A program made the position numbers and the translations under genes. A model generated the notes under the pieces. The model was given only the letters and a program-made list of their open reading frames with translations. It had not been told where the DNA came from and ran no database searches. From NCBI GenBank assembly GCA_001687465.1, contig LVLI01001229.1, positions 34,692 to 98,691 of the forward strand: DNA of 64,000 nt, in the 5' to 3' direction. Positions 1 through 64,000 of this stretch are shown here, piece after piece (within the stretch, counting starts at the first letter, position 1; each line of letters begins with the position of its first letter). The stretch comes from Halocafeteria seosinensis. Taxonomy: Eukaryota > Sar > Bigyra > Bicosoecida.

Positions 1-1
1 G

Positions 2-295
2 ACGATCACTGACGATGGCTTTCGCCGGTTACCTTCCTCGATTACATGTTTGAATATGGAATCATGCTGTCAAACTACCATTACTGATAGCGCCTTCGGA
101 TATTTGAGCAGCGAGTTGACGTCTCTGAATATGCGGTCTTGCTTCCAGAGAACTGTTACAGCAGAGGTCCTCCAGTACTTTGCCAGCCTTCGGGAGCTAG
201 ATATCCGAGGATGTGACCAGCTGCCCATCAGCCGAGAGTCATTTGCCGATTTCAAGCACCTGACCTGGCTACGAGCCTCATCCGATGGAGAATAA
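2..295 (+). CDS. Leucine-rich-repeat protein, C-terminal fragment (5' end outside window)
   Basis: The frame is open from the window edge to a TAA at 293-295, so this is the last exon or 3' end of a gene that starts to the left. The roughly 97 visible residues contain about three cysteine-type leucine-rich repeats with recurring motifs such as SLNMRSC and ELDIRGC, spaced about 25-30 residues apart. This LRR style is common in F-box/AMN1-like and GALA-type proteins and in many plant and protist LRR proteins, usually for protein binding. No F-box, kinase or membrane segment is visible because the N-terminus is missing. The first ATG in frame (position 50) lies inside a repeat and is unlikely to be the true start. 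It converges on the first P450 gene, with 145 nt between the stops. The LRR assignment is fairly secure; the function is unknown. Confidence 0.6.
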   Translation, partial: TITDDGFRRLPSSITCLNMESCCQTTITDSAFGYLSSELTSLNMRSCFQRTVTAEVLQYFASLRELDIRGCDQLPISRESFADFKHLTWLRASSDGE

Positions 296-440
296 ACTGC
301 GCTTCATAGTAATGGCAGCTTGGGGAGGAGCTAGGTATCCTATCCTACGACGGTGTTTATTTATCACTGTCCTGGAATTGTGAGCCTACGCCGTACTCTT
401 GCCCACGGATGGTTTTTCGTCGGATAGCTGAGCAAAGCAT

Positions 441-2813
441 TCAGTCTCCTTCTGAGAGACGAGCTCTAACTTGTATCATGAGACCGTGTTTTATCGGAAG
501 AGTAAGACTGTCTTCGTAAGTAACGGATTCTTTATCTACCAGGTGCAGATGGTAGCGCTGTGTTTGTTAGGAAGCAACGTCACTTCAAACAGTTGAGCTC
601 AGCAGCTCAGCAGCAATTACATGATTACCTACCTTGTATATAGCGGCCAATACCGTAGTCGCCTCGAATACAGCCATGTACTGGCCTAGGCACGTTCTAG
701 GGCCCGCCTGGAACACTGGGTACCGAAACATTGAAGGCTTGGGCTCATCGACGAATCTGAGAATTACAGTGTCCTCATTCGACGTTCGAAGGAATACTGG
801 CTTGGAACAGCGACTCACCTCTGTGGTGCAAATTTGGTCGGATTGTCCCAAATGGAACCCATACGCCCCATTACATAGGGCATGTATATAACATTGGAGC
901 CTGCTGGTAACACAGTTCCGTCCGGAAGGGTATCGTCATCTACCACGCGTTTCAGATTGGTTGGTACTGATGGATACAGACGGAGGGCTTCTTTCACTAC
1001 AGCAGATACATAACTGCATGCGACACCTTCTATTTTTCTGAACTATCAGGAAAATTACAGAGACAACTTACGTCATCTGTCGAGTCTGGTCGTACGTGGG
1101 CACGGGCTCGTCTCCCAGTACTTCATCTATTTCCTTCCGCATCTGTATCGCCGCTAATTTGGAGTATACGTGAAATGGCCCGCACGAATAAGATACGCAA
1201 TTTTACCTTTGCTTCTACCTCGGGATGCTGTGCAACCAAGAAAACTGTCCAACTCATTGCTTGTGCAGTGGTGTCTCTGTCACCGGTTTCGTATATAAAA
1301 GTCATCTCAGTTCAACATTTTGCAAAAGGGTAAAGCTTACCTCCCGGCTAGAAGAAGATTCATGACCACGTCTCTCAAGCCCTTTTCACTAAAGGCTTGT
1401 TCCCCATCCGTGTTTTCAGCCTTGAGGAATCTAGAGAGAGCATCCTGTTTGGTGTGATATGTTTCGTCGTTCCTTCTTTGCCGAATCATGTCGTACGTAT
1501 AGTCATCCAATACCTGAGAGGCAGAAAAGATAAGGAAGGGTACTACTCGTATTGGCAAGACTAATGGCTTACTTTGACCAGGCTTCGAAGTCGAATGGTG
1601 GTGGGATCAAAGTGGACTTTCCATTTCCAAAGTGGGTCATCCATCCGCATCTTGACAAGGTGTTGAACTCTGCAACGCCCTTTAGGATATAGCTAAACCA
1701 ACAACACTAAGACAACGTCTTTTGTTTCATCGCCATACTCGTTGAACGACTCTGCAAAAGGATTATCCGGATTTTCCATAGAATTAATGTTCACTCCAAA
1801 TGCAATTTCCCCAATGGAGTCCAGGGTAAAGCGATGGAAGAAATTATGCAGATCCAAAGCAGTTCCCTGCTGTAAAGCAGTTTGGAGTTCCTGTATAATA
1901 GCAGACGATACTCGCATGGATTTGCTATACCGCAAAACACATTCATAGCATACTCACATCATCGAGATACTTTACATGGCCCCTGAACGTGGTTTCCATT
2001 TTGCTCCGGAATTCTCTTGCGGAGAACATCGGTGAGAGCAGTTTCCGTTGTTGTCTCCATTTTTCTCCATCGACGTTGAAAATACCTGAAAGGAGCATAC
2101 TTTCAATGTACAGCCGTTCCTTTCGGCGAACAGAAGTGTACGAACCATCTCCCAGTAGTTCCTCCATAAACCCGTGGAATTCTGGACCCTTGATGTAGTT
2201 CTGTGCACAGCATCTCCATTCACATTACATTAACAAGAGCTCAAAGGAGTGATTATCTGAGCGATTGGCACATACAGAAAAATTTGTTCTCAAAATATGC
2301 TCGAGACACTCCGGTTTGAAAACGAAAGCGGTTCGCGGCTTCAGCGGCATTTTGATTTGAAACGTTTCACCCTTGAACTGAAGCGCAGAAGCAAACAATT
2401 GGATCCCGGTCAAGTTCTTCATCACCAGAGAGTATCCCCTTAGGTACTTACGACATCTGTGGCATAGTAGGCGAACATTCTCAAGCGGTCTTTGGCAACC
2501 ACTGGCAACAAAGGTAAGTTGCAAATGAATGGCCATTCAAAGAATCCCGAACAGTTCATACGCTGCGAGGAATATCAAACCAATACTATTATAAGAATGC
2601 CAATATATCCTCAAAACCAAGAATGAGCTGAATCACGTAGAATACCCGCTATACGAGAAGGGATAAGATAATTCGTACCATGCGCTGGAAATATTGATTC
2701 ACCACGGAGGCCAATGCTATCGTTACCAGTAGTAGCACAGCATTTTGTGCCGTGCACAGAGAGTACGATATCCCATACAATCGCTGCACAAGGTCAAATA
2801 TCCTTAATTGCAT
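441..2813 (-). CDS. Cytochrome P450, CYP86-like fatty acid omega-hydroxylase type (13 exons)
   Basis: I could join 13 exons with GT..AG introns: 2813-2679, 2562-2452, 2377-2276, 2200-2146, 2085-1958, 1890-1739, 1669-1573, 1513-1341, 1276-1207, 1142-1072, 1013-819, 756-633 and 557-441. Together they make 1530 nt, or 509 residues, the normal P450 length. The start is the ATG before MQLRIFD, which matches the start of the neighbouring paralogue and is followed by an N-terminal membrane anchor (AVLLLVTIALASVV). P450 hallmarks are present: the I-helix AGRDTTAQ (split by an intron), the ExxR motif EALR, and the heme-binding [10 protein letters not shown] with its cysteine ligand. The stretch around LPDGTVLPAG and YMPYVMGR is typical of CYP86/CYP52/CYP704-like fatty acid hydroxylases. 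The expected role is NADPH-dependent oxidation of a fatty chain at the ER; the substrate is inferred from family resemblance only. Introns are 58-116 nt. Confidence 0.85.
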
Positions 2814-3343
2814 TATTGCGGACGGGACCTGGCTTCCGACTCTCCAAGAAAGGGACTGCACAACCGCGAGGGTGAGGACGCAACTCGTCCAATTTTCTGC
2901 GTACTGTAGGGCTTTCGTAGAGGGGAATGAATTGCCAAACCAAGTGGGGCATGAATGCACTACCTGGTACTATCGAATCATGACAAATCCAGCGTCGTCC
3001 CGAACACCATACCAACATTTCTGTGACCTGGGAACTTCAAGAACGCGTCCTCGAAGGAACGGGATTGTACCACACTGGAATTGTGAGCGAGTACTTCAGA
3101 AATCATCGGGCATTACCCCAGAATTTGGGACGAGTATTCAGCACTCAATATGTTGTTGAAGGGTGGTATGAACTGTAAGTAGTGACTCGTGAGTTTCGCT
3201 GTTACAAGTAATTTGTGCATTCCTTCGTCAGACAGAATCTTTTACATTGGGGGAGTTAATAAAGGTAGAGCCAATGCAAACTGATATAGTATTTGATAGG
3301 GATTTCATATGTAAAGTGAATCGAGAGTCGCAGAATCCCGTTA
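2814..3343. other. Intergenic spacer between the two P450 genes
   Basis: About 530 nt separate the start of the first P450 from the stop of the second. It should hold the promoter of the 441-2813 gene and the 3' end of the 3344-5708 gene. A 135-codon open frame on + (2752-3159) overlaps the first exon of the P450 antisense and shows no recognisable domain. I see no clear TATA box or other element. Confidence 0.4.
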
Positions 3344-5708
3344 TTAAGGTCGAGGAAGCACTCGTACTTGCAGGCCGTGTTTCATCGGCAGTGTCAGACT
3401 CTTATCGTACTCAACGGAATTCTTATCTACCAAACGGAGATGATAATGCTGTAATGCATGCGAGAATTAGTCTCAACCAAACAGTGACAAAAGAACAGCA
3501 CAACTACCTACCTTGTACATAGCAGATAACACTGTTGTCGCCTCGAACACAGCCATGTGCTGGCCTAAACATGTACGTGGCCCAGCTTGAAATACAGGAT
3601 ATCGGAACATGGATGGTTTAGGATCATCCACAAACCTGCTCATGAAAGTATTCGGTCAATTTAAGAAAAGCGCCTGGCAGCACAAAAGCATAGGAGAAGT
3701 CTCACCTTTGGGGATTAAAAGTCAGTGGTGCTTCCCAAACTGAGTTTAGTCGTCCCATGGCATATGGCATGTATAACACATTGGAGCCAGCCGGCACGAA
3801 GGTGCCGTCTGGAAGTCTGTCATCATTTACTGCCATTTTCACATTACTTGGTACTGAAGGGTACAGTCGAAGTGTTTCTTTAAGTACTGCAGCCACGTAT
3901 CTGCGAGAAGACGCTATGGCTCACTCTGTGATCGGCTAGCATAGCAATGACTTACTTCATCTGTCGAGTCTGGTCGTACGTAGGGATTTCAGTATCACCA
4001 AGCACTTCATCAATTTCTTTTCGCATCTGCGCATATTGAAAAAGGTGCATAGTTTCCATCAGGTAGGAAGGGATGGAACAAAGGCTACCTTTTCTTCCAC
4101 CTCCGGGTGTTGACTGATCAGGAAAACTGCCCAACTTAGGGCTTGCGCAGTAGTATCCCTGCGACCAAAGAAATTAACATTGGATGAAATCTATTCCCTA
4201 CAACAAAAGTCTTACCTTCCAGCTATCAGGAAACTCATGACTACGTCTCTCAAACCCTTCTCAGTGAACGCTTGCTCACCGGTTTCCGTTTCAGCCTTCA
4301 AGAACCTGGATAGTGCATCGTTCTTGGTACGATATGTCCCATCTTTCCTTCGTTGCCGGATGATTTCGTAAGCATAGTCGTCCATTACCTTTGCCAGTAA
4401 AGCTAGTGTCAAAGCGCATACCGAAGCACTGTTATCCGTTCCACGAGCATGGGACTTACTTGCACAAGACCCCGCAGCCGGATAGTTTTTGGATCGAAAT
4501 AGTAAGTTAATTTCCAGAGAGGATCGTCGAATCTTGCCTTAATCAAACGCTGAACCCTGCAACACCAAAAGTAGCAGAATCCACGTACCGACCGAATTGA
4601 CAGTCTATCTTCTCCATACTCATTAAAAGAATTTGCGAATGGCGTGTCCTGATTCTCCATGGAGTTGATGTTGACTCCGAAAGCAATTTCCCCAATGGAG
4701 TCCAACGTGAAGCGATGAAATAAGTTGTGGATATCCATGGTTGCTCCTTGTTGCGAGGTCTTGTTAAGTTCCTGAAAAAGAATAGATTCTCATGTAAAGC
4801 ATTCTTCAACCCCTTGCAAAAAACGAAGCCACATTACCTTGTGAAAATATTCCATGTGACTCCTGAAGGTATTTTCCATCTTATTCCGAAATTCTCTTGC
4901 GGAGAACATATAAGATGCCAGCTTTCTTTGACGCCTCCACTTTTCTCCGTCTACGTTGAAAATTCCTGTAGAAGCAATCCACCAGAGCATGCGAGACACA
5001 CGTCACAATCTCTGGAAAACGGAACGAACCATCGCCTAGGAGCTCCTCCATTATCGTATAAAATACTGGGCCTTTGACATAGTTCTGAACGCCACATGAG
5101 CAATCCCGCGCGTTTGTCAAGTAAAACTTCGGTAACAACTTCTCGTAGGGATGGCACTTACGGAAAATTTGGTGTCGAGTATGTGCTCAACGCAATCAGG
5201 TCTCAGAACGACAAGTGTGCGTGGTTTTAACGGGATCTTGACTTGGAAGGTTTTACCTTTGAACTGCGAGCATACACACCCTACGAATAGCTACTCTCCA
5301 CTTTGTCCCAAACCACACCCAATACAATATGGTATACTTACAACGTCGGTAGCATAGTGCGTAAGCGTTTTTAAAGGGTCTTCCATGATGGTCGCCAAGA
5401 TAGGCAGATTGCTGATGAATGGCCATTCGAAGAATCCCGGACAATTAACACGCTGTAACGAATCATTAACATGGCCAGGTTATCTCAAATCTGTTCATCA
5501 TACCCTAGGTGGATCGAAGATTTGCACAAAAGATTCCATCCCGCACCCCGAAACCAAGAAGCAGTCTTACCATGCGTTGAAAATATTGGCTCACCAAGGA
5601 CGCGATCCCAATCGTCCCCAGAATTAGAAGCAGCTGATGGACGGAGAAAAACGACCAGAACATCCCGTATATCCTCTGGCCAAAGGCCACTGTCCACGTA
5701 TCCGGCAT
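3344..5708 (-). CDS. Cytochrome P450, CYP86-like, tandem paralogue (13 exons)
   Basis: Exons 5708-5571, 5452-5342, 5263-5162, 5084-5030, 4965-4838, 4771-4620, 4556-4460, 4388-4216, 4158-4089, 4026-3956, 3900-3706, 3635-3512 and 3448-3344 join to 1521 nt (506 residues). All twelve intron positions and phases equal those of the 441-2813 gene, and eleven of the thirteen exons have identical length, so the two arose by tandem duplication. Motifs seen are an N-terminal membrane anchor ([14 protein letters not shown]), the I-helix AGRDTTAQ, the ExxR motif ETLR, MPYAMGR, and the heme loop [10 protein letters not shown]. The start is the ATG before MPDTW; an upstream in-frame ATG at 5780 would add 24 residues that the paralogue lacks. 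The likely role is ER-bound fatty acid (omega) hydroxylation; the precise substrate cannot be read from sequence. One donor is the atypical GTTCGT, and both copies keep it. Confidence 0.85.
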
Positions 5709-6086
5709 GAGGAGGGTCGCAGGTTGAAGTTTGAAAACTCGAGCGATTGAGCTAGTATTAGCGCGTCTCTTTCCAAACAAAACGAGATTTCAGAGGCAAT
5801 AAAAAATACCTATGCCATTGCGGGGTCTATATCTGTCTATGGTATGGACTGCGTCCGGCTGCGCGGCAGAATGCCGCACCGTACAATCTTTCCTTCAGGT
5901 TCTGAGGGCAGGAATCCACTTTGCGGCAACGAAAGCGAGGAGTGTGCAATAGAGAGTAAGTATAATATGGCCGGGTAATTCTTATCGTAGTGGTTCGTTT
6001 TCAATATAAGGAAACAATGTGGAGACAAATCTGAAAATTATTACCAATCTCTTGTTCAAGGTGTAGTATCTTCTTCGTTGGTGCAC
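5709..6086. other. Spacer upstream of the second P450
   Basis: This stretch holds the 5' flank of the 3344-5708 gene. I found no open frame with recognisable content, no RNA gene and no repeat. Confidence 0.4.
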
Positions 6087-7094
6087 CTAGAAGCTATGGA
6101 AGGTCGGTAGGTTGCTGGAAGTACTTGAGGCGACTGCCCGTACTGGTGCAATCTCTACCGCATGTTTGCTTAGTGCAGTGCCGTTGCGTTTGAAAGAATA
6201 AAGACTCATCGTCGTGTAGTGAGTGGGAAAAGTTTGCTTCCAATCATTTCCGTTTACAACTAGGACTTCGTCTTCCGTGGTTGTTCGGTAACCGAATCCA
6301 GGGAGCATCTGAAGGAAAAATGCAACAATATGTCCCACAGTATCGTCAGTGCATCCTCAGGAAATGCTATTTTCTCCAGAACCGTGGTGCAGTGGGCTCC
6401 CGATTCAAAACTACAGTATTTGCTTGTATTCGTGCGGAGAGCTGACCTGAGTTCAGCTGTAGAATTCCAGCCATGACATTGGCGACGTTACCAGGTACCT
6501 GTTCCCTCGACAGAAATACAACGAGTTTTAAGCACAATTACAATTGCACAACGTCCAATGCTTCTATTGCGTCGGACTCATTCCGACCTCCATGTGTCAC
6601 ATCACCGTCGAAGCAAGGACAGGCTCCAGACCCACTTAGCACAACAAGCATCAAAGCTCCAAGAGTTTCCCATCAAGGCTTCTAAAGGATGAAGAGTCTC
6701 CTCCGATCGATATGCGCTCCTAAACATTGGTATGACGGTTATATCTGTATGCCGCAGAAAGTGGTTTTTGTCCCCTGTAGCACTCCCTCGTAAGAGGAAT
6801 TCAATCCCGTTCGGCTCTTCAAGTCATTCGGCAGTTCCAAGGTGTCCATGGTGAGAGGCTTATCCGGGAAATACTGATAGTTGCGTCGACACAAAGGTGA
6901 TTCACGCAAGTCCAGAGTACATCTTTTTCCATCCAACTTAGGTGTTCATTACTGGTCCGGCTTGCGGACTGGTTGGAGTGACGAGCACCAGCACCACCTG
7001 TTACTGCCCGGTATTGCACCCAGAATAGAGAATTTCAGAAGACCGAAACTACCCCGCGAAGCTGGCAAAATAACCATCACTTACTGGTATTCAT
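6087..7094 (-). other. Possible split or decayed gene, unidentified
   Basis: Several protein-like segments lie in different minus-strand frames: about 6936-6739 (a Cys/Arg-rich stretch with ESPLCRRNYQYF), 6660-6541 (with SGSGACPCFDGD), 6480-6300 (with CHGWNSTAELRS and FPEDALTILWD) and 6338-6087 (with SLYSFKRNGTAL, ending in a stop). An ATG at 7094 is followed within ten bases by a consensus donor GTAAGTG, and short introns could link some segments, as in the nearby P450 genes. I could not build one convincing splice model and recognise no family. The segment near 6764-6808 also contains the upstream element shared with the receptor genes, so part of this region may be the 5' flank of gene A instead. 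It could be a real small gene, a pseudogene or chance. Confidence 0.25.
6764..6808 (+). promoter_or_regulatory. Copy of conserved upstream element, gene A
   Basis: A run starting GTTTTTGTCCCC, followed by CCCTCGTAA and AATTCAATCCCG, resembles the 44-nt block found upstream of genes B, C and D. It lies 452 nt before the ATG at 7216. The match to the B copy (CCCTTCGTAA, then ATTC) needs a small insertion, so this is the weakest of the four copies. Confidence 0.3.
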
Positions 7095-7215
7095 TGCGTC
7101 AGCGTCGCTTGGCTGGTGCAAGTTGCTTCTGAAGGTCCCACAAAACTGGAGAGTGGAGGATTCGAATCGTTGGGTGGCTCAGCTATCACGAAGAGAAAAA
7201 AAAAATAATTTGAAA

Positions 7216-9279
7216 ATGAAGCCAAAGGAACGGAGGATGTTGTACTGTACTATCAGCGTTTTTAACAAGCTCTCGGAGCGGCAGCGCCGACAAAAGATGT
7301 CTATTTACAGAATGGTAGTGACCGTACTGATATTGGGTTTCATGGCTTTGGTTCAGAATGCTCCAAGAAAAGAAGAGACTCAAGAAGGCGATTTCTTCCG
7401 TCGTGACGGCAATGCTGATTGGAGAAAGGCAATGATTGCAGAGTCATTCCAGGATAATTTCCCAGAACCACCAGACTCTCGGTATACAAATTCTTCTGAT
7501 GCGACGCCATGTTGGAACGCTTCCTTGTACTGGTTGTTTGCGATGCCTCTAGTACTTCGGTCACAGACGTCGCTATCCACGACTATTACAGTAGCTATGC
7601 TGTTCATACTGCTGAATGCAACTTCCAGGAACGCAGTTCCGGAAACTGACCTGCGAGACGCGATAACTGCGGGCAATCAATCATGCTTTCTGTACAGCCA
7701 CCAATCTGGTCTGTTCCAGTTGGCTTGCCACGTGAACTGGCTTGACTTCGGCTATGACAACAACACCTACATATCGCTGCGATCCGCCGAGACGTTTGAA
7801 GGAAACGACTACACAATTGACCTCCATGGAATAGACCAGTTCTCCGGTATGTTTGTTTCTGACCTTCAGGAGCATGCATACCCTATGAATAGTATACCAG
7901 TCATTCGTAATCTGCACATGAAGCGAGGCAGTACAAGTTATATGGGTGGTTTCGTGGTCCGTTCGAATCAACGGTACATACGAGTGCACTCTTGTAGTTC
8001 TTCAGGTGAAACTCGCGGAGGCACGACTTCAGAGGGTTTAGAGTTCGGTGGAGGCGGTATTTGTGGAGCTCGCTGCGGAGAGGAGGGGCAAGTAGAGATA
8101 GTTGGTTGCTGGTCCAGCGGGAACATTGTCGGTATTCGTGCAGGTGGTATAGCAGGGCATCATGTTGGGGGCAACTTTGGTGTCGTCAACATATCGCATT
8201 GCAGTTCCAGCGGGCGAGTAGAGGCAGATCAGGGAGGAGGTCTTGTTGGTAGATTTGCAGGTCATGACAACGGAGAGGTCTACATTTTTCAGTCGTACTC
8301 CACAGGCGATATCACTGGATGGCGGTGCGGAGGTATTGCAGGGAGTCAAGCAGGTTCTCGTTCTGCACTTGTGTCCGTGTCGCAGTGCTTTTCGGTAGGT
8401 AATATCGAAGGAAGTGACGCAGGTGGTCTTCTTGGAGGCGCTGCTGGTTGGGAGGGTACTGTCAGAGTGATAGATTCTTATTCACGCGGAGTAATTAAAG
8501 AATCGGGAGAAACTGGAGGCATTTGCGGATTCCATGCTGGGGCTGATGGAGGCGGTGTGTTTGTTGAGAATTGTTATGCTTCAGGAAGTGTTGAGAATCC
8601 TAGCCACAATGGAGGCTTGCTAGGTAGCATCGATGCTAACCCGGGGAAAGTCGAAATTGTGTACTGTGTTTTCTCATCTGGTAAAGATTCGGGGGCCAGC
8701 ATGATCGGACGTAACCAAGGGGCAGTGAGTGCAAGTTTAGGCAATTCAGCAAACCTGAATGACATTCAAGGGAGGCTCTATTTTTTTAACGGCTCAAGAA
8801 GGTGGTCGACTGATCATTGGAGCATCGGGAAAGCTAGTGAGCCCGAGATACTTTCGCAATCGTCTAGCCAGGATTTACCCATACTTCGTTTTCAGCTTCC
8901 GTCTGCCAGTCCAACAGTTACTAGCACTCCGACTGGTTCTAGTGAGTCGACGGAATCACCCACAGCTTCGTCGTCAATCTCAGCATCTTCCGAATGGACA
9001 GCGTCACCCACAACTTCCCCGTCTAGCTCAGTCTCTTCGGATCGGACAACATCACCCACGCATTCACCTTCTGGCTCAGCATCAGCAAGGAGCGCTTCTC
9101 CTCCAATTGAGTCTCGACAGCATACGCTGAACCCAGAGCATACGGTTTCATCGGCGCCTTCCCGGTTTCGTAGTGCACAATCGCCCAACTATAGCTCGAA
9201 TTTGCACGGGTCACAATTCTCTCGTAAGAAACCATTACAGGTACAGCGGGGACAGCGTGCCATCCAAGCAGACCAGTGA
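7216..9279 (+). CDS. Gene A: GLUG-module protein with S/T/P tail, no C-terminal receptor part
   Basis: The frame is open from 7123, but its first codon is TTG, so I take the first ATG at 7216; ATGs at 7297 and 7543 are alternatives. Each alternative precedes a hydrophobic signal-like stretch: MSIYRMVVTVLILGFMAL at 7297, and TTITVAMLFILLNA after 7543, just before the first module. One GLUG module follows, about 7647-8905. It has a D-L-R...C start cap, at least seven coils of the type GGIxGxxAG...CxSxGxI, the GGICGARCG pair, and the end cap RRWSTDHWS...LPILRFQL. GLUG repeats are known from surface and secreted proteins and are expected to fold as a beta-helix. The rest is a Ser/Thr/Pro tail of about 125 residues and a stop where homologues continue into mod2, REJ or the transmembrane part. 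It may be a secreted short form or a truncated copy. Confidence 0.65.
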   Translation: MKPKERRMLYCTISVFNKLSERQRRQKMSIYRMVVTVLILGFMALVQNAPRKEETQEGDFFRRDGNADWRKAMIAESFQDNFPEPPDSRYTNSSDATPCWNASLYWLFAMPLVLRSQTSLSTTITVAMLFILLNATSRNAVPETDLRDAITAGNQSCFLYSHQSGLFQLACHVNWLDFGYDNNTYISLRSAETFEGNDYTIDLHGIDQFSGMFVSDLQEHAYPMNSIPVIRNLHMKRGSTSYMGGFVVRSNQRYIRVHSCSSSGETRGGTTSEGLEFGGGGICGARCGEEGQVEIVGCWSSGNIVGIRAGGIAGHHVGGNFGVVNISHCSSSGRVEADQGGGLVGRFAGHDNGEVYIFQSYSTGDITGWRCGGIAGSQAGSRSALVSVSQCFSVGNIEGSDAGGLLGGAAGWEGTVRVIDSYSRGVIKESGETGGICGFHAGADGGGVFVENCYASGSVENPSHNGGLLGSIDANPGKVEIVYCVFSSGKDSGASMIGRNQGAVSASLGNSANLNDIQGRLYFFNGSRRWSTDHWSIGKASEPEILSQSSSQDLPILRFQLPSASPTVTSTPTGSSESTESPTASSSISASSEWTASPTTSPSSSVSSDRTTSPTHSPSGSASARSASPPIESRQHTLNPEHTVSSAPSRFRSAQSPNYSSNLHGSQFSRKKPLQVQRGQRAIQADQ

Positions 9280-10717
9280 ACGGCTCTTAAAAACTGCATA
9301 CTATTGCGATAAGTATATAGAAAATGTACAACTAGAGTTGGGTTGAATGTTACCATACATCGCCGGACCGTGCTTCCAGAGTTGAAGTGTTCCAGACGCA
9401 CAAACCTACAGATAATAGTTACGAAGCTCGTATATATCATTGCTAGGGGAATTTACTTACTGCATAACATATGAATCCTCGATTATCCTCGAAATCGGTT
9501 GTTTATAAATTTCGCTTCCTCCAGCTCCGGGTATCATTTTGATGAATTGCAGCCTTGCGAGAAATGGAGTTGTGGGCGTTCGCATGGGAGTTGCCGGCTA
9601 GTTGTGGAACAAACGATACATCATTATAATGTTCCACCTATGTGCATAACGTAGTATACGATCTTACCTGCCTGTATTCCCACTAGATTGTTTAATACAA
9701 TGCTGGTGTACCTCGTTCGCAGCTGCACTGCAGCAGCTTCCCCATACACCTAGGGTACGCAAATTGAATATCGCTCGCTTCACATGCCTGGCAAGAACGG
9801 GATCGCAGAAAGTATGTGATGTCGCACTTCGGATCTATGCTACAGCGGACGACAGCATATCAGGCTGCATCCACGGTCCTCGACACGTCATTGCCTGGAC
9901 TTCGAATTTTCGAGGCAAACCAGCAACAAATAACCAATCCACACATAATCCTCAACCCGCTGGGAGGGGTGTATTTGCACTCAATATAGCTATGAGAATG
10001 TGTCCCTTTCTCATAATCCCCTTATTCACTTCGCTACAACACCGTACGACTTCCGGGGTTATTCTCCAGCAAAACCATTCCCCCGATTCCCTCGGCGACT
10101 CGTCCGTAGGGGTATACGAGCTACTCTTGTATACGGCCGGGTTGACTTACTGCGAGTTTCCCTTTGCTCCGAATGTGATGCTAACTTTCTAATCTGTTGG
10201 AATTGGGAAAAGCCTCGCACACTCACGATATCCTCAGTCTCCCCCTACGGGTCCCGAAGCGTTTTTGTTCCCCGACTGAAACCCTTCGTAAATTCTTCAA
10301 CCGGATTCCATAACCTGTTGGAACAACTCAAACCAGGACGTCCCGGCACTTGGTGCGTTGTAATATTTACTGTGTACGCGAATTGTTAAGGCGTTTCAGT
10401 ACATTACAGGGCATTTTCGGGGCCATTGTTCATGGACTGCACAGGAACTCGTCTTACGGGTCGTGTTTGATTGCATAGCACCAAGAGATTGTGTGGGACG
10501 TGTCGGCGGGAAGTCTCTCGACATTCGCCATCGCTATTCTCTACTGAGGCCATAAGAAAGTTGCCCTCTCCAGAAATCTTCGTCTCTGTACTTTGTAGGA
10601 ATTCTGCGTTGGGAGACTACTGTTAGTTGATATATCCGTCATAAACGTAAACCTATTCCTAAGAGCCGGTCGGGAAGGAGTTTCTTTCGGTTCCGGTCCG
10701 TGCAAGGTTTCCAGATT
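9280..10717. other. Intergenic A-B, homologous to the spacer before gene C
   Basis: No recognisable gene. A 142-codon frame at 9764-10192 (+) has no ATG-proximal signal or known domain and lies within sequence that aligns to the non-coding 5' flank of gene C: 9715-9737 matches 17132-17155 (TTCGCAxCTGCACTGCAGCA), and 9848-9951 resembles 17257-17360. The region is best read as a duplicated 5' flank carrying the promoter of gene B. Confidence 0.45.
10261..10304 (+). promoter_or_regulatory. Conserved 44-nt upstream element, gene B
   Basis: This 44-nt block aligns without gaps to copies at 17547-17590 and 24012-24055. Shared landmarks are TTTTT at positions 2-6, CCC at 10-12, CCC at 22-24, ATTC at 32-35 and AA at 39-40. 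It lies 457 nt upstream of the ATG at 10718. Function is not known; it may be a promoter element or simply residual homology from gene duplication. Confidence 0.4.
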
Positions 10718-13700
10718 ATGACGGGGGAAACTGAAAACCGAGACAGGAATAGCTGTCAGCTGCGAACGGTGTCTGCAGCAAGTCCCGAATCCAGGCATTT
10801 TGGCGTTGGACTGGCAGACAGGCGCACTCGTGGACCTACAGCCTTTTCTCCATACCGCCAACTTACTCCAGGTAATCAACAAGGGGCAAGGGTGCTACAC
10901 TTCATCGCACACGTCGGTACCTTTTGCCTCGTAGTTGTATTTCTAAGAGCGAGCAGAGTAACTGCTGTATCCCTGAGATCGGACGTATTGGATGGTGCAG
11001 AACTTTGCATCGAATATAACTCATCAGAATACCGTTTCGAGCAACTGTGCGATATCCCATGGGAAAGTCGTGGATATCAGCAAGACGACTATATTGAATT
11101 GCATACCTCGGAAGTGTTTGATGGCCGCAATCATGTGGTAGACCTATCTGGCATGACTGACTTCGAGGGCATTTTTCGCGTTAATAATGTCAATAGTTAT
11201 GAGGAAGCTCCCCTAATTGAAAACGTCGACACCATCAATGGCAAGACCACAACGGATGGTGGATTCATCCTGCAGACACGGCAACAGTTCTTTCGAGTTC
11301 ACAACTGTAGCTCAGCGGGAGAAATCGGAGGGGAAAAGAGCGGTGGAATTGCCGGCGCGTTTCCTGGCGAGAACAATGGCAAAGCAATCATCGATAACTG
11401 CCGCAGTACGGGCGACATTACAAACATCGGCGCTGGTGGTATCGTGGGGAAACGCGCGGGCCACTCAGGAGGCGTCGCCAATGTTACCAGATGCTCTTCA
11501 TCGGGAGACTTTGTTGCCGACGGGCGTTGGTCTGGTGGTATTGCTGGTGCGGAGGTAGGAATGGGCGGACTTGCTGAAATTCACTTTTGCTTTTCTACAG
11601 GAGACAGCGTGGTGAACGCAATAGGCGGAATCTGCGGTGGTGCTGCTGGGGAAGGCGATGGTTCTGTCTATGTGACACATTGCCATTCCACAGGACAGCT
11701 TGGCGGAAAAGGAAACGGTGGTATTGTAGGAAGTGGGGCCGGAATGGAAGGTGCTTACGTCTACGTATCTCAATGTTTCTCTCGAGGGAACATTAGTGGA
11801 ACTGAGAGTGGAGGTATAGCTGGTAGTGATGCCGCTGAGGCCGGTTTCGCTGGAGACAGTTTGTTGGAAATACATGATTCGTATTCTACAGGTACGGTAG
11901 GTTCACAGAGCACCGAATCAGGGGGTATCTGTGGGTCCACTGCAGGAGAAGGAGGGGGTACTGTGCGCATCAGAAATGTATATATGCTCTCCAGTCCTCC
12001 ACAAGGAAGAGCATACATGATTGGGAGTATACACGCAGATGCAAACGAAATAGAAATCAGTTATTCGGTGCATAATGACAGCCTAGATTTGGGTCTCGTA
12101 GAGGTTAATTCCGGTGACAGTAACACATTCAAACATCAAGGGAATTCGGGTAAACTGGTTGACATACAAGGCCAACTATATCATTCTAATGGAACCCGGA
12201 TCTGGTCGACTGAACTATGGAGTATTTCCAAGGCAGATCCGGATAACTATCCAAAACTACGATTCCAAATTACCGGCAACAGCATCGGTGAGCCACGCAC
12301 CTACGGGTCTACTCCCACTCCAAGTCCAACTCCTAGCGTCACGTCTACCGTCACTCCGACACCAACGAGCGTGACCAATGCCACGCAATTCCTTATTGAC
12401 ACTCTTGATACATTGGAGGAGGGTTATGACTTCGCGGTGAACGATGAAACTACAACAGAGGATTTCATTGGTTTTTTGCCCCGTATTGCTGGATCCAGCG
12501 CGCTGACGACTTCTGTGGGAGAACGCGTGTTGGATTTACTTAGCCGTGTGTTGGCAAATAACTTTGACAAAGACACTGATCAATTCCGGTACAGTGATAG
12601 CCTCGCAAGTAAAGCTGTTACAGTGGTATCGCTAGTACTTTTTAATGACATAGAGAAGAAAGCGTCTCATTTTGCCTCGGCGGAATTAGCATTGCAACTC
12701 ACGTCTCGGTCCCAACTGGTCGCTCGAGTTGCTGGCTCGCCTACAAAGAGCGCAAGCACGTTGTTCAATGAGCTTTCTACCTTCTGTAACCAGACATTCT
12801 TTGGCATCGTATTTGGCCGACGTATTGCCAGTTCTGGGGATATCGAAATTAGCCCTGCTGGGAGCGAACACGGAATTGGGATAAGTGCTGTGGAGTTCGA
12901 GGATTGTGACCAAACTCCAACGTTTACAACCAGCTTAGACAGGACGAAACCCTCAATTTCGCGTGGGAATGTGCAAACTCCTTTATTTAGCAATGTGGAA
13001 GAGGCGGACGTTGTGGCTGAAGAATACGTATATCCACCCGCCCCCGTATTTCAAGGGCCAGCGATCGAAGCTGCCGCAGCAGATTCAAATATAGCTCAAC
13101 ATCTTGTCTCTTTACTTGATGAGCACATCAAATCTATATTGCCCAATGGCGACGTATTCAGAAACGGAAGTAGTGGTATCAGCCTGAAAGAAAGCCAGGG
13201 GCTCCCCAGGAATCGTCGGCAACTGCCCGATGAGGTGATTGGCCCAATAGAGACTCACAAACTGCCCCGTCAGATTGCATCAAAAACGCTGCGCGTTTCA
13301 GGGTTTGCGACAGGTCTTAACGAACCACAAGCCCTTGACATCGCCAGCCCCGTCAACATAACGCTGGCGCTCTATCCGGAGCTAGATCCGATCTCTTTGA
13401 CTAGCGCTCCCGAGGTCACGAGGCTATCGTCTGGCGAAATGAACCTCTTATCTCGTACTGGAACTTGCCCAAAGAGTTCTAAAGGGAACTCATCGTCCTT
13501 CACCATAGAGTGTACGGATCTCCTTTCTGGTAATTCTAAGGACATCACGATTGAATGCGATCCTCAGCAAGCGGGAGCTAGCGTTGAGGTCTTTTGCTCG
13601 CAGTCAGTTATAATCCCGGTCCTGTTGCACTCACCGAATGCTTCCTCATATTGGAGCGATGATAGTATAACAACGGGTAGCATGCAATTTGACGGTCGAA

Positions 13701-16186
13701 AAATTGCAGGAGAAACAAAAGATTTAGGAGCGTTTTCTTCCAGTTTGCTGACAGTGGAAACATTGACAATGGGGAAACTTCTTACCCCCTCCCCATTCCC
13801 AACATCTACGCCCACTGCGACGGCGACACACACCACCACGGGAACTCCAAGTGTAACCCCCACACCGTTTAGTACGACCAGTACCCCATCAACAACACCG
13901 AGCAAGTCTATGGGTGCATTTCCTAGCAGTACCCGTACAGCGACTGTGACACCAAGCAACATCTCAGCGCCTACCATCGTGGATGGTCCCCGAATGGACT
14001 CACTGGAATCCTTCATGACTATTTCATTTGATGTAGCGACGAATCGCGGTGGGAAGGACGTAGTGTTTGATTGCCTGGATTTGCTTTACTCGGAGCTCGG
14101 GAGGAAGGCTGCAGTGTTCAGTGAATGCTATTGGGCCAGTGATACAGAGCTATACATAGAACTACAGTCGCCCGAGTTGACTCGCCAGGAGTTTGGTAAA
14201 TCGATCACCGTAGGAAGCAAAATAACGCTTATTGGGGGATTGATTCAACGCCAGGAACCATCCGCGGCCCATCCGTGGGCAAATTTAACTGTTGCTCCCA
14301 GCGAGTCGCTCCCCTCAGTAGACTTTGACGTCTCGTACTCAGAGATACTTAATATATGTGAAGACTTGGAGGTTAGAGTCACGTATGCTCTTGGAGATAG
14401 CCGCTCCACAGACATTCTTTGGACATGGATGCTACAATCTGTGGTTACTAAGATTGGAACTGATATTACTACTTCCGATACTACGGCGGAGATACGTTCT
14501 GCAGTGGATTCGGCAAATGCTGGGAACCGTGATTCCATCTTCGTCGGGAAACTGGGTTTGCCAAAGGAAGTGACGGTTAGGTTACTTTTAAGAGGGGAAA
14601 ATGTGTACGGAAGCTTCAAAGAAAAGAACATTAGGATAGGAATTGAGGGACAGTATGCTCCTTCAATAGAATTCCATGAAGAGCCTGGAGGCTCCATCGA
14701 GAGTGCTGAAGAGGCAGTGTTCCGATTATCCTCATCACTGAAGGCATGTGTGCTCTCCAATGTGGGCGACCCATCAGATTTCACCTTTAGTTATCAGTGG
14801 TCCGTATTCAATCCTGTTGCAGAGAAATTGGATATTTCGGCATTCTCAACTCCCGATCCTCGGAGGTTGGTCATCCCTGCATCATCTCTTCTTCCGTTCG
14901 TCGATCCGTATTTTATTTTTGTGAATGTAACTGCGGAGTCTCATCAGCGGCGACTAGCAGGCTCTAGAGCCATGACTCTGACCGTGTCACCCAGTTCTGT
15001 GGTTGCCTCTATAGAAGGGGGTAGTCGCGCTGCCGACGTAGCCTCAAAACTGGTGCTAAATGCCGTCAACAGTAGGAGTCCAGACGAAGAGTTGAAGAAT
15101 CTTCCATCTAGTTGGGTATTTGGGAAGCGACTCTCGTGGAAGTGCGAGACAAAGGGCATTAACTGCACTGACTTCCTCATCAATGCTGAGTCCACCAAGG
15201 TCGGACAAACACTGGAAATCCAACCAGACAATCTGCAAAATTTAAAAGCTCAAATTAGCCCAGATCGAGAGCTTCCAGTGCATTTCACTGTGTCGGTCAG
15301 CCTGGACCTGGATCGTGGAGCTAGTTCTATCTTTCACTCAGAAGACTCCAAGACTGTTACTATTACTCTGTTGGAGGCAGTAGTACCCACTGTCTTTTCT
15401 GAGAACTTCCACCCTAGCGAGGCAGAAAGAACCACTGTAGGGGATCACTCGTATTTCACAATCAACCCTGGATCAGAAGTGTGGATAAAGGCTCGCATAA
15501 ACGAGTCTTCGGATACGACTGGCCGGTGGACACTTGTGGACGAGGATGCCTTGTCGTTAGATAGTATAATCGACACGCCCAGTGTTTCATCCAAGCAGTT
15601 GGTTATACGGCCAAATCAGCTGTTTCAGGCGAACCAATATCTTTTCCAGTATCGCAGTCAATTTGGGAATGGTTTCGACGACGATTGGGCTTCCGGATTT
15701 GCCGCATTTCGGGTGAAAGTGAATCAACCACCACGAGGAGGCCGGTTACTGATTAGTCCTTCTCCTTCAAGAGGGATTGTTGGCGATGTGGACGAAGTCC
15801 AGCTCATGGCTCGGGAATGGAAAGATAAGGATACTCCATTGCTCTATTCGTTTAGCGTGGGTTCTAGTGGGACCTTTATTCACAGTAAAACGCTTCGCTC
15901 TGCGAAGGAGCATCCAGAGATATCCTCCACCCTTCCTACTCCTCGCCGTGGCCACTCACTGTGGATATTTTTGGAGGTTCAAGACTCTTTAGGAGCTTCG
16001 GAGGTTTATTCGCGTCAGATTTCCATTAACCGCCCATCAACCACCCAACTCGAAGAGGCTGTTGAAAGAAACCGGAAGAAAACGCGTGAATGCAGGAAGA
16101 GGAAGGATGCAAATTGCGCCGCTCGCGCTGCCCGAGAAGCAATGCGTGCAAAAAACCAGGATCTATTCATGCGGAGCTTTGATTGA
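10718..16186 (+). CDS. Gene B: GLUG - mod2 (GAIN-like) - REJ protein
   Basis: An intron-free frame of 1822 codons starts at ATG 10718 (the frame opens at a GTG at 10700). Residues about 57-82 form a hydrophobic stretch (VGTFCLVVVFL) that could be a late signal peptide or a type II anchor. Then come one GLUG module (about 83-518), an S/T/P linker, mod2 (about 553-1021), a second linker, and a REJ region (about 1083-1768). The REJ call rests on IEGGSR...LVLNA, the WKC/NCTDF cysteines, repeated YxFxxR strands, and NQPPRGGRLLISPSPSRG followed by WKDKDTPLLYSFS, which match the polycystin/sea-urchin REJ pattern. It ends in a short basic tail. No transmembrane bundle follows, so the protein is probably secreted or held by its N-terminus. 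Mod2 contains a furin-type RNRR site near 13208. The REJ half is a close paralogue of gene C. Confidence 0.75.
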   Translation: MTGETENRDRNSCQLRTVSAASPESRHFGVGLADRRTRGPTAFSPYRQLTPGNQQGARVLHFIAHVGTFCLVVVFLRASRVTAVSLRSDVLDGAELCIEYNSSEYRFEQLCDIPWESRGYQQDDYIELHTSEVFDGRNHVVDLSGMTDFEGIFRVNNVNSYEEAPLIENVDTINGKTTTDGGFILQTRQQFFRVHNCSSAGEIGGEKSGGIAGAFPGENNGKAIIDNCRSTGDITNIGAGGIVGKRAGHSGGVANVTRCSSSGDFVADGRWSGGIAGAEVGMGGLAEIHFCFSTGDSVVNAIGGICGGAAGEGDGSVYVTHCHSTGQLGGKGNGGIVGSGAGMEGAYVYVSQCFSRGNISGTESGGIAGSDAAEAGFAGDSLLEIHDSYSTGTVGSQSTESGGICGSTAGEGGGTVRIRNVYMLSSPPQGRAYMIGSIHADANEIEISYSVHNDSLDLGLVEVNSGDSNTFKHQGNSGKLVDIQGQLYHSNGTRIWSTELWSISKADPDNYPKLRFQITGNSIGEPRTYGSTPTPSPTPSVTSTVTPTPTSVTNATQFLIDTLDTLEEGYDFAVNDETTTEDFIGFLPRIAGSSALTTSVGERVLDLLSRVLANNFDKDTDQFRYSDSLASKAVTVVSLVLFNDIEKKASHFASAELALQLTSRSQLVARVAGSPTKSASTLFNELSTFCNQTFFGIVFGRRIASSGDIEISPAGSEHGIGISAVEFEDCDQTPTFTTSLDRTKPSISRGNVQTPLFSNVEEADVVAEEYVYPPAPVFQGPAIEAAAADSNIAQHLVSLLDEHIKSILPNGDVFRNGSSGISLKESQGLPRNRRQLPDEVIGPIETHKLPRQIASKTLRVSGFATGLNEPQALDIASPVNITLALYPELDPISLTSAPEVTRLSSGEMNLLSRTGTCPKSSKGNSSSFTIECTDLLSGNSKDITIECDPQQAGASVEVFCSQSVIIPVLLHSPNASSYWSDDSITTGSMQFDGRKIAGETKDLGAFSSSLLTVETLTMGKLLTPSPFPTSTPTATATHTTTGTPSVTPTPFSTTSTPSTTPSKSMGAFPSSTRTATVTPSNISAPTIVDGPRMDSLESFMTISFDVATNRGGKDVVFDCLDLLYSELGRKAAVFSECYWASDTELYIELQSPELTRQEFGKSITVGSKITLIGGLIQRQEPSAAHPWANLTVAPSESLPSVDFDVSYSEILNICEDLEVRVTYALGDSRSTDILWTWMLQSVVTKIGTDITTSDTTAEIRSAVDSANAGNRDSIFVGKLGLPKEVTVRLLLRGENVYGSFKEKNIRIGIEGQYAPSIEFHEEPGGSIESAEEAVFRLSSSLKACVLSNVGDPSDFTFSYQWSVFNPVAEKLDISAFSTPDPRRLVIPASSLLPFVDPYFIFVNVTAESHQRRLAGSRAMTLTVSPSSVVASIEGGSRAADVASKLVLNAVNSRSPDEELKNLPSSWVFGKRLSWKCETKGINCTDFLINAESTKVGQTLEIQPDNLQNLKAQISPDRELPVHFTVSVSLDLDRGASSIFHSEDSKTVTITLLEAVVPTVFSENFHPSEAERTTVGDHSYFTINPGSEVWIKARINESSDTTGRWTLVDEDALSLDSIIDTPSVSSKQLVIRPNQLFQANQYLFQYRSQFGNGFDDDWASGFAAFRVKVNQPPRGGRLLISPSPSRGIVGDVDEVQLMAREWKDKDTPLLYSFSVGSSGTFIHSKTLRSAKEHPEISSTLPTPRRGHSLWIFLEVQDSLGASEVYSRQISINRPSTTQLEEAVERNRKKTRECRKRKDANCAARAAREAMRAKNQDLFMRSFD

Positions 16187-18027
16187 TTTACTCCGTCCGA
16201 GCATACCGAAGTGGAATTGAGAATTTATCTTTTACGGACTATTGTATACAGCAAGAGCACTTTTAGCGACACGAGCATAAACTATCAGGTGCGACAAGCA
16301 CTTCACTTACAACTCGACGGGACCGCTACTGTGGATAGCTCTGTAACAGGAATGAAAGCAACGTATGCAATTCCTTTTGCGAAAGAGGATAAACAAGCAT
16401 AGAATCCAACGACATTTTCATAGCACTGCACTTGACGATCATACATACCTAGCAGTGCGACGCTACTACTCGCAAACACCCTATCCCGTTGCACTACACC
16501 AATCTTGCACTCCATTCATACACTCGTGTTGCATGTTGCTAACACTTGATACACTTACCATATGCCTCCATGGTTATGAAAGGAGGGAATTCGTGGACAG
16601 TAGGGCATAAATTGCCAAGCCACGAGTCGACGGGTCGCCATTGGAGAATGGAGCTGCTATTCGTAGACCCCTGTAGCCGATTAGTCTTACGGGATAAATC
16701 AACACCAGTTAGATGATTCAGCTAATAACATGCGATCCACAATAAGAAAATCAGAAAGGGGTGGACAAAAGTTGCTGGTGCCCATTTCGGTCGGTCAAGA
16801 CTCACTGTGAGTCGGGATGCAAGGATGCATGAGGTGAGCGAACGTCAAATAATTCAGCGCCTACCTGTGATTCTACACTATCAAGCGTTGGGTAGGGTAC
16901 AGTACATGTCATGTACTGCGGCGGGTACAGATGTAGCCACCCCACGAGACCTCCACGCCTCGCCTCCTTGGAACTTTCAGGGTGTGCGAAGGATCTTCCT
17001 TTCACTCCGTCTTTCACTCCGTACGGTATGTGTACTTAGGAAAGTAGACAATCTTCCAATAGGCAGACTTACTTTAGTTTAATGTCTCCTCTCTATCCAG
17101 TTCGCTGTTCTGCGCTGCTGACAACTCAACACGTTCGCAACTGCACTGCAGCAGCATTCGTTGTTGGCTTACAACCACGTTTCCTATTCCTGATGAAAAT
17201 GCATACCAAGACATTGCAATGTGATGCTATGGAAGCGTTCCATGTCAGTTGAAGGCGATGCGGTCGGCTGCATCGATCCTTGACGACCTTGACTCGCGCG
17301 AATGCTTCCGTCCTCCGAGTTTTCAGAGCGGATCAATCAGCAAGCACAGACCAATCCGTATCCTTTTGACAACCTCCTAAACTATCCGTCTATGAGGATG
17401 ATGCTTTCGTCTACCTTCGTCCTCTATGGACTCCGTGGTAGCGCGAGGTGCATACACTGTTAGGCTTCAACCATTTTTGTTCCCTTTTCGGGCCCCTCGC
17501 TTGATTCCTCGGCCCGTGTACAGAGGACCGCCAGTTTGCCGGATGGATTTTTGTTCCCTCGGGAAGTCCCTTTCCGGATTCCTGAATCGGTCGCTTACAC
17601 ATGAATTTGTGAAATTTACCATGAGTCGTCGCAATTACGCTTCTACAGTCGTATATTCAAGAGTTGACTGTGGGAATACTGTGTCTACACTGTATACACA
17701 GCACGAAAATTAAGTTTCTCGTTCATCTTACCTCGTCCTTTGACGAACGTGCTGGGAGTCCGCCAACGCTGTCCAGTCGCCTTTTCCACAGCCACACCGA
17801 CAAGCGACAATAGCTTACGTAAACTGGAGCTGTAGCAAGACAGACTAGCTTCACTTGGTGAGCGATTAAATTTTACTCGTACATGTCCAGCACTCAAGTG
17901 CCGGCGTATATACAAGGTGTAGTTCATTATTCAAGTCGATCGAGAAACCAAGAAGAGCCGGCGAACGCCACTTCGCGCGTTTCTTTTCCCCGTGTTGACT
18001 CGCAACACCGTTACCAGCTGCGATACA
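16187..18027. other. Intergenic B-C
   Basis: No gene is recognised. The first 35 nt after gene B (with GCATACCGAAGTGGAATTGA) resemble the sequence after gene C (ACATACCCGGCGGAATTGA at about 23379), so the 3' flank was duplicated too. Further on, 17132-17360 resembles 9715-9951 before gene B. A small tandem of TTTCACTCCGT is present at about 17000-17021. Confidence 0.45.
17547..17590 (+). promoter_or_regulatory. Conserved 44-nt upstream element, gene C
   Basis: This is an ungapped match to the blocks at 10261-10304 (27 of 44 by eye) and 24012-24055 (31 of 44 by eye). It lies 481 nt upstream of the ATG at 18028, a distance similar to that in the other genes. That supports 18028 rather than 18616 as the start of transcription-relevant numbering for gene C. 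Confidence 0.4.
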
Positions 18028-21000
18028 ATGGAAAGAAGTGTCGCGACGTCAATTGAGACCGGTAGGCCATGTAAGATCACTTCGACGTTTGCTGAAGTCG
18101 GGAAAATGCGTTCCTGGGCTCTTGCGGTACAGGAACCAACCTCGTTGGGAAGCAAAACTTCCATGATGGGATGGTCCACTTTGCTTCTCACACTAGTCTT
18201 TTTTGGTTCAATACCAATTGGGGCGAACAATTTACGAACTCGTATAGAAGACGGGGATGAATCGTGTATTGCTTACTATTTGAGTGAAAAGCACTTCCAG
18301 CAACTACTGGATAATCCTTGGAAAGATCTACCAGTAGGACATGTAGCCTGTGATTCGATATCATTGGTACATCTGTTGATCCACTTATTCACTCTGTTGG
18401 GCGCAGCGCAGTTAGTTAATACCTTGTTCACCAGTCAAGGCAACCACTATTACCACCAGTTTTCGTCAAAGAATGATTTCCAAATAAATGGACTCGGGAT
18501 AGAATCTGGCGAAGTATGCTGGAAAGGAGCGGTCAGTCAGGAAATTGATCTGCTTCGTTTGGGCAGCAAGAAGTTGGCACGACGTCAAGTCCACTTACAT
18601 TCCACAGGGAGTATCATGCGAATCCTTCTGTGCCTTATCTCTACATGCGCATTGGTATGGAATGGCACTGAAGCAGCTGATTTGCGAGAGAATATCCGTG
18701 CTGGGAACGAATCTTGCTTTCAGTACTTCCCGAGGGACAATCTCTTTCGCATGAGCTGTACTGCCCTCAATTGGACCGACCATGGATACGATGGTAACAC
18801 TCACATCTCGCTGGATGCCAACGAAGTATTTGATGGTGGTGGAGGTGAAGGAAATATCATTGAGTTAAAGAACCTTAGGCAAGGCTTTTATGGCTTGGTT
18901 AAGGTTATTAATGATGGAAATAACATTACATCCTTGGATGAAGCTCCTTTGATTCGGAATGTTCACGTCAAGAATGGGAATACTGCAGACAATGGTGGCT
19001 TTATTGTTCGAAGAAACCAAAAATATTTTATCGTGGATTCATGTAGCTCAACAGGCAAAATCACTAATGAGGCTGGTGGTATATGTGGTCAGTTTGCGGG
19101 GGAAAACGGAGGCAACATCCAGATGTTGAATTCCCGCTCTACAGGGACACTACAGGGTTTTGTAGCAGGTGGTATCACAGGAACAGATGCAGGATACAAT
19201 AATGGAACTGTTAATATCACCCAGTGCTATTCCACTGGGGCGATTGAAGGAGAGTTGGCAGGTGGCATCTGTGGATGGGGTGCTGGTACTACGAATGGTC
19301 ATGTGTATATCACGCAATCGTATTCCACAGGAACTATTCATGGGGACGACAGTGGTGGTATCACGGGGGATCCTACAGCAGATGATAATGGTGAAGTATA
19401 CATTAGAGATTGTTATACGCGCGGAAATATTGAGGGTGATAGAGCAGGAGGGATTACAGGGGGAGGAACCTTGGGAGCACCAGGCGCTCTGTACATAACG
19501 AATACATATGCTTCCGGTATTGTCCATGATCCAAATGGCGGTGGAATCATTGGACATATACATGATGGCGCAAGTGGCGTTATCAACGTGCAATATTCGG
19601 TGTATAATGGCTCAGAGGGGGCTGCTATGGTAGGCCTCGACAACTCTCCAGCGGGTGTTTTGAATCACACCGGTAATTCCGACACTTTGGATGACATACG
19701 AGGTCAACTGTATTATTACGACGGCGTTCAGCAATGGGGTAACGACACCTGGGCTCTCAATGGCACCAATACGTTGCCTATTTTGCGCTTTCAGCTGAGG
19801 AGTATGTCGAACTCTACTAAAACGGAGGATGATGACATTTCATTTCCAATGCGTACGCCTACGGTGACCCCGACACACACCACCACGGCAACTCCAAGTG
19901 TAACTCCCACACCGTGTAGTACGACCAGTACCCCGTCAACAACACCAAACTTGGAGGCGGTTACCCCCACGCCTACCTTAACCCCTACATCGACGGAGAC
20001 GCCCGATTTGCGGGAGAATATCCGTGCTGGGAAGGAAGCTTGTTTCCAGTATTTTCCGACCGAGGATCTCTTTCGCATGAGCTGTACTGTCCTCGATTGG
20101 GCCGACCATGGATACAATGGTAACACCCACATCTCGCTGGATGGCAACGAAGTATTTGATGGCGGAGGTGGTGAGGGAAATATCATTGAGTTAAAGAACC
20201 TTAGGCAAGGCTTCCATGGATTGGTTAAGGTTATTGATGATGGAAATAACATTACATCCTTGGATGAAGCTCCCTTGATTCGGAATGTTCACGTCAAGAA
20301 TGGGGATACTGCCGAAGACGGTGGATTTATTGTTCGAGAAAAGCAAAAATATTTTATCGTGGATTCATGTAGCTCAACAGGCAAAATCACTAGTGACTGG
20401 GCTGGTGGTATGTGTGGTCCGTTTGCGGGGGAAAACGGAGGCCACATTAAGATATCAAATTCCCACTCTACAGGGACAATACAGGGTTTTGTAGCAGGTG
20501 GTATCACAGGAACAGTTGCAGGATACAAAAATGGAACTGTTAATATAACCCAATGTTACTCCACTGGGGGAATTGAACGCCAATGGGCAGGTGGTATCTG
20601 TGGAGGAGCGGCTGGGTATAATCGTGGTCATGTGTATATTACACAATCTTATTCCACAGGAACAATTCGTGGGGACGACAGTGGTGGTATTACTGGAGAT
20701 GCTACAGCATATAGTAATGGTGAAGTATACATTAGAGGTTGTTATACGCGAGGAAATATTGAGGGTGACAGAGCAGGAGGAATTACAGGGGCAAACACAG
20801 GGGGCTGGACTGGAGCAGCAGCAGGCAATGTATCCATAATGAATACATATGCTTCCGGTATTGTCCATGATCCGAATGGTGGTGGAATCATTGGAGAAAT
20901 TCCTTCTGACGCGAGTGGTGCTATCAACGTAAAATATTCGGTGTATAATGGCTCAGAGGGGGCTGCTATGGTAGGCGTCGACAACTCTCCAGCGGGTGTT

Positions 21001-23364
21001 TTGAACCACACCGGTAATTCCGACACTTTGGATGATATACGAGGTCAACTGTATCACTATCAAGGAGTTCAACAATGGGATGATGAAACTTGGGCTCTCA
21101 ACGGCACCGATACGTTGCCCGTTTTGCGCTTTCAGCTGACGATACCTCCGCCTAAGATCGTGGATGGGCCACGGATGGACCCTCTGGAATCCTTGATAAT
21201 CATTTCATTTGACGTAGCGACGAACCGCGGTGGAACAGACATAGTGTTTGACTGTCTGGATTTGCTGTATTCGGAGATCGGGAGGAATGCGGCAGTGTTC
21301 AGTGAATGCTACTGGGTCAGTGATAAAGAACTATACATTGAATTACGGTCGCCTGAGGTAACTCGCCAAGAGTTTGGTAAAGCAATCTCCGTAGGAAGCA
21401 ATGTGATCCTTATTGGAGGATTGATTCAACGCCACGAAGCATCTGCAGCCCACTCATGGGCAAATTTAACTGTAGGTCCCAGCGAGGGGCTTCCTTCAGT
21501 AGACTTTGACGTCGACTACTCGGAGGTACTTACGTTATGTGAAGACTTGGAAGCTAAGGTGACGTATGCTCTTGGAGGTAGCCGTTCTAGAGGCATTAGT
21601 TGGACATGGTCATTACGTTCTGTTGTCCTTGAGGATGGAACTGATATTACTTTCTCCAATGCTACGGGAGTGCTACGTTCTGTAGTAACGTGGGCAAATA
21701 CGGAAAACCTTGATTCCATCTTCCTCTCTCAAGAGAACTCGCCGAAGGGGTCCACGATTAGGCTAGCTTTGAAAGGGGAAAACGTATACGGAAGCTCCAA
21801 AGAAAAGCACATCAAGCTAAAGATTGAGCAAAACTCTCGTCCTTCCATAGTATTCCATGAGGAACCTGGAGGATCGATTGAGAGTGCCGAAGAGGCAGTG
21901 TTCCGATTGTCGTCCTCTTTGCTAACATGCTCTTTCTCCAACATTAGCAACCCATCAGAGTTTACGTTTAGTTATACGTGGTCTGTACTCGATCCCGACG
22001 GAGTGGCTTTGGATATATCGGACTTCTTGACTCCCGATCCTAGCAGGTTGGTCATCCCTGAAAAATCTCTGGTTCCGTTCATCGATCCGCATGTTGTTCA
22101 CATTGACGTAACTGCGGAGACCCAGCGGCAGCGTTTAACAAACTCGCGAGACAAAAGTTTGAATGTGACTCCCAGTTCTGTGACTGCCATTATAGAGGGC
22201 GGTAGTCGTACTGCCCGCGTATCCTCAAAACTGGTTCTAAATGCCGTCAACAGTAAGAGTCCAGACGAAGACTTGGTGAATCTTCCATCTGGTTGGAAGT
22301 TTGGGAAGCGGTTCTCTTGGGAATGCGAGATGAAGGGTGTCAACTGCACTGCCCTCTTCATCAATGCTGAGTCCACCAAGGTCGGGAAAGCACTGGAAAT
22401 CGAACCGGCTAATCTGGAGGACTTAAAAGCTCAAGTCAGCCCAGAAGGAGACCTTCCAGTGCATTTCACAGTCTCGGTCAGCTTAGACCTGGACCGTGGA
22501 ACTGGTTCCATCATTCACTCAGAAGACTCCCAGTCTGTTACAATTACCCTGGTGGGGGCAGTAGTACCCACTGTCTTTTCTGAGAACTTCTACCCTGTAA
22601 AAGCACCAAGGAGCACTGTAGGGGATCACTCATATTTTTCAATCAACCCTGGATCAGAACTGCGCTTAAAGGCTCGGATAAACGAGTCTTTGGATACGAC
22701 TGGCCGGTGGACGCTTGTGGATGAGGATGCGTTGTCGTTAGATAGTATAATCGACTCTCCCAGTGTTTCATCCAAGCAGTTGGTTATACGGCCGAACCAG
22801 CTGTTTCAGGCGAACCAATATCTTTTCCAGTATCGCAGTCAATTTGGGAATGGTTTCGACGATGATTGGGCTTCCGGATTCGCCGCATTTCGGGTGAAAG
22901 TGAATCAACCACCTCGAGGGGGCCGCTTGCTGATTAGTCCTTCTCCTTCAAGAGGGATTGTTGGCGATGTGGACGAAGTCCAGCTCATGGCTCGGGAGTG
23001 GAAGGACGAGGATACTCCATTGCTCTATTCGTTTAGCGTGGGCTCAAGCAGCATCTTTGGCTACAGTAAAACGCTTCGCTCTGCGGAGGAACATCCAGAG
23101 ATAAGAACCCCGCTTCCTACTCCTTGGCGTGGCAACACGCTGTGGATTTTTTTGGAGGTTCAAGATTCTTTGGGAGCTTCGGAGGTATATTCTCGCCAAA
23201 TTTCGATTGAACGTCCATCGGCGGACCAGCTTGAACAGATTGCTAATGCTTATCAGGTAAAAACTCGTGAATGCGTGAAGCGGAAGGATGCGAATTGCGC
23301 CGCTCGCGCAGCCCGAACAGCTACCCGCGCAAAGAGCTTGGCAGTATCCATCAGATCTCTTTGA
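18028..23364 (+). CDS. Gene C: tandem GLUG - GLUG - REJ protein
   Basis: The intron-free frame opens at a GTG (17992); ATGs at 18028, 18163 and 18616 are candidate starts. The ATG at 18616 gives a clean signal peptide (MRILLCLISTCALVWNG) directly before the first GLUG module and a 1582-residue protein. The upstream 196 codons stay open and hold another signal-like segment and a truncated module remnant. Domains are GLUG-1 (about 18676-19797), an S/T/P linker, GLUG-2 (about 20006-21135, roughly 90% identical to GLUG-1 in the parts compared), then directly the REJ region (to about 23200) with NQPPRGGRLLISPSPSRG and a basic tail. Unlike B, there is no mod2 between GLUG and REJ. No transmembrane bundle is present. 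It probably acts outside the cell as an adhesive or recognition protein; that is inferred from the families. Confidence 0.75.
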   Translation: MERSVATSIETGRPCKITSTFAEVGKMRSWALAVQEPTSLGSKTSMMGWSTLLLTLVFFGSIPIGANNLRTRIEDGDESCIAYYLSEKHFQQLLDNPWKDLPVGHVACDSISLVHLLIHLFTLLGAAQLVNTLFTSQGNHYYHQFSSKNDFQINGLGIESGEVCWKGAVSQEIDLLRLGSKKLARRQVHLHSTGSIMRILLCLISTCALVWNGTEAADLRENIRAGNESCFQYFPRDNLFRMSCTALNWTDHGYDGNTHISLDANEVFDGGGGEGNIIELKNLRQGFYGLVKVINDGNNITSLDEAPLIRNVHVKNGNTADNGGFIVRRNQKYFIVDSCSSTGKITNEAGGICGQFAGENGGNIQMLNSRSTGTLQGFVAGGITGTDAGYNNGTVNITQCYSTGAIEGELAGGICGWGAGTTNGHVYITQSYSTGTIHGDDSGGITGDPTADDNGEVYIRDCYTRGNIEGDRAGGITGGGTLGAPGALYITNTYASGIVHDPNGGGIIGHIHDGASGVINVQYSVYNGSEGAAMVGLDNSPAGVLNHTGNSDTLDDIRGQLYYYDGVQQWGNDTWALNGTNTLPILRFQLRSMSNSTKTEDDDISFPMRTPTVTPTHTTTATPSVTPTPCSTTSTPSTTPNLEAVTPTPTLTPTSTETPDLRENIRAGKEACFQYFPTEDLFRMSCTVLDWADHGYNGNTHISLDGNEVFDGGGGEGNIIELKNLRQGFHGLVKVIDDGNNITSLDEAPLIRNVHVKNGDTAEDGGFIVREKQKYFIVDSCSSTGKITSDWAGGMCGPFAGENGGHIKISNSHSTGTIQGFVAGGITGTVAGYKNGTVNITQCYSTGGIERQWAGGICGGAAGYNRGHVYITQSYSTGTIRGDDSGGITGDATAYSNGEVYIRGCYTRGNIEGDRAGGITGANTGGWTGAAAGNVSIMNTYASGIVHDPNGGGIIGEIPSDASGAINVKYSVYNGSEGAAMVGVDNSPAGVLNHTGNSDTLDDIRGQLYHYQGVQQWDDETWALNGTDTLPVLRFQLTIPPPKIVDGPRMDPLESLIIISFDVATNRGGTDIVFDCLDLLYSEIGRNAAVFSECYWVSDKELYIELRSPEVTRQEFGKAISVGSNVILIGGLIQRHEASAAHSWANLTVGPSEGLPSVDFDVDYSEVLTLCEDLEAKVTYALGGSRSRGISWTWSLRSVVLEDGTDITFSNATGVLRSVVTWANTENLDSIFLSQENSPKGSTIRLALKGENVYGSSKEKHIKLKIEQNSRPSIVFHEEPGGSIESAEEAVFRLSSSLLTCSFSNISNPSEFTFSYTWSVLDPDGVALDISDFLTPDPSRLVIPEKSLVPFIDPHVVHIDVTAETQRQRLTNSRDKSLNVTPSSVTAIIEGGSRTARVSSKLVLNAVNSKSPDEDLVNLPSGWKFGKRFSWECEMKGVNCTALFINAESTKVGKALEIEPANLEDLKAQVSPEGDLPVHFTVSVSLDLDRGTGSIIHSEDSQSVTITLVGAVVPTVFSENFYPVKAPRSTVGDHSYFSINPGSELRLKARINESLDTTGRWTLVDEDALSLDSIIDSPSVSSKQLVIRPNQLFQANQYLFQYRSQFGNGFDDDWASGFAAFRVKVNQPPRGGRLLISPSPSRGIVGDVDEVQLMAREWKDEDTPLLYSFSVGSSSIFGYSKTLRSAEEHPEIRTPLPTPWRGNTLWIFLEVQDSLGASEVYSRQISIERPSADQLEQIANAYQVKTRECVKRKDANCAARAARTATRAKSLAVSIRSL
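18163..18375 (+). pseudogene. Truncated GLUG-module start fused in frame upstream of gene C
   Basis: A signal-like segment (STLLLTLVFFGSIPIG) is followed by a cap start (NLRTRIEDGDESCIAY, then DNPWKD). It aligns with the beginning of the gene B module (SLRSDVLDGAELCIEY, then DIPWES) and stops after about 60 residues, near the point where B reads DYIEL. About 80 unrelated codons follow before the complete gene C module. The frame is still open, so it may be translated as an N-terminal extension, or it may be a leftover of an upstream copy. Confidence 0.45.
18676..21135 (+). repeat. Recent tandem duplication of a GLUG module inside gene C
   Basis: Two copies of about 1.13-1.33 kb including the linker: 18676 onward and 20006 onward. 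Long blocks such as 18812-19070 and 20141-20400 differ at only about one base in ten, with many identical synonymous sites. This indicates recent duplication or ongoing conversion. Confidence 0.7.
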
Positions 23365-23901
23365 GTAGTGTTCCAGAGACATACCCGGCGGAATTGATAG
23401 TTGCCTTGTCTATTACACATAAACCTAGTGTGTGTTAACAGTTAACTCGTATGGCTATGGCTAGGGGTTGTGGGCTGCAAGCAAACGAGGTGTATCCTTG
23501 CCAGCAAATAAGCACTAAGTAGCTCTTTCCAATTCACCTAACAAAATGCACAATTAGAATGTTGGGAATACAGCAGTGCAATGTGTACTTGAAGGATAAT
23601 ATTGGTGCGTGACACTACATGCGGTGACTCCCTGTGAGTCAGGGGCTTGCGACTTCCACCGTGTACAATGGGACTACGCCTCTTCCACCATGCTCCGGTG
23701 AGAGCGAATTTATTATGTACATGCATTTCTAGTGACTCATACTTTGTGTATACTGCAGAAGTTTGTAGTGGGCGTTCTTCCGTGGAACAACAAGGGGTCT
23801 GGGTGTCTTACAGGTCGTGCGAAACCTTCGCAACCGTCTTTTTGATTCAAACGTTGCTTTATATTCATTCTCGAGTCCCGTCTGGTCGCTGAAAGGCACT
23901 A

Positions 23902-23940
23902 TGAGTGTCTCCTTGGAACTGTGAGTGTCTCCTTGGACAG
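23902..23940. repeat. Two-copy 20-nt direct repeat
   Basis: TGAGTGTCTCCTTGGAAC is repeated immediately as TGAGTGTCTCCTTGGACA with a 20-nt period. It lies in the 5' flank of gene D. No function can be assigned. Confidence 0.6.
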
Positions 23941-24011
23941 TTTGTCGCCTTGGTTATGATGGCTTGTCAGCTCTTCTTGGTTCCTGGGGGGATAATTCCC
24001 CCTCCGTAAGC

Positions 24012-24055
24012 ATTTTTACTCCCTCCGGAACGCCCCATTCCGATTCTTCAACCGT
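24012..24055 (+). promoter_or_regulatory. Conserved 44-nt upstream element, gene D
   Basis: Ungapped match to the blocks upstream of B and C, starting ATTTTTACTCCCTC and ending ATTCTTCAACCG. It lies 526 nt before the ATG at 24538. Confidence 0.4.
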
Positions 24056-24537
24056 GATTACTGGACCTCGTCCCCTTTCGACGTCATGCACGCACGCTCC
24101 CACATGCACATTATATGTCGATATTTTTGGTTTGACATGTTGTAGGTACTCGAAGCAGTGCGCGTATGACGCTTTCATTGCTTCGTAAACTCAAGCTTTC
24201 GTGTAACTATAGTGCAAACAGCTTATATCCAAATTGGGTGCTGTTGCGAAGTGGGCTGCAAATATTCGAACAGCATTTCTCCTCGTTCTTTCCTCTACGC
24301 GACCAGAGATGCCCAAGTGAAATCTTTCAGGATTATAAGTGCTTTCACTTCACGTACGTAGTTTTCTTGGGTTACCCTTCATTGGTCCAAGAGGTTTGTT
24401 AGCACGTGTGGCGGTCATGGAGTGGAGAGCCAGTCCACCGAAGCGGGCGTTTTTTCTCGTTCCCTACTTGTTTTGACTGGCAGCTGCTGTTAGTGCCCCA
24501 AATTTTGCTACTGTGATACTCTGTACTAGTTGCAGAC

Positions 24538-27500
24538 ATGAAGTTGCGTGCCTTCGATCCACCGCTTACTGCGGGTTCATTTGGAGCTCTGATGCTCTTA
24601 TGTCGTGTTGGCGAACTCGTTCCTGTTCCCGAAAACCCTCGATGGATCAGGGAATTGCTTCAAATTGGAGATTTATTTCAAACCACCTTACTTGTTTTGG
24701 CACTTTCAGTATTATACACTGTTGGACCCCTACGCATTATACGCTACATCCGCTTAGCCAGACTGGTCGAGCATGGCGATAGCGGCGAACGCTTCCAATG
24801 CCGAAGCAGCTATTGTGCGGGAACGGACCTATGGCTGCTGGTCTTCTTGAGTATAGCGCTGTTACAAACTCTATGGGATACTGTCCAGGAGCATGGCCAG
24901 TGGCGCATCATACACTTTCCACCGGGTACACATCAGAGTTGTTCAGGGTGTGCCCTGAATCAACCGTACAGCAAATCCAACTCTCAGTTGAGCCTTCACA
25001 AACAACATATTCTGGATCTGGTAGCAATAAGTATTATTGGTGAAGCTGTATCTGCAGTTGTCCGATTCTTCTGTGGTAAACAGCTCCGGAAGATAGCCTC
25101 TCCAGAAGTGCGTCCAGTAAGCAGGAGACAACAATTCAAGCGAAAGAAAATGCGGTTTTCCTTTGTGGGTCTACTTGTGTCCTTGAGTGCGACTCCCATC
25201 TTGGTTTCACGAGCGACGGCGACTGCTACTACAACGGCAACACCTCAGCCATCAAACTCCCCTTCCTTATCACCGTCCCAAAGTCCTACATGGAGTGCTA
25301 CCTCCTCGGTAACCCCTACAGAGAGCTCTACGTCATCGATAACTCCTTCACCCAGTGCTACGGGCTCGGTAACCCCTTCAACGACTGGTACGTCTTCATT
25401 TACTCCGTCAACGAGTGCTACACCTGCCGAAACGCCTTCCGCGAGTACTACATCTTCGACAACACCTTTTGCGAGTACTACGTCTTCATTCACTCAGTCG
25501 ACGAGCTCCACACCTTCGGAAACGTCTTCCATGAGCCCTACGTCATCGATAACTCCTTCACCCAGTGCTACGGGCTCGGTAACCCCTTCAGCAAGTGGTA
25601 CGTCATTGGTCGCTTCAGCGAGTACTACGCCTTCATTTACTCCGTCAACGAGTGCTACACCTGCCGAAACGCCTTCCGCGAGTACTACATCTTCGACAAC
25701 ACCTTTTGCGAGTACTACGTCCTCATTCACTCCGTCGACGAGCTCCACACCTTCGGAAACGTCTTCCATGAGCCCTACGTCATCGATAACTCCTTCACCC
25801 AGTGCTACGGGCTCGGTAACCCCTTCAACGACTGGTACGTCATTGGTCGCTTCAGCGAGTGCTACGCCTTCGGAAACGGCTTCTATGAGTACTACATCTT
25901 CGACAACACCTTCTGCGAGTACTACGTCATCGATAACTCCTTCACCCAGTGCTACGGGCTCGGTAACCCCTTCAGCAAGTGGTACGTCATTGGTCGCTTC
26001 AGCGAGTACTACGCCTTCATTTACTCCGTCAACGAGTGCTACACCTGCCGAAACGCCTTCCGCGAGTACTACATCTTCGACAACACCTTCTGCGAGTACT
26101 ACGTCCTCATTCACTCCGTCGACGAGCTCCACACCTTCGGAAACGTCTTCCATTAGCCCTACGTCATCGATAACTCCTTCACCCAGTGCTACGGGCTCGG
26201 TAACTCCTTCAGCGACTGGTACGTCATTGGTCGCTTCAGCGAGTACTACGCCTTCATTTACTCCGTCAACGAGTGCTACACCTGCCGAAACGCCTTCCGC
26301 GAGTACTACATCTTCGACAACACCTTCTGCGAGTACTACGTCTTCCCTCACTCCGTCGACGAGCTCCACACCTTCGGAAACGTCTTCCATTAGCCCTTCG
26401 TCATCGATAACTCCTTCACCCAGTGCTACGGGCTCGGTAACTCCTTCAACGACTGGTACGTCATTGGTCGCTTCAGCGAGTGCTACACCTTCGGAAACGT
26501 CTTCCATGAGCCCTACGTCATCGATAACTCCTTCACCCAGTGCTACGGGCTCGGTAACTCCTTCAACGACTGGTACGTCATTGGTCGCTTCAGCGAGTGC
26601 TACACCTTCGGAAACGGCTTCTATGAGTACTACACCTTCGGAAACCCCTTCGACGAGTGGTACGTCTTCGACAACGCCTTCCACGAGTACTACATCTGTG
26701 GTAGCGCCTTCTGCGAGTACTACGCCTTCATTTACTCCGTCAACAAGTGCTACACCTGCCGAAACGCCTTCCGCGAATACTACATCTTCGACAACACCGT
26801 CTGCGAGTACTACGTCTTCCCTCACTCCGTCGACGAGCTCCACACCTTCGGAAACGTCTTCCATTAGCCCTACGTCATCGATAACTCCTTCACCCAGTGC
26901 TACGGGCTCGGTAACTCCTTCAACGACTGGTACGTCATTGGTCGCTTCAGCGAGTACTACGTCTTCATTTACTCCGTCAACGAGTGCTACACCTTCCGAA
27001 ACGCCTTCCACGAGTACTACATCTTCGACAACACCTTCTGCGAGTACCACGCCTTCATTAACTCCGTCAACGAGTGCTACGTTGTTGGTACCTGTTTCTG
27101 TGAGTGCTACGTCGTCAATAAGTCCGCAGGCATCCAGGTCTCCTTCCATGACCACATCAGAAAGTTCGACAGGCGAAACAATGGAACTGACACCCACCCT
27201 GGCCAAGAGCCACAGCGTTACCCCTACCAGTAGCCCTACGGGGGAAAATGTGTCAGAGACTACTCAATTCCTTATTGATACCCTTGATTCATTGGAGGCA
27301 GGCTACGACTTTGCCGTTAATGATAAAACGACTGTTAGCGATTTTATAGGAGCCTTGACGCCTATTGCGGAGTCCAGTGCACTTACTGCTGCTGTCGGGG
27401 AGCGGGTATTAAATTTGCTTAATCGGGTTCTCAAGTCCAATTTTGATCCAAGTACGGATCAATTTCGGTACGGTAATAGCCTCAGCGACGAGGCTGTTAC

Positions 27501-30500
27501 AATAATATCGCTTGTCCTCTCCAGTCATATTGAGAAGGAGGCATCTCACTTTGCTTCGGCTGAGTCGGCTCTGCAACAGGTTGCGCGATCTCAATTGGTA
27601 GATCGTGTTGCTGGGTCGAGGCCGCAGACTGCACATACTTTGTTTCAGGACCTTCCAACGTTTTGCAATCAGACCTGGTTTGCTAGTGTCTTCAGTCGAC
27701 GGATCAGTAGCTCTGCTGGTGCATTCACGGTAGAGCCTGCTGGGTTGGAACACGGAGTGGGACTTAGCAACATGGAATTCGACCACTGTTGTCAAGAGCC
27801 ACAGGACACTACAAACCTGGATCGGTCTAAACCGTCACTTTCATGGGAGAGTTTGGGAGGTTCACTGTTCAACGAAGAGTCTGAGGTTGACGTAGTAGCT
27901 GAGGAATTTGTGTATCCGCCGTTCGTTGAGCCTCAAGGACGTCATGTCGAAACTGCCGCCCGAAATTCAGATATAGTAAAGCACCTATTATCCTCGTTTG
28001 ATCAGTATATCCGCTCGCTCTTACCCAATGGGGACATTTTAACTAGTACCAACAGTAGCTTTCAGCTCGTTGCGGGGGCAGGGCGAAGAAGTTTGACCAA
28101 CAGTAGTAAGGAGACTGCGACTGAATTTGTCAGTTCTCTCAAAGATCACATACTACAACGACAGATTGCCTCAAAGAGTTTGCGCGTTTCAGCCTTTTCT
28201 CTTGCTGGGTTAGAGCTGAAACTCCAAAACAGAACAGGCGTCAATGTGACACTGGTAGTCTACCCTGAGGAGCAATCGGTTTCGTTAGAACAGGGCACTG
28301 ACGTAACTCGGCTAGTATCAGGCGAAATGGAGCTTGCGTCACGAACGGCAACTTGCAAAAAGAGTCAAAGTGGAAGCTCATCAATGTTCACCGTAAATTG
28401 CACGGATCCACTGCTGGGTAGCACTAGTACTTTGACTGTTGATTGTGGTACTAACGAAGGAACTACTGTGCGAGTCTTTTGCCCACAGTCCGTCATCGTT
28501 CCTGCAATGCTTCGTTCAGGCGGCCAGTCTTCGCACTGGAGCGACGCCAGTATCAATGACGGCAGCGTTCGATTCGATGGACGTACTGTTACAGCCGCAA
28601 CGTCGAGACTAGGACTCTTTTTATCAAGTTTACTTACGGTGGAAACTGCCCCGGTAGCGAAGATCATCCCACGGCCAAGTCCCACTGCGGCACCTACAAC
28701 CAGCACTACGCCATCAGTAACTCCTACAACCAGTGCTACGTCGTCACTAACCCCTACAGCAAGTGCCACGCTGACAGCAACCCCTACGCCCTCGTCCAGA
28801 ATTCCACAGCGGAAGCTAGACCTGCGCTCATCGATTATAGCGGGAGACGAAAGCTGTTTCCAATATCTCCAAGGTCAAAGGCTGTTTAAGTTAACATGCA
28901 GCATTTCGTGGACATCCGTGGGATATACAAACAATAACTATATTTCACTCAAGGTAAACGAGACATTTGTTGGAGAAAACGACGCCGTTATTTACTTGGC
29001 AGGTGTCCAAGGTTTCCATGGCTTGTTCGTTATAGACGATGGAGCTAACGGGAGCGTGACAGCTTTTGAAGATGCACCATTGATTAAAGATGTACGCATT
29101 GTAAACGGGACAACTTCATTTTCCGGTGGGTTCATTGTGCAACCGTGGCAAAAGTTCTTCGTTGTAGATTCTTGCAGCTCCTCCGGCAACGTTCGACAGC
29201 ATGGCGGAGGGATATGCGGTAGTGGATGTGCCGGAGGGCGTGGTCAGATAAAGATATTCAATTCTTACACAACTGGGGAAGTAAGCGATCTCTTCGCTGG
29301 CGGTATAGCTGGCAGTAAGTTAGCGCAGCAAAGTGGAAAGGCAAGTGTTACCAACTGCCATTCGACGGGCAACATCCATGGTGAATATTCGGGTGGAATT
29401 GCTGGCAGCGAAACCGGTCTCATGAAGGGATTTGTACATGTATCACTTTCTCACTCTAAAGGATGCATAGGATGTCCTCACAATACAGTTGAGGGCAATG
29501 GAGGTATTCTCGGGGCCGGTGCGGGTTCTAGTGATGGAATCGTCTATGTGGAAAAGAGCTACAGTATAGGCGAAATCTCTGGAAAGGGCGCAGGGGGAAT
29601 TACTGGAGCGGCTACAGGTTATAGCGATGGCAGTGTTCATCTAAGTGAATGCTACACTACCGGATCAGTGTCAGGAACTACTGCGGGAGCAATTACTGGG
29701 GAAAGCCAAGGAACCGTCCATATCAGCAACTGCTACTCTACGGGGAAGATTTCTGGAAACTATTCAGGAGGAATTTCTGGTAATCCGTCAGCTGGACAGG
29801 TGGTTATAGAGGACACATATGCGGCAGGAGAGAGAACTGCGGCAACAGCAGGAGGCGTCATCGGTAAGGCAAGCGGTACGATAGCATTGAAGTACTCCGT
29901 TTACAACGGGCAACCACCAGTAGGGCTAAACAAGGGCGCAAACATTACCAGTGTTGGTAATTCTGATGACCTAACAGTCATACAAGGTGAACTCTATGGC
30001 TTTAATGAGAGCCATCTGTGGTCGCGAGAAAAATGGGTTATTCCAGCGAACGACGAGCTACCCATTCTGAGCTTCCAGGTTTCCCCTACTCCAACGGTAA
30101 CGCCAACAACAAGTCCTACGCCTTCTGTAACACCAACGTGGACTCCTACGGGGACTCCCACGCCTACCCCTTCAGCTATCAAAAATTTGCGATTTTCGAT
30201 CATGGAAGGTAGCGAGGCTTGCTTCCAATACGTTGAAGAACTGAAGCTATTTGAATTGACATGCGACGTTCTTCACTGGAACGCTACGGGGTATTTGAGG
30301 GACATGTATATCCTTCTTCGGGCGAATGAAACTTTGGACGGCGGAGAACACAATATCATCGACCTGACTGGCATCGTGGGGTTCGAAGGACTCGTCAGGG
30401 TTGATGACAACTTAAACGGTAGTGTTAAATCGTTCGCCGACGCCCCATTGATACGTAATGTTCACATGCGAAACGGCATGACTGCATTCGATGGCGGCTT

Positions 30501-33500
30501 TATCCTTCAAGAGCAACAAAAATTTGCCATAGTGGAGTGGTGTAGTTCCTCAGGAGTCGTGGGGGAATGGAGTGGAGGAATATGCGGTCGGCAGTGTGGA
30601 CTGAAGGGGCAACTACAAGTATCAACTTCATATTCTACGGGGCTCATACAAGAGGACAGTGGAGGAATAGTGGGTCCTGAGGTAGGTCACGACGGTGGTA
30701 CTGCAAATATTACAAACTGCTATAGTACCGGTCGCATCGAAGAAGACGGTGCTGGTGGTATATGTGGAATTGGAAGCGGGTCAGGTAGAGGATCGGTCAC
30801 AATCATGCACTCTTACGGAAAGGGGGCAATTGTCGGACAAGAGAGTGGAGGAATAACTGGAAGCTACGCTGCAGTCTGGGATGGACACGTCTACGTTCTG
30901 GAATGTTACAGCTCTGGTGATGTCGCAGGAGATGAGAGTGGAGGCATAAGCGGGGCCTTCACCGCAGCACTCGGTGGAGCTGTGTTGATTCGTGACTGTT
31001 ACTCAACGGGAAATATCATTGGTAGTACAGCAGGTGGCATATGTAGCGGAGGATTTGAGTTAAATGACTTACAAAGCTTGATCATCAAGAATACATATGC
31101 ATCGGGAGATATTGTAGGTGAGAGCGCAGGCGGAGTAATAGGGGCTATGGAAACTACGGATGGTGTTGTCCAAGTTAACTACTCTGTGTATAATGGAGAC
31201 TCTGCCGAATCTGTACCATTAGTAGGAGTACATCTTGCGGGAAACGTTGAGAGCGAAGGCAACTCAGATACGCTGGACTCTATTAGAGGACAATTATATC
31301 AGTATAAGGGCGTCACAAGATGGTCGGGCGACATTTGGGCTTTAAATGGAACTTCGTCGTTACCCATCCTGCGATTCCAGTTGCCTGAGAACGTAACTCG
31401 CACAGCTAACGCAACTCAAGTGCTTGTTGATACACTCAAAGAGCTAGAAAGTAGCTATGATTTTGCAGTTAACGATAGAACTACAGTGAGTGACTTTATT
31501 GAAGCATTGCTGCCAATAGCCGAGTCCCCGGCTCTCACCCCATCCACAGCAGAGTGGGTGTTGGATTTACTGAATCGTGTACTCCTGTCAAACTTTGACG
31601 AAGCGCCGAATCAATTTCGATATCCTGGGTCGCTGGCGGATGAAGCGGTGACTGTGGTTTCGCTCGTGCTCGCAAGCGAAACTGAAAAGTCTAAAGCAAT
31701 CTACGATGATGCTGAGTTAGCATTCCAATATACTTCTCGCTCTCAACTCGTAGATCGTGTGGCTGGATCACGGACTCAGAGTGCACACATCAGATTCCAG
31801 GATTTGCAAGCCTTTTGCAATCAGACATTCTTCGCGACAGTATTCAGCAGACGGGTGGATAGTTCGAATGATTTCCTCGTTGAACCATTAGAGTTGGAAC
31901 ACGGCATCGGACTCAGTGACGAAGAATTCAAAAGATGCAACCGGGAGCCAGTCAGTACATCAGAATTGAAAAGAGAGAAACCCGCTGTGGGGAGGAATAT
32001 GGGGGGAACTGAGTCACTATTCGATGAAAAAGATGTAGCTGATGTCGTCGCCGAAGAGTACGTTTATCCTCCGTCAGTTGAGCACAAGGGCTCGGAGATC
32101 CAAGACGCTGCCGAAAATTCACGTACAGCTAAATACTTGCGCGCTTCACTTGATGAGTATATCAGCTCTCTTCTGCCACGCGGTAATATTTTTGATATAC
32201 CAAGCAGCGGTATTCGATTGCTAGAGCGTCGTCGGGGATTACGTAGCAGCAGAGAACTCTCGTCGGACAGCAGTGTGCTTGGTAGTTTGGCAAATGGTAT
32301 GTTCCAGCGACAAATCGCATCAAAGACTTTGAGAGTTACGGCATTCGCAGCAGATCCTCATCGGCATGAACTCGCTCTACGAAACGGGAAGTCGATCAAT
32401 GTTACGCTCGTGGTCTATCCTGAAGAGCCACCCGTTTCTTTGGCAAACGCGCCTGATGTCACTCGTCTGCTTTCGGGCGAAATGGAACTTGCTTCCCGTA
32501 CTGGAGTATGTCCCAAGGCTTACAATGGGAGCTCGTCAACGTTCACCGTGGACTGTGTCGATCCTCTCTTTGGAAGTTCCCGATACGTTTGGATCGAATG
32601 TGATTCCCAACAAGTGGGCGCTACAGTCAACGTCTTCTGTTCACAGTCCGTCGTTGTGCCTATTTTGCTACGCTCTGATGGAGGGTCCTTTGGCTGGAGT
32701 GACGTCAACATCGCCAACGATAGCATTCGTTTCGACGGACGAACAATTACAGCGGAAACATCAGCATTGGGCCTGTTCAGTGCAAGTTTACTTGCTGTAG
32801 AGACGTCTCCCGTGGCAACGGTTCTCTCAGGTCCCTCTTCCAGCCCCACCGTCACACCTACCGCCTCATCGAGCAGTTCTGCTTCGTCGACCCCAACCTC
32901 AAGCCCAAGCGCAAGCCCAAGCCCAAGTCCAAGTATCAATGTCACACAGGACATTATTAATTCACTGGACGCTTTGGAGAGGGGATATAACTTCAGCGTT
33001 AACAGCGAAGCTATGACACGCGATCTGATCCACGGCCTAACCCCTATTGCAAGGTCACCAGCCCTCCTCCCAATGATAGGACAACGGATCTTGAGCTTAC
33101 TTAACCACGTACTTAAGTCTAATTTTGACTCTAACACAAATCAGTTTCGATACTCCCAAAAACTTGCAAATGAAACTGTTACAATCACATCACTCGTGCT
33201 GGCCGCTGATGTTGAAAAAGATCAGGCAATGTTTGCTTCAGCGGAAGCAGCATTGCAACGTGTGTCTCGTTCTCAGTTGGTGGACCGTGCTGCCGGGGCG
33301 GAAACACAGACTGCGCATACTTCATATCAGGAGCTTCCGACGTTCTGCAACCAAACGTTCTTTGCGAGTGTGTTTGGCCGACGTCTCAAAATTAGTTCCG
33401 CATTCCAGATGGAACCGCCTGGTCTACATCACGGGATCGGGCTAAGTGAAATTGAATTCAAACATTGTGACCGAAATGCTACGTTGACAAACAATCTCAA

Positions 33501-36500
33501 AAGGTCTAAACCTTCGGTATCAAGAGACAAAAATAAACCCGCGCTTTTTAGTGACGCCACGGAAGCAGATTTGATAGCTGAGGAACATGTGTATCCTCCT
33601 TTAGCGGGTTCCCAGGGAAAACAGATGAGAAGAGCTGCTAAGCAGTCTGAGGTTGCAAACTATTTAGTTTCTTCGCTTGACGATTATATTAATGGACGTT
33701 TGCCAGAGGGAGATATATTCAGAAACGAAAATAAGAGTGTCTACCTGGCAGCAAGCGCCAACTTCAGAGAACTTTTCAACGATAAGGTCGATCCTCTAGA
33801 AAGTAGTAAACTCGGGCGCAACATTGCTTCCAAGAGTCTCCGCATTTCGGCATTTTCTACAGGTGAGACAAATGAGCAAGAACTGAGGCTACAAGAGAAC
33901 GCAGCTTTAAATGTTACATTGGCGATGTACCCGGAGCAGCCGGGCATTGCTTTGGCAAGTGCTCCGGATGTCACGCGGCTTTTGTCCGGAGAGATGGGAC
34001 TTGTATCCCGTAAAGGGTTGTGCCCAAATAATCAGAATGGGAGCATATCAGAATTTAGCGTACAGTGCATGGATCGGCTTTTAGATAGCAGTGAGACCCT
34101 AACAGTAAAATGCGGCCCTCCTCAACAGGGTGCATGGATCGAAGTCTTTTGTCCTCAGAGTGTTATAGTCCCTGTATTACTACGATATGATGAAAATAAC
34201 TTGGAATGGAGTGACAGTACAATCGCCAATGACAGTATTCAGTTCAATGGAAGGACGATTACTGGAGAAACAAACGAATTCGGGCTCTTTTCCTCCAGTT
34301 TGTCCACTGTAGAGACATCACCTGTTGCTAAGATTGCTGTGGCACCCAGTCCCAGCCCAACTCCAAGTGTAACGCCGACCGTAACACCTACGTGGACCCC
34401 CACAACGACACCGACTTCTACAGGGACGCCTACGGTGACCCCCACAGTGACACCAACAAATGTCTTCAGAAACTTAACAGAGAATGTCAACGTTAGGTCG
34501 GCATGCGGAGCAAAGAATCCGTTTAATTGCGTTACAATGATTTATGAGGAGAGCCGCGCCGCTTCGTTTCAACCATCTTCTACAAATTCGACTTTCATCG
34601 GCGAAGGCCCAGGACTAACTGTCCAAAGTGTAAACGGCAGAGAACCTGAGACGTCAATTACATGCAGCAGCAGCATGTCTTCTGACGAGCTGAGTGAAGT
34701 TGTCTATTCTAGTTGCCAGAAGCAATTTAAGGGCACAGACCTGGACATACCACTACCAGTTGTAGGCGTGCCAAGAATATCATCAAATGGCAGCTGCAGA
34801 GGCCATCAGGCTCGACAGTCGGGATCATGTCGCGAGCTAAACTATATTCTTGACCTACATTTTCGGAGTGACGCGTCTACTTTAATGAGGCAACAAGTTG
34901 CTCTGCTCAAGAAGCAAACCGTCAATCGAATGAGGCGCCTAGACGATGAGGCACCGCTCCTGCTCCCGCTGGAGTTTGGAATTGTGGTGGACGGAGAAAC
35001 GATCGTTTCGGCCAGTCAAGCTGCGTCAATGGAAGTCTCGAGCGTGATTCGAAACGTAGGTCTGAATGCAGATGTCCAACCCCGGAATATCTCAATAGTC
35101 CAAGGCAGGAACGCGTCTAAAGCAAACGCTTCAAATGTCGTAGAGAGTTCCGTACTCCTGTCGCTAGGGGAAAACCAGCGATATGTATGGAGTAAAGCTG
35201 ATGAGCTGGAGGACATTGCTATCCTCCCAGAACCAGGAACCTCTAGAAACGGATCGGTTTCGTTTGAAATCTTCTTAGGTTTTGACATTGAGCAGGCTCC
35301 ATATGGCCTCCTGCAGTCCACCGTTTCAGTTACTGTGTCCAATATTGGACTAGATGTATCCACAGTCATACCAGTGAACGTTTCCATTAGTATACTTGAA
35401 GGGAAAACAGAGATGCTTCAAGATAGAATCCATGCGCAAATGAGTTTTGCTGATGCTCCTCAATCGCGTAGAATATTAATGTCTAATGCTGGAGAGTACT
35501 TTGTGCAATGGGTGCCACGATTGTATACGGACGATGGAAGCGAATTATCCAATAGTAATCGCTCGTCGTTCTGGGTAAGGCCCACTACCTCGTCGTTTTC
35601 GTCTTCGGGTATAACAGCTTCCGGTATTGAGCAGGACGCGCTCACAACAGTGGAAATGGTGCCGGATAATGTAAACAGTTCAGGTCTATTTACGGCTTGG
35701 CTACTGCTGGAAACTGATTCTCGGAGAGGTGTCCCCCAAAACTTCCCTGAGGAAGACCCTCCATCTGTGGAATCCACTCGGTTTTTAGGTCAGCAGCATT
35801 GGGTACGCTTGAGTCTCTTGGTAACATCCGTGTTTGTGTGCCCTGAACGCCCCTTAGAGACTACGCTTAAACCGTTCGGTGAGGTGGAACTGCAGTGGGA
35901 TGTACTCAATGTAGCAGACCAACCCGTGCTTTTGAAGCCATTGGATTTCAACCTTGAATTGCAAGCCACTGATCCTGAAGGCGGGCTTACAGGAAACAGT
36001 ACTCAAACCCATATTTCCTCCCTAGTAGAAGACAATGTAAGATTATTTGGTAACTGGCTTCAATTTTCCCCTGCCTCAGCAATGATCAGTCCAGACAACA
36101 GGCGTACGTTTCGGGCAAGCATTCGATATCCACAAGAAAAACTCACGTTTAACAATAGCGACGAAGCTTTCAGTGCGTTCAGGAACAGACCAGTATTCCG
36201 GTACTCGCTGAATATTTTAACTCTGCAACAGTTTCAAGTGAATCCGTCATTCGAGAGGTCGCGAGACACACGAGGTTTGTCTGTCGAGACGTCTTTTCTG
36301 CCTGGTGTTGCTGATCCACAGAATTCGGGCATTAGCATTGATTCACGCACCGCATTTGCGAATCAGCCAATCTGGGTCAACATTGTACTCGCAGACATCT
36401 TTGGTAATTCGCCGGCCAGGGCAATCTTTTCGAAAGAGACACTCAAGATTGCTTCCAAAGGGCTACCGTATGTTTCTGTTTCAATTCGACCTAAAGGCGA

Positions 36501-39500
36501 GGATATATCTGATTCGGCCATCAATAGGAACTATCCAACAGGCATTGCAGAAGGTGACGAAATTGGCAGTTTCCGTTTCTCTGTCACTTTCACGGCTCAA
36601 GGAAAAGCGAGTCTTGACGTGAAACTGAACAACGCATCAATTGAGAGCTCTGCAATAACATTACAAACGAGGACAGTCGAATGCCCCAAGAATGAAGTAC
36701 CAAATAGACTGGGATCGAGGTGTTTATGCAAGGCGGGTTATGCCCGCTTGGGAGTTGTGCGTTCAAACGCGGATTCTCCTCCGTGTGTACCATGCCCTCC
36801 TGGTCGTTTCACTGCGAAGCCATCGAACCAGGAGGAATGCGACTCATGTCCGTCTGAGCACTTTTCACTTGAAGGGAGTAGTGCGTGCATTCCTTGCCCA
36901 TCAACGGGTTTTGAGTGCTTTAGAGGCCAGCTGCTGCTGCAAGATGGATTCTGGTGCGAGGTTTGTGCATTTGACAGTCCTCGGCCACCGAAGAATCAGA
37001 CAGTCCAGAACTTCATTGTGGACCGGCTAAAAAGGGATGAAGAGGTTCGGATACATGAATGCGAGCCTGAATCTGCATGCATTGTTAACAGCACACATTT
37101 TATCACAAAATGCTCTGAAGGTCGGCGAGGTCCTCTTTGCGATGACTGTGAAAGCGGGTATGTCAAGACGGAAGGGGCATGCTTGGAATGTGAAAATCGC
37201 CAGCGTAATCAAGGGACTGTAGTTGTATGGGTCATTGTTGCTACTTCTGTACTAGCAGGTTTGAACCTTCGCGAGTTCAAGAGAGCTGCAGCCGAAGAAG
37301 ATCCTAGCACAGAGGAAACGGACGAAGAACGAAGTTCAATTTCTCAAGGGTCGGATTGGCAAATCCACTTTGATCGTGTTCCTGAAGAGTCAATTAAAAC
37401 AGAGGGAGAAATGGATCCAATGTCGTACTTGCAGCTACTGCTGTTATTTGGTATGGACTATCTGCAAATGAGTTCCGTCATTGGTGAATTAAAGTATTCG
37501 CCCTTCGTGGGAGACGCTAAATGGTATAGTGAGTTCTCTAGTCTCTTCCTAATGGACCCAACCCGACCGGACGCTTTCCGGTGCGTCTCACAGTTCGACT
37601 TCTTCAGTATGAGCCTGCTTTCACTAATGACCCCGTGGATAATTATCGTTGCTTCCGAGTGGCTGCAGTTCGTCATTCATGCCAGCGTGAGAGGACAGCG
37701 TATGACGGGCAGAGAAGCGTTCAAGTCTTCATTGAATCCAATCACCATTTTGTTAGGACAATTGCATACTGCCACAACGATGGCAGTGGTCAAAATATTT
37801 AATGTTTACCCTTATGAGATTTTCGGCCAGCAGCGTCTGCAAGCTGACTTCAGCGTCACAACGGATGGGTTTGAATACACTGTTCTTGCAGCACTCGGGG
37901 GATTCACGCTTGTCACGATAGTGCTTGGCTTTCCGCTATTGATAACCCTCCATCGCACATGGAAGCACCAGACGGCTGACACTAAGGAAAGTCGCTTAGA
38001 ATTCTTGAATACCATTGACGGACTGAGAGTTAAAAATCGTGGCTACTTATGGCCCGCCGTGGAAGTGTTGCGGAAATCACTACTCCTGTTGGTGGCATTT
38101 CTGATGTCTGATGCTCTTTATCAGTCTGTCGTGACCACAATAATAGTTGTTTTCTTTATGACCGTGGCCGGAATCGTCCGACCCTACAAAACTGAATCTC
38201 CTTTGAACAAGTTAGAATTACTGAAGTCCCTGTGTATTGCCAGCACTGCCGGACTAGGACTACTTCGTCAGTCACTGGATGGACAAGATGTCGACACGGT
38301 TGACATCGTTGTGTTGCTTATCCAAGCAACGATGCTCATCTGTTTGTTGTACAGTTTTGTTGTGCTTTTACTGGACGCTTGTAAGATGGTATGTAAAAGT
38401 GCAATAGAGTGGCTCAATAACAACTGGCACAAGCTTACGTGCCGTCGGAGCAATAGTAGCATTGCTGCTCGGCGATTTTCAGATATCAACTACTCCGAGC
38501 AGTTAGTAGAGGATGAACCCAGTCAGTGTACCGCCAGCGAATTGGACCCTAGTCGAGTGATCCCCGAGGAAGTGTGTTTTGGCGGCAGTGGGAACGGTTC
38601 TACGAGTCGCCGACAGTCACTCGGGGAAGGCAACACTTGGCCTGAGGGAAAGAAGACAAAGCAAACGCAGTATTCACAAATCCATAGCGACATGTTTCAA
38701 AATGATGTACGGAGAGTATCCGCTCTTTTCAAGGATTCCCAGGATGAGGGAAGCACAGAGGAAAGTGAAAAAGAAGTCGAACAGGCTTGGGCTTCTGGTC
38801 ATTTGCAAGGCGCTCACTCTGATGAAACACCCGAACATGCCGCTGGAGCGGTGCATGGTGCTGGGCTAGCACACGAAACACAATCAACAAGCGATGGCGA
38901 TTCAGACACGAACAGCTTGACGAGAATGGAAACCGAACCTAAGGACACTGCTGATGCTCAACACGAAGACAAAGTGGATGCTACGGATGGAGGCGAAGGC
39001 GAAGTCGCAGGTGCGAATGATGGCAGGAACGAAGCAGCCGCAACATCAAAGGAAGCGGACCTTGGAACAAGTGGCAACGTCTACCATGGACAAACCGTAA
39101 CCGCGCCAAAGGGGGAATTATCTAGTGAGTCAAGTAAAAATAGTTCGGAAAGGTTAGAGTCGGAGGAACGAGATACAGATGCAGGTCCTAAGCAGACAAC
39201 CAGCCCAGGGGCAGATATCGGCCGCGTAGAGAGTGGGGTTGAACCAAGGTCTAAATACCAGTTTGGCTTTGAACACACCGGGATTAACAAATGGTCCGAA
39301 TCACGAGATACCCGTACGGGTGCAAGTGAGTCCAACAATGTAAAGGGACCAAGTGAGTCGTCCCACAGTGTTCATGAACACAAACAATTTTCGTCAGCCA
39401 ATGAGAACCTTATATCGACAACAAGTGAGGACGAAGTGGCCACAATCCAACAAACTGAATCAGATTCAGCACCCGTGACTGAGAGCCACTCTGTATCAGA

Positions 39501-39510
39501 CAAGATATGA
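24538..39510 (+). CDS. Gene D: giant receptor-like protein (S/T/P repeat, mod2 x3, GLUG x2, mod3, Cys-rich, ~9 TM)
   Basis: One intron-free frame of 4990 codons. ATG 24538 opens it; ATG 25150 gives a cleaner signal peptide (MRFSFVGLLVSLSATPIL), preceded by 204 open codons with two hydrophobic stretches. Approximate residues from 24538: S/T/P repeat 221-901; mod2 906-1378; GLUG 1427-1848 and 1882-2282; mod2 2283-2761 and 2800-3265; mod3 3308-4047; Cys-rich 4048-4218 of the ephrin-receptor/GCC2-GCC3 type (CVPCPPGR, CDSCPSEHFSLEGS, DGFWCEVC); membrane region 4226-4621 with about nine hydrophobic segments; cytoplasmic tail to 4990. The pattern NRGYLWPAVEVLRKSLLLL with RPYKTESPLNKLELLKSL resembles TRP-like C-terminal bundles in other protist surface proteins. 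The tail is acidic and Ser-rich with three RRxS sites. Likely a plasma-membrane receptor or adhesion protein; ligand unknown. Confidence 0.8.
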   Translation: MKLRAFDPPLTAGSFGALMLLCRVGELVPVPENPRWIRELLQIGDLFQTTLLVLALSVLYTVGPLRIIRYIRLARLVEHGDSGERFQCRSSYCAGTDLWLLVFLSIALLQTLWDTVQEHGQWRIIHFPPGTHQSCSGCALNQPYSKSNSQLSLHKQHILDLVAISIIGEAVSAVVRFFCGKQLRKIASPEVRPVSRRQQFKRKKMRFSFVGLLVSLSATPILVSRATATATTTATPQPSNSPSLSPSQSPTWSATSSVTPTESSTSSITPSPSATGSVTPSTTGTSSFTPSTSATPAETPSASTTSSTTPFASTTSSFTQSTSSTPSETSSMSPTSSITPSPSATGSVTPSASGTSLVASASTTPSFTPSTSATPAETPSASTTSSTTPFASTTSSFTPSTSSTPSETSSMSPTSSITPSPSATGSVTPSTTGTSLVASASATPSETASMSTTSSTTPSASTTSSITPSPSATGSVTPSASGTSLVASASTTPSFTPSTSATPAETPSASTTSSTTPSASTTSSFTPSTSSTPSETSSISPTSSITPSPSATGSVTPSATGTSLVASASTTPSFTPSTSATPAETPSASTTSSTTPSASTTSSLTPSTSSTPSETSSISPSSSITPSPSATGSVTPSTTGTSLVASASATPSETSSMSPTSSITPSPSATGSVTPSTTGTSLVASASATPSETASMSTTPSETPSTSGTSSTTPSTSTTSVVAPSASTTPSFTPSTSATPAETPSANTTSSTTPSASTTSSLTPSTSSTPSETSSISPTSSITPSPSATGSVTPSTTGTSLVASASTTSSFTPSTSATPSETPSTSTTSSTTPSASTTPSLTPSTSATLLVPVSVSATSSISPQASRSPSMTTSESSTGETMELTPTLAKSHSVTPTSSPTGENVSETTQFLIDTLDSLEAGYDFAVNDKTTVSDFIGALTPIAESSALTAAVGERVLNLLNRVLKSNFDPSTDQFRYGNSLSDEAVTIISLVLSSHIEKEASHFASAESALQQVARSQLVDRVAGSRPQTAHTLFQDLPTFCNQTWFASVFSRRISSSAGAFTVEPAGLEHGVGLSNMEFDHCCQEPQDTTNLDRSKPSLSWESLGGSLFNEESEVDVVAEEFVYPPFVEPQGRHVETAARNSDIVKHLLSSFDQYIRSLLPNGDILTSTNSSFQLVAGAGRRSLTNSSKETATEFVSSLKDHILQRQIASKSLRVSAFSLAGLELKLQNRTGVNVTLVVYPEEQSVSLEQGTDVTRLVSGEMELASRTATCKKSQSGSSSMFTVNCTDPLLGSTSTLTVDCGTNEGTTVRVFCPQSVIVPAMLRSGGQSSHWSDASINDGSVRFDGRTVTAATSRLGLFLSSLLTVETAPVAKIIPRPSPTAAPTTSTTPSVTPTTSATSSLTPTASATLTATPTPSSRIPQRKLDLRSSIIAGDESCFQYLQGQRLFKLTCSISWTSVGYTNNNYISLKVNETFVGENDAVIYLAGVQGFHGLFVIDDGANGSVTAFEDAPLIKDVRIVNGTTSFSGGFIVQPWQKFFVVDSCSSSGNVRQHGGGICGSGCAGGRGQIKIFNSYTTGEVSDLFAGGIAGSKLAQQSGKASVTNCHSTGNIHGEYSGGIAGSETGLMKGFVHVSLSHSKGCIGCPHNTVEGNGGILGAGAGSSDGIVYVEKSYSIGEISGKGAGGITGAATGYSDGSVHLSECYTTGSVSGTTAGAITGESQGTVHISNCYSTGKISGNYSGGISGNPSAGQVVIEDTYAAGERTAATAGGVIGKASGTIALKYSVYNGQPPVGLNKGANITSVGNSDDLTVIQGELYGFNESHLWSREKWVIPANDELPILSFQVSPTPTVTPTTSPTPSVTPTWTPTGTPTPTPSAIKNLRFSIMEGSEACFQYVEELKLFELTCDVLHWNATGYLRDMYILLRANETLDGGEHNIIDLTGIVGFEGLVRVDDNLNGSVKSFADAPLIRNVHMRNGMTAFDGGFILQEQQKFAIVEWCSSSGVVGEWSGGICGRQCGLKGQLQVSTSYSTGLIQEDSGGIVGPEVGHDGGTANITNCYSTGRIEEDGAGGICGIGSGSGRGSVTIMHSYGKGAIVGQESGGITGSYAAVWDGHVYVLECYSSGDVAGDESGGISGAFTAALGGAVLIRDCYSTGNIIGSTAGGICSGGFELNDLQSLIIKNTYASGDIVGESAGGVIGAMETTDGVVQVNYSVYNGDSAESVPLVGVHLAGNVESEGNSDTLDSIRGQLYQYKGVTRWSGDIWALNGTSSLPILRFQLPENVTRTANATQVLVDTLKELESSYDFAVNDRTTVSDFIEALLPIAESPALTPSTAEWVLDLLNRVLLSNFDEAPNQFRYPGSLADEAVTVVSLVLASETEKSKAIYDDAELAFQYTSRSQLVDRVAGSRTQSAHIRFQDLQAFCNQTFFATVFSRRVDSSNDFLVEPLELEHGIGLSDEEFKRCNREPVSTSELKREKPAVGRNMGGTESLFDEKDVADVVAEEYVYPPSVEHKGSEIQDAAENSRTAKYLRASLDEYISSLLPRGNIFDIPSSGIRLLERRRGLRSSRELSSDSSVLGSLANGMFQRQIASKTLRVTAFAADPHRHELALRNGKSINVTLVVYPEEPPVSLANAPDVTRLLSGEMELASRTGVCPKAYNGSSSTFTVDCVDPLFGSSRYVWIECDSQQVGATVNVFCSQSVVVPILLRSDGGSFGWSDVNIANDSIRFDGRTITAETSALGLFSASLLAVETSPVATVLSGPSSSPTVTPTASSSSSASSTPTSSPSASPSPSPSINVTQDIINSLDALERGYNFSVNSEAMTRDLIHGLTPIARSPALLPMIGQRILSLLNHVLKSNFDSNTNQFRYSQKLANETVTITSLVLAADVEKDQAMFASAEAALQRVSRSQLVDRAAGAETQTAHTSYQELPTFCNQTFFASVFGRRLKISSAFQMEPPGLHHGIGLSEIEFKHCDRNATLTNNLKRSKPSVSRDKNKPALFSDATEADLIAEEHVYPPLAGSQGKQMRRAAKQSEVANYLVSSLDDYINGRLPEGDIFRNENKSVYLAASANFRELFNDKVDPLESSKLGRNIASKSLRISAFSTGETNEQELRLQENAALNVTLAMYPEQPGIALASAPDVTRLLSGEMGLVSRKGLCPNNQNGSISEFSVQCMDRLLDSSETLTVKCGPPQQGAWIEVFCPQSVIVPVLLRYDENNLEWSDSTIANDSIQFNGRTITGETNEFGLFSSSLSTVETSPVAKIAVAPSPSPTPSVTPTVTPTWTPTTTPTSTGTPTVTPTVTPTNVFRNLTENVNVRSACGAKNPFNCVTMIYEESRAASFQPSSTNSTFIGEGPGLTVQSVNGREPETSITCSSSMSSDELSEVVYSSCQKQFKGTDLDIPLPVVGVPRISSNGSCRGHQARQSGSCRELNYILDLHFRSDASTLMRQQVALLKKQTVNRMRRLDDEAPLLLPLEFGIVVDGETIVSASQAASMEVSSVIRNVGLNADVQPRNISIVQGRNASKANASNVVESSVLLSLGENQRYVWSKADELEDIAILPEPGTSRNGSVSFEIFLGFDIEQAPYGLLQSTVSVTVSNIGLDVSTVIPVNVSISILEGKTEMLQDRIHAQMSFADAPQSRRILMSNAGEYFVQWVPRLYTDDGSELSNSNRSSFWVRPTTSSFSSSGITASGIEQDALTTVEMVPDNVNSSGLFTAWLLLETDSRRGVPQNFPEEDPPSVESTRFLGQQHWVRLSLLVTSVFVCPERPLETTLKPFGEVELQWDVLNVADQPVLLKPLDFNLELQATDPEGGLTGNSTQTHISSLVEDNVRLFGNWLQFSPASAMISPDNRRTFRASIRYPQEKLTFNNSDEAFSAFRNRPVFRYSLNILTLQQFQVNPSFERSRDTRGLSVETSFLPGVADPQNSGISIDSRTAFANQPIWVNIVLADIFGNSPARAIFSKETLKIASKGLPYVSVSIRPKGEDISDSAINRNYPTGIAEGDEIGSFRFSVTFTAQGKASLDVKLNNASIESSAITLQTRTVECPKNEVPNRLGSRCLCKAGYARLGVVRSNADSPPCVPCPPGRFTAKPSNQEECDSCPSEHFSLEGSSACIPCPSTGFECFRGQLLLQDGFWCEVCAFDSPRPPKNQTVQNFIVDRLKRDEEVRIHECEPESACIVNSTHFITKCSEGRRGPLCDDCESGYVKTEGACLECENRQRNQGTVVVWVIVATSVLAGLNLREFKRAAAEEDPSTEETDEERSSISQGSDWQIHFDRVPEESIKTEGEMDPMSYLQLLLLFGMDYLQMSSVIGELKYSPFVGDAKWYSEFSSLFLMDPTRPDAFRCVSQFDFFSMSLLSLMTPWIIIVASEWLQFVIHASVRGQRMTGREAFKSSLNPITILLGQLHTATTMAVVKIFNVYPYEIFGQQRLQADFSVTTDGFEYTVLAALGGFTLVTIVLGFPLLITLHRTWKHQTADTKESRLEFLNTIDGLRVKNRGYLWPAVEVLRKSLLLLVAFLMSDALYQSVVTTIIVVFFMTVAGIVRPYKTESPLNKLELLKSLCIASTAGLGLLRQSLDGQDVDTVDIVVLLIQATMLICLLYSFVVLLLDACKMVCKSAIEWLNNNWHKLTCRRSNSSIAARRFSDINYSEQLVEDEPSQCTASELDPSRVIPEEVCFGGSGNGSTSRRQSLGEGNTWPEGKKTKQTQYSQIHSDMFQNDVRRVSALFKDSQDEGSTEESEKEVEQAWASGHLQGAHSDETPEHAAGAVHGAGLAHETQSTSDGDSDTNSLTRMETEPKDTADAQHEDKVDATDGGEGEVAGANDGRNEAAATSKEADLGTSGNVYHGQTVTAPKGELSSESSKNSSERLESEERDTDAGPKQTTSPGADIGRVESGVEPRSKYQFGFEHTGINKWSESRDTRTGASESNNVKGPSESSHSVHEHKQFSSANENLISTTSEDEVATIQQTESDSAPVTESHSVSDKI
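25215..27210 (+). repeat. Ser/Thr/Pro minisatellite with 237-nt higher-order unit, inside gene D
   Basis: The base unit is 8 residues (24 nt), of the type TPSASTTS. Ten units, one of them shortened to seven residues, form a 79-residue (237-nt) block. The marker CATCGATAACTCCTTCACCC recurs at about 25334, 25544, 25781, 25928, 26166, 26403, 26522 and 26878, giving spacings of about 210, 237, 147, 238, 237, 119 and 356 nt. The encoded stretch is expected to be an extended, O-glycosylated, mucin-like stalk at the N-terminus. Lack of stops in all frames produces long spurious open frames on both strands. Confidence 0.8.
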
Positions 39511-40040
39511 AAGAATAAGAGTTCGAAGGAGTTGATGATCAATACCATTAACTCGATCACCCGATCAAAAGTCAGGTGAGCAAAGAACGTCTGAGAAGTG
39601 TAGACTAAGATGGCCCAGCTGCTGCCTCCAATGAGTACTCTATGGACAAACAGCAAGTGACAGTGCCTTACAAATCAACAGCAGATGATGACAAGGATGG
39701 CCACTACCACAGCGAAAGCGGAGTACTGTACAGCTGCGATGGGAAATACCGTGTACAGGTAGAAGCAGCTGCTGCAAGGTTAAATCCCAGAGCAACCTGT
39801 TTGCCCAGTAGTTACGGGATGAATGTGGATCTCCTTATTAAAAAGCTGCTGTACAAGCGCGGATATATTTTTCTCATCCACGACCTCGGCTGTAGTAGCC
39901 GACGTATGCGTACGTTTTATATATCCATATGCATGTCAAATCGTCCATGAAATAATAATCAATTGGTTCAAAATGGCCCACCTAAAAAGATGAATAGTTG
40001 CTAAAACAGAGTTAGACTTCGCATGCGTGTACTTCATTAA
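39511..40040. other. Intergenic after gene D
   Basis: This is the 3' flank of gene D. An ATG-started frame of 102 codons (39642-39950, +) encodes a peptide with no recognisable domain and is probably chance. No polyadenylation signal stood out. Confidence 0.35.
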
Positions 40041-40340
40041 TTAATCCACTGATACAACAAATGAAAAACAAAATGAAAGGGCACCTATCCGATGATTGCT
40101 TTCTTGACTTTGTTGACTGCTTTCTTTGTATCCCTTTTTCTTCTTAGGGCCTGAGAATAGATTGTCTACTTGCCGTTGCTTCCTTCTCCTCTCTTTTTCA
40201 AACGCTGCCTCATTACGGCGATTACTGTCGCGGAATTCGCGATACTCGCGGTCTTGTCGTATTCCTTCGGCTGACTTGTTGAACTTCTCCGTTTGCTTCC
40301 GTGCTGCCCTCTCACTTTTGCTTACTTCTTCTCATCTTTA
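40041..40340 (-). other. Possible exon or gene relic encoding a basic coiled-coil
   Basis: On the minus strand an open segment ending at TAA 40043-40041 encodes a highly charged, helix-prone stretch. It contains ERAARKQTEKFNKS, RQDREYREFRDSNRR, AAFEKERRRKQRQ and FSGPKKKKG. Such composition is unlikely by chance. It has no ATG in frame. An adjacent upstream frame (about 40393-40318) starts with an ATG (MLDKISVKKALGFDR) and overlaps it in a different frame, with a GTAAGC donor-like site between. It could be a split exon of a small gene reaching to about 40780, or a frameshifted relic. Family not recognised. Confidence 0.3.
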
Positions 40341-41543
40341 ATAACCTATCGAAGCCCAAAGCTTTCTTAACACTAATCTTGTCCAGCATTCCTTGCTATA
40401 CTTCTACAAACTATAATCTTTTTACGTTAGCCTACAGTAGTTTTGGTTCAATCAAAACAAAAAACCAAATCCAAGTCTTGCAATGACTCGCTTGAATCGA
40501 ACTGTTTTGGCTTTTTGCTGTCTCCATGTCTTGTTTCCATTTACCGCAACCGGGCTGTAAGTCTCGTACAAGACGCGCATTGTATGTTGTTCGCTCTTCG
40601 CCGGTAGTGGGTGGAACGGCAGCCTTCAAAGCACATCCATGCGCATAACACGCTTGACGCAAGGCTGGCGCGGCAGAAAAAGTTCGGCAAGCGAGATACC
40701 AAACGATACACCATCATAAAAGATGCATGGATCTCCTGCGGTGGGATACTTGACGAACCGCTAACAAGCGTCGTACTTTTCACCTGAGACGTTTATACAA
40801 AGGGTCCATGCATAGTTAAGATGTGCATCCTACCACGGTCCCTCCACCCTTTTTGTTGTTTTAAGTTTCCCTTGTCAATCCCGCCTAACCATTAACCCAC
40901 CACAAATTCCGCAGTAGATCATTTTCATGTGTTTCCAGTGTTCATACATACGCCAACTACAACCAAAGTTGAGTGGCATTTCGGTCCTAGTGGAATTCCA
41001 CCCTTGGCATGCCACATGATGGTACAGTTGTACCACAGTCATGGTAACACCTTGAGACGGTTTTACTTAATTGCCACCTTCATTGACTTCTGAAACGTTC
41101 AAAAGAATAAGTGAAAATCCCGTGTATACACCGGAAACCATGCTTTCCGGTTTGTCGCGACCAGGGTCTGCAATACCCCGCCATGGACAAAGGGTATCCT
41201 GCGCTCTTCGGAAGACTATATCACCGGATAACCGGGTAAGTAGTTCCATGGAATCCATATACACTTGTTCTATTATGAAATGATACGTTTTTTCTGGGCA
41301 ATGTGCAATTTCCATTCCCAGGTGTGGGGACAAGCTGTGGATGGGTTTTCCCTGGGATCGGGGGCCTTCAACTGGTTGCCGAGAAAAGGACCGGAAGCGT
41401 TTGCGCTTGCGCAGAAGTATACGTACATCGGGACATAAACCCCGCTGTAAGGTTCTTATTAAGGTATAGCCACTATCCTACTGAGGAGCTTATGGGCTAG
41501 TAAAAGTGAATATGTCAACCAGTCTCCGTGTTGTCAATTACTC
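40341..41543. other. Intergenic between the convergent genes D and E
   Basis: Short open frames on minus (40541-40783, and 40432-40662 with a Cys-containing stretch) may belong to the same possible small gene as the coiled-coil segment, but I could not join them. The part 40800-41543 should carry the 3' end of gene E. A hairpin lies at 41130-41151. Confidence 0.3.
41130..41151. repeat. Perfect inverted repeat, 8-nt arms
   Basis: ACCGGAAA and TTTCCGGT are separated by six bases, 390 nt past the stop of gene E. It could form a hairpin in a transcript. No role is known. Confidence 0.5.
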
Positions 41544-44500
41544 TTACTTTGATTCCGCATGATCATTGTCAAAGTACTCTTCCTCGACAGACTCATCCGA
41601 CGCTACATCGGCCGCGGTAGCGTCGCGTTGTTCACTCTTCGACTCTTCTTCAGAACCAACACCTCCCTCTAGTTTGTTCTCATGCTGTTCTCCCTCTATC
41701 TCTTCTTTGGACGACTTCTGTTCGGAGAGCGCGTTGTCTAGTCTCTCTGTCTTCAGTCTTTCGAGTTCCAATTCACGGACACCTGCATCGACGCTTCGTC
41801 GAGATACGCCTTTAGGCCGCTTAAATTCTGATTCGGGAATGCTCTTGGCTTCAGTTTGGTGCGAAGTAGTAGTGGCATAACTCTTACGCCTGCTCTCCAC
41901 GGGAGGCGCCCACTGATCATTCGTTCGGGACTGTACATTCACTGCTACATGCTCAACTCTGGAAGGCAAAGAGGATCTCCGTCTTTTGCCTTCGCCTGCC
42001 CTTATTTCGGTTGCAAGCAGCTCCTCAGGGTGCACTGCGCTATTGTTCGAAGCTCTGCGATTTTTCGACCGGGCTGCTCGCGAGCCAAACGGAGTTGATT
42101 TTTGATCCCCCTGGGGCGAGTCTTCATCAGAATGTTCGCCATTCGCATACTGCCGCTGAGAACAAGAATACCTTCTTTTGCTTTCGGCATTCGTGGCATA
42201 GGATCCTTCGGGAAACGCGGAGGTCCCCGTCGAATTTCGGCGGCCTTTGTTCTGGGTGTCATCAGCTATAAATATTTCTTCCGTTTGGTCACCGGTAGGT
42301 GCAATATGCGAAATGCGCCTAGACGATATGACCTTTGTCTGTCTTCCATCACACCGACACCTACTGCACCAACGCTTAGAGTTCAACCAAGCCTCCAGGT
42401 TATTGATCGTCGTGCGACACGCTGCTATGAAGACAATAACGAATGCCGTGACGAGCGCCATCACCATCGCTATTTGAACGAACAGAACAACATAATCAAC
42501 TGTTTCTTCCTCTTCGGCATCGTCGACCGAGTGGCGTAGAAGTCCTAATCCAGCAGTTACAGCGATGCAGAGCGATTTCGCCATTTCCAGTTTGTTCAGG
42601 GGAGACTCCAACTTGTACGGTAATATCATAGCCGCGACGATCATAAACACCACCAAAACTGCAGCGACGGCAACGACTTGGTGGAATGCGTTGGTTACAA
42701 GGAAAGCCAGTAGAAGAAGCACCGATTTCCGCAAAATTTCAATGGCTGGCCACAGGTAACCATGATTGCGTACTCTGAAGCCATCGATATTATTCAAGAA
42801 ATCGTGTCTCCGCCTAGGCGTGGTTGCTGCTTTATGTTTCCAGGTAAGATATATAATTAAAAATATAGGGAAACCAAGGACGATAGTAGCAAGTGTAAAA
42901 CCAGCCACTATTGCCAACACCGTATATCCGGCATCAGTCGTCGTTACACTGAGATCGGCCCTTAGACGTTGTTCCCCAAAAACTTCATACGGATAGACAT
43001 TGTAGATGTTGACCACCGCCATGGTTGTAGCTGTGTGTATCTGCCCGAGCAAAATTGCAATAGGGTTCAACGAAGATTTGAAAGCCTGCCCGCAAGACAT
43101 GCGCTGTCCTCGCGTGGTTGCATGGATTACAAATTGGATCCACTGTGAGGCAAACACAATTAGCCATGGTGAGAGCAGCGAAATTAAAGTCAAACTGAAA
43201 AATTCCACCCCTGAAACGCATCTGAAAGCATCCGGTCGGGTAGGATCCATAAGAAAAAGCCGCGAGAATTCTTGATACCATCTGGCGTCTCCTAAGAAAG
43301 GTGTATACTGTAATTCCCCTAGAATCGAAGATATCTGTAAGTAATCCATACCAAACAATACTACTAGCTGTAGGTATGAAACTGGATCCATAACTCCTTC
43401 GGTTTTGATAGATTCTTCAGATACTTTGTCAGTGTACACTTGTACTTCTGACGGAGTTATCGAAGTATGCGATATTTCACTATCCTTATCTTCAACATCG
43501 TCGTGGTGCTCCTCCTGAGTCGACGCCCTCTTGAACTCGCGAATGTTTAAACCAGCCAAGATAGAAACGGCGACAATTCCCCATAAGGCAACAACAGCCT
43601 GGTTACGGCGCTTATCTCGGCATTCCAAACATTCGTCTTCAGTCTTGACGAAGTCTTTCTGACAAGAATCGCACAGTGGCCCCTCTCTACCACCAGAACA
43701 TTTGGTTAAGAAATGAGTATTGTTGACGATGCAGGCAGATGGGGGTTCACACTCATGTAGTCGAACATTTTGATCGTTCTCTAGCTGTTCTACGATGAAC
43801 AATTTCGCTGTCTGGTTCTTCGGACGGAGTGGACTATCGACAGCACAGACTTCGCACCAGAATCCATCTTGCATCAATAACTGTCCCTTGAAGCACTCGA
43901 ACCCCGCTGAGGGACACGGGACGCATACATCGCTCCCTTCAATGGAGAAGTGCTCAGACGGACAGGGGTCACAGTTTTCTTCGTTTGAAGCGCCAGCAAG
44001 GAAGCGTCCCGCTGGACATGGAACACAACTCCTGTCACCTCCATCCGTTTCTTCCAAGGTTTGCCGTGAGTATCCCGCTTTGCATAGGCATTCGGATCCT
44101 AGTTCGTTGGGTACTTCATTCTTGGGGCATGTAACCGTTTCGGTTTGCAACAATATGTCTGTGTTCTCAATCGACGCATTATTCAGTCGTACATTGAGCG
44201 AGGCCTGACCCTGCTCCTTGAAGGTGACAAAAAACGAGAAACTACCAATTTCATCACCTTCCTGCATTCGGAGAGGAAACGTTCTACGAATTGAAGAATC
44301 GGTGATATCGCTGCCCACGGTGTCGACTACCACAGTTAAGTATGGATGGTCCCCATTTCCTATGCGTATCGTCTCACCCGAAAATAGAGCTCGCGCAGGT
44401 TTATGGCCGAAAACATCTGCAAGGATAACGTCAATCTGAATACGCTCGTTGACGAAACCACTTGACGTACGCGGAACAATTTGTGAGTTTTTGCGGTTCG

Positions 44501-47500
44501 CTGAACCAGGTGTAAATGATGTTTCCAGGGATAAATCCCTTGTGTCCCGTGAGTTCGCAAACGATTCACCGGCCGCTCGCTGCTGTAAAGTCAATATGGA
44601 TAGCGAGTATCTTAATATTGCATTGAACTTGAAAGCACTGAAAGTCGATTCAGAGTTATTCACTGTAAGTCGCTCCTGAGGATACCGCAACACACCCCGG
44701 AATGTGCGTCGGCTGTCGGCACTCACTACCGCGGATGCGGGAGTAAACTCAAGCCAGTTGCCAAACGTTCGGACGTTATCATCCACCACAGACTTCACGA
44801 CACCAGTTCGCTGCCCATCGTCCCCGCTAACAGCATCTAATTCAAGAGTAAACGCCCGGGGCATAATAAAGACTGACTGCTCGTCTACATTCAGTACGTC
44901 CCACTGTACGACCAATTCATCGTTAGGTCCAAGCACTGCTTCGACGGGCCGTTCGGGGCATACAAACACGGATGTTATTAAGAGACTTAAGCGCACCCAA
45001 AATCGTTGACCAGTGAACCTACCAGTTGGCACAGCAGGGGGGCTATCCGAAAAGGCATCCTGCGCCTCACCGCTTCGGGAGTCTGTTTCAACAAATAACC
45101 AAGCCTCAAACAGCCCAGAGCTGTTAACATTGTTAGGCACCATTTCCAAGGTAATGAGGGTTTGTTGTTCCGTGCTCTCCTCCACTGTCCCCGTCGAAGG
45201 AAGAGTTCCACCGGTCGGTCTCACCCAAAAGGATGAGACGCCCCCACCGCTAACTTCATTGCCTGCATTAGTAAACAGCCGAGTCCGCCAGTTTACAATG
45301 AAGTCACCTCCATTCGACACCAACACTGACCGCGACTGTGCTGCATCCGCAAAACTCATTTGCACATCAATAACATCCTGCAACATTTCCAAATCTCCTT
45401 CTCGAACTCGTAATGATATGGCCACTTGCAGGACGGTGGACACGTCCAGCCCAATTTCGGACACTGTGACCTCGACAAAGGATTCCAGCAAACCTTGTGA
45501 CGCTTGTTCTATGTCAAAGCCAAGAACCATCTCTAGCGAAACAGAACTGTTGCCAGAAGTTCCCGATGCCGGCAGAATGGCAACGTTGTCCAAATCACTT
45601 GGATTACTCCATACGTAGCGCTGGTTCGCCTCCATACTCAAAATCACAGAGCGCTGTATCACATTGGAAGCATTGATTCCAGATCCATTTCTTCCCTCGT
45701 CAATAGATAAAGACTGGGGTTGGACTGATACATCCAAATCAGTAGTTGCGACAACTTCGGAGATACCAACCGACATAGACTGACTCGCGGAAGTAATTTC
45801 TTCTCCTTCAACACTAATAGGAAATGTCATTGGAACGAGAACTCGGGGATCATCATCCAGCTGCCGCTTCCTTGATGAAGCCGCCTTTTCACGAAGTAGG
45901 GGAAGCTGAGCTGCGATATACGTCGAGGCATTTTGGTGAAAGAAGAGTCGAACTTCGTACTCCAATGATCTACACGACGTAGAGGAAGCACGCGTCGAAC
46001 TGTCGCAGGAGGTATTTGAAACTAACACCGCCCGTTGGATGAGCGGGAGTGGTAGGTCCAAATTCGTTCCCACATATTGACTCTGACAACCGGAGTAGAC
46101 AACTTCGTTCTCTCCTTCAGCAGTTGCCATAGAGCTACATGCTAAACCAATTTCAGCTGGAAGATCGTGTGCACTTTGTACGATAAGCAATGCACTAGTG
46201 CCTACAAACGTAGTAGTATTCACGCTCTGACGTTTAAATTCTGTTTCTCCAGTCTCGCGGAAGATAGCGCTGACACAGTTGAATGGGTTGCCACTCCCAC
46301 AGGCCGAGGATGCTACTTCCCCTTCTGTTAAGTTTCGGAAGACGTTTGAGGGTGTCATCGTCGGGGTCACTGTACTGGTTGGTGACGAAGTTATGCTAGC
46401 AGTTGGGGAGACTGTTGGAGTGACCGTAGGAGTTCGTGTGCCTGTTGCACTAGACGTTACCGTCCGCGTTGGGGTAGATGATGATGAAGAAGTAGTACTT
46501 GCGGTTGGTGAGACGGTGGACGTTCCTGTGGCGGTTTGGGTAAGCGTTGCGCTGGGCGTTGCGGTAGNNCTCTCTGAAGATGTCGGGGTTGATGTAACGC
46601 TACCAGTATACGAAGGAGTAGGCGAAACCGAAGGAGTAGGCGAAACCGAAGGACTTGAACTAGAAGAGGGTGACACTGTAACAGAAGCCGTGGGGCTACT
46701 GGAAGGGCTCGCTGCCACCTCCGACAGTTGAAAACGGAGAATGGGAGGCTCTTGTGTATCGTTCACAGCCCAAACTTCATGAGACCAACGACGAGTGCCG
46801 TTAAAATGATACAATTTGCCAAGTATGTCGGATAGATCTCCAGAATTGCCCACTTGATCAATAGAAGTCCCTGTTTCATGAGACAGCGCTCTGCGTCCAG
46901 TTCCACTAGCCCCCACGATACTGACGCTGCCGTTTTGCGAATCATAGACAGAGAACTCAATAAGAACGCGATCACCTCCAGACACCCGTGCAATAAGGCC
47001 AGCACTGAAGTCAGGTTGCAGCACTTTACCGGCAGCATAGACGTTTCCAAGGGTAATGTTGCCAGAGCCTCCAACATCGGCTCCGCAGATACCACCAGTT
47101 GATTCTCCACTGATTGCCCCAGTTGTATACGAATTCCGTATTTCCACTTGGCCACTGGTTAAGCCACCGCAAAGGCCGCCACTATATTGCCCCAGTATAT
47201 CTCCAGTAGAAAAGCACTCCGATACTAGGACTTTACCAAGATCGTATCCACCCTCAATACCAGTTAAACCACCACTGTCGGAACCATACGCATCGCCTGA
47301 AGTGTAAGTCCGATGAATCAACACCGCACCTCTGGAACCTGCCCGCTCTCCACAGATTCCTCCGCTACCGTAGCCAGTGATCCGTCCAGTTGAATAACTG
47401 TCACTGATGAAAATCATTCCCCCGTTACTTCCGGCGCGTGCACCAGCAAGTCCGCCTGCGTAATCTCCTTTGATTTCTCCGGTAGACGAGCAGTTCAATA

Positions 47501-50500
47501 TGATTACACTGCCAGAACCGGCGCCACAATCCTCACCGCAAATTCCTCCAGCACGGTCCATGATGCTACCGCTAGTCATACAAGAGTCAATTATTGCGTT
47601 GGTTTGCCCTTCCTGCATTATAAATGCACCACCCACACTCGTCGAGCCGTGGAGGATGATCAAACGTGTAATAAATGCAGGTCCGGTATTCGCTCCTTCG
47701 CTGCTAACGTTGGTGCGAAATATCCCTCCAAACTCGCTCGTCCCAGAGAAATCGATTTCGAAATAACCCCCGTCAAACGTTTCGTTGTCAAACAAAGTAA
47801 TGTGGAAAGCATCCTCGTATTCGTCTTGGGCAACGAAACTACACACCATAGTAAACAATTTGAAGCCCTCGTCGTATTCGAAGCAACGCTCATTTCCTGC
47901 GATGATGGAGTCTCTCAAATCCGTCGATCCCTTAGAAGCGTGCCCCTTGCTATCCAGTTGATACTGAAAGATTGGGAAATCATCTGAGCCATTAACAGCC
48001 CAAACATCATTGGACCACCGTTGAATACCTCCAAAATGATACAGTTTACCGCGAATGTCACTCAATTGACCAGAAATTCCCTGTGCCACAGAAATAAGGC
48101 CACTGTTAGATCCAGCGATGCTGACGGACCCGTTTTGGGAATCGAACACAGAGTATCGGATTTCCACAGCATTCACCTCCGNCGCAAGGCCGCCGAATAT
48201 ACCGCCACTCCCGCGAGACATAAACACAAATCCTGACGAGTATACGTTTCTTACATATACACTCCCAAGACTAGCGATGTCTGACCCAAAAATCCCTCCC
48301 GAAGACATTCCTTTTATTGCGCCCACCGAATAGCAATCCTTAATAAAAAGAACCCCATCACTGCTTCCAGCAAACGCACCCGTAATTCCTCCACTAGAAT
48401 CAGCGTCGACATTTCCCGTCGAAAAGCACTCCGAAACATTGACCCTGCCATCCCCATACGCAACTGAATCTCCCACGATCCCACCACCGTATGCACCCAT
48501 AATATCACCAAGCGAGTAAGATTTCTTCACTATCACCCCACCGCTTTGTCCCGCACTATGTCCCAGTATCCCACCCGCGGACAAACCTGAAATTGCTCCG
48601 TCTGACCAGCAGCTTACGACTTCTGAAAACATACCATATTCACTAAAATAACTCCCTGCAATGCCGCCAGCTCCCCAACCTTGAATATCACCCCTCGAAT
48701 TTGACTGGGAGATGCGGATTATTCCGCCAACTCCACATCGAGAGCCACAAATACCACCACCCTCGTCATTAATGATACCAGTGCTACTGCACTTGTCTAC
48801 CCAAATGCCGGATTGACCAGACTGAACGATGAATCCTCCGCGAACACCAGTGCTTCCTGCTTTTACATGAACACGGCGAATCTGAACTACTTTCTCCATG
48901 GACGTTACGTTTCCTTCCACACGAAACAAACCATCAAATGCAAACACACCATCTAGATCAATAATATGGTCATGGCCTTGGAACACTTCTTCGGGAAATA
49001 AAGTGACGAAGGCGGTTGAATCGTAGAAATCCCTCCAACGAAAATCGCACGTTAGTTGAAATTCATCAAATGTTGCATTATATACAAAACACGGCTCATT
49101 CCCGGATATGATGGAGTCTCGAAGTTCCCCGCCTTGAATAAATGAGGGGAGGTCTAATTGGAATCGAAGAATCGGGAGTCCGTTGGAGGAATTCACGGCC
49201 CAAGTTTCAGCTGACCACCGCTGCACTCCACCGTAATGATACAGCGTACCCGATATATCTGACAGCGAACCGGAGATACCTTCAACTAGAGTAACGAAAT
49301 CGCCATTGGCGCCGGCCAAATTGACACTGCCATTTTGTGAATCGAAGACGGAATAGCGTACTTCGACATCATTTACCAGTGACGCAAGGCTACCAAAGAT
49401 GCCTCCACTATCGGTGGTTTTGATGACTTCGCCAGATGCGTACACGTTGTCGACAAAGACGCTACCGAAGTCCCCCGCGTAAGCACCTACAATTCCCCCG
49501 CTCGAAAGTTGATGGATGGTACCAGTGGAGTAACAATCTCGAATGTTGACCACGCCGTCAGAACTCGCAGCGAAAGCACCCAGGATCCCACCACTAGAAT
49601 CAGCATCAATGTCACCCGTAGAATAACACTCAGAAATGTTCACGTGACCATGATCATATGCAACGGAATCACCGGCGATACCACCACTATATGCCCCGGT
49701 AATAATCCCCGTTGAAAAGCACCTTGCCAAGGTAAGAGACCCACTTTGGCCAGCACTAAATCCAACCACTCCTCCGGAAGAAGCTCCGAGAATACCGCCT
49801 CTAGATGAACAATCTACAATTTCACCTACGATGTTGAATTCACCTACGTAGCTTCCAGCTATTCCACCAGCTCCCCATCCAGCGATTTCACCGCTGGATG
49901 ATGACACAGATATACGCAGAAACCCGCTACTCCCGCATCGCGAACCACAGATACCCCCGCCTTCTTCGTTGATCACACCGGTGCTACTGCATCTGACTAT
50001 TGATACAGCAGACTGACCAGCCTGGACAATAAAACCTCCCCCAATACTCGTGGTCCCCCCATGGGTATGGACATTCCAGATCTGAACTGCCTCTTCCATG
50101 GAGGTTACATTTCCTTCGATCCGAAACAAGCCGTCAAAATCGAACACATCTGCTAGTTCAATGATGTGGTCATGGCCTTCAAAGACTTCCCCGGGAAATA
50201 TAGTAATGAAAGCTTTCGCCTCGTAATAGTCGCTCCATCGGAAACTGCATGTCATTCGAAATTCCTCGCGGGTAGCATTGTACACGAGGCATGGTTCGCT
50301 ACCTTCGATCACTGATTCTCGTAAATCGCCGCCTCGAAGGAGCGTCTCTTCGCCTAACTGGAACCTGAGTATCGGTAAATCACTCGAACCATTCACAACC
50401 CATATATCACTGGACCAACGTTGTTCTCCATCAAAATGATATAAAGTTCCTTGGATATCAGACAAGTCCCCAGATAACCCTTTGGAAAATGTTACCGTCC

Positions 50501-53500
50501 CACTGCTAGATGGACTAACGATATCGACACTACCGTTTTGGGAATGGAATACTGAATACCGAATCTCAACTGCATTCACTCCGGATGAAATACTACCAAA
50601 CATGGCACCAGCATCATCAGGATTAGTGACCACGCCAGATGCATAAATATTCTCCACGAACACACTGCCGATATCCCCTGCATAAGACCCAACAATTCCT
50701 CCAGTAGAAAACTCACTGATCAGTCCGGTAGAATAGCAATCCCGTATACGGACGACTCCATCGGAACTCCCGGCAAAACTACCGACCAGTCCACCACTCC
50801 CGCTTGCCTGGATATCACCGGTCGTAAAGCATTCCGTGACGTTTACTACACCGCTATCGTACGCAGCAAAGGCCCCCACAATTCCACCGCTATCTGTACC
50901 AGTTATGTTACTATGGGAAAACGATTTTCTCACAGAGAGAAATCCGTTACGACCGGCGCTATCACCCACAATCCCTCCGGCAGACGACCCCGCAATGGTT
51001 CCTTGAGACCAACAATCCACAATAGATCCCAGAATATTGAATTCACCAGTGTAGCTTCCAGCAATTCCACCTGCACCCCAACCCGCAATTTCACCACTTG
51101 AAAATGACTTTGAGATTTGAAACAGACCACCAGACCCACATCGTGAGCCACAGATGCCTCCACCCTCGTCGTTTATCACACCAGAGCTACTACATCTGTT
51201 CACTACAACGCCAGATTGCCCAGATTGAACAATGAAGCCTCCCCCAATACTCGTGCTTCCTCCTCGCGTGTGTACATTCCAGATTTCAACAGCCTCTTCT
51301 TTGGAAGTTATATTCTCTTCAATACGGAACAAACCATCAAATGCAAACACATCTGTTAGATCAATCACATGGTCGTGACCCTGGAAGGTCTCCCCCGCTA
51401 GCAAACTGATGAATGCCCCGGAATCATAATAGTCACTCCAAAGGAAATCGCACGTTAGTCGGAATTCTCTACTTGTACCATTGTGCGTGAAACACGGCTC
51501 GCTTCCTTCAATGATTGATTGTCGTAAATCGTTACTTCGTATTTGAGTTTGTTCTTCCACTTGAAACCGCAGTATTGGTAACTCGTTCGTACCATTCACG
51601 GCCCAGATGTCGTCCGACCATCGTTGCTTTCCCTCAAAATGATACAAATTCCCTTGAATATCAGATAAATCACCCGAAACCCCTTTCAAAATGGTTATAG
51701 AGCTACCATTGGCGCCAGCTAAGTTGACAGTGGCATTCTGCGAATCGAAAACTGAGTACCTCACTTCGAAGTCGTTGACAATGGATGCGATACTACCAAA
51801 CAAACCGCCACTGTCGGTAGGGTGTATAACTATCCCAGAGGCGTACACGTTTGATACGAAAACGCTTCCGGTGTCTCCGGCGCTTGAACCAATGATTCCA
51901 CCAGCACGCATCCCGGCTATGGTGCCCACTGAATAGCAATCACCAACGCGAACCTCCCCTTCAAAGGATCCCGCAAAACTACCCACAAGTCCTCCGCTGG
52001 CTTGGCCGCTGATATCACCTGTTGAGAAGCACTGTGAAACGTTAACACTACCCGCATCATACCCAGCTGAATAACCCACAACTCCACCAGCATCCGTGCT
52101 GTTGATGAGACCAGTCGAATACGACCTAGAAACAGTAAGCGAGCCACGCTGAGCAGCGTTTGAGCCCGCTATCCCGGCAGCAGAGTAACCCGTGATAGCT
52201 CCACTAGACGAGCAGTCCATTATTTCTGCAAAACCGCCGATTTGTCCTGCATAGCTTCCAATGATTCCTCCAGCTCCGTACCCACGGATCTCCCCGGATG
52301 ATGAGGAACTTGATATTTTTATGTAACCCTCAGAGCCACATTCAGTGCCACAAATTCCGCCACCATGGTCTTTAATTAGTCCAGAGGAGCTGCAGCTATC
52401 GATCCACACTTGCGATTGCCCAGACTGGACGATGAACCCCCCTCCAACGCTCGTAGTTCCACCTTCAGTATGTACGTGCAGGATTTGAACACTCTCGAAG
52501 GAAGAGGAGGCGTTTTGGGTCACTTGAAAGAGGCCGTCAAAGTCAAACACACCAGATAAGTCTATAACATGGTCGTGTCCGTCAAACGTTTCGTTCTTCT
52601 TTAGAGAAATATACGTGCTTCTTGTATAGTATTCACTCCAGGCAAAACTGCAGGTCATTGTGAACAACTGAAGAGCGGAGTGGTATTCGAAACACGGCTC
52701 ATTCCCGGCAATAATGTTTTCTCGAATGTCCCCTCCCTCAAGGCTACTCTCAGACAGTTGGAACTGCAGAATTGGTAGCTCATTGACATCAATGACTGCC
52801 CATACCTCACTCGACCACCGAAGCGAGCCACCATGGTGGTAAAGACTGCCTCTGATGTCGCTCAGATTGCCCGAATTTCCTTGGAGTTGCGTAGATGCCT
52901 CAGGGTATTGTCCCACAATATCTATTAGTCCTCCCAAGGAGTCATATACCGAGTAGCTGATCTCTACTTCCACGGGTGGCTCTATTACCGCTACACTACC
53001 CACGATACCGCCACTACTCGCTTCTTCTTCCACATATCCGGAGGCATACGTGTTTCGAACAGTAACATGTCCATTTTTCTTTCCAGTACCCCTGCCGAGT
53101 ATACCTCCGCACCTATGGCCTCTAATAGCGCCCGTGGAATAGGAATCCACGACCTTAAACTCGCCGCCGTCGTATGCAACATCGGCTCCCGCGATTCCAC
53201 CACTGTTATTTCCTAGTATTTTCCCCTCAGAGAAGCACGTAGAGATATTAACGAAACCAGAGTAAGCAGCTGCGCGGTATCCTATAATGCCACCCGCACC
53301 TTCTGCGTACACATCTCCCGAGGAAGAGCAGCGCTCCACAATAAGGCTGCCAAGATTCTGGCCGCCACCAGCGCCGATGATTCCTCCTGACCTTGGTCCG
53401 TGCAATACTCCTGTAGACTGACAGTCTTCCACAAGAATAACACCTCCATTGTCTCCAGTCAAATCACCACATATACCACCTGAGCGTTTTCCTTTTAGAG

Positions 53501-54107
53501 CTCCACTAAAGGATGTTCTTCGTATCCAAAGAAAGCCATTATCCGCTCCACATCTGCTTCCAGTGATTCCGCCACCACTGGTAGTAACAATTCCGGACGA
53601 GCTACAAGAATCTATTGCGGCAAACTGCTGCCCTAATTGAAGAAGGAATCCCCCAAATTGTTTGGTCCTACCACCCTTCATATGAACTCGTTGAATCAAG
53701 GGTGCGTCCTCAAATAAAGCGATACTTTCCACAGATGCATTGATCCTGATTAATCCTTCGAACGCGGTAGCGCCTTGGAGGTCTACTTCGTGGTCGTTAC
53801 CGTCAAATGTTTCTCCCGCTCGCAGAGATATGAAAGTGCGGTTGTCATAGCCGTGATCAACCCAGTTGAAGCTGCATACCATTTCAAATAAGTTGTCTTC
53901 CTCGGTGTAGTTGAAACACGGTTCTTGACCTTCAATAATTGTATCCCGTAGGTCTTCAGGTCCACTGGAAGGCAAAGGCGTGGCGGTGGGGGATGGACTC
54001 ATCGTCGGTGTCATTGAAGGAGTTTCACTAGGACTCGGACTAGGGGTTGTCGTCAAAGCATCCGACACGCAAAGCAACGAAACTAGCAGTATGATCATCT
54101 GAAACAT
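41544..54107 (-). CDS. Gene E: giant receptor-like protein (GLUG x6, mod3, Cys-rich, ~9 TM)
   Basis: Intron-free frame; the first codon at 54194 is GTG, so I choose ATG 54107, which gives a classic signal peptide (MFQMIILLVSLLCVSDAL) and 4187 residues. After a short S/T/P segment come six GLUG modules (residues about 51-456, 457-856, 857-1257, 1258-1657, 1658-2059, 2060-2461), an S/T/P linker to 2588, mod3 to about 3325, and the Cys-rich stalk (CVPCPAGR, CDPCPSEHFSIEGS, DGFWCEVC) to about 3495. About nine hydrophobic segments follow to 3900, then a polar tail. Mod3 carries a dibasic SRKRQLDDD site (near 45864), a possible proprotein convertase site. The tail has six RRxS motifs. The membrane region is collinear with D and F. 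Three unresolved bases fall inside. Likely a surface receptor or adhesin. Confidence 0.8.
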   Translation of the reverse strand: MFQMIILLVSLLCVSDALTTTPSPSPSETPSMTPTMSPSPTATPLPSSGPEDLRDTIIEGQEPCFNYTEEDNLFEMVCSFNWVDHGYDNRTFISLRAGETFDGNDHEVDLQGATAFEGLIRINASVESIALFEDAPLIQRVHMKGGRTKQFGGFLLQLGQQFAAIDSCSSSGIVTTSGGGITGSRCGADNGFLWIRRTSFSGALKGKRSGGICGDLTGDNGGVILVEDCQSTGVLHGPRSGGIIGAGGGQNLGSLIVERCSSSGDVYAEGAGGIIGYRAAAYSGFVNISTCFSEGKILGNNSGGIAGADVAYDGGEFKVVDSYSTGAIRGHRCGGILGRGTGKKNGHVTVRNTYASGYVEEEASSGGIVGSVAVIEPPVEVEISYSVYDSLGGLIDIVGQYPEASTQLQGNSGNLSDIRGSLYHHGGSLRWSSEVWAVIDVNELPILQFQLSESSLEGGDIRENIIAGNEPCFEYHSALQLFTMTCSFAWSEYYTRSTYISLKKNETFDGHDHVIDLSGVFDFDGLFQVTQNASSSFESVQILHVHTEGGTTSVGGGFIVQSGQSQVWIDSCSSSGLIKDHGGGICGTECGSEGYIKISSSSSSGEIRGYGAGGIIGSYAGQIGGFAEIMDCSSSGAITGYSAAGIAGSNAAQRGSLTVSRSYSTGLINSTDAGGVVGYSAGYDAGSVNVSQCFSTGDISGQASGGLVGSFAGSFEGEVRVGDCYSVGTIAGMRAGGIIGSSAGDTGSVFVSNVYASGIVIHPTDSGGLFGSIASIVNDFEVRYSVFDSQNATVNLAGANGSSITILKGVSGDLSDIQGNLYHFEGKQRWSDDIWAVNGTNELPILRFQVEEQTQIRSNDLRQSIIEGSEPCFTHNGTSREFRLTCDFLWSDYYDSGAFISLLAGETFQGHDHVIDLTDVFAFDGLFRIEENITSKEEAVEIWNVHTRGGSTSIGGGFIVQSGQSGVVVNRCSSSGVINDEGGGICGSRCGSGGLFQISKSFSSGEIAGWGAGGIAGSYTGEFNILGSIVDCWSQGTIAGSSAGGIVGDSAGRNGFLSVRKSFSHSNITGTDSGGIVGAFAAYDSGVVNVTECFTTGDIQASGSGGLVGSFAGSSDGVVRIRDCYSTGLISEFSTGGIVGSYAGDIGSVFVENIYASGVVTNPDDAGAMFGSISSGVNAVEIRYSVFHSQNGSVDIVSPSSSGTVTFSKGLSGDLSDIQGTLYHFDGEQRWSSDIWVVNGSSDLPILRFQLGEETLLRGGDLRESVIEGSEPCLVYNATREEFRMTCSFRWSDYYEAKAFITIFPGEVFEGHDHIIELADVFDFDGLFRIEGNVTSMEEAVQIWNVHTHGGTTSIGGGFIVQAGQSAVSIVRCSSTGVINEEGGGICGSRCGSSGFLRISVSSSSGEIAGWGAGGIAGSYVGEFNIVGEIVDCSSRGGILGASSGGVVGFSAGQSGSLTLARCFSTGIITGAYSGGIAGDSVAYDHGHVNISECYSTGDIDADSSGGILGAFAASSDGVVNIRDCYSTGTIHQLSSGGIVGAYAGDFGSVFVDNVYASGEVIKTTDSGGIFGSLASLVNDVEVRYSVFDSQNGSVNLAGANGDFVTLVEGISGSLSDISGTLYHYGGVQRWSAETWAVNSSNGLPILRFQLDLPSFIQGGELRDSIISGNEPCFVYNATFDEFQLTCDFRWRDFYDSTAFVTLFPEEVFQGHDHIIDLDGVFAFDGLFRVEGNVTSMEKVVQIRRVHVKAGSTGVRGGFIVQSGQSGIWVDKCSSTGIINDEGGGICGSRCGVGGIIRISQSNSRGDIQGWGAGGIAGSYFSEYGMFSEVVSCWSDGAISGLSAGGILGHSAGQSGGVIVKKSYSLGDIMGAYGGGIVGDSVAYGDGRVNVSECFSTGNVDADSSGGITGAFAGSSDGVLFIKDCYSVGAIKGMSSGGIFGSDIASLGSVYVRNVYSSGFVFMSRGSGGIFGGLAXEVNAVEIRYSVFDSQNGSVSIAGSNSGLISVAQGISGQLSDIRGKLYHFGGIQRWSNDVWAVNGSDDFPIFQYQLDSKGHASKGSTDLRDSIIAGNERCFEYDEGFKLFTMVCSFVAQDEYEDAFHITLFDNETFDGGYFEIDFSGTSEFGGIFRTNVSSEGANTGPAFITRLIILHGSTSVGGAFIMQEGQTNAIIDSCMTSGSIMDRAGGICGEDCGAGSGSVIILNCSSTGEIKGDYAGGLAGARAGSNGGMIFISDSYSTGRITGYGSGGICGERAGSRGAVLIHRTYTSGDAYGSDSGGLTGIEGGYDLGKVLVSECFSTGDILGQYSGGLCGGLTSGQVEIRNSYTTGAISGESTGGICGADVGGSGNITLGNVYAAGKVLQPDFSAGLIARVSGGDRVLIEFSVYDSQNGSVSIVGASGTGRRALSHETGTSIDQVGNSGDLSDILGKLYHFNGTRRWSHEVWAVNDTQEPPILRFQLSEVAASPSSSPTASVTVSPSSSSSPSVSPTPSVSPTPSYTGSVTSTPTSSEXXTATPSATLTQTATGTSTVSPTASTTSSSSSTPTRTVTSSATGTRTPTVTPTVSPTASITSSPTSTVTPTMTPSNVFRNLTEGEVASSACGSGNPFNCVSAIFRETGETEFKRQSVNTTTFVGTSALLIVQSAHDLPAEIGLACSSMATAEGENEVVYSGCQSQYVGTNLDLPLPLIQRAVLVSNTSCDSSTRASSTSCRSLEYEVRLFFHQNASTYIAAQLPLLREKAASSRKRQLDDDPRVLVPMTFPISVEGEEITSASQSMSVGISEVVATTDLDVSVQPQSLSIDEGRNGSGINASNVIQRSVILSMEANQRYVWSNPSDLDNVAILPASGTSGNSSVSLEMVLGFDIEQASQGLLESFVEVTVSEIGLDVSTVLQVAISLRVREGDLEMLQDVIDVQMSFADAAQSRSVLVSNGGDFIVNWRTRLFTNAGNEVSGGGVSSFWVRPTGGTLPSTGTVEESTEQQTLITLEMVPNNVNSSGLFEAWLFVETDSRSGEAQDAFSDSPPAVPTGRFTGQRFWVRLSLLITSVFVCPERPVEAVLGPNDELVVQWDVLNVDEQSVFIMPRAFTLELDAVSGDDGQRTGVVKSVVDDNVRTFGNWLEFTPASAVVSADSRRTFRGVLRYPQERLTVNNSESTFSAFKFNAILRYSLSILTLQQRAAGESFANSRDTRDLSLETSFTPGSANRKNSQIVPRTSSGFVNERIQIDVILADVFGHKPARALFSGETIRIGNGDHPYLTVVVDTVGSDITDSSIRRTFPLRMQEGDEIGSFSFFVTFKEQGQASLNVRLNNASIENTDILLQTETVTCPKNEVPNELGSECLCKAGYSRQTLEETDGGDRSCVPCPAGRFLAGASNEENCDPCPSEHFSIEGSDVCVPCPSAGFECFKGQLLMQDGFWCEVCAVDSPLRPKNQTAKLFIVEQLENDQNVRLHECEPPSACIVNNTHFLTKCSGGREGPLCDSCQKDFVKTEDECLECRDKRRNQAVVALWGIVAVSILAGLNIREFKRASTQEEHHDDVEDKDSEISHTSITPSEVQVYTDKVSEESIKTEGVMDPVSYLQLVVLFGMDYLQISSILGELQYTPFLGDARWYQEFSRLFLMDPTRPDAFRCVSGVEFFSLTLISLLSPWLIVFASQWIQFVIHATTRGQRMSCGQAFKSSLNPIAILLGQIHTATTMAVVNIYNVYPYEVFGEQRLRADLSVTTTDAGYTVLAIVAGFTLATIVLGFPIFLIIYLTWKHKAATTPRRRHDFLNNIDGFRVRNHGYLWPAIEILRKSVLLLLAFLVTNAFHQVVAVAAVLVVFMIVAAMILPYKLESPLNKLEMAKSLCIAVTAGLGLLRHSVDDAEEEETVDYVVLFVQIAMVMALVTAFVIVFIAACRTTINNLEAWLNSKRWCSRCRCDGRQTKVISSRRISHIAPTGDQTEEIFIADDTQNKGRRNSTGTSAFPEGSYATNAESKRRYSCSQRQYANGEHSDEDSPQGDQKSTPFGSRAARSKNRRASNNSAVHPEELLATEIRAGEGKRRRSSLPSRVEHVAVNVQSRTNDQWAPPVESRRKSYATTTSHQTEAKSIPESEFKRPKGVSRRSVDAGVRELELERLKTERLDNALSEQKSSKEEIEGEQHENKLEGGVGSEEESKSEQRDATAADVASDESVEEEYFDNDHAESK
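46568..46569. other. Unresolved bases (NN) in gene E linker
   Basis: Two N bases fall in the S/T/P linker. The frame stays open across them, so the true length is probably a multiple of three from the flanks, but an assembly gap cannot be excluded. Confidence 0.9.
46725..53957 (-). repeat. Array of six GLUG modules, period about 1.2 kb
   Basis: The module starts (D-L/I-R...G-x-E-P-C) lie at about 53957, 52738, 51538, 50335, 49136 and 47930. Spacings are about 1219, 1200, 1203, 1199 and 1206 nt. Each ends with the RWS...W...LPILRFQ cap, and most end with YASG plus YSVFDSQNGS. Neighbouring modules 2-5 are visibly alike (about 80% in a compared 120-nt stretch); modules 1 and 6 differ more. Confidence 0.8.
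48182..48182. other. Unresolved base (N) in gene E
   Basis: A single N in the fifth GLUG module. The reading frame continues normally, so it is a base-call ambiguity and not a frameshift. Confidence 0.9.
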
Positions 54108-55998
54108 TCTCGACAACTTGAACGTTGACGTAATAGTACGCGGAAGCGAAGCCGGGAAGCGAGAACCATTAAAAGAGCTGAACTCCCGATCCACTGTCCT
54201 TCTTCGTGAGGGTATACCGGCTTTAATTCTACATGCGAACGTGTTGGGGCTGTGGAAGAGACAAACATCTCATACAGTAATTACGAGCAGCCTGACGAAC
54301 TCAGCCGAGGCACTTACTTTTTCAGTTCCCCTGAGCTTACGGATCCTCTCATTCTCCTGCATCAACCGAAAGCGGTCGATAATCACGCTATTTATTCACA
54401 AATGAATACAGAAATGGGCGTATATCCATCCCCACTTACAAATACTGTGGGCGTGAGCTTCCAAAAGCGGCCGTTACCACGTACCGATTCCTCGGCCCTA
54501 ATTTGTTCCGTCAAAAAAACAATTGCAGTGCTTGAGACCGCACACTTTACATGGAGCCCTCGATGGCAATTGCGCGTCAAAAGATGGTTCAGAAAGGCAA
54601 TGAAATGCAATATTTCAACGCTCGCGGAGTTGAGGAAGCCGTCGTGCGACCTGTGCTTTTTGTAACAAGGCAAGCGATATCAACAAAAATACACGACATA
54701 TACATCCTCCAAAGAGCTCCTTCTATTCAAAAACATATAATGTACCCTGTATCAACAACCCTGTTCAGTCGTCAAGCTGTAAATACCCTCTACGCTGCTT
54801 CCGAGGTTTGCGACCTCCCCACTTCCAAACAAAAAAAAAAGTGGAACGAAACCATGCACAGACCGGCTCTTTCCACTCCCGTCTACGGCGCCGCATACTT
54901 GGTGCAAACAGCCACAAACGCCCAACTGAAAGCTGCAGCCTCGCCAGCGAGCGCAGCGGCAGCAGCCATAGACTGCTGCTTAACGGTAACGGCAAGTGCG
55001 ACGATAACTGCCAATCCGGATCAATCAATCATTCAATTCATCAAGATTTGGAGCTATACCAAAGCCCCGTAATGCGGTGGTGGTGGTGGTAGACGCTAAA
55101 TACAAAGGACCAGCACTAGTCCTGGTAGACCCGCTGTCTACGTTTGTTCCAGGAGAGTCTTGGACTTACTTTGAGCGTCACGCGAGATGCAAGTACACCG
55201 AGTGTACGTGTACACGGGCCTGGAAGGAATGCGACTTCCTTTTCCAACAGAATGCAGAGAGCTCTTACTACAAAGAGAAGCACAGGGGGAATTGAATATC
55301 CCCACTTGTGTATTGCTCGCCAAAGGTTGGGGGTAACAATACTGGTACATCATAAAATCAACTTCGAGCCTTTTGCCGAAGACGCTCCAGCCGACTTCAA
55401 CCGGGAGACAGCAGAAACAGATATTAACAGAAACCAAGCAATCACGTCTCGTAAAAATTGACCAAGGAACGAATCCGCCTCCCCTTAGTTCATCGCCCGG
55501 GGATGCTTGGAAGGGGGAGAAGTACATTGCGCAAGGAGCGGCGTTTGTCCTACAGAGAGGACCTACACCCCGCCTCGGTAGGTTTTACTGCAGCGCAGCA
55601 GGGAGTGGTGTCCAGACAATAACTTCCACTGCACGACATTGTTTGCCAATGCGGATGACGCACTGCAAGGACAGTCACTGTGCAACCGCACAGTCTCGGT
55701 GTCTTGTCTACTCTACAGTATGCTATATTCAATAGTCTGTTTCATTCAGGGTGCGGGTAGTATTTTTTTGGGGGCGAATTGATTGGATTGGTACAAACGG
55801 ACTACCGCTTCACTGCTGGAAGGACATATTGCTGCTCTAGCTACAGTTGGATACAGGTCTGGAGTCAAAGCATACCAGTTTCTCCATCACGTGCATCCGG
55901 TTTCGCCTGCCCGGCTGGGAGGCACTGTTACATGTGTACATGTACTCACGGTTGCTTCTTCGCACTCTCGTCGGCAGGTAAATATAGATGCTGAACAC
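54108..55998. other. Intergenic between gene E (5') and gene F (3')
   Basis: This should contain the promoter of E and the 3' flank of F. A 173-codon ATG-started frame at 54551-55072 (+) has an alanine-rich end and no recognisable domain; I do not call it. I did not find a convincing copy of the 44-nt element on the minus strand here. Confidence 0.35.
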
Positions 55999-58900
55999 TT
56001 ATTCATCACCGGATTCGATTACGATATCCTCCTCAATTCCATTTCCCGATTCACTACTTTGTAGATGCTCCGCTTGAACGGGACGTGATTTCCATGGGCA
56101 CCACTTGCTTCTACCTTCGCGAGGCGCCTTGGGTTGGTTTCTCTTGGCTTCAATGAGTGCTTTGGCTTTGCTGAGGGCGGTCTTCAAAGCTACAGAGAAG
56201 ATCATAAGAAACCCTGCGAATATGCTCAGAATCATAAGAACCTGAAGAAATAAGACGACGTAGTCAACAGCTTCTGCTTCGTCCGGGTCGTCCTGAATTT
56301 CATGACGTAGAAGTCCAAGGGCTGCTGTTACAGTGACGCAGATTGATTTTCCCATTTCCAACTTATTGAGTGGGGATATCAACTTATAAGGTCGCATGAT
56401 AGATCCCAGTTGCAGAAACGATAGCAGGACAGCCATAACTAATATTACCTGTTGGAAGGGATCTGTCACCAGGAAAGCTAGAACAAGGAGGATCGATTTC
56501 CTTAGAATTTCGACAGCTGGCCACAAGTATCCTCGATTCCGAATCCGATAACCCGAAGTGATGCGAAGGAAGTCCTTTTTAAGGAATGCTGTATCTGCAG
56601 TCTTGTGCCGGTAGCTGAGGTAAAAAACCAGGAACATTGGGAAACCTAGGACAACGGAAGCAAACGAGAAGCCCGCGAGCACTCTTAGGGAATTATAACC
56701 AGAATCCTCAGTGGTGACACTGAAGTCGGCCCGGAGCCTTTTGTCGCCAAAGATTTCATAGGGGTAGACGTTCAAGATGTTTATCACAGTTAATGTGACT
56801 GCTGTGTGAACTTGACCTAGTAGTATTGCAATGGGCTGCAAAGAAGATTTGAAAATATGCCCACAAGCCACACGTTGTCCCGGCTTTGCAATATGGATCA
56901 CCGTCTGTAACACTAGGGACGCAAGGACCACTAACCAGGGGGAGAGAAGGGAACTGACCGCCATTCTAATAAAACTAAACTTCGATACACAGCTGAAAGC
57001 ATCCGGCTGAGTAGGGTCCATTAAGAAGAGACGACTAAACTCCCTGTACCAAGCAGCATCTCCGGAGAAAGCGGTATATTGTAGTTGTCCCAGAATTGAA
57101 CAAATTTGCATGTAATCGAGTCCAAATAATACAACTAGCTGTAGATAGTTAATTGGGTCCATTGCCCCTTTAGCTGCGATGGATTCTGCAGATACTTCAT
57201 CATGATATACCTGCCGAAGCTCTTCTACGTCGATGCTCCCATCGACGCTACTCTTCTCACCGGGAACTTGCATGGCGACAGCGTCATCAGAGGGAGAGCT
57301 CTCAATTTGCTCATCTGTGTGTTTTTCTCCTTCAGCCGGAATTGAGTCCTTATTCTCTCTGTCTTGTCTCACCATCATAGGAGTATAAGCTATTTTCTCC
57401 GGTTTACTCTTTTTGTTATCATTCTTAGCTTTGCTCCTGGTATCGTCAGAGATGCTACTAGACGTCTTGGTTTCTTGCACTTCTTGTTCGCTGGGAAGTC
57501 CCGCGTCTACCTCTCTTGTATCCCTATGCGGTCGGACGGGTTGGTTGATTTCCTCCTCATCCTCCGCCTTCCTTTCGCTTCGCTCTGCTACTGGTGAAGC
57601 AGCAGAGGTTCTCCCCCCTTGCTCATCGTCGGAAGGCTCTTCTTTCCCCCCACTTTGACCCGCCTCATCAGCGTCATCAGCATCTGCGGTTACATCAGAA
57701 GCTTTGTTTGCACCTTGTGAGTCATTCTCGCTTTGTTCACTGGCGGCTTTGTCCTTCTTGCATAGTTTCACCATTGAGTTATGAATATTAAGTGCTAAGA
57801 CGACTGTAAAAGCAACTGTGACCCAGGCAGCAACAGTTACTTTGTTGCGGGTCATATCCTCGCAAGCCAAACATTCAAGTTCAGTTTTTGCGAAACCCTC
57901 TCGGCATCCGTCACACAATGCACCTGTTCGACCGCCAGAGCAACGAGTCTTGAAATGAGTCTCATTTACAATGCAAGCCGACTGCGGACTACACTCGTGC
58001 ATTCTAACTTGCTTGTCATTCCTCAACCTACCAACGATGTACTCCTGTGCTGTTTCATTCTTCTCAAGGAGAGGACTGTCGGCTGCGCAAGCTTCGCACC
58101 AAAATCCGTCCTCCATCAACAGCCTTCCTTTGCTGCAAAGGAACCCCTCCTGCGGACACGGAATGCAGATCGCGCTGCCTTCTAAAGAAAATTCGTTTGA
58201 GGGGCAACCATCGCAAAAGAGTTCGTTTGATGCGTGGTCAAGGAAGCTTCCGGCCGGACAAGGAACACAAACATGAACCCCGTTTTCTCCATCACTTCTG
58301 AATTGCCTGAAATGACCCTCTTGACAGAGGCATAGAGAACCACTCTCGTTTGGCACCTCGTTCTTTGCACAGCGCACTGTCTCCGTTTGAATCACCACGG
58401 GAGGTGTTTCAACTGGAGTGCCATCCAGTGTTACATGTACGGCTGCTGATCCCTGCTGTCTAAAGGTTATGAAAAAAGCAAAGCCCCCAGTTTCGTCTCC
58501 AGCAGCAAGCCTCAAGGGATACGTTCGTTGAATTGACGAATCAGGAATATCTCCTACGGGCTCTACCGTAATCGCTAATGACGGCAGTTCACCTCCAATC
58601 ACTTTGGTGTCTTCTTGAGAGAAGATACCCCTTGCTGGACTATTACCAAATACGTCCATCAGCACCACCTGTAGTTTAATGCGCTGGTTCACAAAGCCGG
58701 CGTTTGAGAGAGCCTGAACCTTAGAGAGAGCCGGAATGGCAGGGCCGGCGAGGAATGATACTGACACGGAGAGAGTTCTGGTGTCTCGGGAGTTTTTGAA
58801 TAGCGGATTGACTAGCCACTGTCTAAGCGTTAATATAGACATTGAGTATCGCAATACAAGTCTGAACTTGAAGGGGTTAATTGACAAAGCACCCGCGTTC

Positions 58901-61900
58901 ATCGTCAGAACGTTTTTGGAGTATCCCACTAGGAGTTGAAAGCCCCGGCGACTGTCCGCATTTACAGATGCTGAGGCTGGAGAAAACTGAAGTCCTTCCC
59001 CGAAATGTCTCACGTTATCCCTCACTACAGACCTTAAATTCCTTGTGATAGTATTGTTTTTCCTATTATTTTCGTCTAACGGTTCAAGAAGTACGGTAAA
59101 GTCTGTAGGTAGTAGAAACACGGGTTCAGAGTCCACGTTGATCACGTCCCACTGCACAATCTGTTCCTCAAACGGGCTTAAGGATACGTTGACCATTCTT
59201 TCGGGGCATACAAAAACCGACGTAACAAGTAGGTTCAGCTGGACCCATGCATGGACCCCTGTACTGTTCAAACGCTCGATAGACGGGGGCTCCTCAGGAA
59301 GTTCCTGGGATACTCCTTGACGTGAGTCCGTTTCAACAAGCAACCAAGCCGTAAACTGTCCCGAACTCTCAACGTTGTTTGCCACTATTTCGATGATAGC
59401 AATTGTTTGCTGATCTCCAGAAATAGAAGTGCGGCCTGTGACAGGGAATGTTCGTCCCGCTCCTCTTACCCAGAAAGAAGACGCTGCCGCCCCAGAAACT
59501 TCAGTGCCTTCTTCCGTGAACAAGCGGACCCTCCAGCTTACCGGATAGTCTCCATCGTTAATCAACAAAATATTTCGACTTTGTGGCGCATCTGCAAAGC
59601 TCATTTGCACGAATATGGAATCCTGTGAAAGTTCAATACTCCCTTCGCGGATGCGGAGAGATACGGATATCCGTAGCACTTTAGAAACCTCGACGTCAAT
59701 ATCAGACACTGTTACTTCAATAACGGAATCCAGGATACCATGAGACGCTTGCTCTATATCAAACCCAATCGTAAACTCTATCGATACTGGAGAGCTACCA
59801 GATTGACCCTTCGAAGGCAGGATAGCAATGGTCTCAAGCTCACTAGGGACACTCCACGCATATTGCTGATTGGCCTCCAAACTCAAGAGTGCTGAACGAT
59901 AGACAACATGGTGACCATCTGTTGGGATCCCCGTCCTGCCTTCGTCAATTAGGAATTCTTTAGGTTGCAAAGATACGTCGAATGGAGTGGACGTAACTAT
60001 CTCTGTAATGTCCACAGACATTGATTGATACGCTGATGTAATGGTTTCACCTTCAACAGAAGCAGGAAACTCCATAGGGATCGCCAACTGCGGTATGTCG
60101 TTTAACTGGCGCGATCCATCAGTCACCCTTCCTCGAATTAAAGGAATTTGCGCTTTGAAAAATTCCGATGCATTGGGATGGAAAAACAACTGTACCTCGT
60201 AGGTCAATAACCGACATGAGCTAGAGGCCCGCGCTGCTTGACTGCAGGAAGTGTTCGATACCAACACGAGCTCTTGGATAATGGGGAGCGGCAGGTCCAA
60301 ACTGGTCCCTTTGAACTGGGCTTGGCACCCCGAGTAAATTACCTCATTACGACCGTCCACTGTGGGCGTGAAGTCACAACCAATAGCAACGGAGGCTGGT
60401 TCGCTGTTCCCGCTTTGTACGGAGAACTTAACACCGACCCCAATGAGTGTACTATTTGAGCTACTAACGCCAAACTGAGATGATTCAAACTGTTTGTAGA
60501 GAGCCGTGATACAATTGAAAGGGTTATTTTCCCCGCAAGAAGACGTGACCACCTCACCCTTGGTTGCATTGATAAAAATATTAGAGGGTGTGATCGTCGG
60601 TGTGAAGCTTGGGGTTCGAGTGGGCGTGACTCTAGCGGTCCGTGAGGTGGATGAGGTTGCAGATGGGGTGCTCGTCTCCTTTGGGGTTGTCGTGACAGTC
60701 TTCCGGGGAGTCGTTGTGACTGTCTCTGTTCTGGTTGCGGTGGCTGCAGCAGTTGAGGAGCTACTGGGAGTCGTTGTAGCGACGGCGGTCGGAGCGCTTG
60801 TTCCTGATACAGAGTTTGAGGGTGTTATGGTGACTGAAGCAGTGGGGGACCCTGTGGACGATCCACTGGAAGTGGCGCTTGGGGTCCGACTTCGCGTTCC
60901 TGTTCTTGAGGTAGAAGCCGAAGAAGACAATGTAGACCTGGCACTAGAGGATGAAGTTACTGTTGTAGCTGGTTGAGATATCGTTGCGGTAGAGCTTGCT
61001 CTTGCTGTTGCCGTTGCAGTGTGGCTTGCAATCATGGGAACTAGTGTCTCTGATACCGAGCTCGCTGGAATGGCAGTAACTGTAGAGGTGCTACTCGGCG
61101 AGGCAGCAGTGGTTTCTGTTGGTGTCATCGTGACTATCGGGGTCTGAGTACGTGTCCTAGACACAGTACTTGATGGTGTTGTCGTACCTAACGGGGTGGC
61201 GGACAGGGTAGCGCTGCTTGTCAGCGATCCACTGGCAGTTGCAGTATCTGATACCGTACGTGATGGCGTGGTAGTGCCTGACGGAGTTGCAGACAGGGTA
61301 GATCTGGGGGTAAGTGATGCGCTGTCGGACGCTGATACCGAGGTCGAGGATGTTGTCGTACGTGACGGCGTGATAGACGGAGTTGCACTAGCAGTTGGTG
61401 AAACACTTGCATCGGGGAAAGATGACTGTGAGACCTGAAATTTTAGAACTGGTAGACTGGTGGCATCAATGACTGTCCATACATCATTCGACCACTGCCG
61501 GGTTCCATTATACTGATAAAGTTGACCACGAATACTATCCAAATTATCTGACACGCCAACAAGGAGCGTAATACTTTCTCCGCCCACTCCACTAATATTT
61601 GCCGGCATGGACTGCAGATCTGGTGCAATGCTATTGTACACAGAGTACCGGATTTCCAGTGCATCAATCTCAGAGCCAACGCTCCCAAGTATTCCACCAC
61701 TATTATGCGGGTGTTCCACGTGACCTCCCGCGTAAACGTTTTCGACGAAGACTGATCCGTCGGTCACCTCAGCACCAAATATGCCTCCACTTGACGAGCC
61801 GGCGATAGTACCCCTGGAATAGCTGTCCAGGACATCCACTGTTCCGAACTGCCGAGCTGTACCGGCGCCGAAAATTCCTCCACTCGATTCTCCATTAATG

Positions 61901-64000
61901 TCGCCAAGGGAGTAACACTCTACAACTAGGGCTCTGCCTGATTCGGTTGCTGCAGACTCCCCAAATATGCCCCCCGCTCTTGCTCCCGCAATACCTCCTG
62001 TACCAAATGATCTGATGATCCGCACAGTTCCGCCAAACGATCCAGCCTCCATTCCGCATATCCCTCCTGCGGATTGCCCAGTAACTAGTCCAGTTGAGGA
62101 GCAACCATCGATTACCACCATTCCCGCCTGTCCTCCACCTATTCCTCTTCCGCCGATCCCACCTGCAGCATCGCCAATCACATTACCATGGGAGGAAGAA
62201 TTCACGATCTGAATCGGGCCTGTAATTCCACAGTCCGAACCACAAATTCCACCACCCTCGGCGGTAACGTTCCCCGAAGAGCTGCATCGCTGAACTTTGA
62301 AATATGATTGTCCCGACTGGATAATGAAGCCTCCTCGGTTACTCGTATTTCCTCCAACCATGTGGAGATCTCGAACCGTCACAGCCTGACTGGCCAATTG
62401 GATTTCACTGCTATCGATGCGAACCAATCCGTCGAATTCGCCAACGTCCCGTAGGTAAATGGTGTTGTTTCCACCATCAAATAATTCATTGGCTCGTAAA
62501 GTAATGAATGCACTGTTGAGGTAAGCCATAGACCAAATAATATCACACGACATGTCAAACCTGCCCAACGCAGCAGTGTATGCTATGCAGGGTTCACCAT
62601 TCTCGAGGAAAAATTGTCGTAAATCCCCTCCCAATAACATGTTATCGTTCGGGAAGAGCTGGAAACGTAGAAGGGGAAAATTGTTGGTCCCGTCAAGAGC
62701 CCAGACCTCACTACTCCATCGCTGGATCCCATCGAAGTGGTACAACTGTCCACGGATAAGTTCTACATCGTTCGATATTCCATCCATGAAACTAATGCTC
62801 TCTTCGCCTATCCCAGCTATCTTCACAGGATCACTCGTGGTTTGCCCGGAGGGCTCTCCATTATAAACGGAAAAGACAATTCGAATGAGCTCTACAACAG
62901 ATCCTATTGATCCAAAGATACCTCCGCTGAATAATGGATCCAGAACGATACCGCTGGCATATACGTTTTCCACAACAACAGTACCTGAATCAGCTACTTC
63001 CGACCCAAAAATTCCTCCACAGGCGAAGTTATTTATTCCACCTGTTGAGTAACTGTCGCGGATGTACACTTGTCCGTTGAAACTGCCTGCGCCAGATCCA
63101 ACAATTCCTCCACTAGACTCACCATCTATATTCCCGGAGGAGTAGCATTCGGATATGTTGACGATCCCTCCACTGGATCCAGCGGATGCACCCACTATAC
63201 CTCCAGTATACATATTATCTATCACTCCAAAAGAATATGATCTTTCGACTACTACTCTTCCGGCAGACGCTCCAGCTTCGAACCCGCATATCCCCCCGGC
63301 TGATTGGCCCAAAATGTCCCCGGTAGAGAAACAATCTACAATCTTTGCTTGCCCAAAGACGTGTTTGCCGAGCTCGCTTCCCGCAATTCCCCCAGCACCA
63401 ACCCCTATGACGCCTCCATAGGACCAAGAGTTGCGAATTTCAACCAATCCATTGTTCCCGCACTTTCGCCCACAAATACCGCCACTGTCGGTCGCCATGG
63501 TCCCCGAAGAACTGCACCGTTCTACAACAAAATATGATTGACCCGACTGAACAATGAACCCCCCTCCACTACTAGTACTTCCATTTTTCACATGTACATC
63601 GCGAACAAGGACCGTGTCACTCTCAGAAATTACTTCAGCTTCATTCACACGAACCAAGCCATCGAAATCGACGATTTCGGACAGATCAATTATATGCCCC
63701 CGTCCGTCAAGTATTTCGTGAGGTCGTAACGTAATGAACGCAGTACTATTGTATTGCCGGGACCAAATAATATCGCACGTCATCTCAAAAGTTAGGGAAG
63801 CAGCACTGTACTGAATACACGGCTCTTGGCCTTCAAGGATGAACTCACGAATGTCACCACCACGGATTGGGAGTCCGTCTTTTGGATCGTCAAACATTTG
63901 GAAACGTAAGATTGGAAAGTTAGAGGTTCCGTTAAGAATCCAGATGCTATCAGCCCAACGTTGAATACCATTATAGTGGTAGAGCTGGCCACGGATAAGC
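55999..64000 (-). CDS. Gene F: receptor-like protein (GLUG x3 or more, mod3, Cys-rich, ~9 TM), 5' end outside window
   Basis: The frame is open across the right edge; the apparent start at 63897 lies inside a module junction. At the edge is the end cap of one GLUG module (IRGQLYHYNGIQRW), followed by two full modules (about 63860-62630 and 62625-61430), a long S/T/P linker (61425-60590), mod3 (60585-58385), the Cys-rich stalk (58380-57855, with CVPCPAGS and DGFWCEACA) and about nine hydrophobic segments down to 56200. It differs from D and E in the cytoplasm. The loop between the first and second membrane segments is about 200 residues, highly charged and Asp/Glu/Ser/Lys-rich (57780-57160), against 50-60 in D and E. 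The C-terminal tail is only about 60 residues, with no RRxS cluster. At the D/E furin-like position it reads DGSRQLND, so the dibasic site is lost. Confidence 0.75.
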   Translation of the reverse strand, partial: LIRGQLYHYNGIQRWADSIWILNGTSNFPILRFQMFDDPKDGLPIRGGDIREFILEGQEPCIQYSAASLTFEMTCDIIWSRQYNSTAFITLRPHEILDGRGHIIDLSEIVDFDGLVRVNEAEVISESDTVLVRDVHVKNGSTSSGGGFIVQSGQSYFVVERCSSSGTMATDSGGICGRKCGNNGLVEIRNSWSYGGVIGVGAGGIAGSELGKHVFGQAKIVDCFSTGDILGQSAGGICGFEAGASAGRVVVERSYSFGVIDNMYTGGIVGASAGSSGGIVNISECYSSGNIDGESSGGIVGSGAGSFNGQVYIRDSYSTGGINNFACGGIFGSEVADSGTVVVENVYASGIVLDPLFSGGIFGSIGSVVELIRIVFSVYNGEPSGQTTSDPVKIAGIGEESISFMDGISNDVELIRGQLYHFDGIQRWSSEVWALDGTNNFPLLRFQLFPNDNMLLGGDLRQFFLENGEPCIAYTAALGRFDMSCDIIWSMAYLNSAFITLRANELFDGGNNTIYLRDVGEFDGLVRIDSSEIQLASQAVTVRDLHMVGGNTSNRGGFIIQSGQSYFKVQRCSSSGNVTAEGGGICGSDCGITGPIQIVNSSSHGNVIGDAAGGIGGRGIGGGQAGMVVIDGCSSTGLVTGQSAGGICGMEAGSFGGTVRIIRSFGTGGIAGARAGGIFGESAATESGRALVVECYSLGDINGESSGGIFGAGTARQFGTVDVLDSYSRGTIAGSSSGGIFGAEVTDGSVFVENVYAGGHVEHPHNSGGILGSVGSEIDALEIRYSVYNSIAPDLQSMPANISGVGGESITLLVGVSDNLDSIRGQLYQYNGTRQWSNDVWTVIDATSLPVLKFQVSQSSFPDASVSPTASATPSITPSRTTTSSTSVSASDSASLTPRSTLSATPSGTTTPSRTVSDTATASGSLTSSATLSATPLGTTTPSSTVSRTRTQTPIVTMTPTETTAASPSSTSTVTAIPASSVSETLVPMIASHTATATARASSTATISQPATTVTSSSSARSTLSSSASTSRTGTRSRTPSATSSGSSTGSPTASVTITPSNSVSGTSAPTAVATTTPSSSSTAAATATRTETVTTTPRKTVTTTPKETSTPSATSSTSRTARVTPTRTPSFTPTITPSNIFINATKGEVVTSSCGENNPFNCITALYKQFESSQFGVSSSNSTLIGVGVKFSVQSGNSEPASVAIGCDFTPTVDGRNEVIYSGCQAQFKGTSLDLPLPIIQELVLVSNTSCSQAARASSSCRLLTYEVQLFFHPNASEFFKAQIPLIRGRVTDGSRQLNDIPQLAIPMEFPASVEGETITSAYQSMSVDITEIVTSTPFDVSLQPKEFLIDEGRTGIPTDGHHVVYRSALLSLEANQQYAWSVPSELETIAILPSKGQSGSSPVSIEFTIGFDIEQASHGILDSVIEVTVSDIDVEVSKVLRISVSLRIREGSIELSQDSIFVQMSFADAPQSRNILLINDGDYPVSWRVRLFTEEGTEVSGAAASSFWVRGAGRTFPVTGRTSISGDQQTIAIIEIVANNVESSGQFTAWLLVETDSRQGVSQELPEEPPSIERLNSTGVHAWVQLNLLVTSVFVCPERMVNVSLSPFEEQIVQWDVINVDSEPVFLLPTDFTVLLEPLDENNRKNNTITRNLRSVVRDNVRHFGEGLQFSPASASVNADSRRGFQLLVGYSKNVLTMNAGALSINPFKFRLVLRYSMSILTLRQWLVNPLFKNSRDTRTLSVSVSFLAGPAIPALSKVQALSNAGFVNQRIKLQVVLMDVFGNSPARGIFSQEDTKVIGGELPSLAITVEPVGDIPDSSIQRTYPLRLAAGDETGGFAFFITFRQQGSAAVHVTLDGTPVETPPVVIQTETVRCAKNEVPNESGSLCLCQEGHFRQFRSDGENGVHVCVPCPAGSFLDHASNELFCDGCPSNEFSLEGSAICIPCPQEGFLCSKGRLLMEDGFWCEACAADSPLLEKNETAQEYIVGRLRNDKQVRMHECSPQSACIVNETHFKTRCSGGRTGALCDGCREGFAKTELECLACEDMTRNKVTVAAWVTVAFTVVLALNIHNSMVKLCKKDKAASEQSENDSQGANKASDVTADADDADEAGQSGGKEEPSDDEQGGRTSAASPVAERSERKAEDEEEINQPVRPHRDTREVDAGLPSEQEVQETKTSSSISDDTRSKAKNDNKKSKPEKIAYTPMMVRQDRENKDSIPAEGEKHTDEQIESSPSDDAVAMQVPGEKSSVDGSIDVEELRQVYHDEVSAESIAAKGAMDPINYLQLVVLFGLDYMQICSILGQLQYTAFSGDAAWYREFSRLFLMDPTQPDAFSCVSKFSFIRMAVSSLLSPWLVVLASLVLQTVIHIAKPGQRVACGHIFKSSLQPIAILLGQVHTAVTLTVINILNVYPYEIFGDKRLRADFSVTTEDSGYNSLRVLAGFSFASVVLGFPMFLVFYLSYRHKTADTAFLKKDFLRITSGYRIRNRGYLWPAVEILRKSILLVLAFLVTDPFQQVILVMAVLLSFLQLGSIMRPYKLISPLNKLEMGKSICVTVTAALGLLRHEIQDDPDEAEAVDYVVLFLQVLMILSIFAGFLMIFSVALKTALSKAKALIEAKRNQPKAPREGRSKWCPWKSRPVQAEHLQSSESGNGIEEDIVIESGDE
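60590..61425 (-). repeat. Ser/Thr/Pro linker of gene F
   Basis: About 275 residues of low-complexity Ser/Thr/Pro/Ala sequence with irregular 8-10-residue periodicity (for example TTTPSRTVS and SATLSATPxGT). It separates the GLUG array from mod3. The frame on the opposite strand is also largely open, which is a composition effect. Confidence 0.7.

Follow-up and report, generated by a model that had tools for sequence, protein, structure and literature searches.

The window analysed here is the final 64 kb of a contig of 98,691 bases (C515), the end of which is also the end of the window, in an assembly of 30.6 Mb in 605 contigs. As the initial annotation had proposed, it contains six giant modular genes (A to F) whose modules vary in order and number; they are uninterrupted open reading frames (ORFs) of 718 to 4990 residues. 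Module mapping also agrees that forms with a membrane bundle (D, E and F) lie beside forms without one (A, B and C). The features, in window coordinates, are as follows.

7123-9279, plus strand: gene A, an uninterrupted ORF of 718 aa
7648-8895, plus strand: GLUG-like module of gene A, followed by a Ser/Thr/Pro tail, with no transmembrane (TM) bundle (module mapping)
10700-16186, plus strand: gene B, an uninterrupted ORF of 1828 aa
From 10967, plus strand: GLUG-like module of gene B, then a GAIN-like module (12371-13762) and the pre-REJ plus REJ region (13952-16099)
17992-23364, plus strand: gene C, an uninterrupted ORF of 1790 aa
18679-19794 and 20005-21135, plus strand: GLUG-like modules of gene C, then the pre-REJ plus REJ region (21142-23280)
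24538-39510, plus strand: gene D, an uninterrupted ORF of 4990 aa
25293-27089, plus strand: Ser/Thr/Pro minisatellite opening the outer part of gene D, followed by a GAIN-like module (27250-28647) and GLUG-like modules (28813-30078 and 30184-31380)
31405-32805 and 32944-34317, plus strand: two further GAIN-like modules of gene D
34456-36669, plus strand: ectodomain of the membrane half of gene D, followed by the Cys stalk (36673-37191), TM bundle (37195-38445) and tail
41544-54194, minus strand: gene E, an uninterrupted ORF of 4216 aa
53960-46719, minus strand: six GLUG-like modules forming the outer part of gene E, then Ser/Thr/Pro
46349-44139, minus strand: ectodomain of the membrane half of gene E, followed by the Cys stalk (44138-43620), TM bundle (43619-42345) and tail
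55999-63999, minus strand: gene F, an ORF of 2666 aa, open at its start and cut by the contig end
63864-62650 and 62634-61417, minus strand: GLUG-like modules (at least two) in the outer part of gene F, then Ser/Thr/Pro
60585-58381, minus strand: ectodomain of the membrane half of gene F, followed by the Cys stalk (58380-57862) and the TM bundle with an acidic loop, down to 56140

The G+C content of the window stays between 45 and 52% in 2-kb steps, and neither an Rfam match nor a tRNA was found in it. To the left of the giant genes, on the minus strand at 585-4789, are two adjacent cytochrome P450 genes split into short exon-like frames, and Pfam p450 recognises each of the six pieces scanned, with best E values of 7.9e-18 and 1.9e-16. 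As these genes come in exon-like pieces, introns do exist in this genome, though each giant gene is one long open frame. A leucine-rich-repeat ORF (8760-9998 of stretch L039, which adjoins the window on C515; LRR_8, E 1.3e-18) reaches the left edge of the window, and a 2627-aa ORF without Pfam match is its neighbour.

Fourteen GLUG-like modules are spread over all six genes (one each in A and B, two each in C, D and F, six in E). GAIN-like modules number one in B and three in D, a module search matching none in A, C, E or F; the REJ region occurs once each in B and C, and the combination of ectodomain, Cys stalk and TM bundle in D, E and F. Ser, Thr and Pro together make up 21-31% of the residues of A-F, which carry 0.8-1.3 N-glycosylation motifs per 100 residues. 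Hydropathy gives five strong, non-overlapping hydrophobic segments in the bundle of D and six in those of E and F, and by eye there are signal-like hydrophobic starts beside a Met in D, E and C. In the N-terminal part of the ORF of gene C, ahead of its likely Met, at 18232-18340, a GLUG-like head fragment with a hydrophobic start of its own can be recognised by eye, perhaps a relic of another gene. The minisatellite of gene D has repeat periods of 30 to 384 bases, and gene E contains three N bases (46568-46569 and 48182).

The pattern used to mark GLUG-like units, [GA][GA][ILMVF]xG, occurs 7, 10, 15, 20, 49 and 16 times in A to F, whereas shuffled sequences average 0.5 to 4.7. Within the modules, units of the form GG[I/L]xG ... 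C[Y/F]SxG recur about 30 residues apart and resemble the GLUG consensus; such units are shared with GLUG-motif proteins, among them bacterial adhesins and the IgA1-protease-like 3n6z. Unlike those proteins, the modules hardly match the Pfam model (PF07581, Glug), which recognises one of the 14 at E 0.71. The GLUG repeats of the initial annotation thus survive as motif-marked modules in all six genes but scarcely as profile matches, and the label, drawn from the motif and hardly from Pfam, is marginal. The solved structure 3n6z matched gene D at E 2.9e-4, a match recovered neither with a single GLUG-like module nor with a profile of all 14, and a search of prokaryote contigs with one such module found no relatives.

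The GAIN-like domain shares with the GAIN domains of adhesion GPCRs and PKD1 its position between REJ and TM, a predicted order of helices followed by strands (low-confidence model, pLDDT 43.4; the two AlphaFold models gave 43.4 and 40.2, both low), and it weakly matches P0002. Its score of 22.6 against the GPS-proximal part of P0002 exceeds the highest of 100 column shuffles (20.7), a reversed control scoring 18.1, and its match to algal PKD1-like proteins is weak (hhalign probability 0.6-0.9%). It differs from those domains in lacking any significant profile or solved-structure match: Pfam GAIN and GPS did not match it, nor did any solved structure at E up to 5. What had been annotated as a GAIN-like domain is a module of B and D, unmatched in A, C, E and F and without a GAIN profile match, and the GAIN label is unproven. 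For A-F as a whole, Pfam TRP, polycystin, GPS and GAIN were all unmatched at E up to 1.

The Cys stalk, earlier called ephrin-receptor-like and found here in D, E and F alone, matches Ephrin_rec_like in 10 of 17 aligned members of its family and NCD3G in 16 of 17 (best E 5.1e-4), but below the curated cut-off wherever a score was given. The 17-row profile matches Mst1, the mastigoneme protein of Chlamydomonas (8tx1), at E 1.6e-8, and the stalk also matches both ELAPOR1 and P0001. In all three the likeness is limited to the Cys repeats, with no GLUG-like or GAIN-like modules among the matches and no TM-bundle homology shown. When about 8000 candidates from a set of 5.8 billion proteins were scored, the 17-row Cys+TM profile matched P0001 only, again in the Cys repeats, and residues 1140-2660 of F found no homologue among the same number, which does not prove absence; IMG/VR, queried with the Cys+TM profile, held no relatives. 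Neither were the bundles recognisable as those of family C GPCRs, in which a nine-Cys domain accompanies a 7tm_3 bundle: 7tm_3 matched no member. The TRP label proposed for the bundle has to be dropped, as the bundles of E and D matched none of Pfam TRP, PKD_channel/polycystin and Ion_trans at E up to 10, and the 17 members matched no TRP, polycystin or ion-channel profile at E up to 0.1.

Genes with this membrane half are far from confined to the window. Their 87 matches in the genome cluster into no fewer than 51 loci, spread over 39 contigs, 48 of these loci besides D, E and F – a lower bound, as 61 of 111 candidates were scored. The 17 aligned members share an invariant framework of Cys, Gly and Trp, and their intracellular loops are conserved too. 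In a tree of the Cys+TM region that covers 18 of the 51 loci, D pairs with a gene on another contig, C63 (support 100/100); C525 and C580 form another pair (100/99), and E and F are placed by themselves. Since D, E and F are not one another's closest relatives among these 18 rows, the cluster does not represent a local expansion of its own, and a private tandem array is rejected for D in view of its sister C63. Some copies contain stops, which makes some of the family non-functional; decayed members with in-frame stops lie on C506 and at C22:29626-30498. One family member is adjoined by an ORF that looks, by eye, like a dynein heavy chain, and on account of this ORF we call the organism a flagellate.

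REJ, which the initial annotation had placed in the cluster at large, is restricted among the six genes to B (Pfam REJ, E 1.1e-29) and C (E 2.7e-29), with no Pfam match in A, D, E or F. Elsewhere in the genome it is widespread (15 matches on nine contigs in all). Seven loci beyond the window were read on their 3' side (C376, C267, C211, C27, C241 and two on C518; C514 and C582 were not among them), and in all seven REJ is followed in the same open frame by a GAIN-like module and one TM segment, after which come basic residues and a 34-82-residue tail. Past the mapped REJ region, the frame of B runs on for 28 codons and that of C for 27; tblastn found no GAIN-like remnant behind them, a search that a lone short TM exon could have escaped. 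Three of the nine REJ contigs (C515, C376 and C241) also hold TM-bundle loci, and on C241 a GLUG-like ORF begins shortly after the REJ gene.

The affinity of these REJ genes is with PKD1/REJ proteins. Aligned with algal PKD1-like proteins, REJ and the stretch preceding it reach an hhalign probability of 100 (E 8.1e-45, 618 columns), and B and C resemble SpREJ and the algal P0002-P0006 in this homologous region; one algal match is labelled Ochromonadaceae sp. CCMP2298. A REJ profile matched six REJ proteins among about 8000 scored candidates of the 5.8-billion-protein set. According to PMC1934368, SpREJ proteins have 1-11 TM segments together with GPS and PLAT; each of the seven REJ relatives read has one TM at its end, and B and C themselves end after REJ. 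The genes of the window also differ from PKD1/REJ proteins in having no Pfam GPS or PLAT match (GPS was unmatched in the six proteins and in nine REJ rows, seven of which include the GAIN-like part; PLAT in the six proteins) and in carrying GLUG-like modules ahead of REJ; moreover, B and C have no TM, and D, E and F no REJ.

Local duplication would account for B and C, as their appearance suggests, their REJ regions being 74.6% identical with dN/dS 0.36. This pairwise value, an average over sites, indicates purifying selection and hence constraint on both, at least before any loss. The two GLUG-like modules of C are 82.6% identical (dN/dS 0.35). Because all seven REJ relatives run on into a GAIN-like module and a TM, B and C are more readily seen as derivatives of the REJ family, truncated or secreted, than as soluble partners of D-F. 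The idea of soluble and membrane-bound isoforms is accordingly rejected: B and C belong to one family and D, E and F to another, and A is placed in neither. A single-locus reading fails as well, both families being dispersed and the closest relative of D among the 18 rows lying on another contig. The recognition locus suggested earlier from the co-location of soluble and membrane forms is not supported as a dedicated locus in which the two kinds match, TM-bundle loci lying on 39 contigs and REJ on nine; nor were single, invariant housekeeping copies seen.

On closely similar anchors, the dispersed TM-bundle genes carry differing outer arrays. Two close pairs, C525/C580 and D/C63, were compared, and in both the membrane half is mostly 75-94% identical while the outer arrays differ, with modules reordered or not found. 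Between C525 and C580, the ectodomain (87.5% identity, dS 0.235, dN/dS 0.27) and the Cys+TM region (90.0%, dS 0.23, dN/dS 0.22) evolve more slowly than the cytoplasmic tail (72.3%, dN/dS 0.54). When 120-residue windows of C525 were matched to C580, those at 3601-4801 were collinear and 80-94% identical, the three tail windows 53, 67 and 79% identical, and GLUG-like modules 2-3 gave in-order matches of 73-91%. The 15 windows from 1801 to 3481 (modules 4-7) found best matches of 51-70%, 10 of them out of order and five in order; the order kept by these five means that accelerated divergence accounts for part of the difference. Module 3 has a best-pair dS of 0.245, modules 4-7 have values of 0.77-1.13. 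Because a C580 module whose end was not recognised is missing from this dS matrix, no use can be made of the values that the matrix gives for C525 modules 1 and 2; the window comparison is free of this omission. The outermost module of C580 appears by eye to be a degraded counterpart of module 1 of C525 (70-71% identity). Misassembly of repeats could mimic module exchange.

D and C63 are 74.8% identical over D 2735-4956, from the third GAIN-like domain to the tail, and in the C63 stretch read there is no GLUG-like module, just Ser/Thr/Pro ahead of its one GAIN-like domain. In nine TM-bundle genes the outer side was read at least in part: GLUG-like modules occur in five (D, E, F, C525 and C580) and were not seen in the parts read of the other four (C63, C22, C196 and C134). 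Among the genes of the window, GLUG-like modules are more alike within genes (51.7% identity) than between them (41.2%; 1 of 5000 label permutations), E2-E5 and C1-C2 being the most alike, from which tandem duplication inside genes emerges as one source of modules. Selection, assessed by pairwise dN/dS alone (dS was saturated for seven pairs), is purifying in the pairs for which it could be computed.

Taken together, these data point, with a probability of roughly 0.55, to a large family of adhesion or recognition receptors with a constant anchor and rapidly turning-over outer modules, the window sampling two dispersed families. The first (D, E, F and the 48 further loci) has a constant membrane half made up of an ectodomain, a Cys-rich stalk, a hydrophobic bundle of several segments and a tail; in some members, GLUG-like modules, GAIN-like modules and Ser/Thr/Pro stalks are arrayed outside it. 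The second (B, C and the other REJ loci) is related to PKD1/REJ, ending elsewhere in a GAIN-like module and one TM, with B and C lacking these ends. The repeat modules may form β-helices with surface ligands, perhaps glycans, as their binding partners; the Ser/Thr/Pro stretches may be glycosylated stalks, and ligand binding would be signalled through the TM bundle, with duplication and exchange of modules renewing specificity. As to role, we infer, as the first choice, that the proteins adhere to prey or substrate or recognise them, and place mating second.

A structural glycoprotein coat, in which repeats and Ser/Thr/Pro stretches would form a thick surface layer without specific ligands, is unlikely. 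The composition and glycosylation motifs of A-F are in its favour, as are C22, C196 and C134, which in the stretch read show Ser/Thr/Pro alone upstream of the ectodomain; such members would fit a coat equally well. However, the conserved Cys stalk, TM bundle and intracellular loops exceed what a coat needs, and purifying selection acts on the modules, which are distinct. A locus for gamete or self/non-self recognition, with soluble A-C acting together with membrane-bound D-F, seems rather improbable. REJ proteins do serve gamete recognition elsewhere: sea urchin SpREJ acts in it (PMC1934368), and a male-gamete gene of Ectocarpus combines REJ and GPS with positively selected sites (PMC4700764). 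These precedents keep a role in mating alive for B and C and are silent on D-F. The sharing of three contigs by the two families also speaks for such a locus; against it stand the dispersal of both, the nearest tree relative of D outside the cluster, the lack in B and C of ends present in all seven relatives read, which does not make them soluble versions of D-F, and the purifying selection on their REJ regions. Polycystin- or TRP-like mechanosensory channels with large ectodomains are very improbable, despite several hydrophobic segments behind a huge ectodomain and a related REJ family in the same, presumably flagellate, genome, because the bundles match no TRP, polycystin or ion-channel profile, D, E and F have no REJ, and a comparison of the bundle with the TM part of P0001 gives an unremarkable score, one that 13 of 60 shuffles also attain.

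In the open-licence literature, we found no publication in which GLUG and REJ domains occur together, or REJ and GAIN domains in protists; among the matches listed there for GLUG domains and eukaryotes, none concerned such a gene family, and the GLUG-motif publications found are, by title, about archaea. What is new here is a putative receptor family, large and dispersed, in which the anchor is fixed and the outer modules are mobile. Should the receptor reading be true, a protist would have built a modular recognition repertoire from seldom-combined parts – GLUG-like repeats, REJ and Cys-rich multi-TM receptors – and, with outer domains turning over on a fixed anchor, surface recognition would become testable gene by gene. 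More tentatively, at somewhat less than even odds, the genes may represent an undescribed protist receptor superfamily in which one anchor has repeatedly been refitted with GLUG-like and GAIN-like arrays, giving a fast-evolving repertoire of dozens of giant receptors, with a logic like that of variable surface-receptor repertoires elsewhere.
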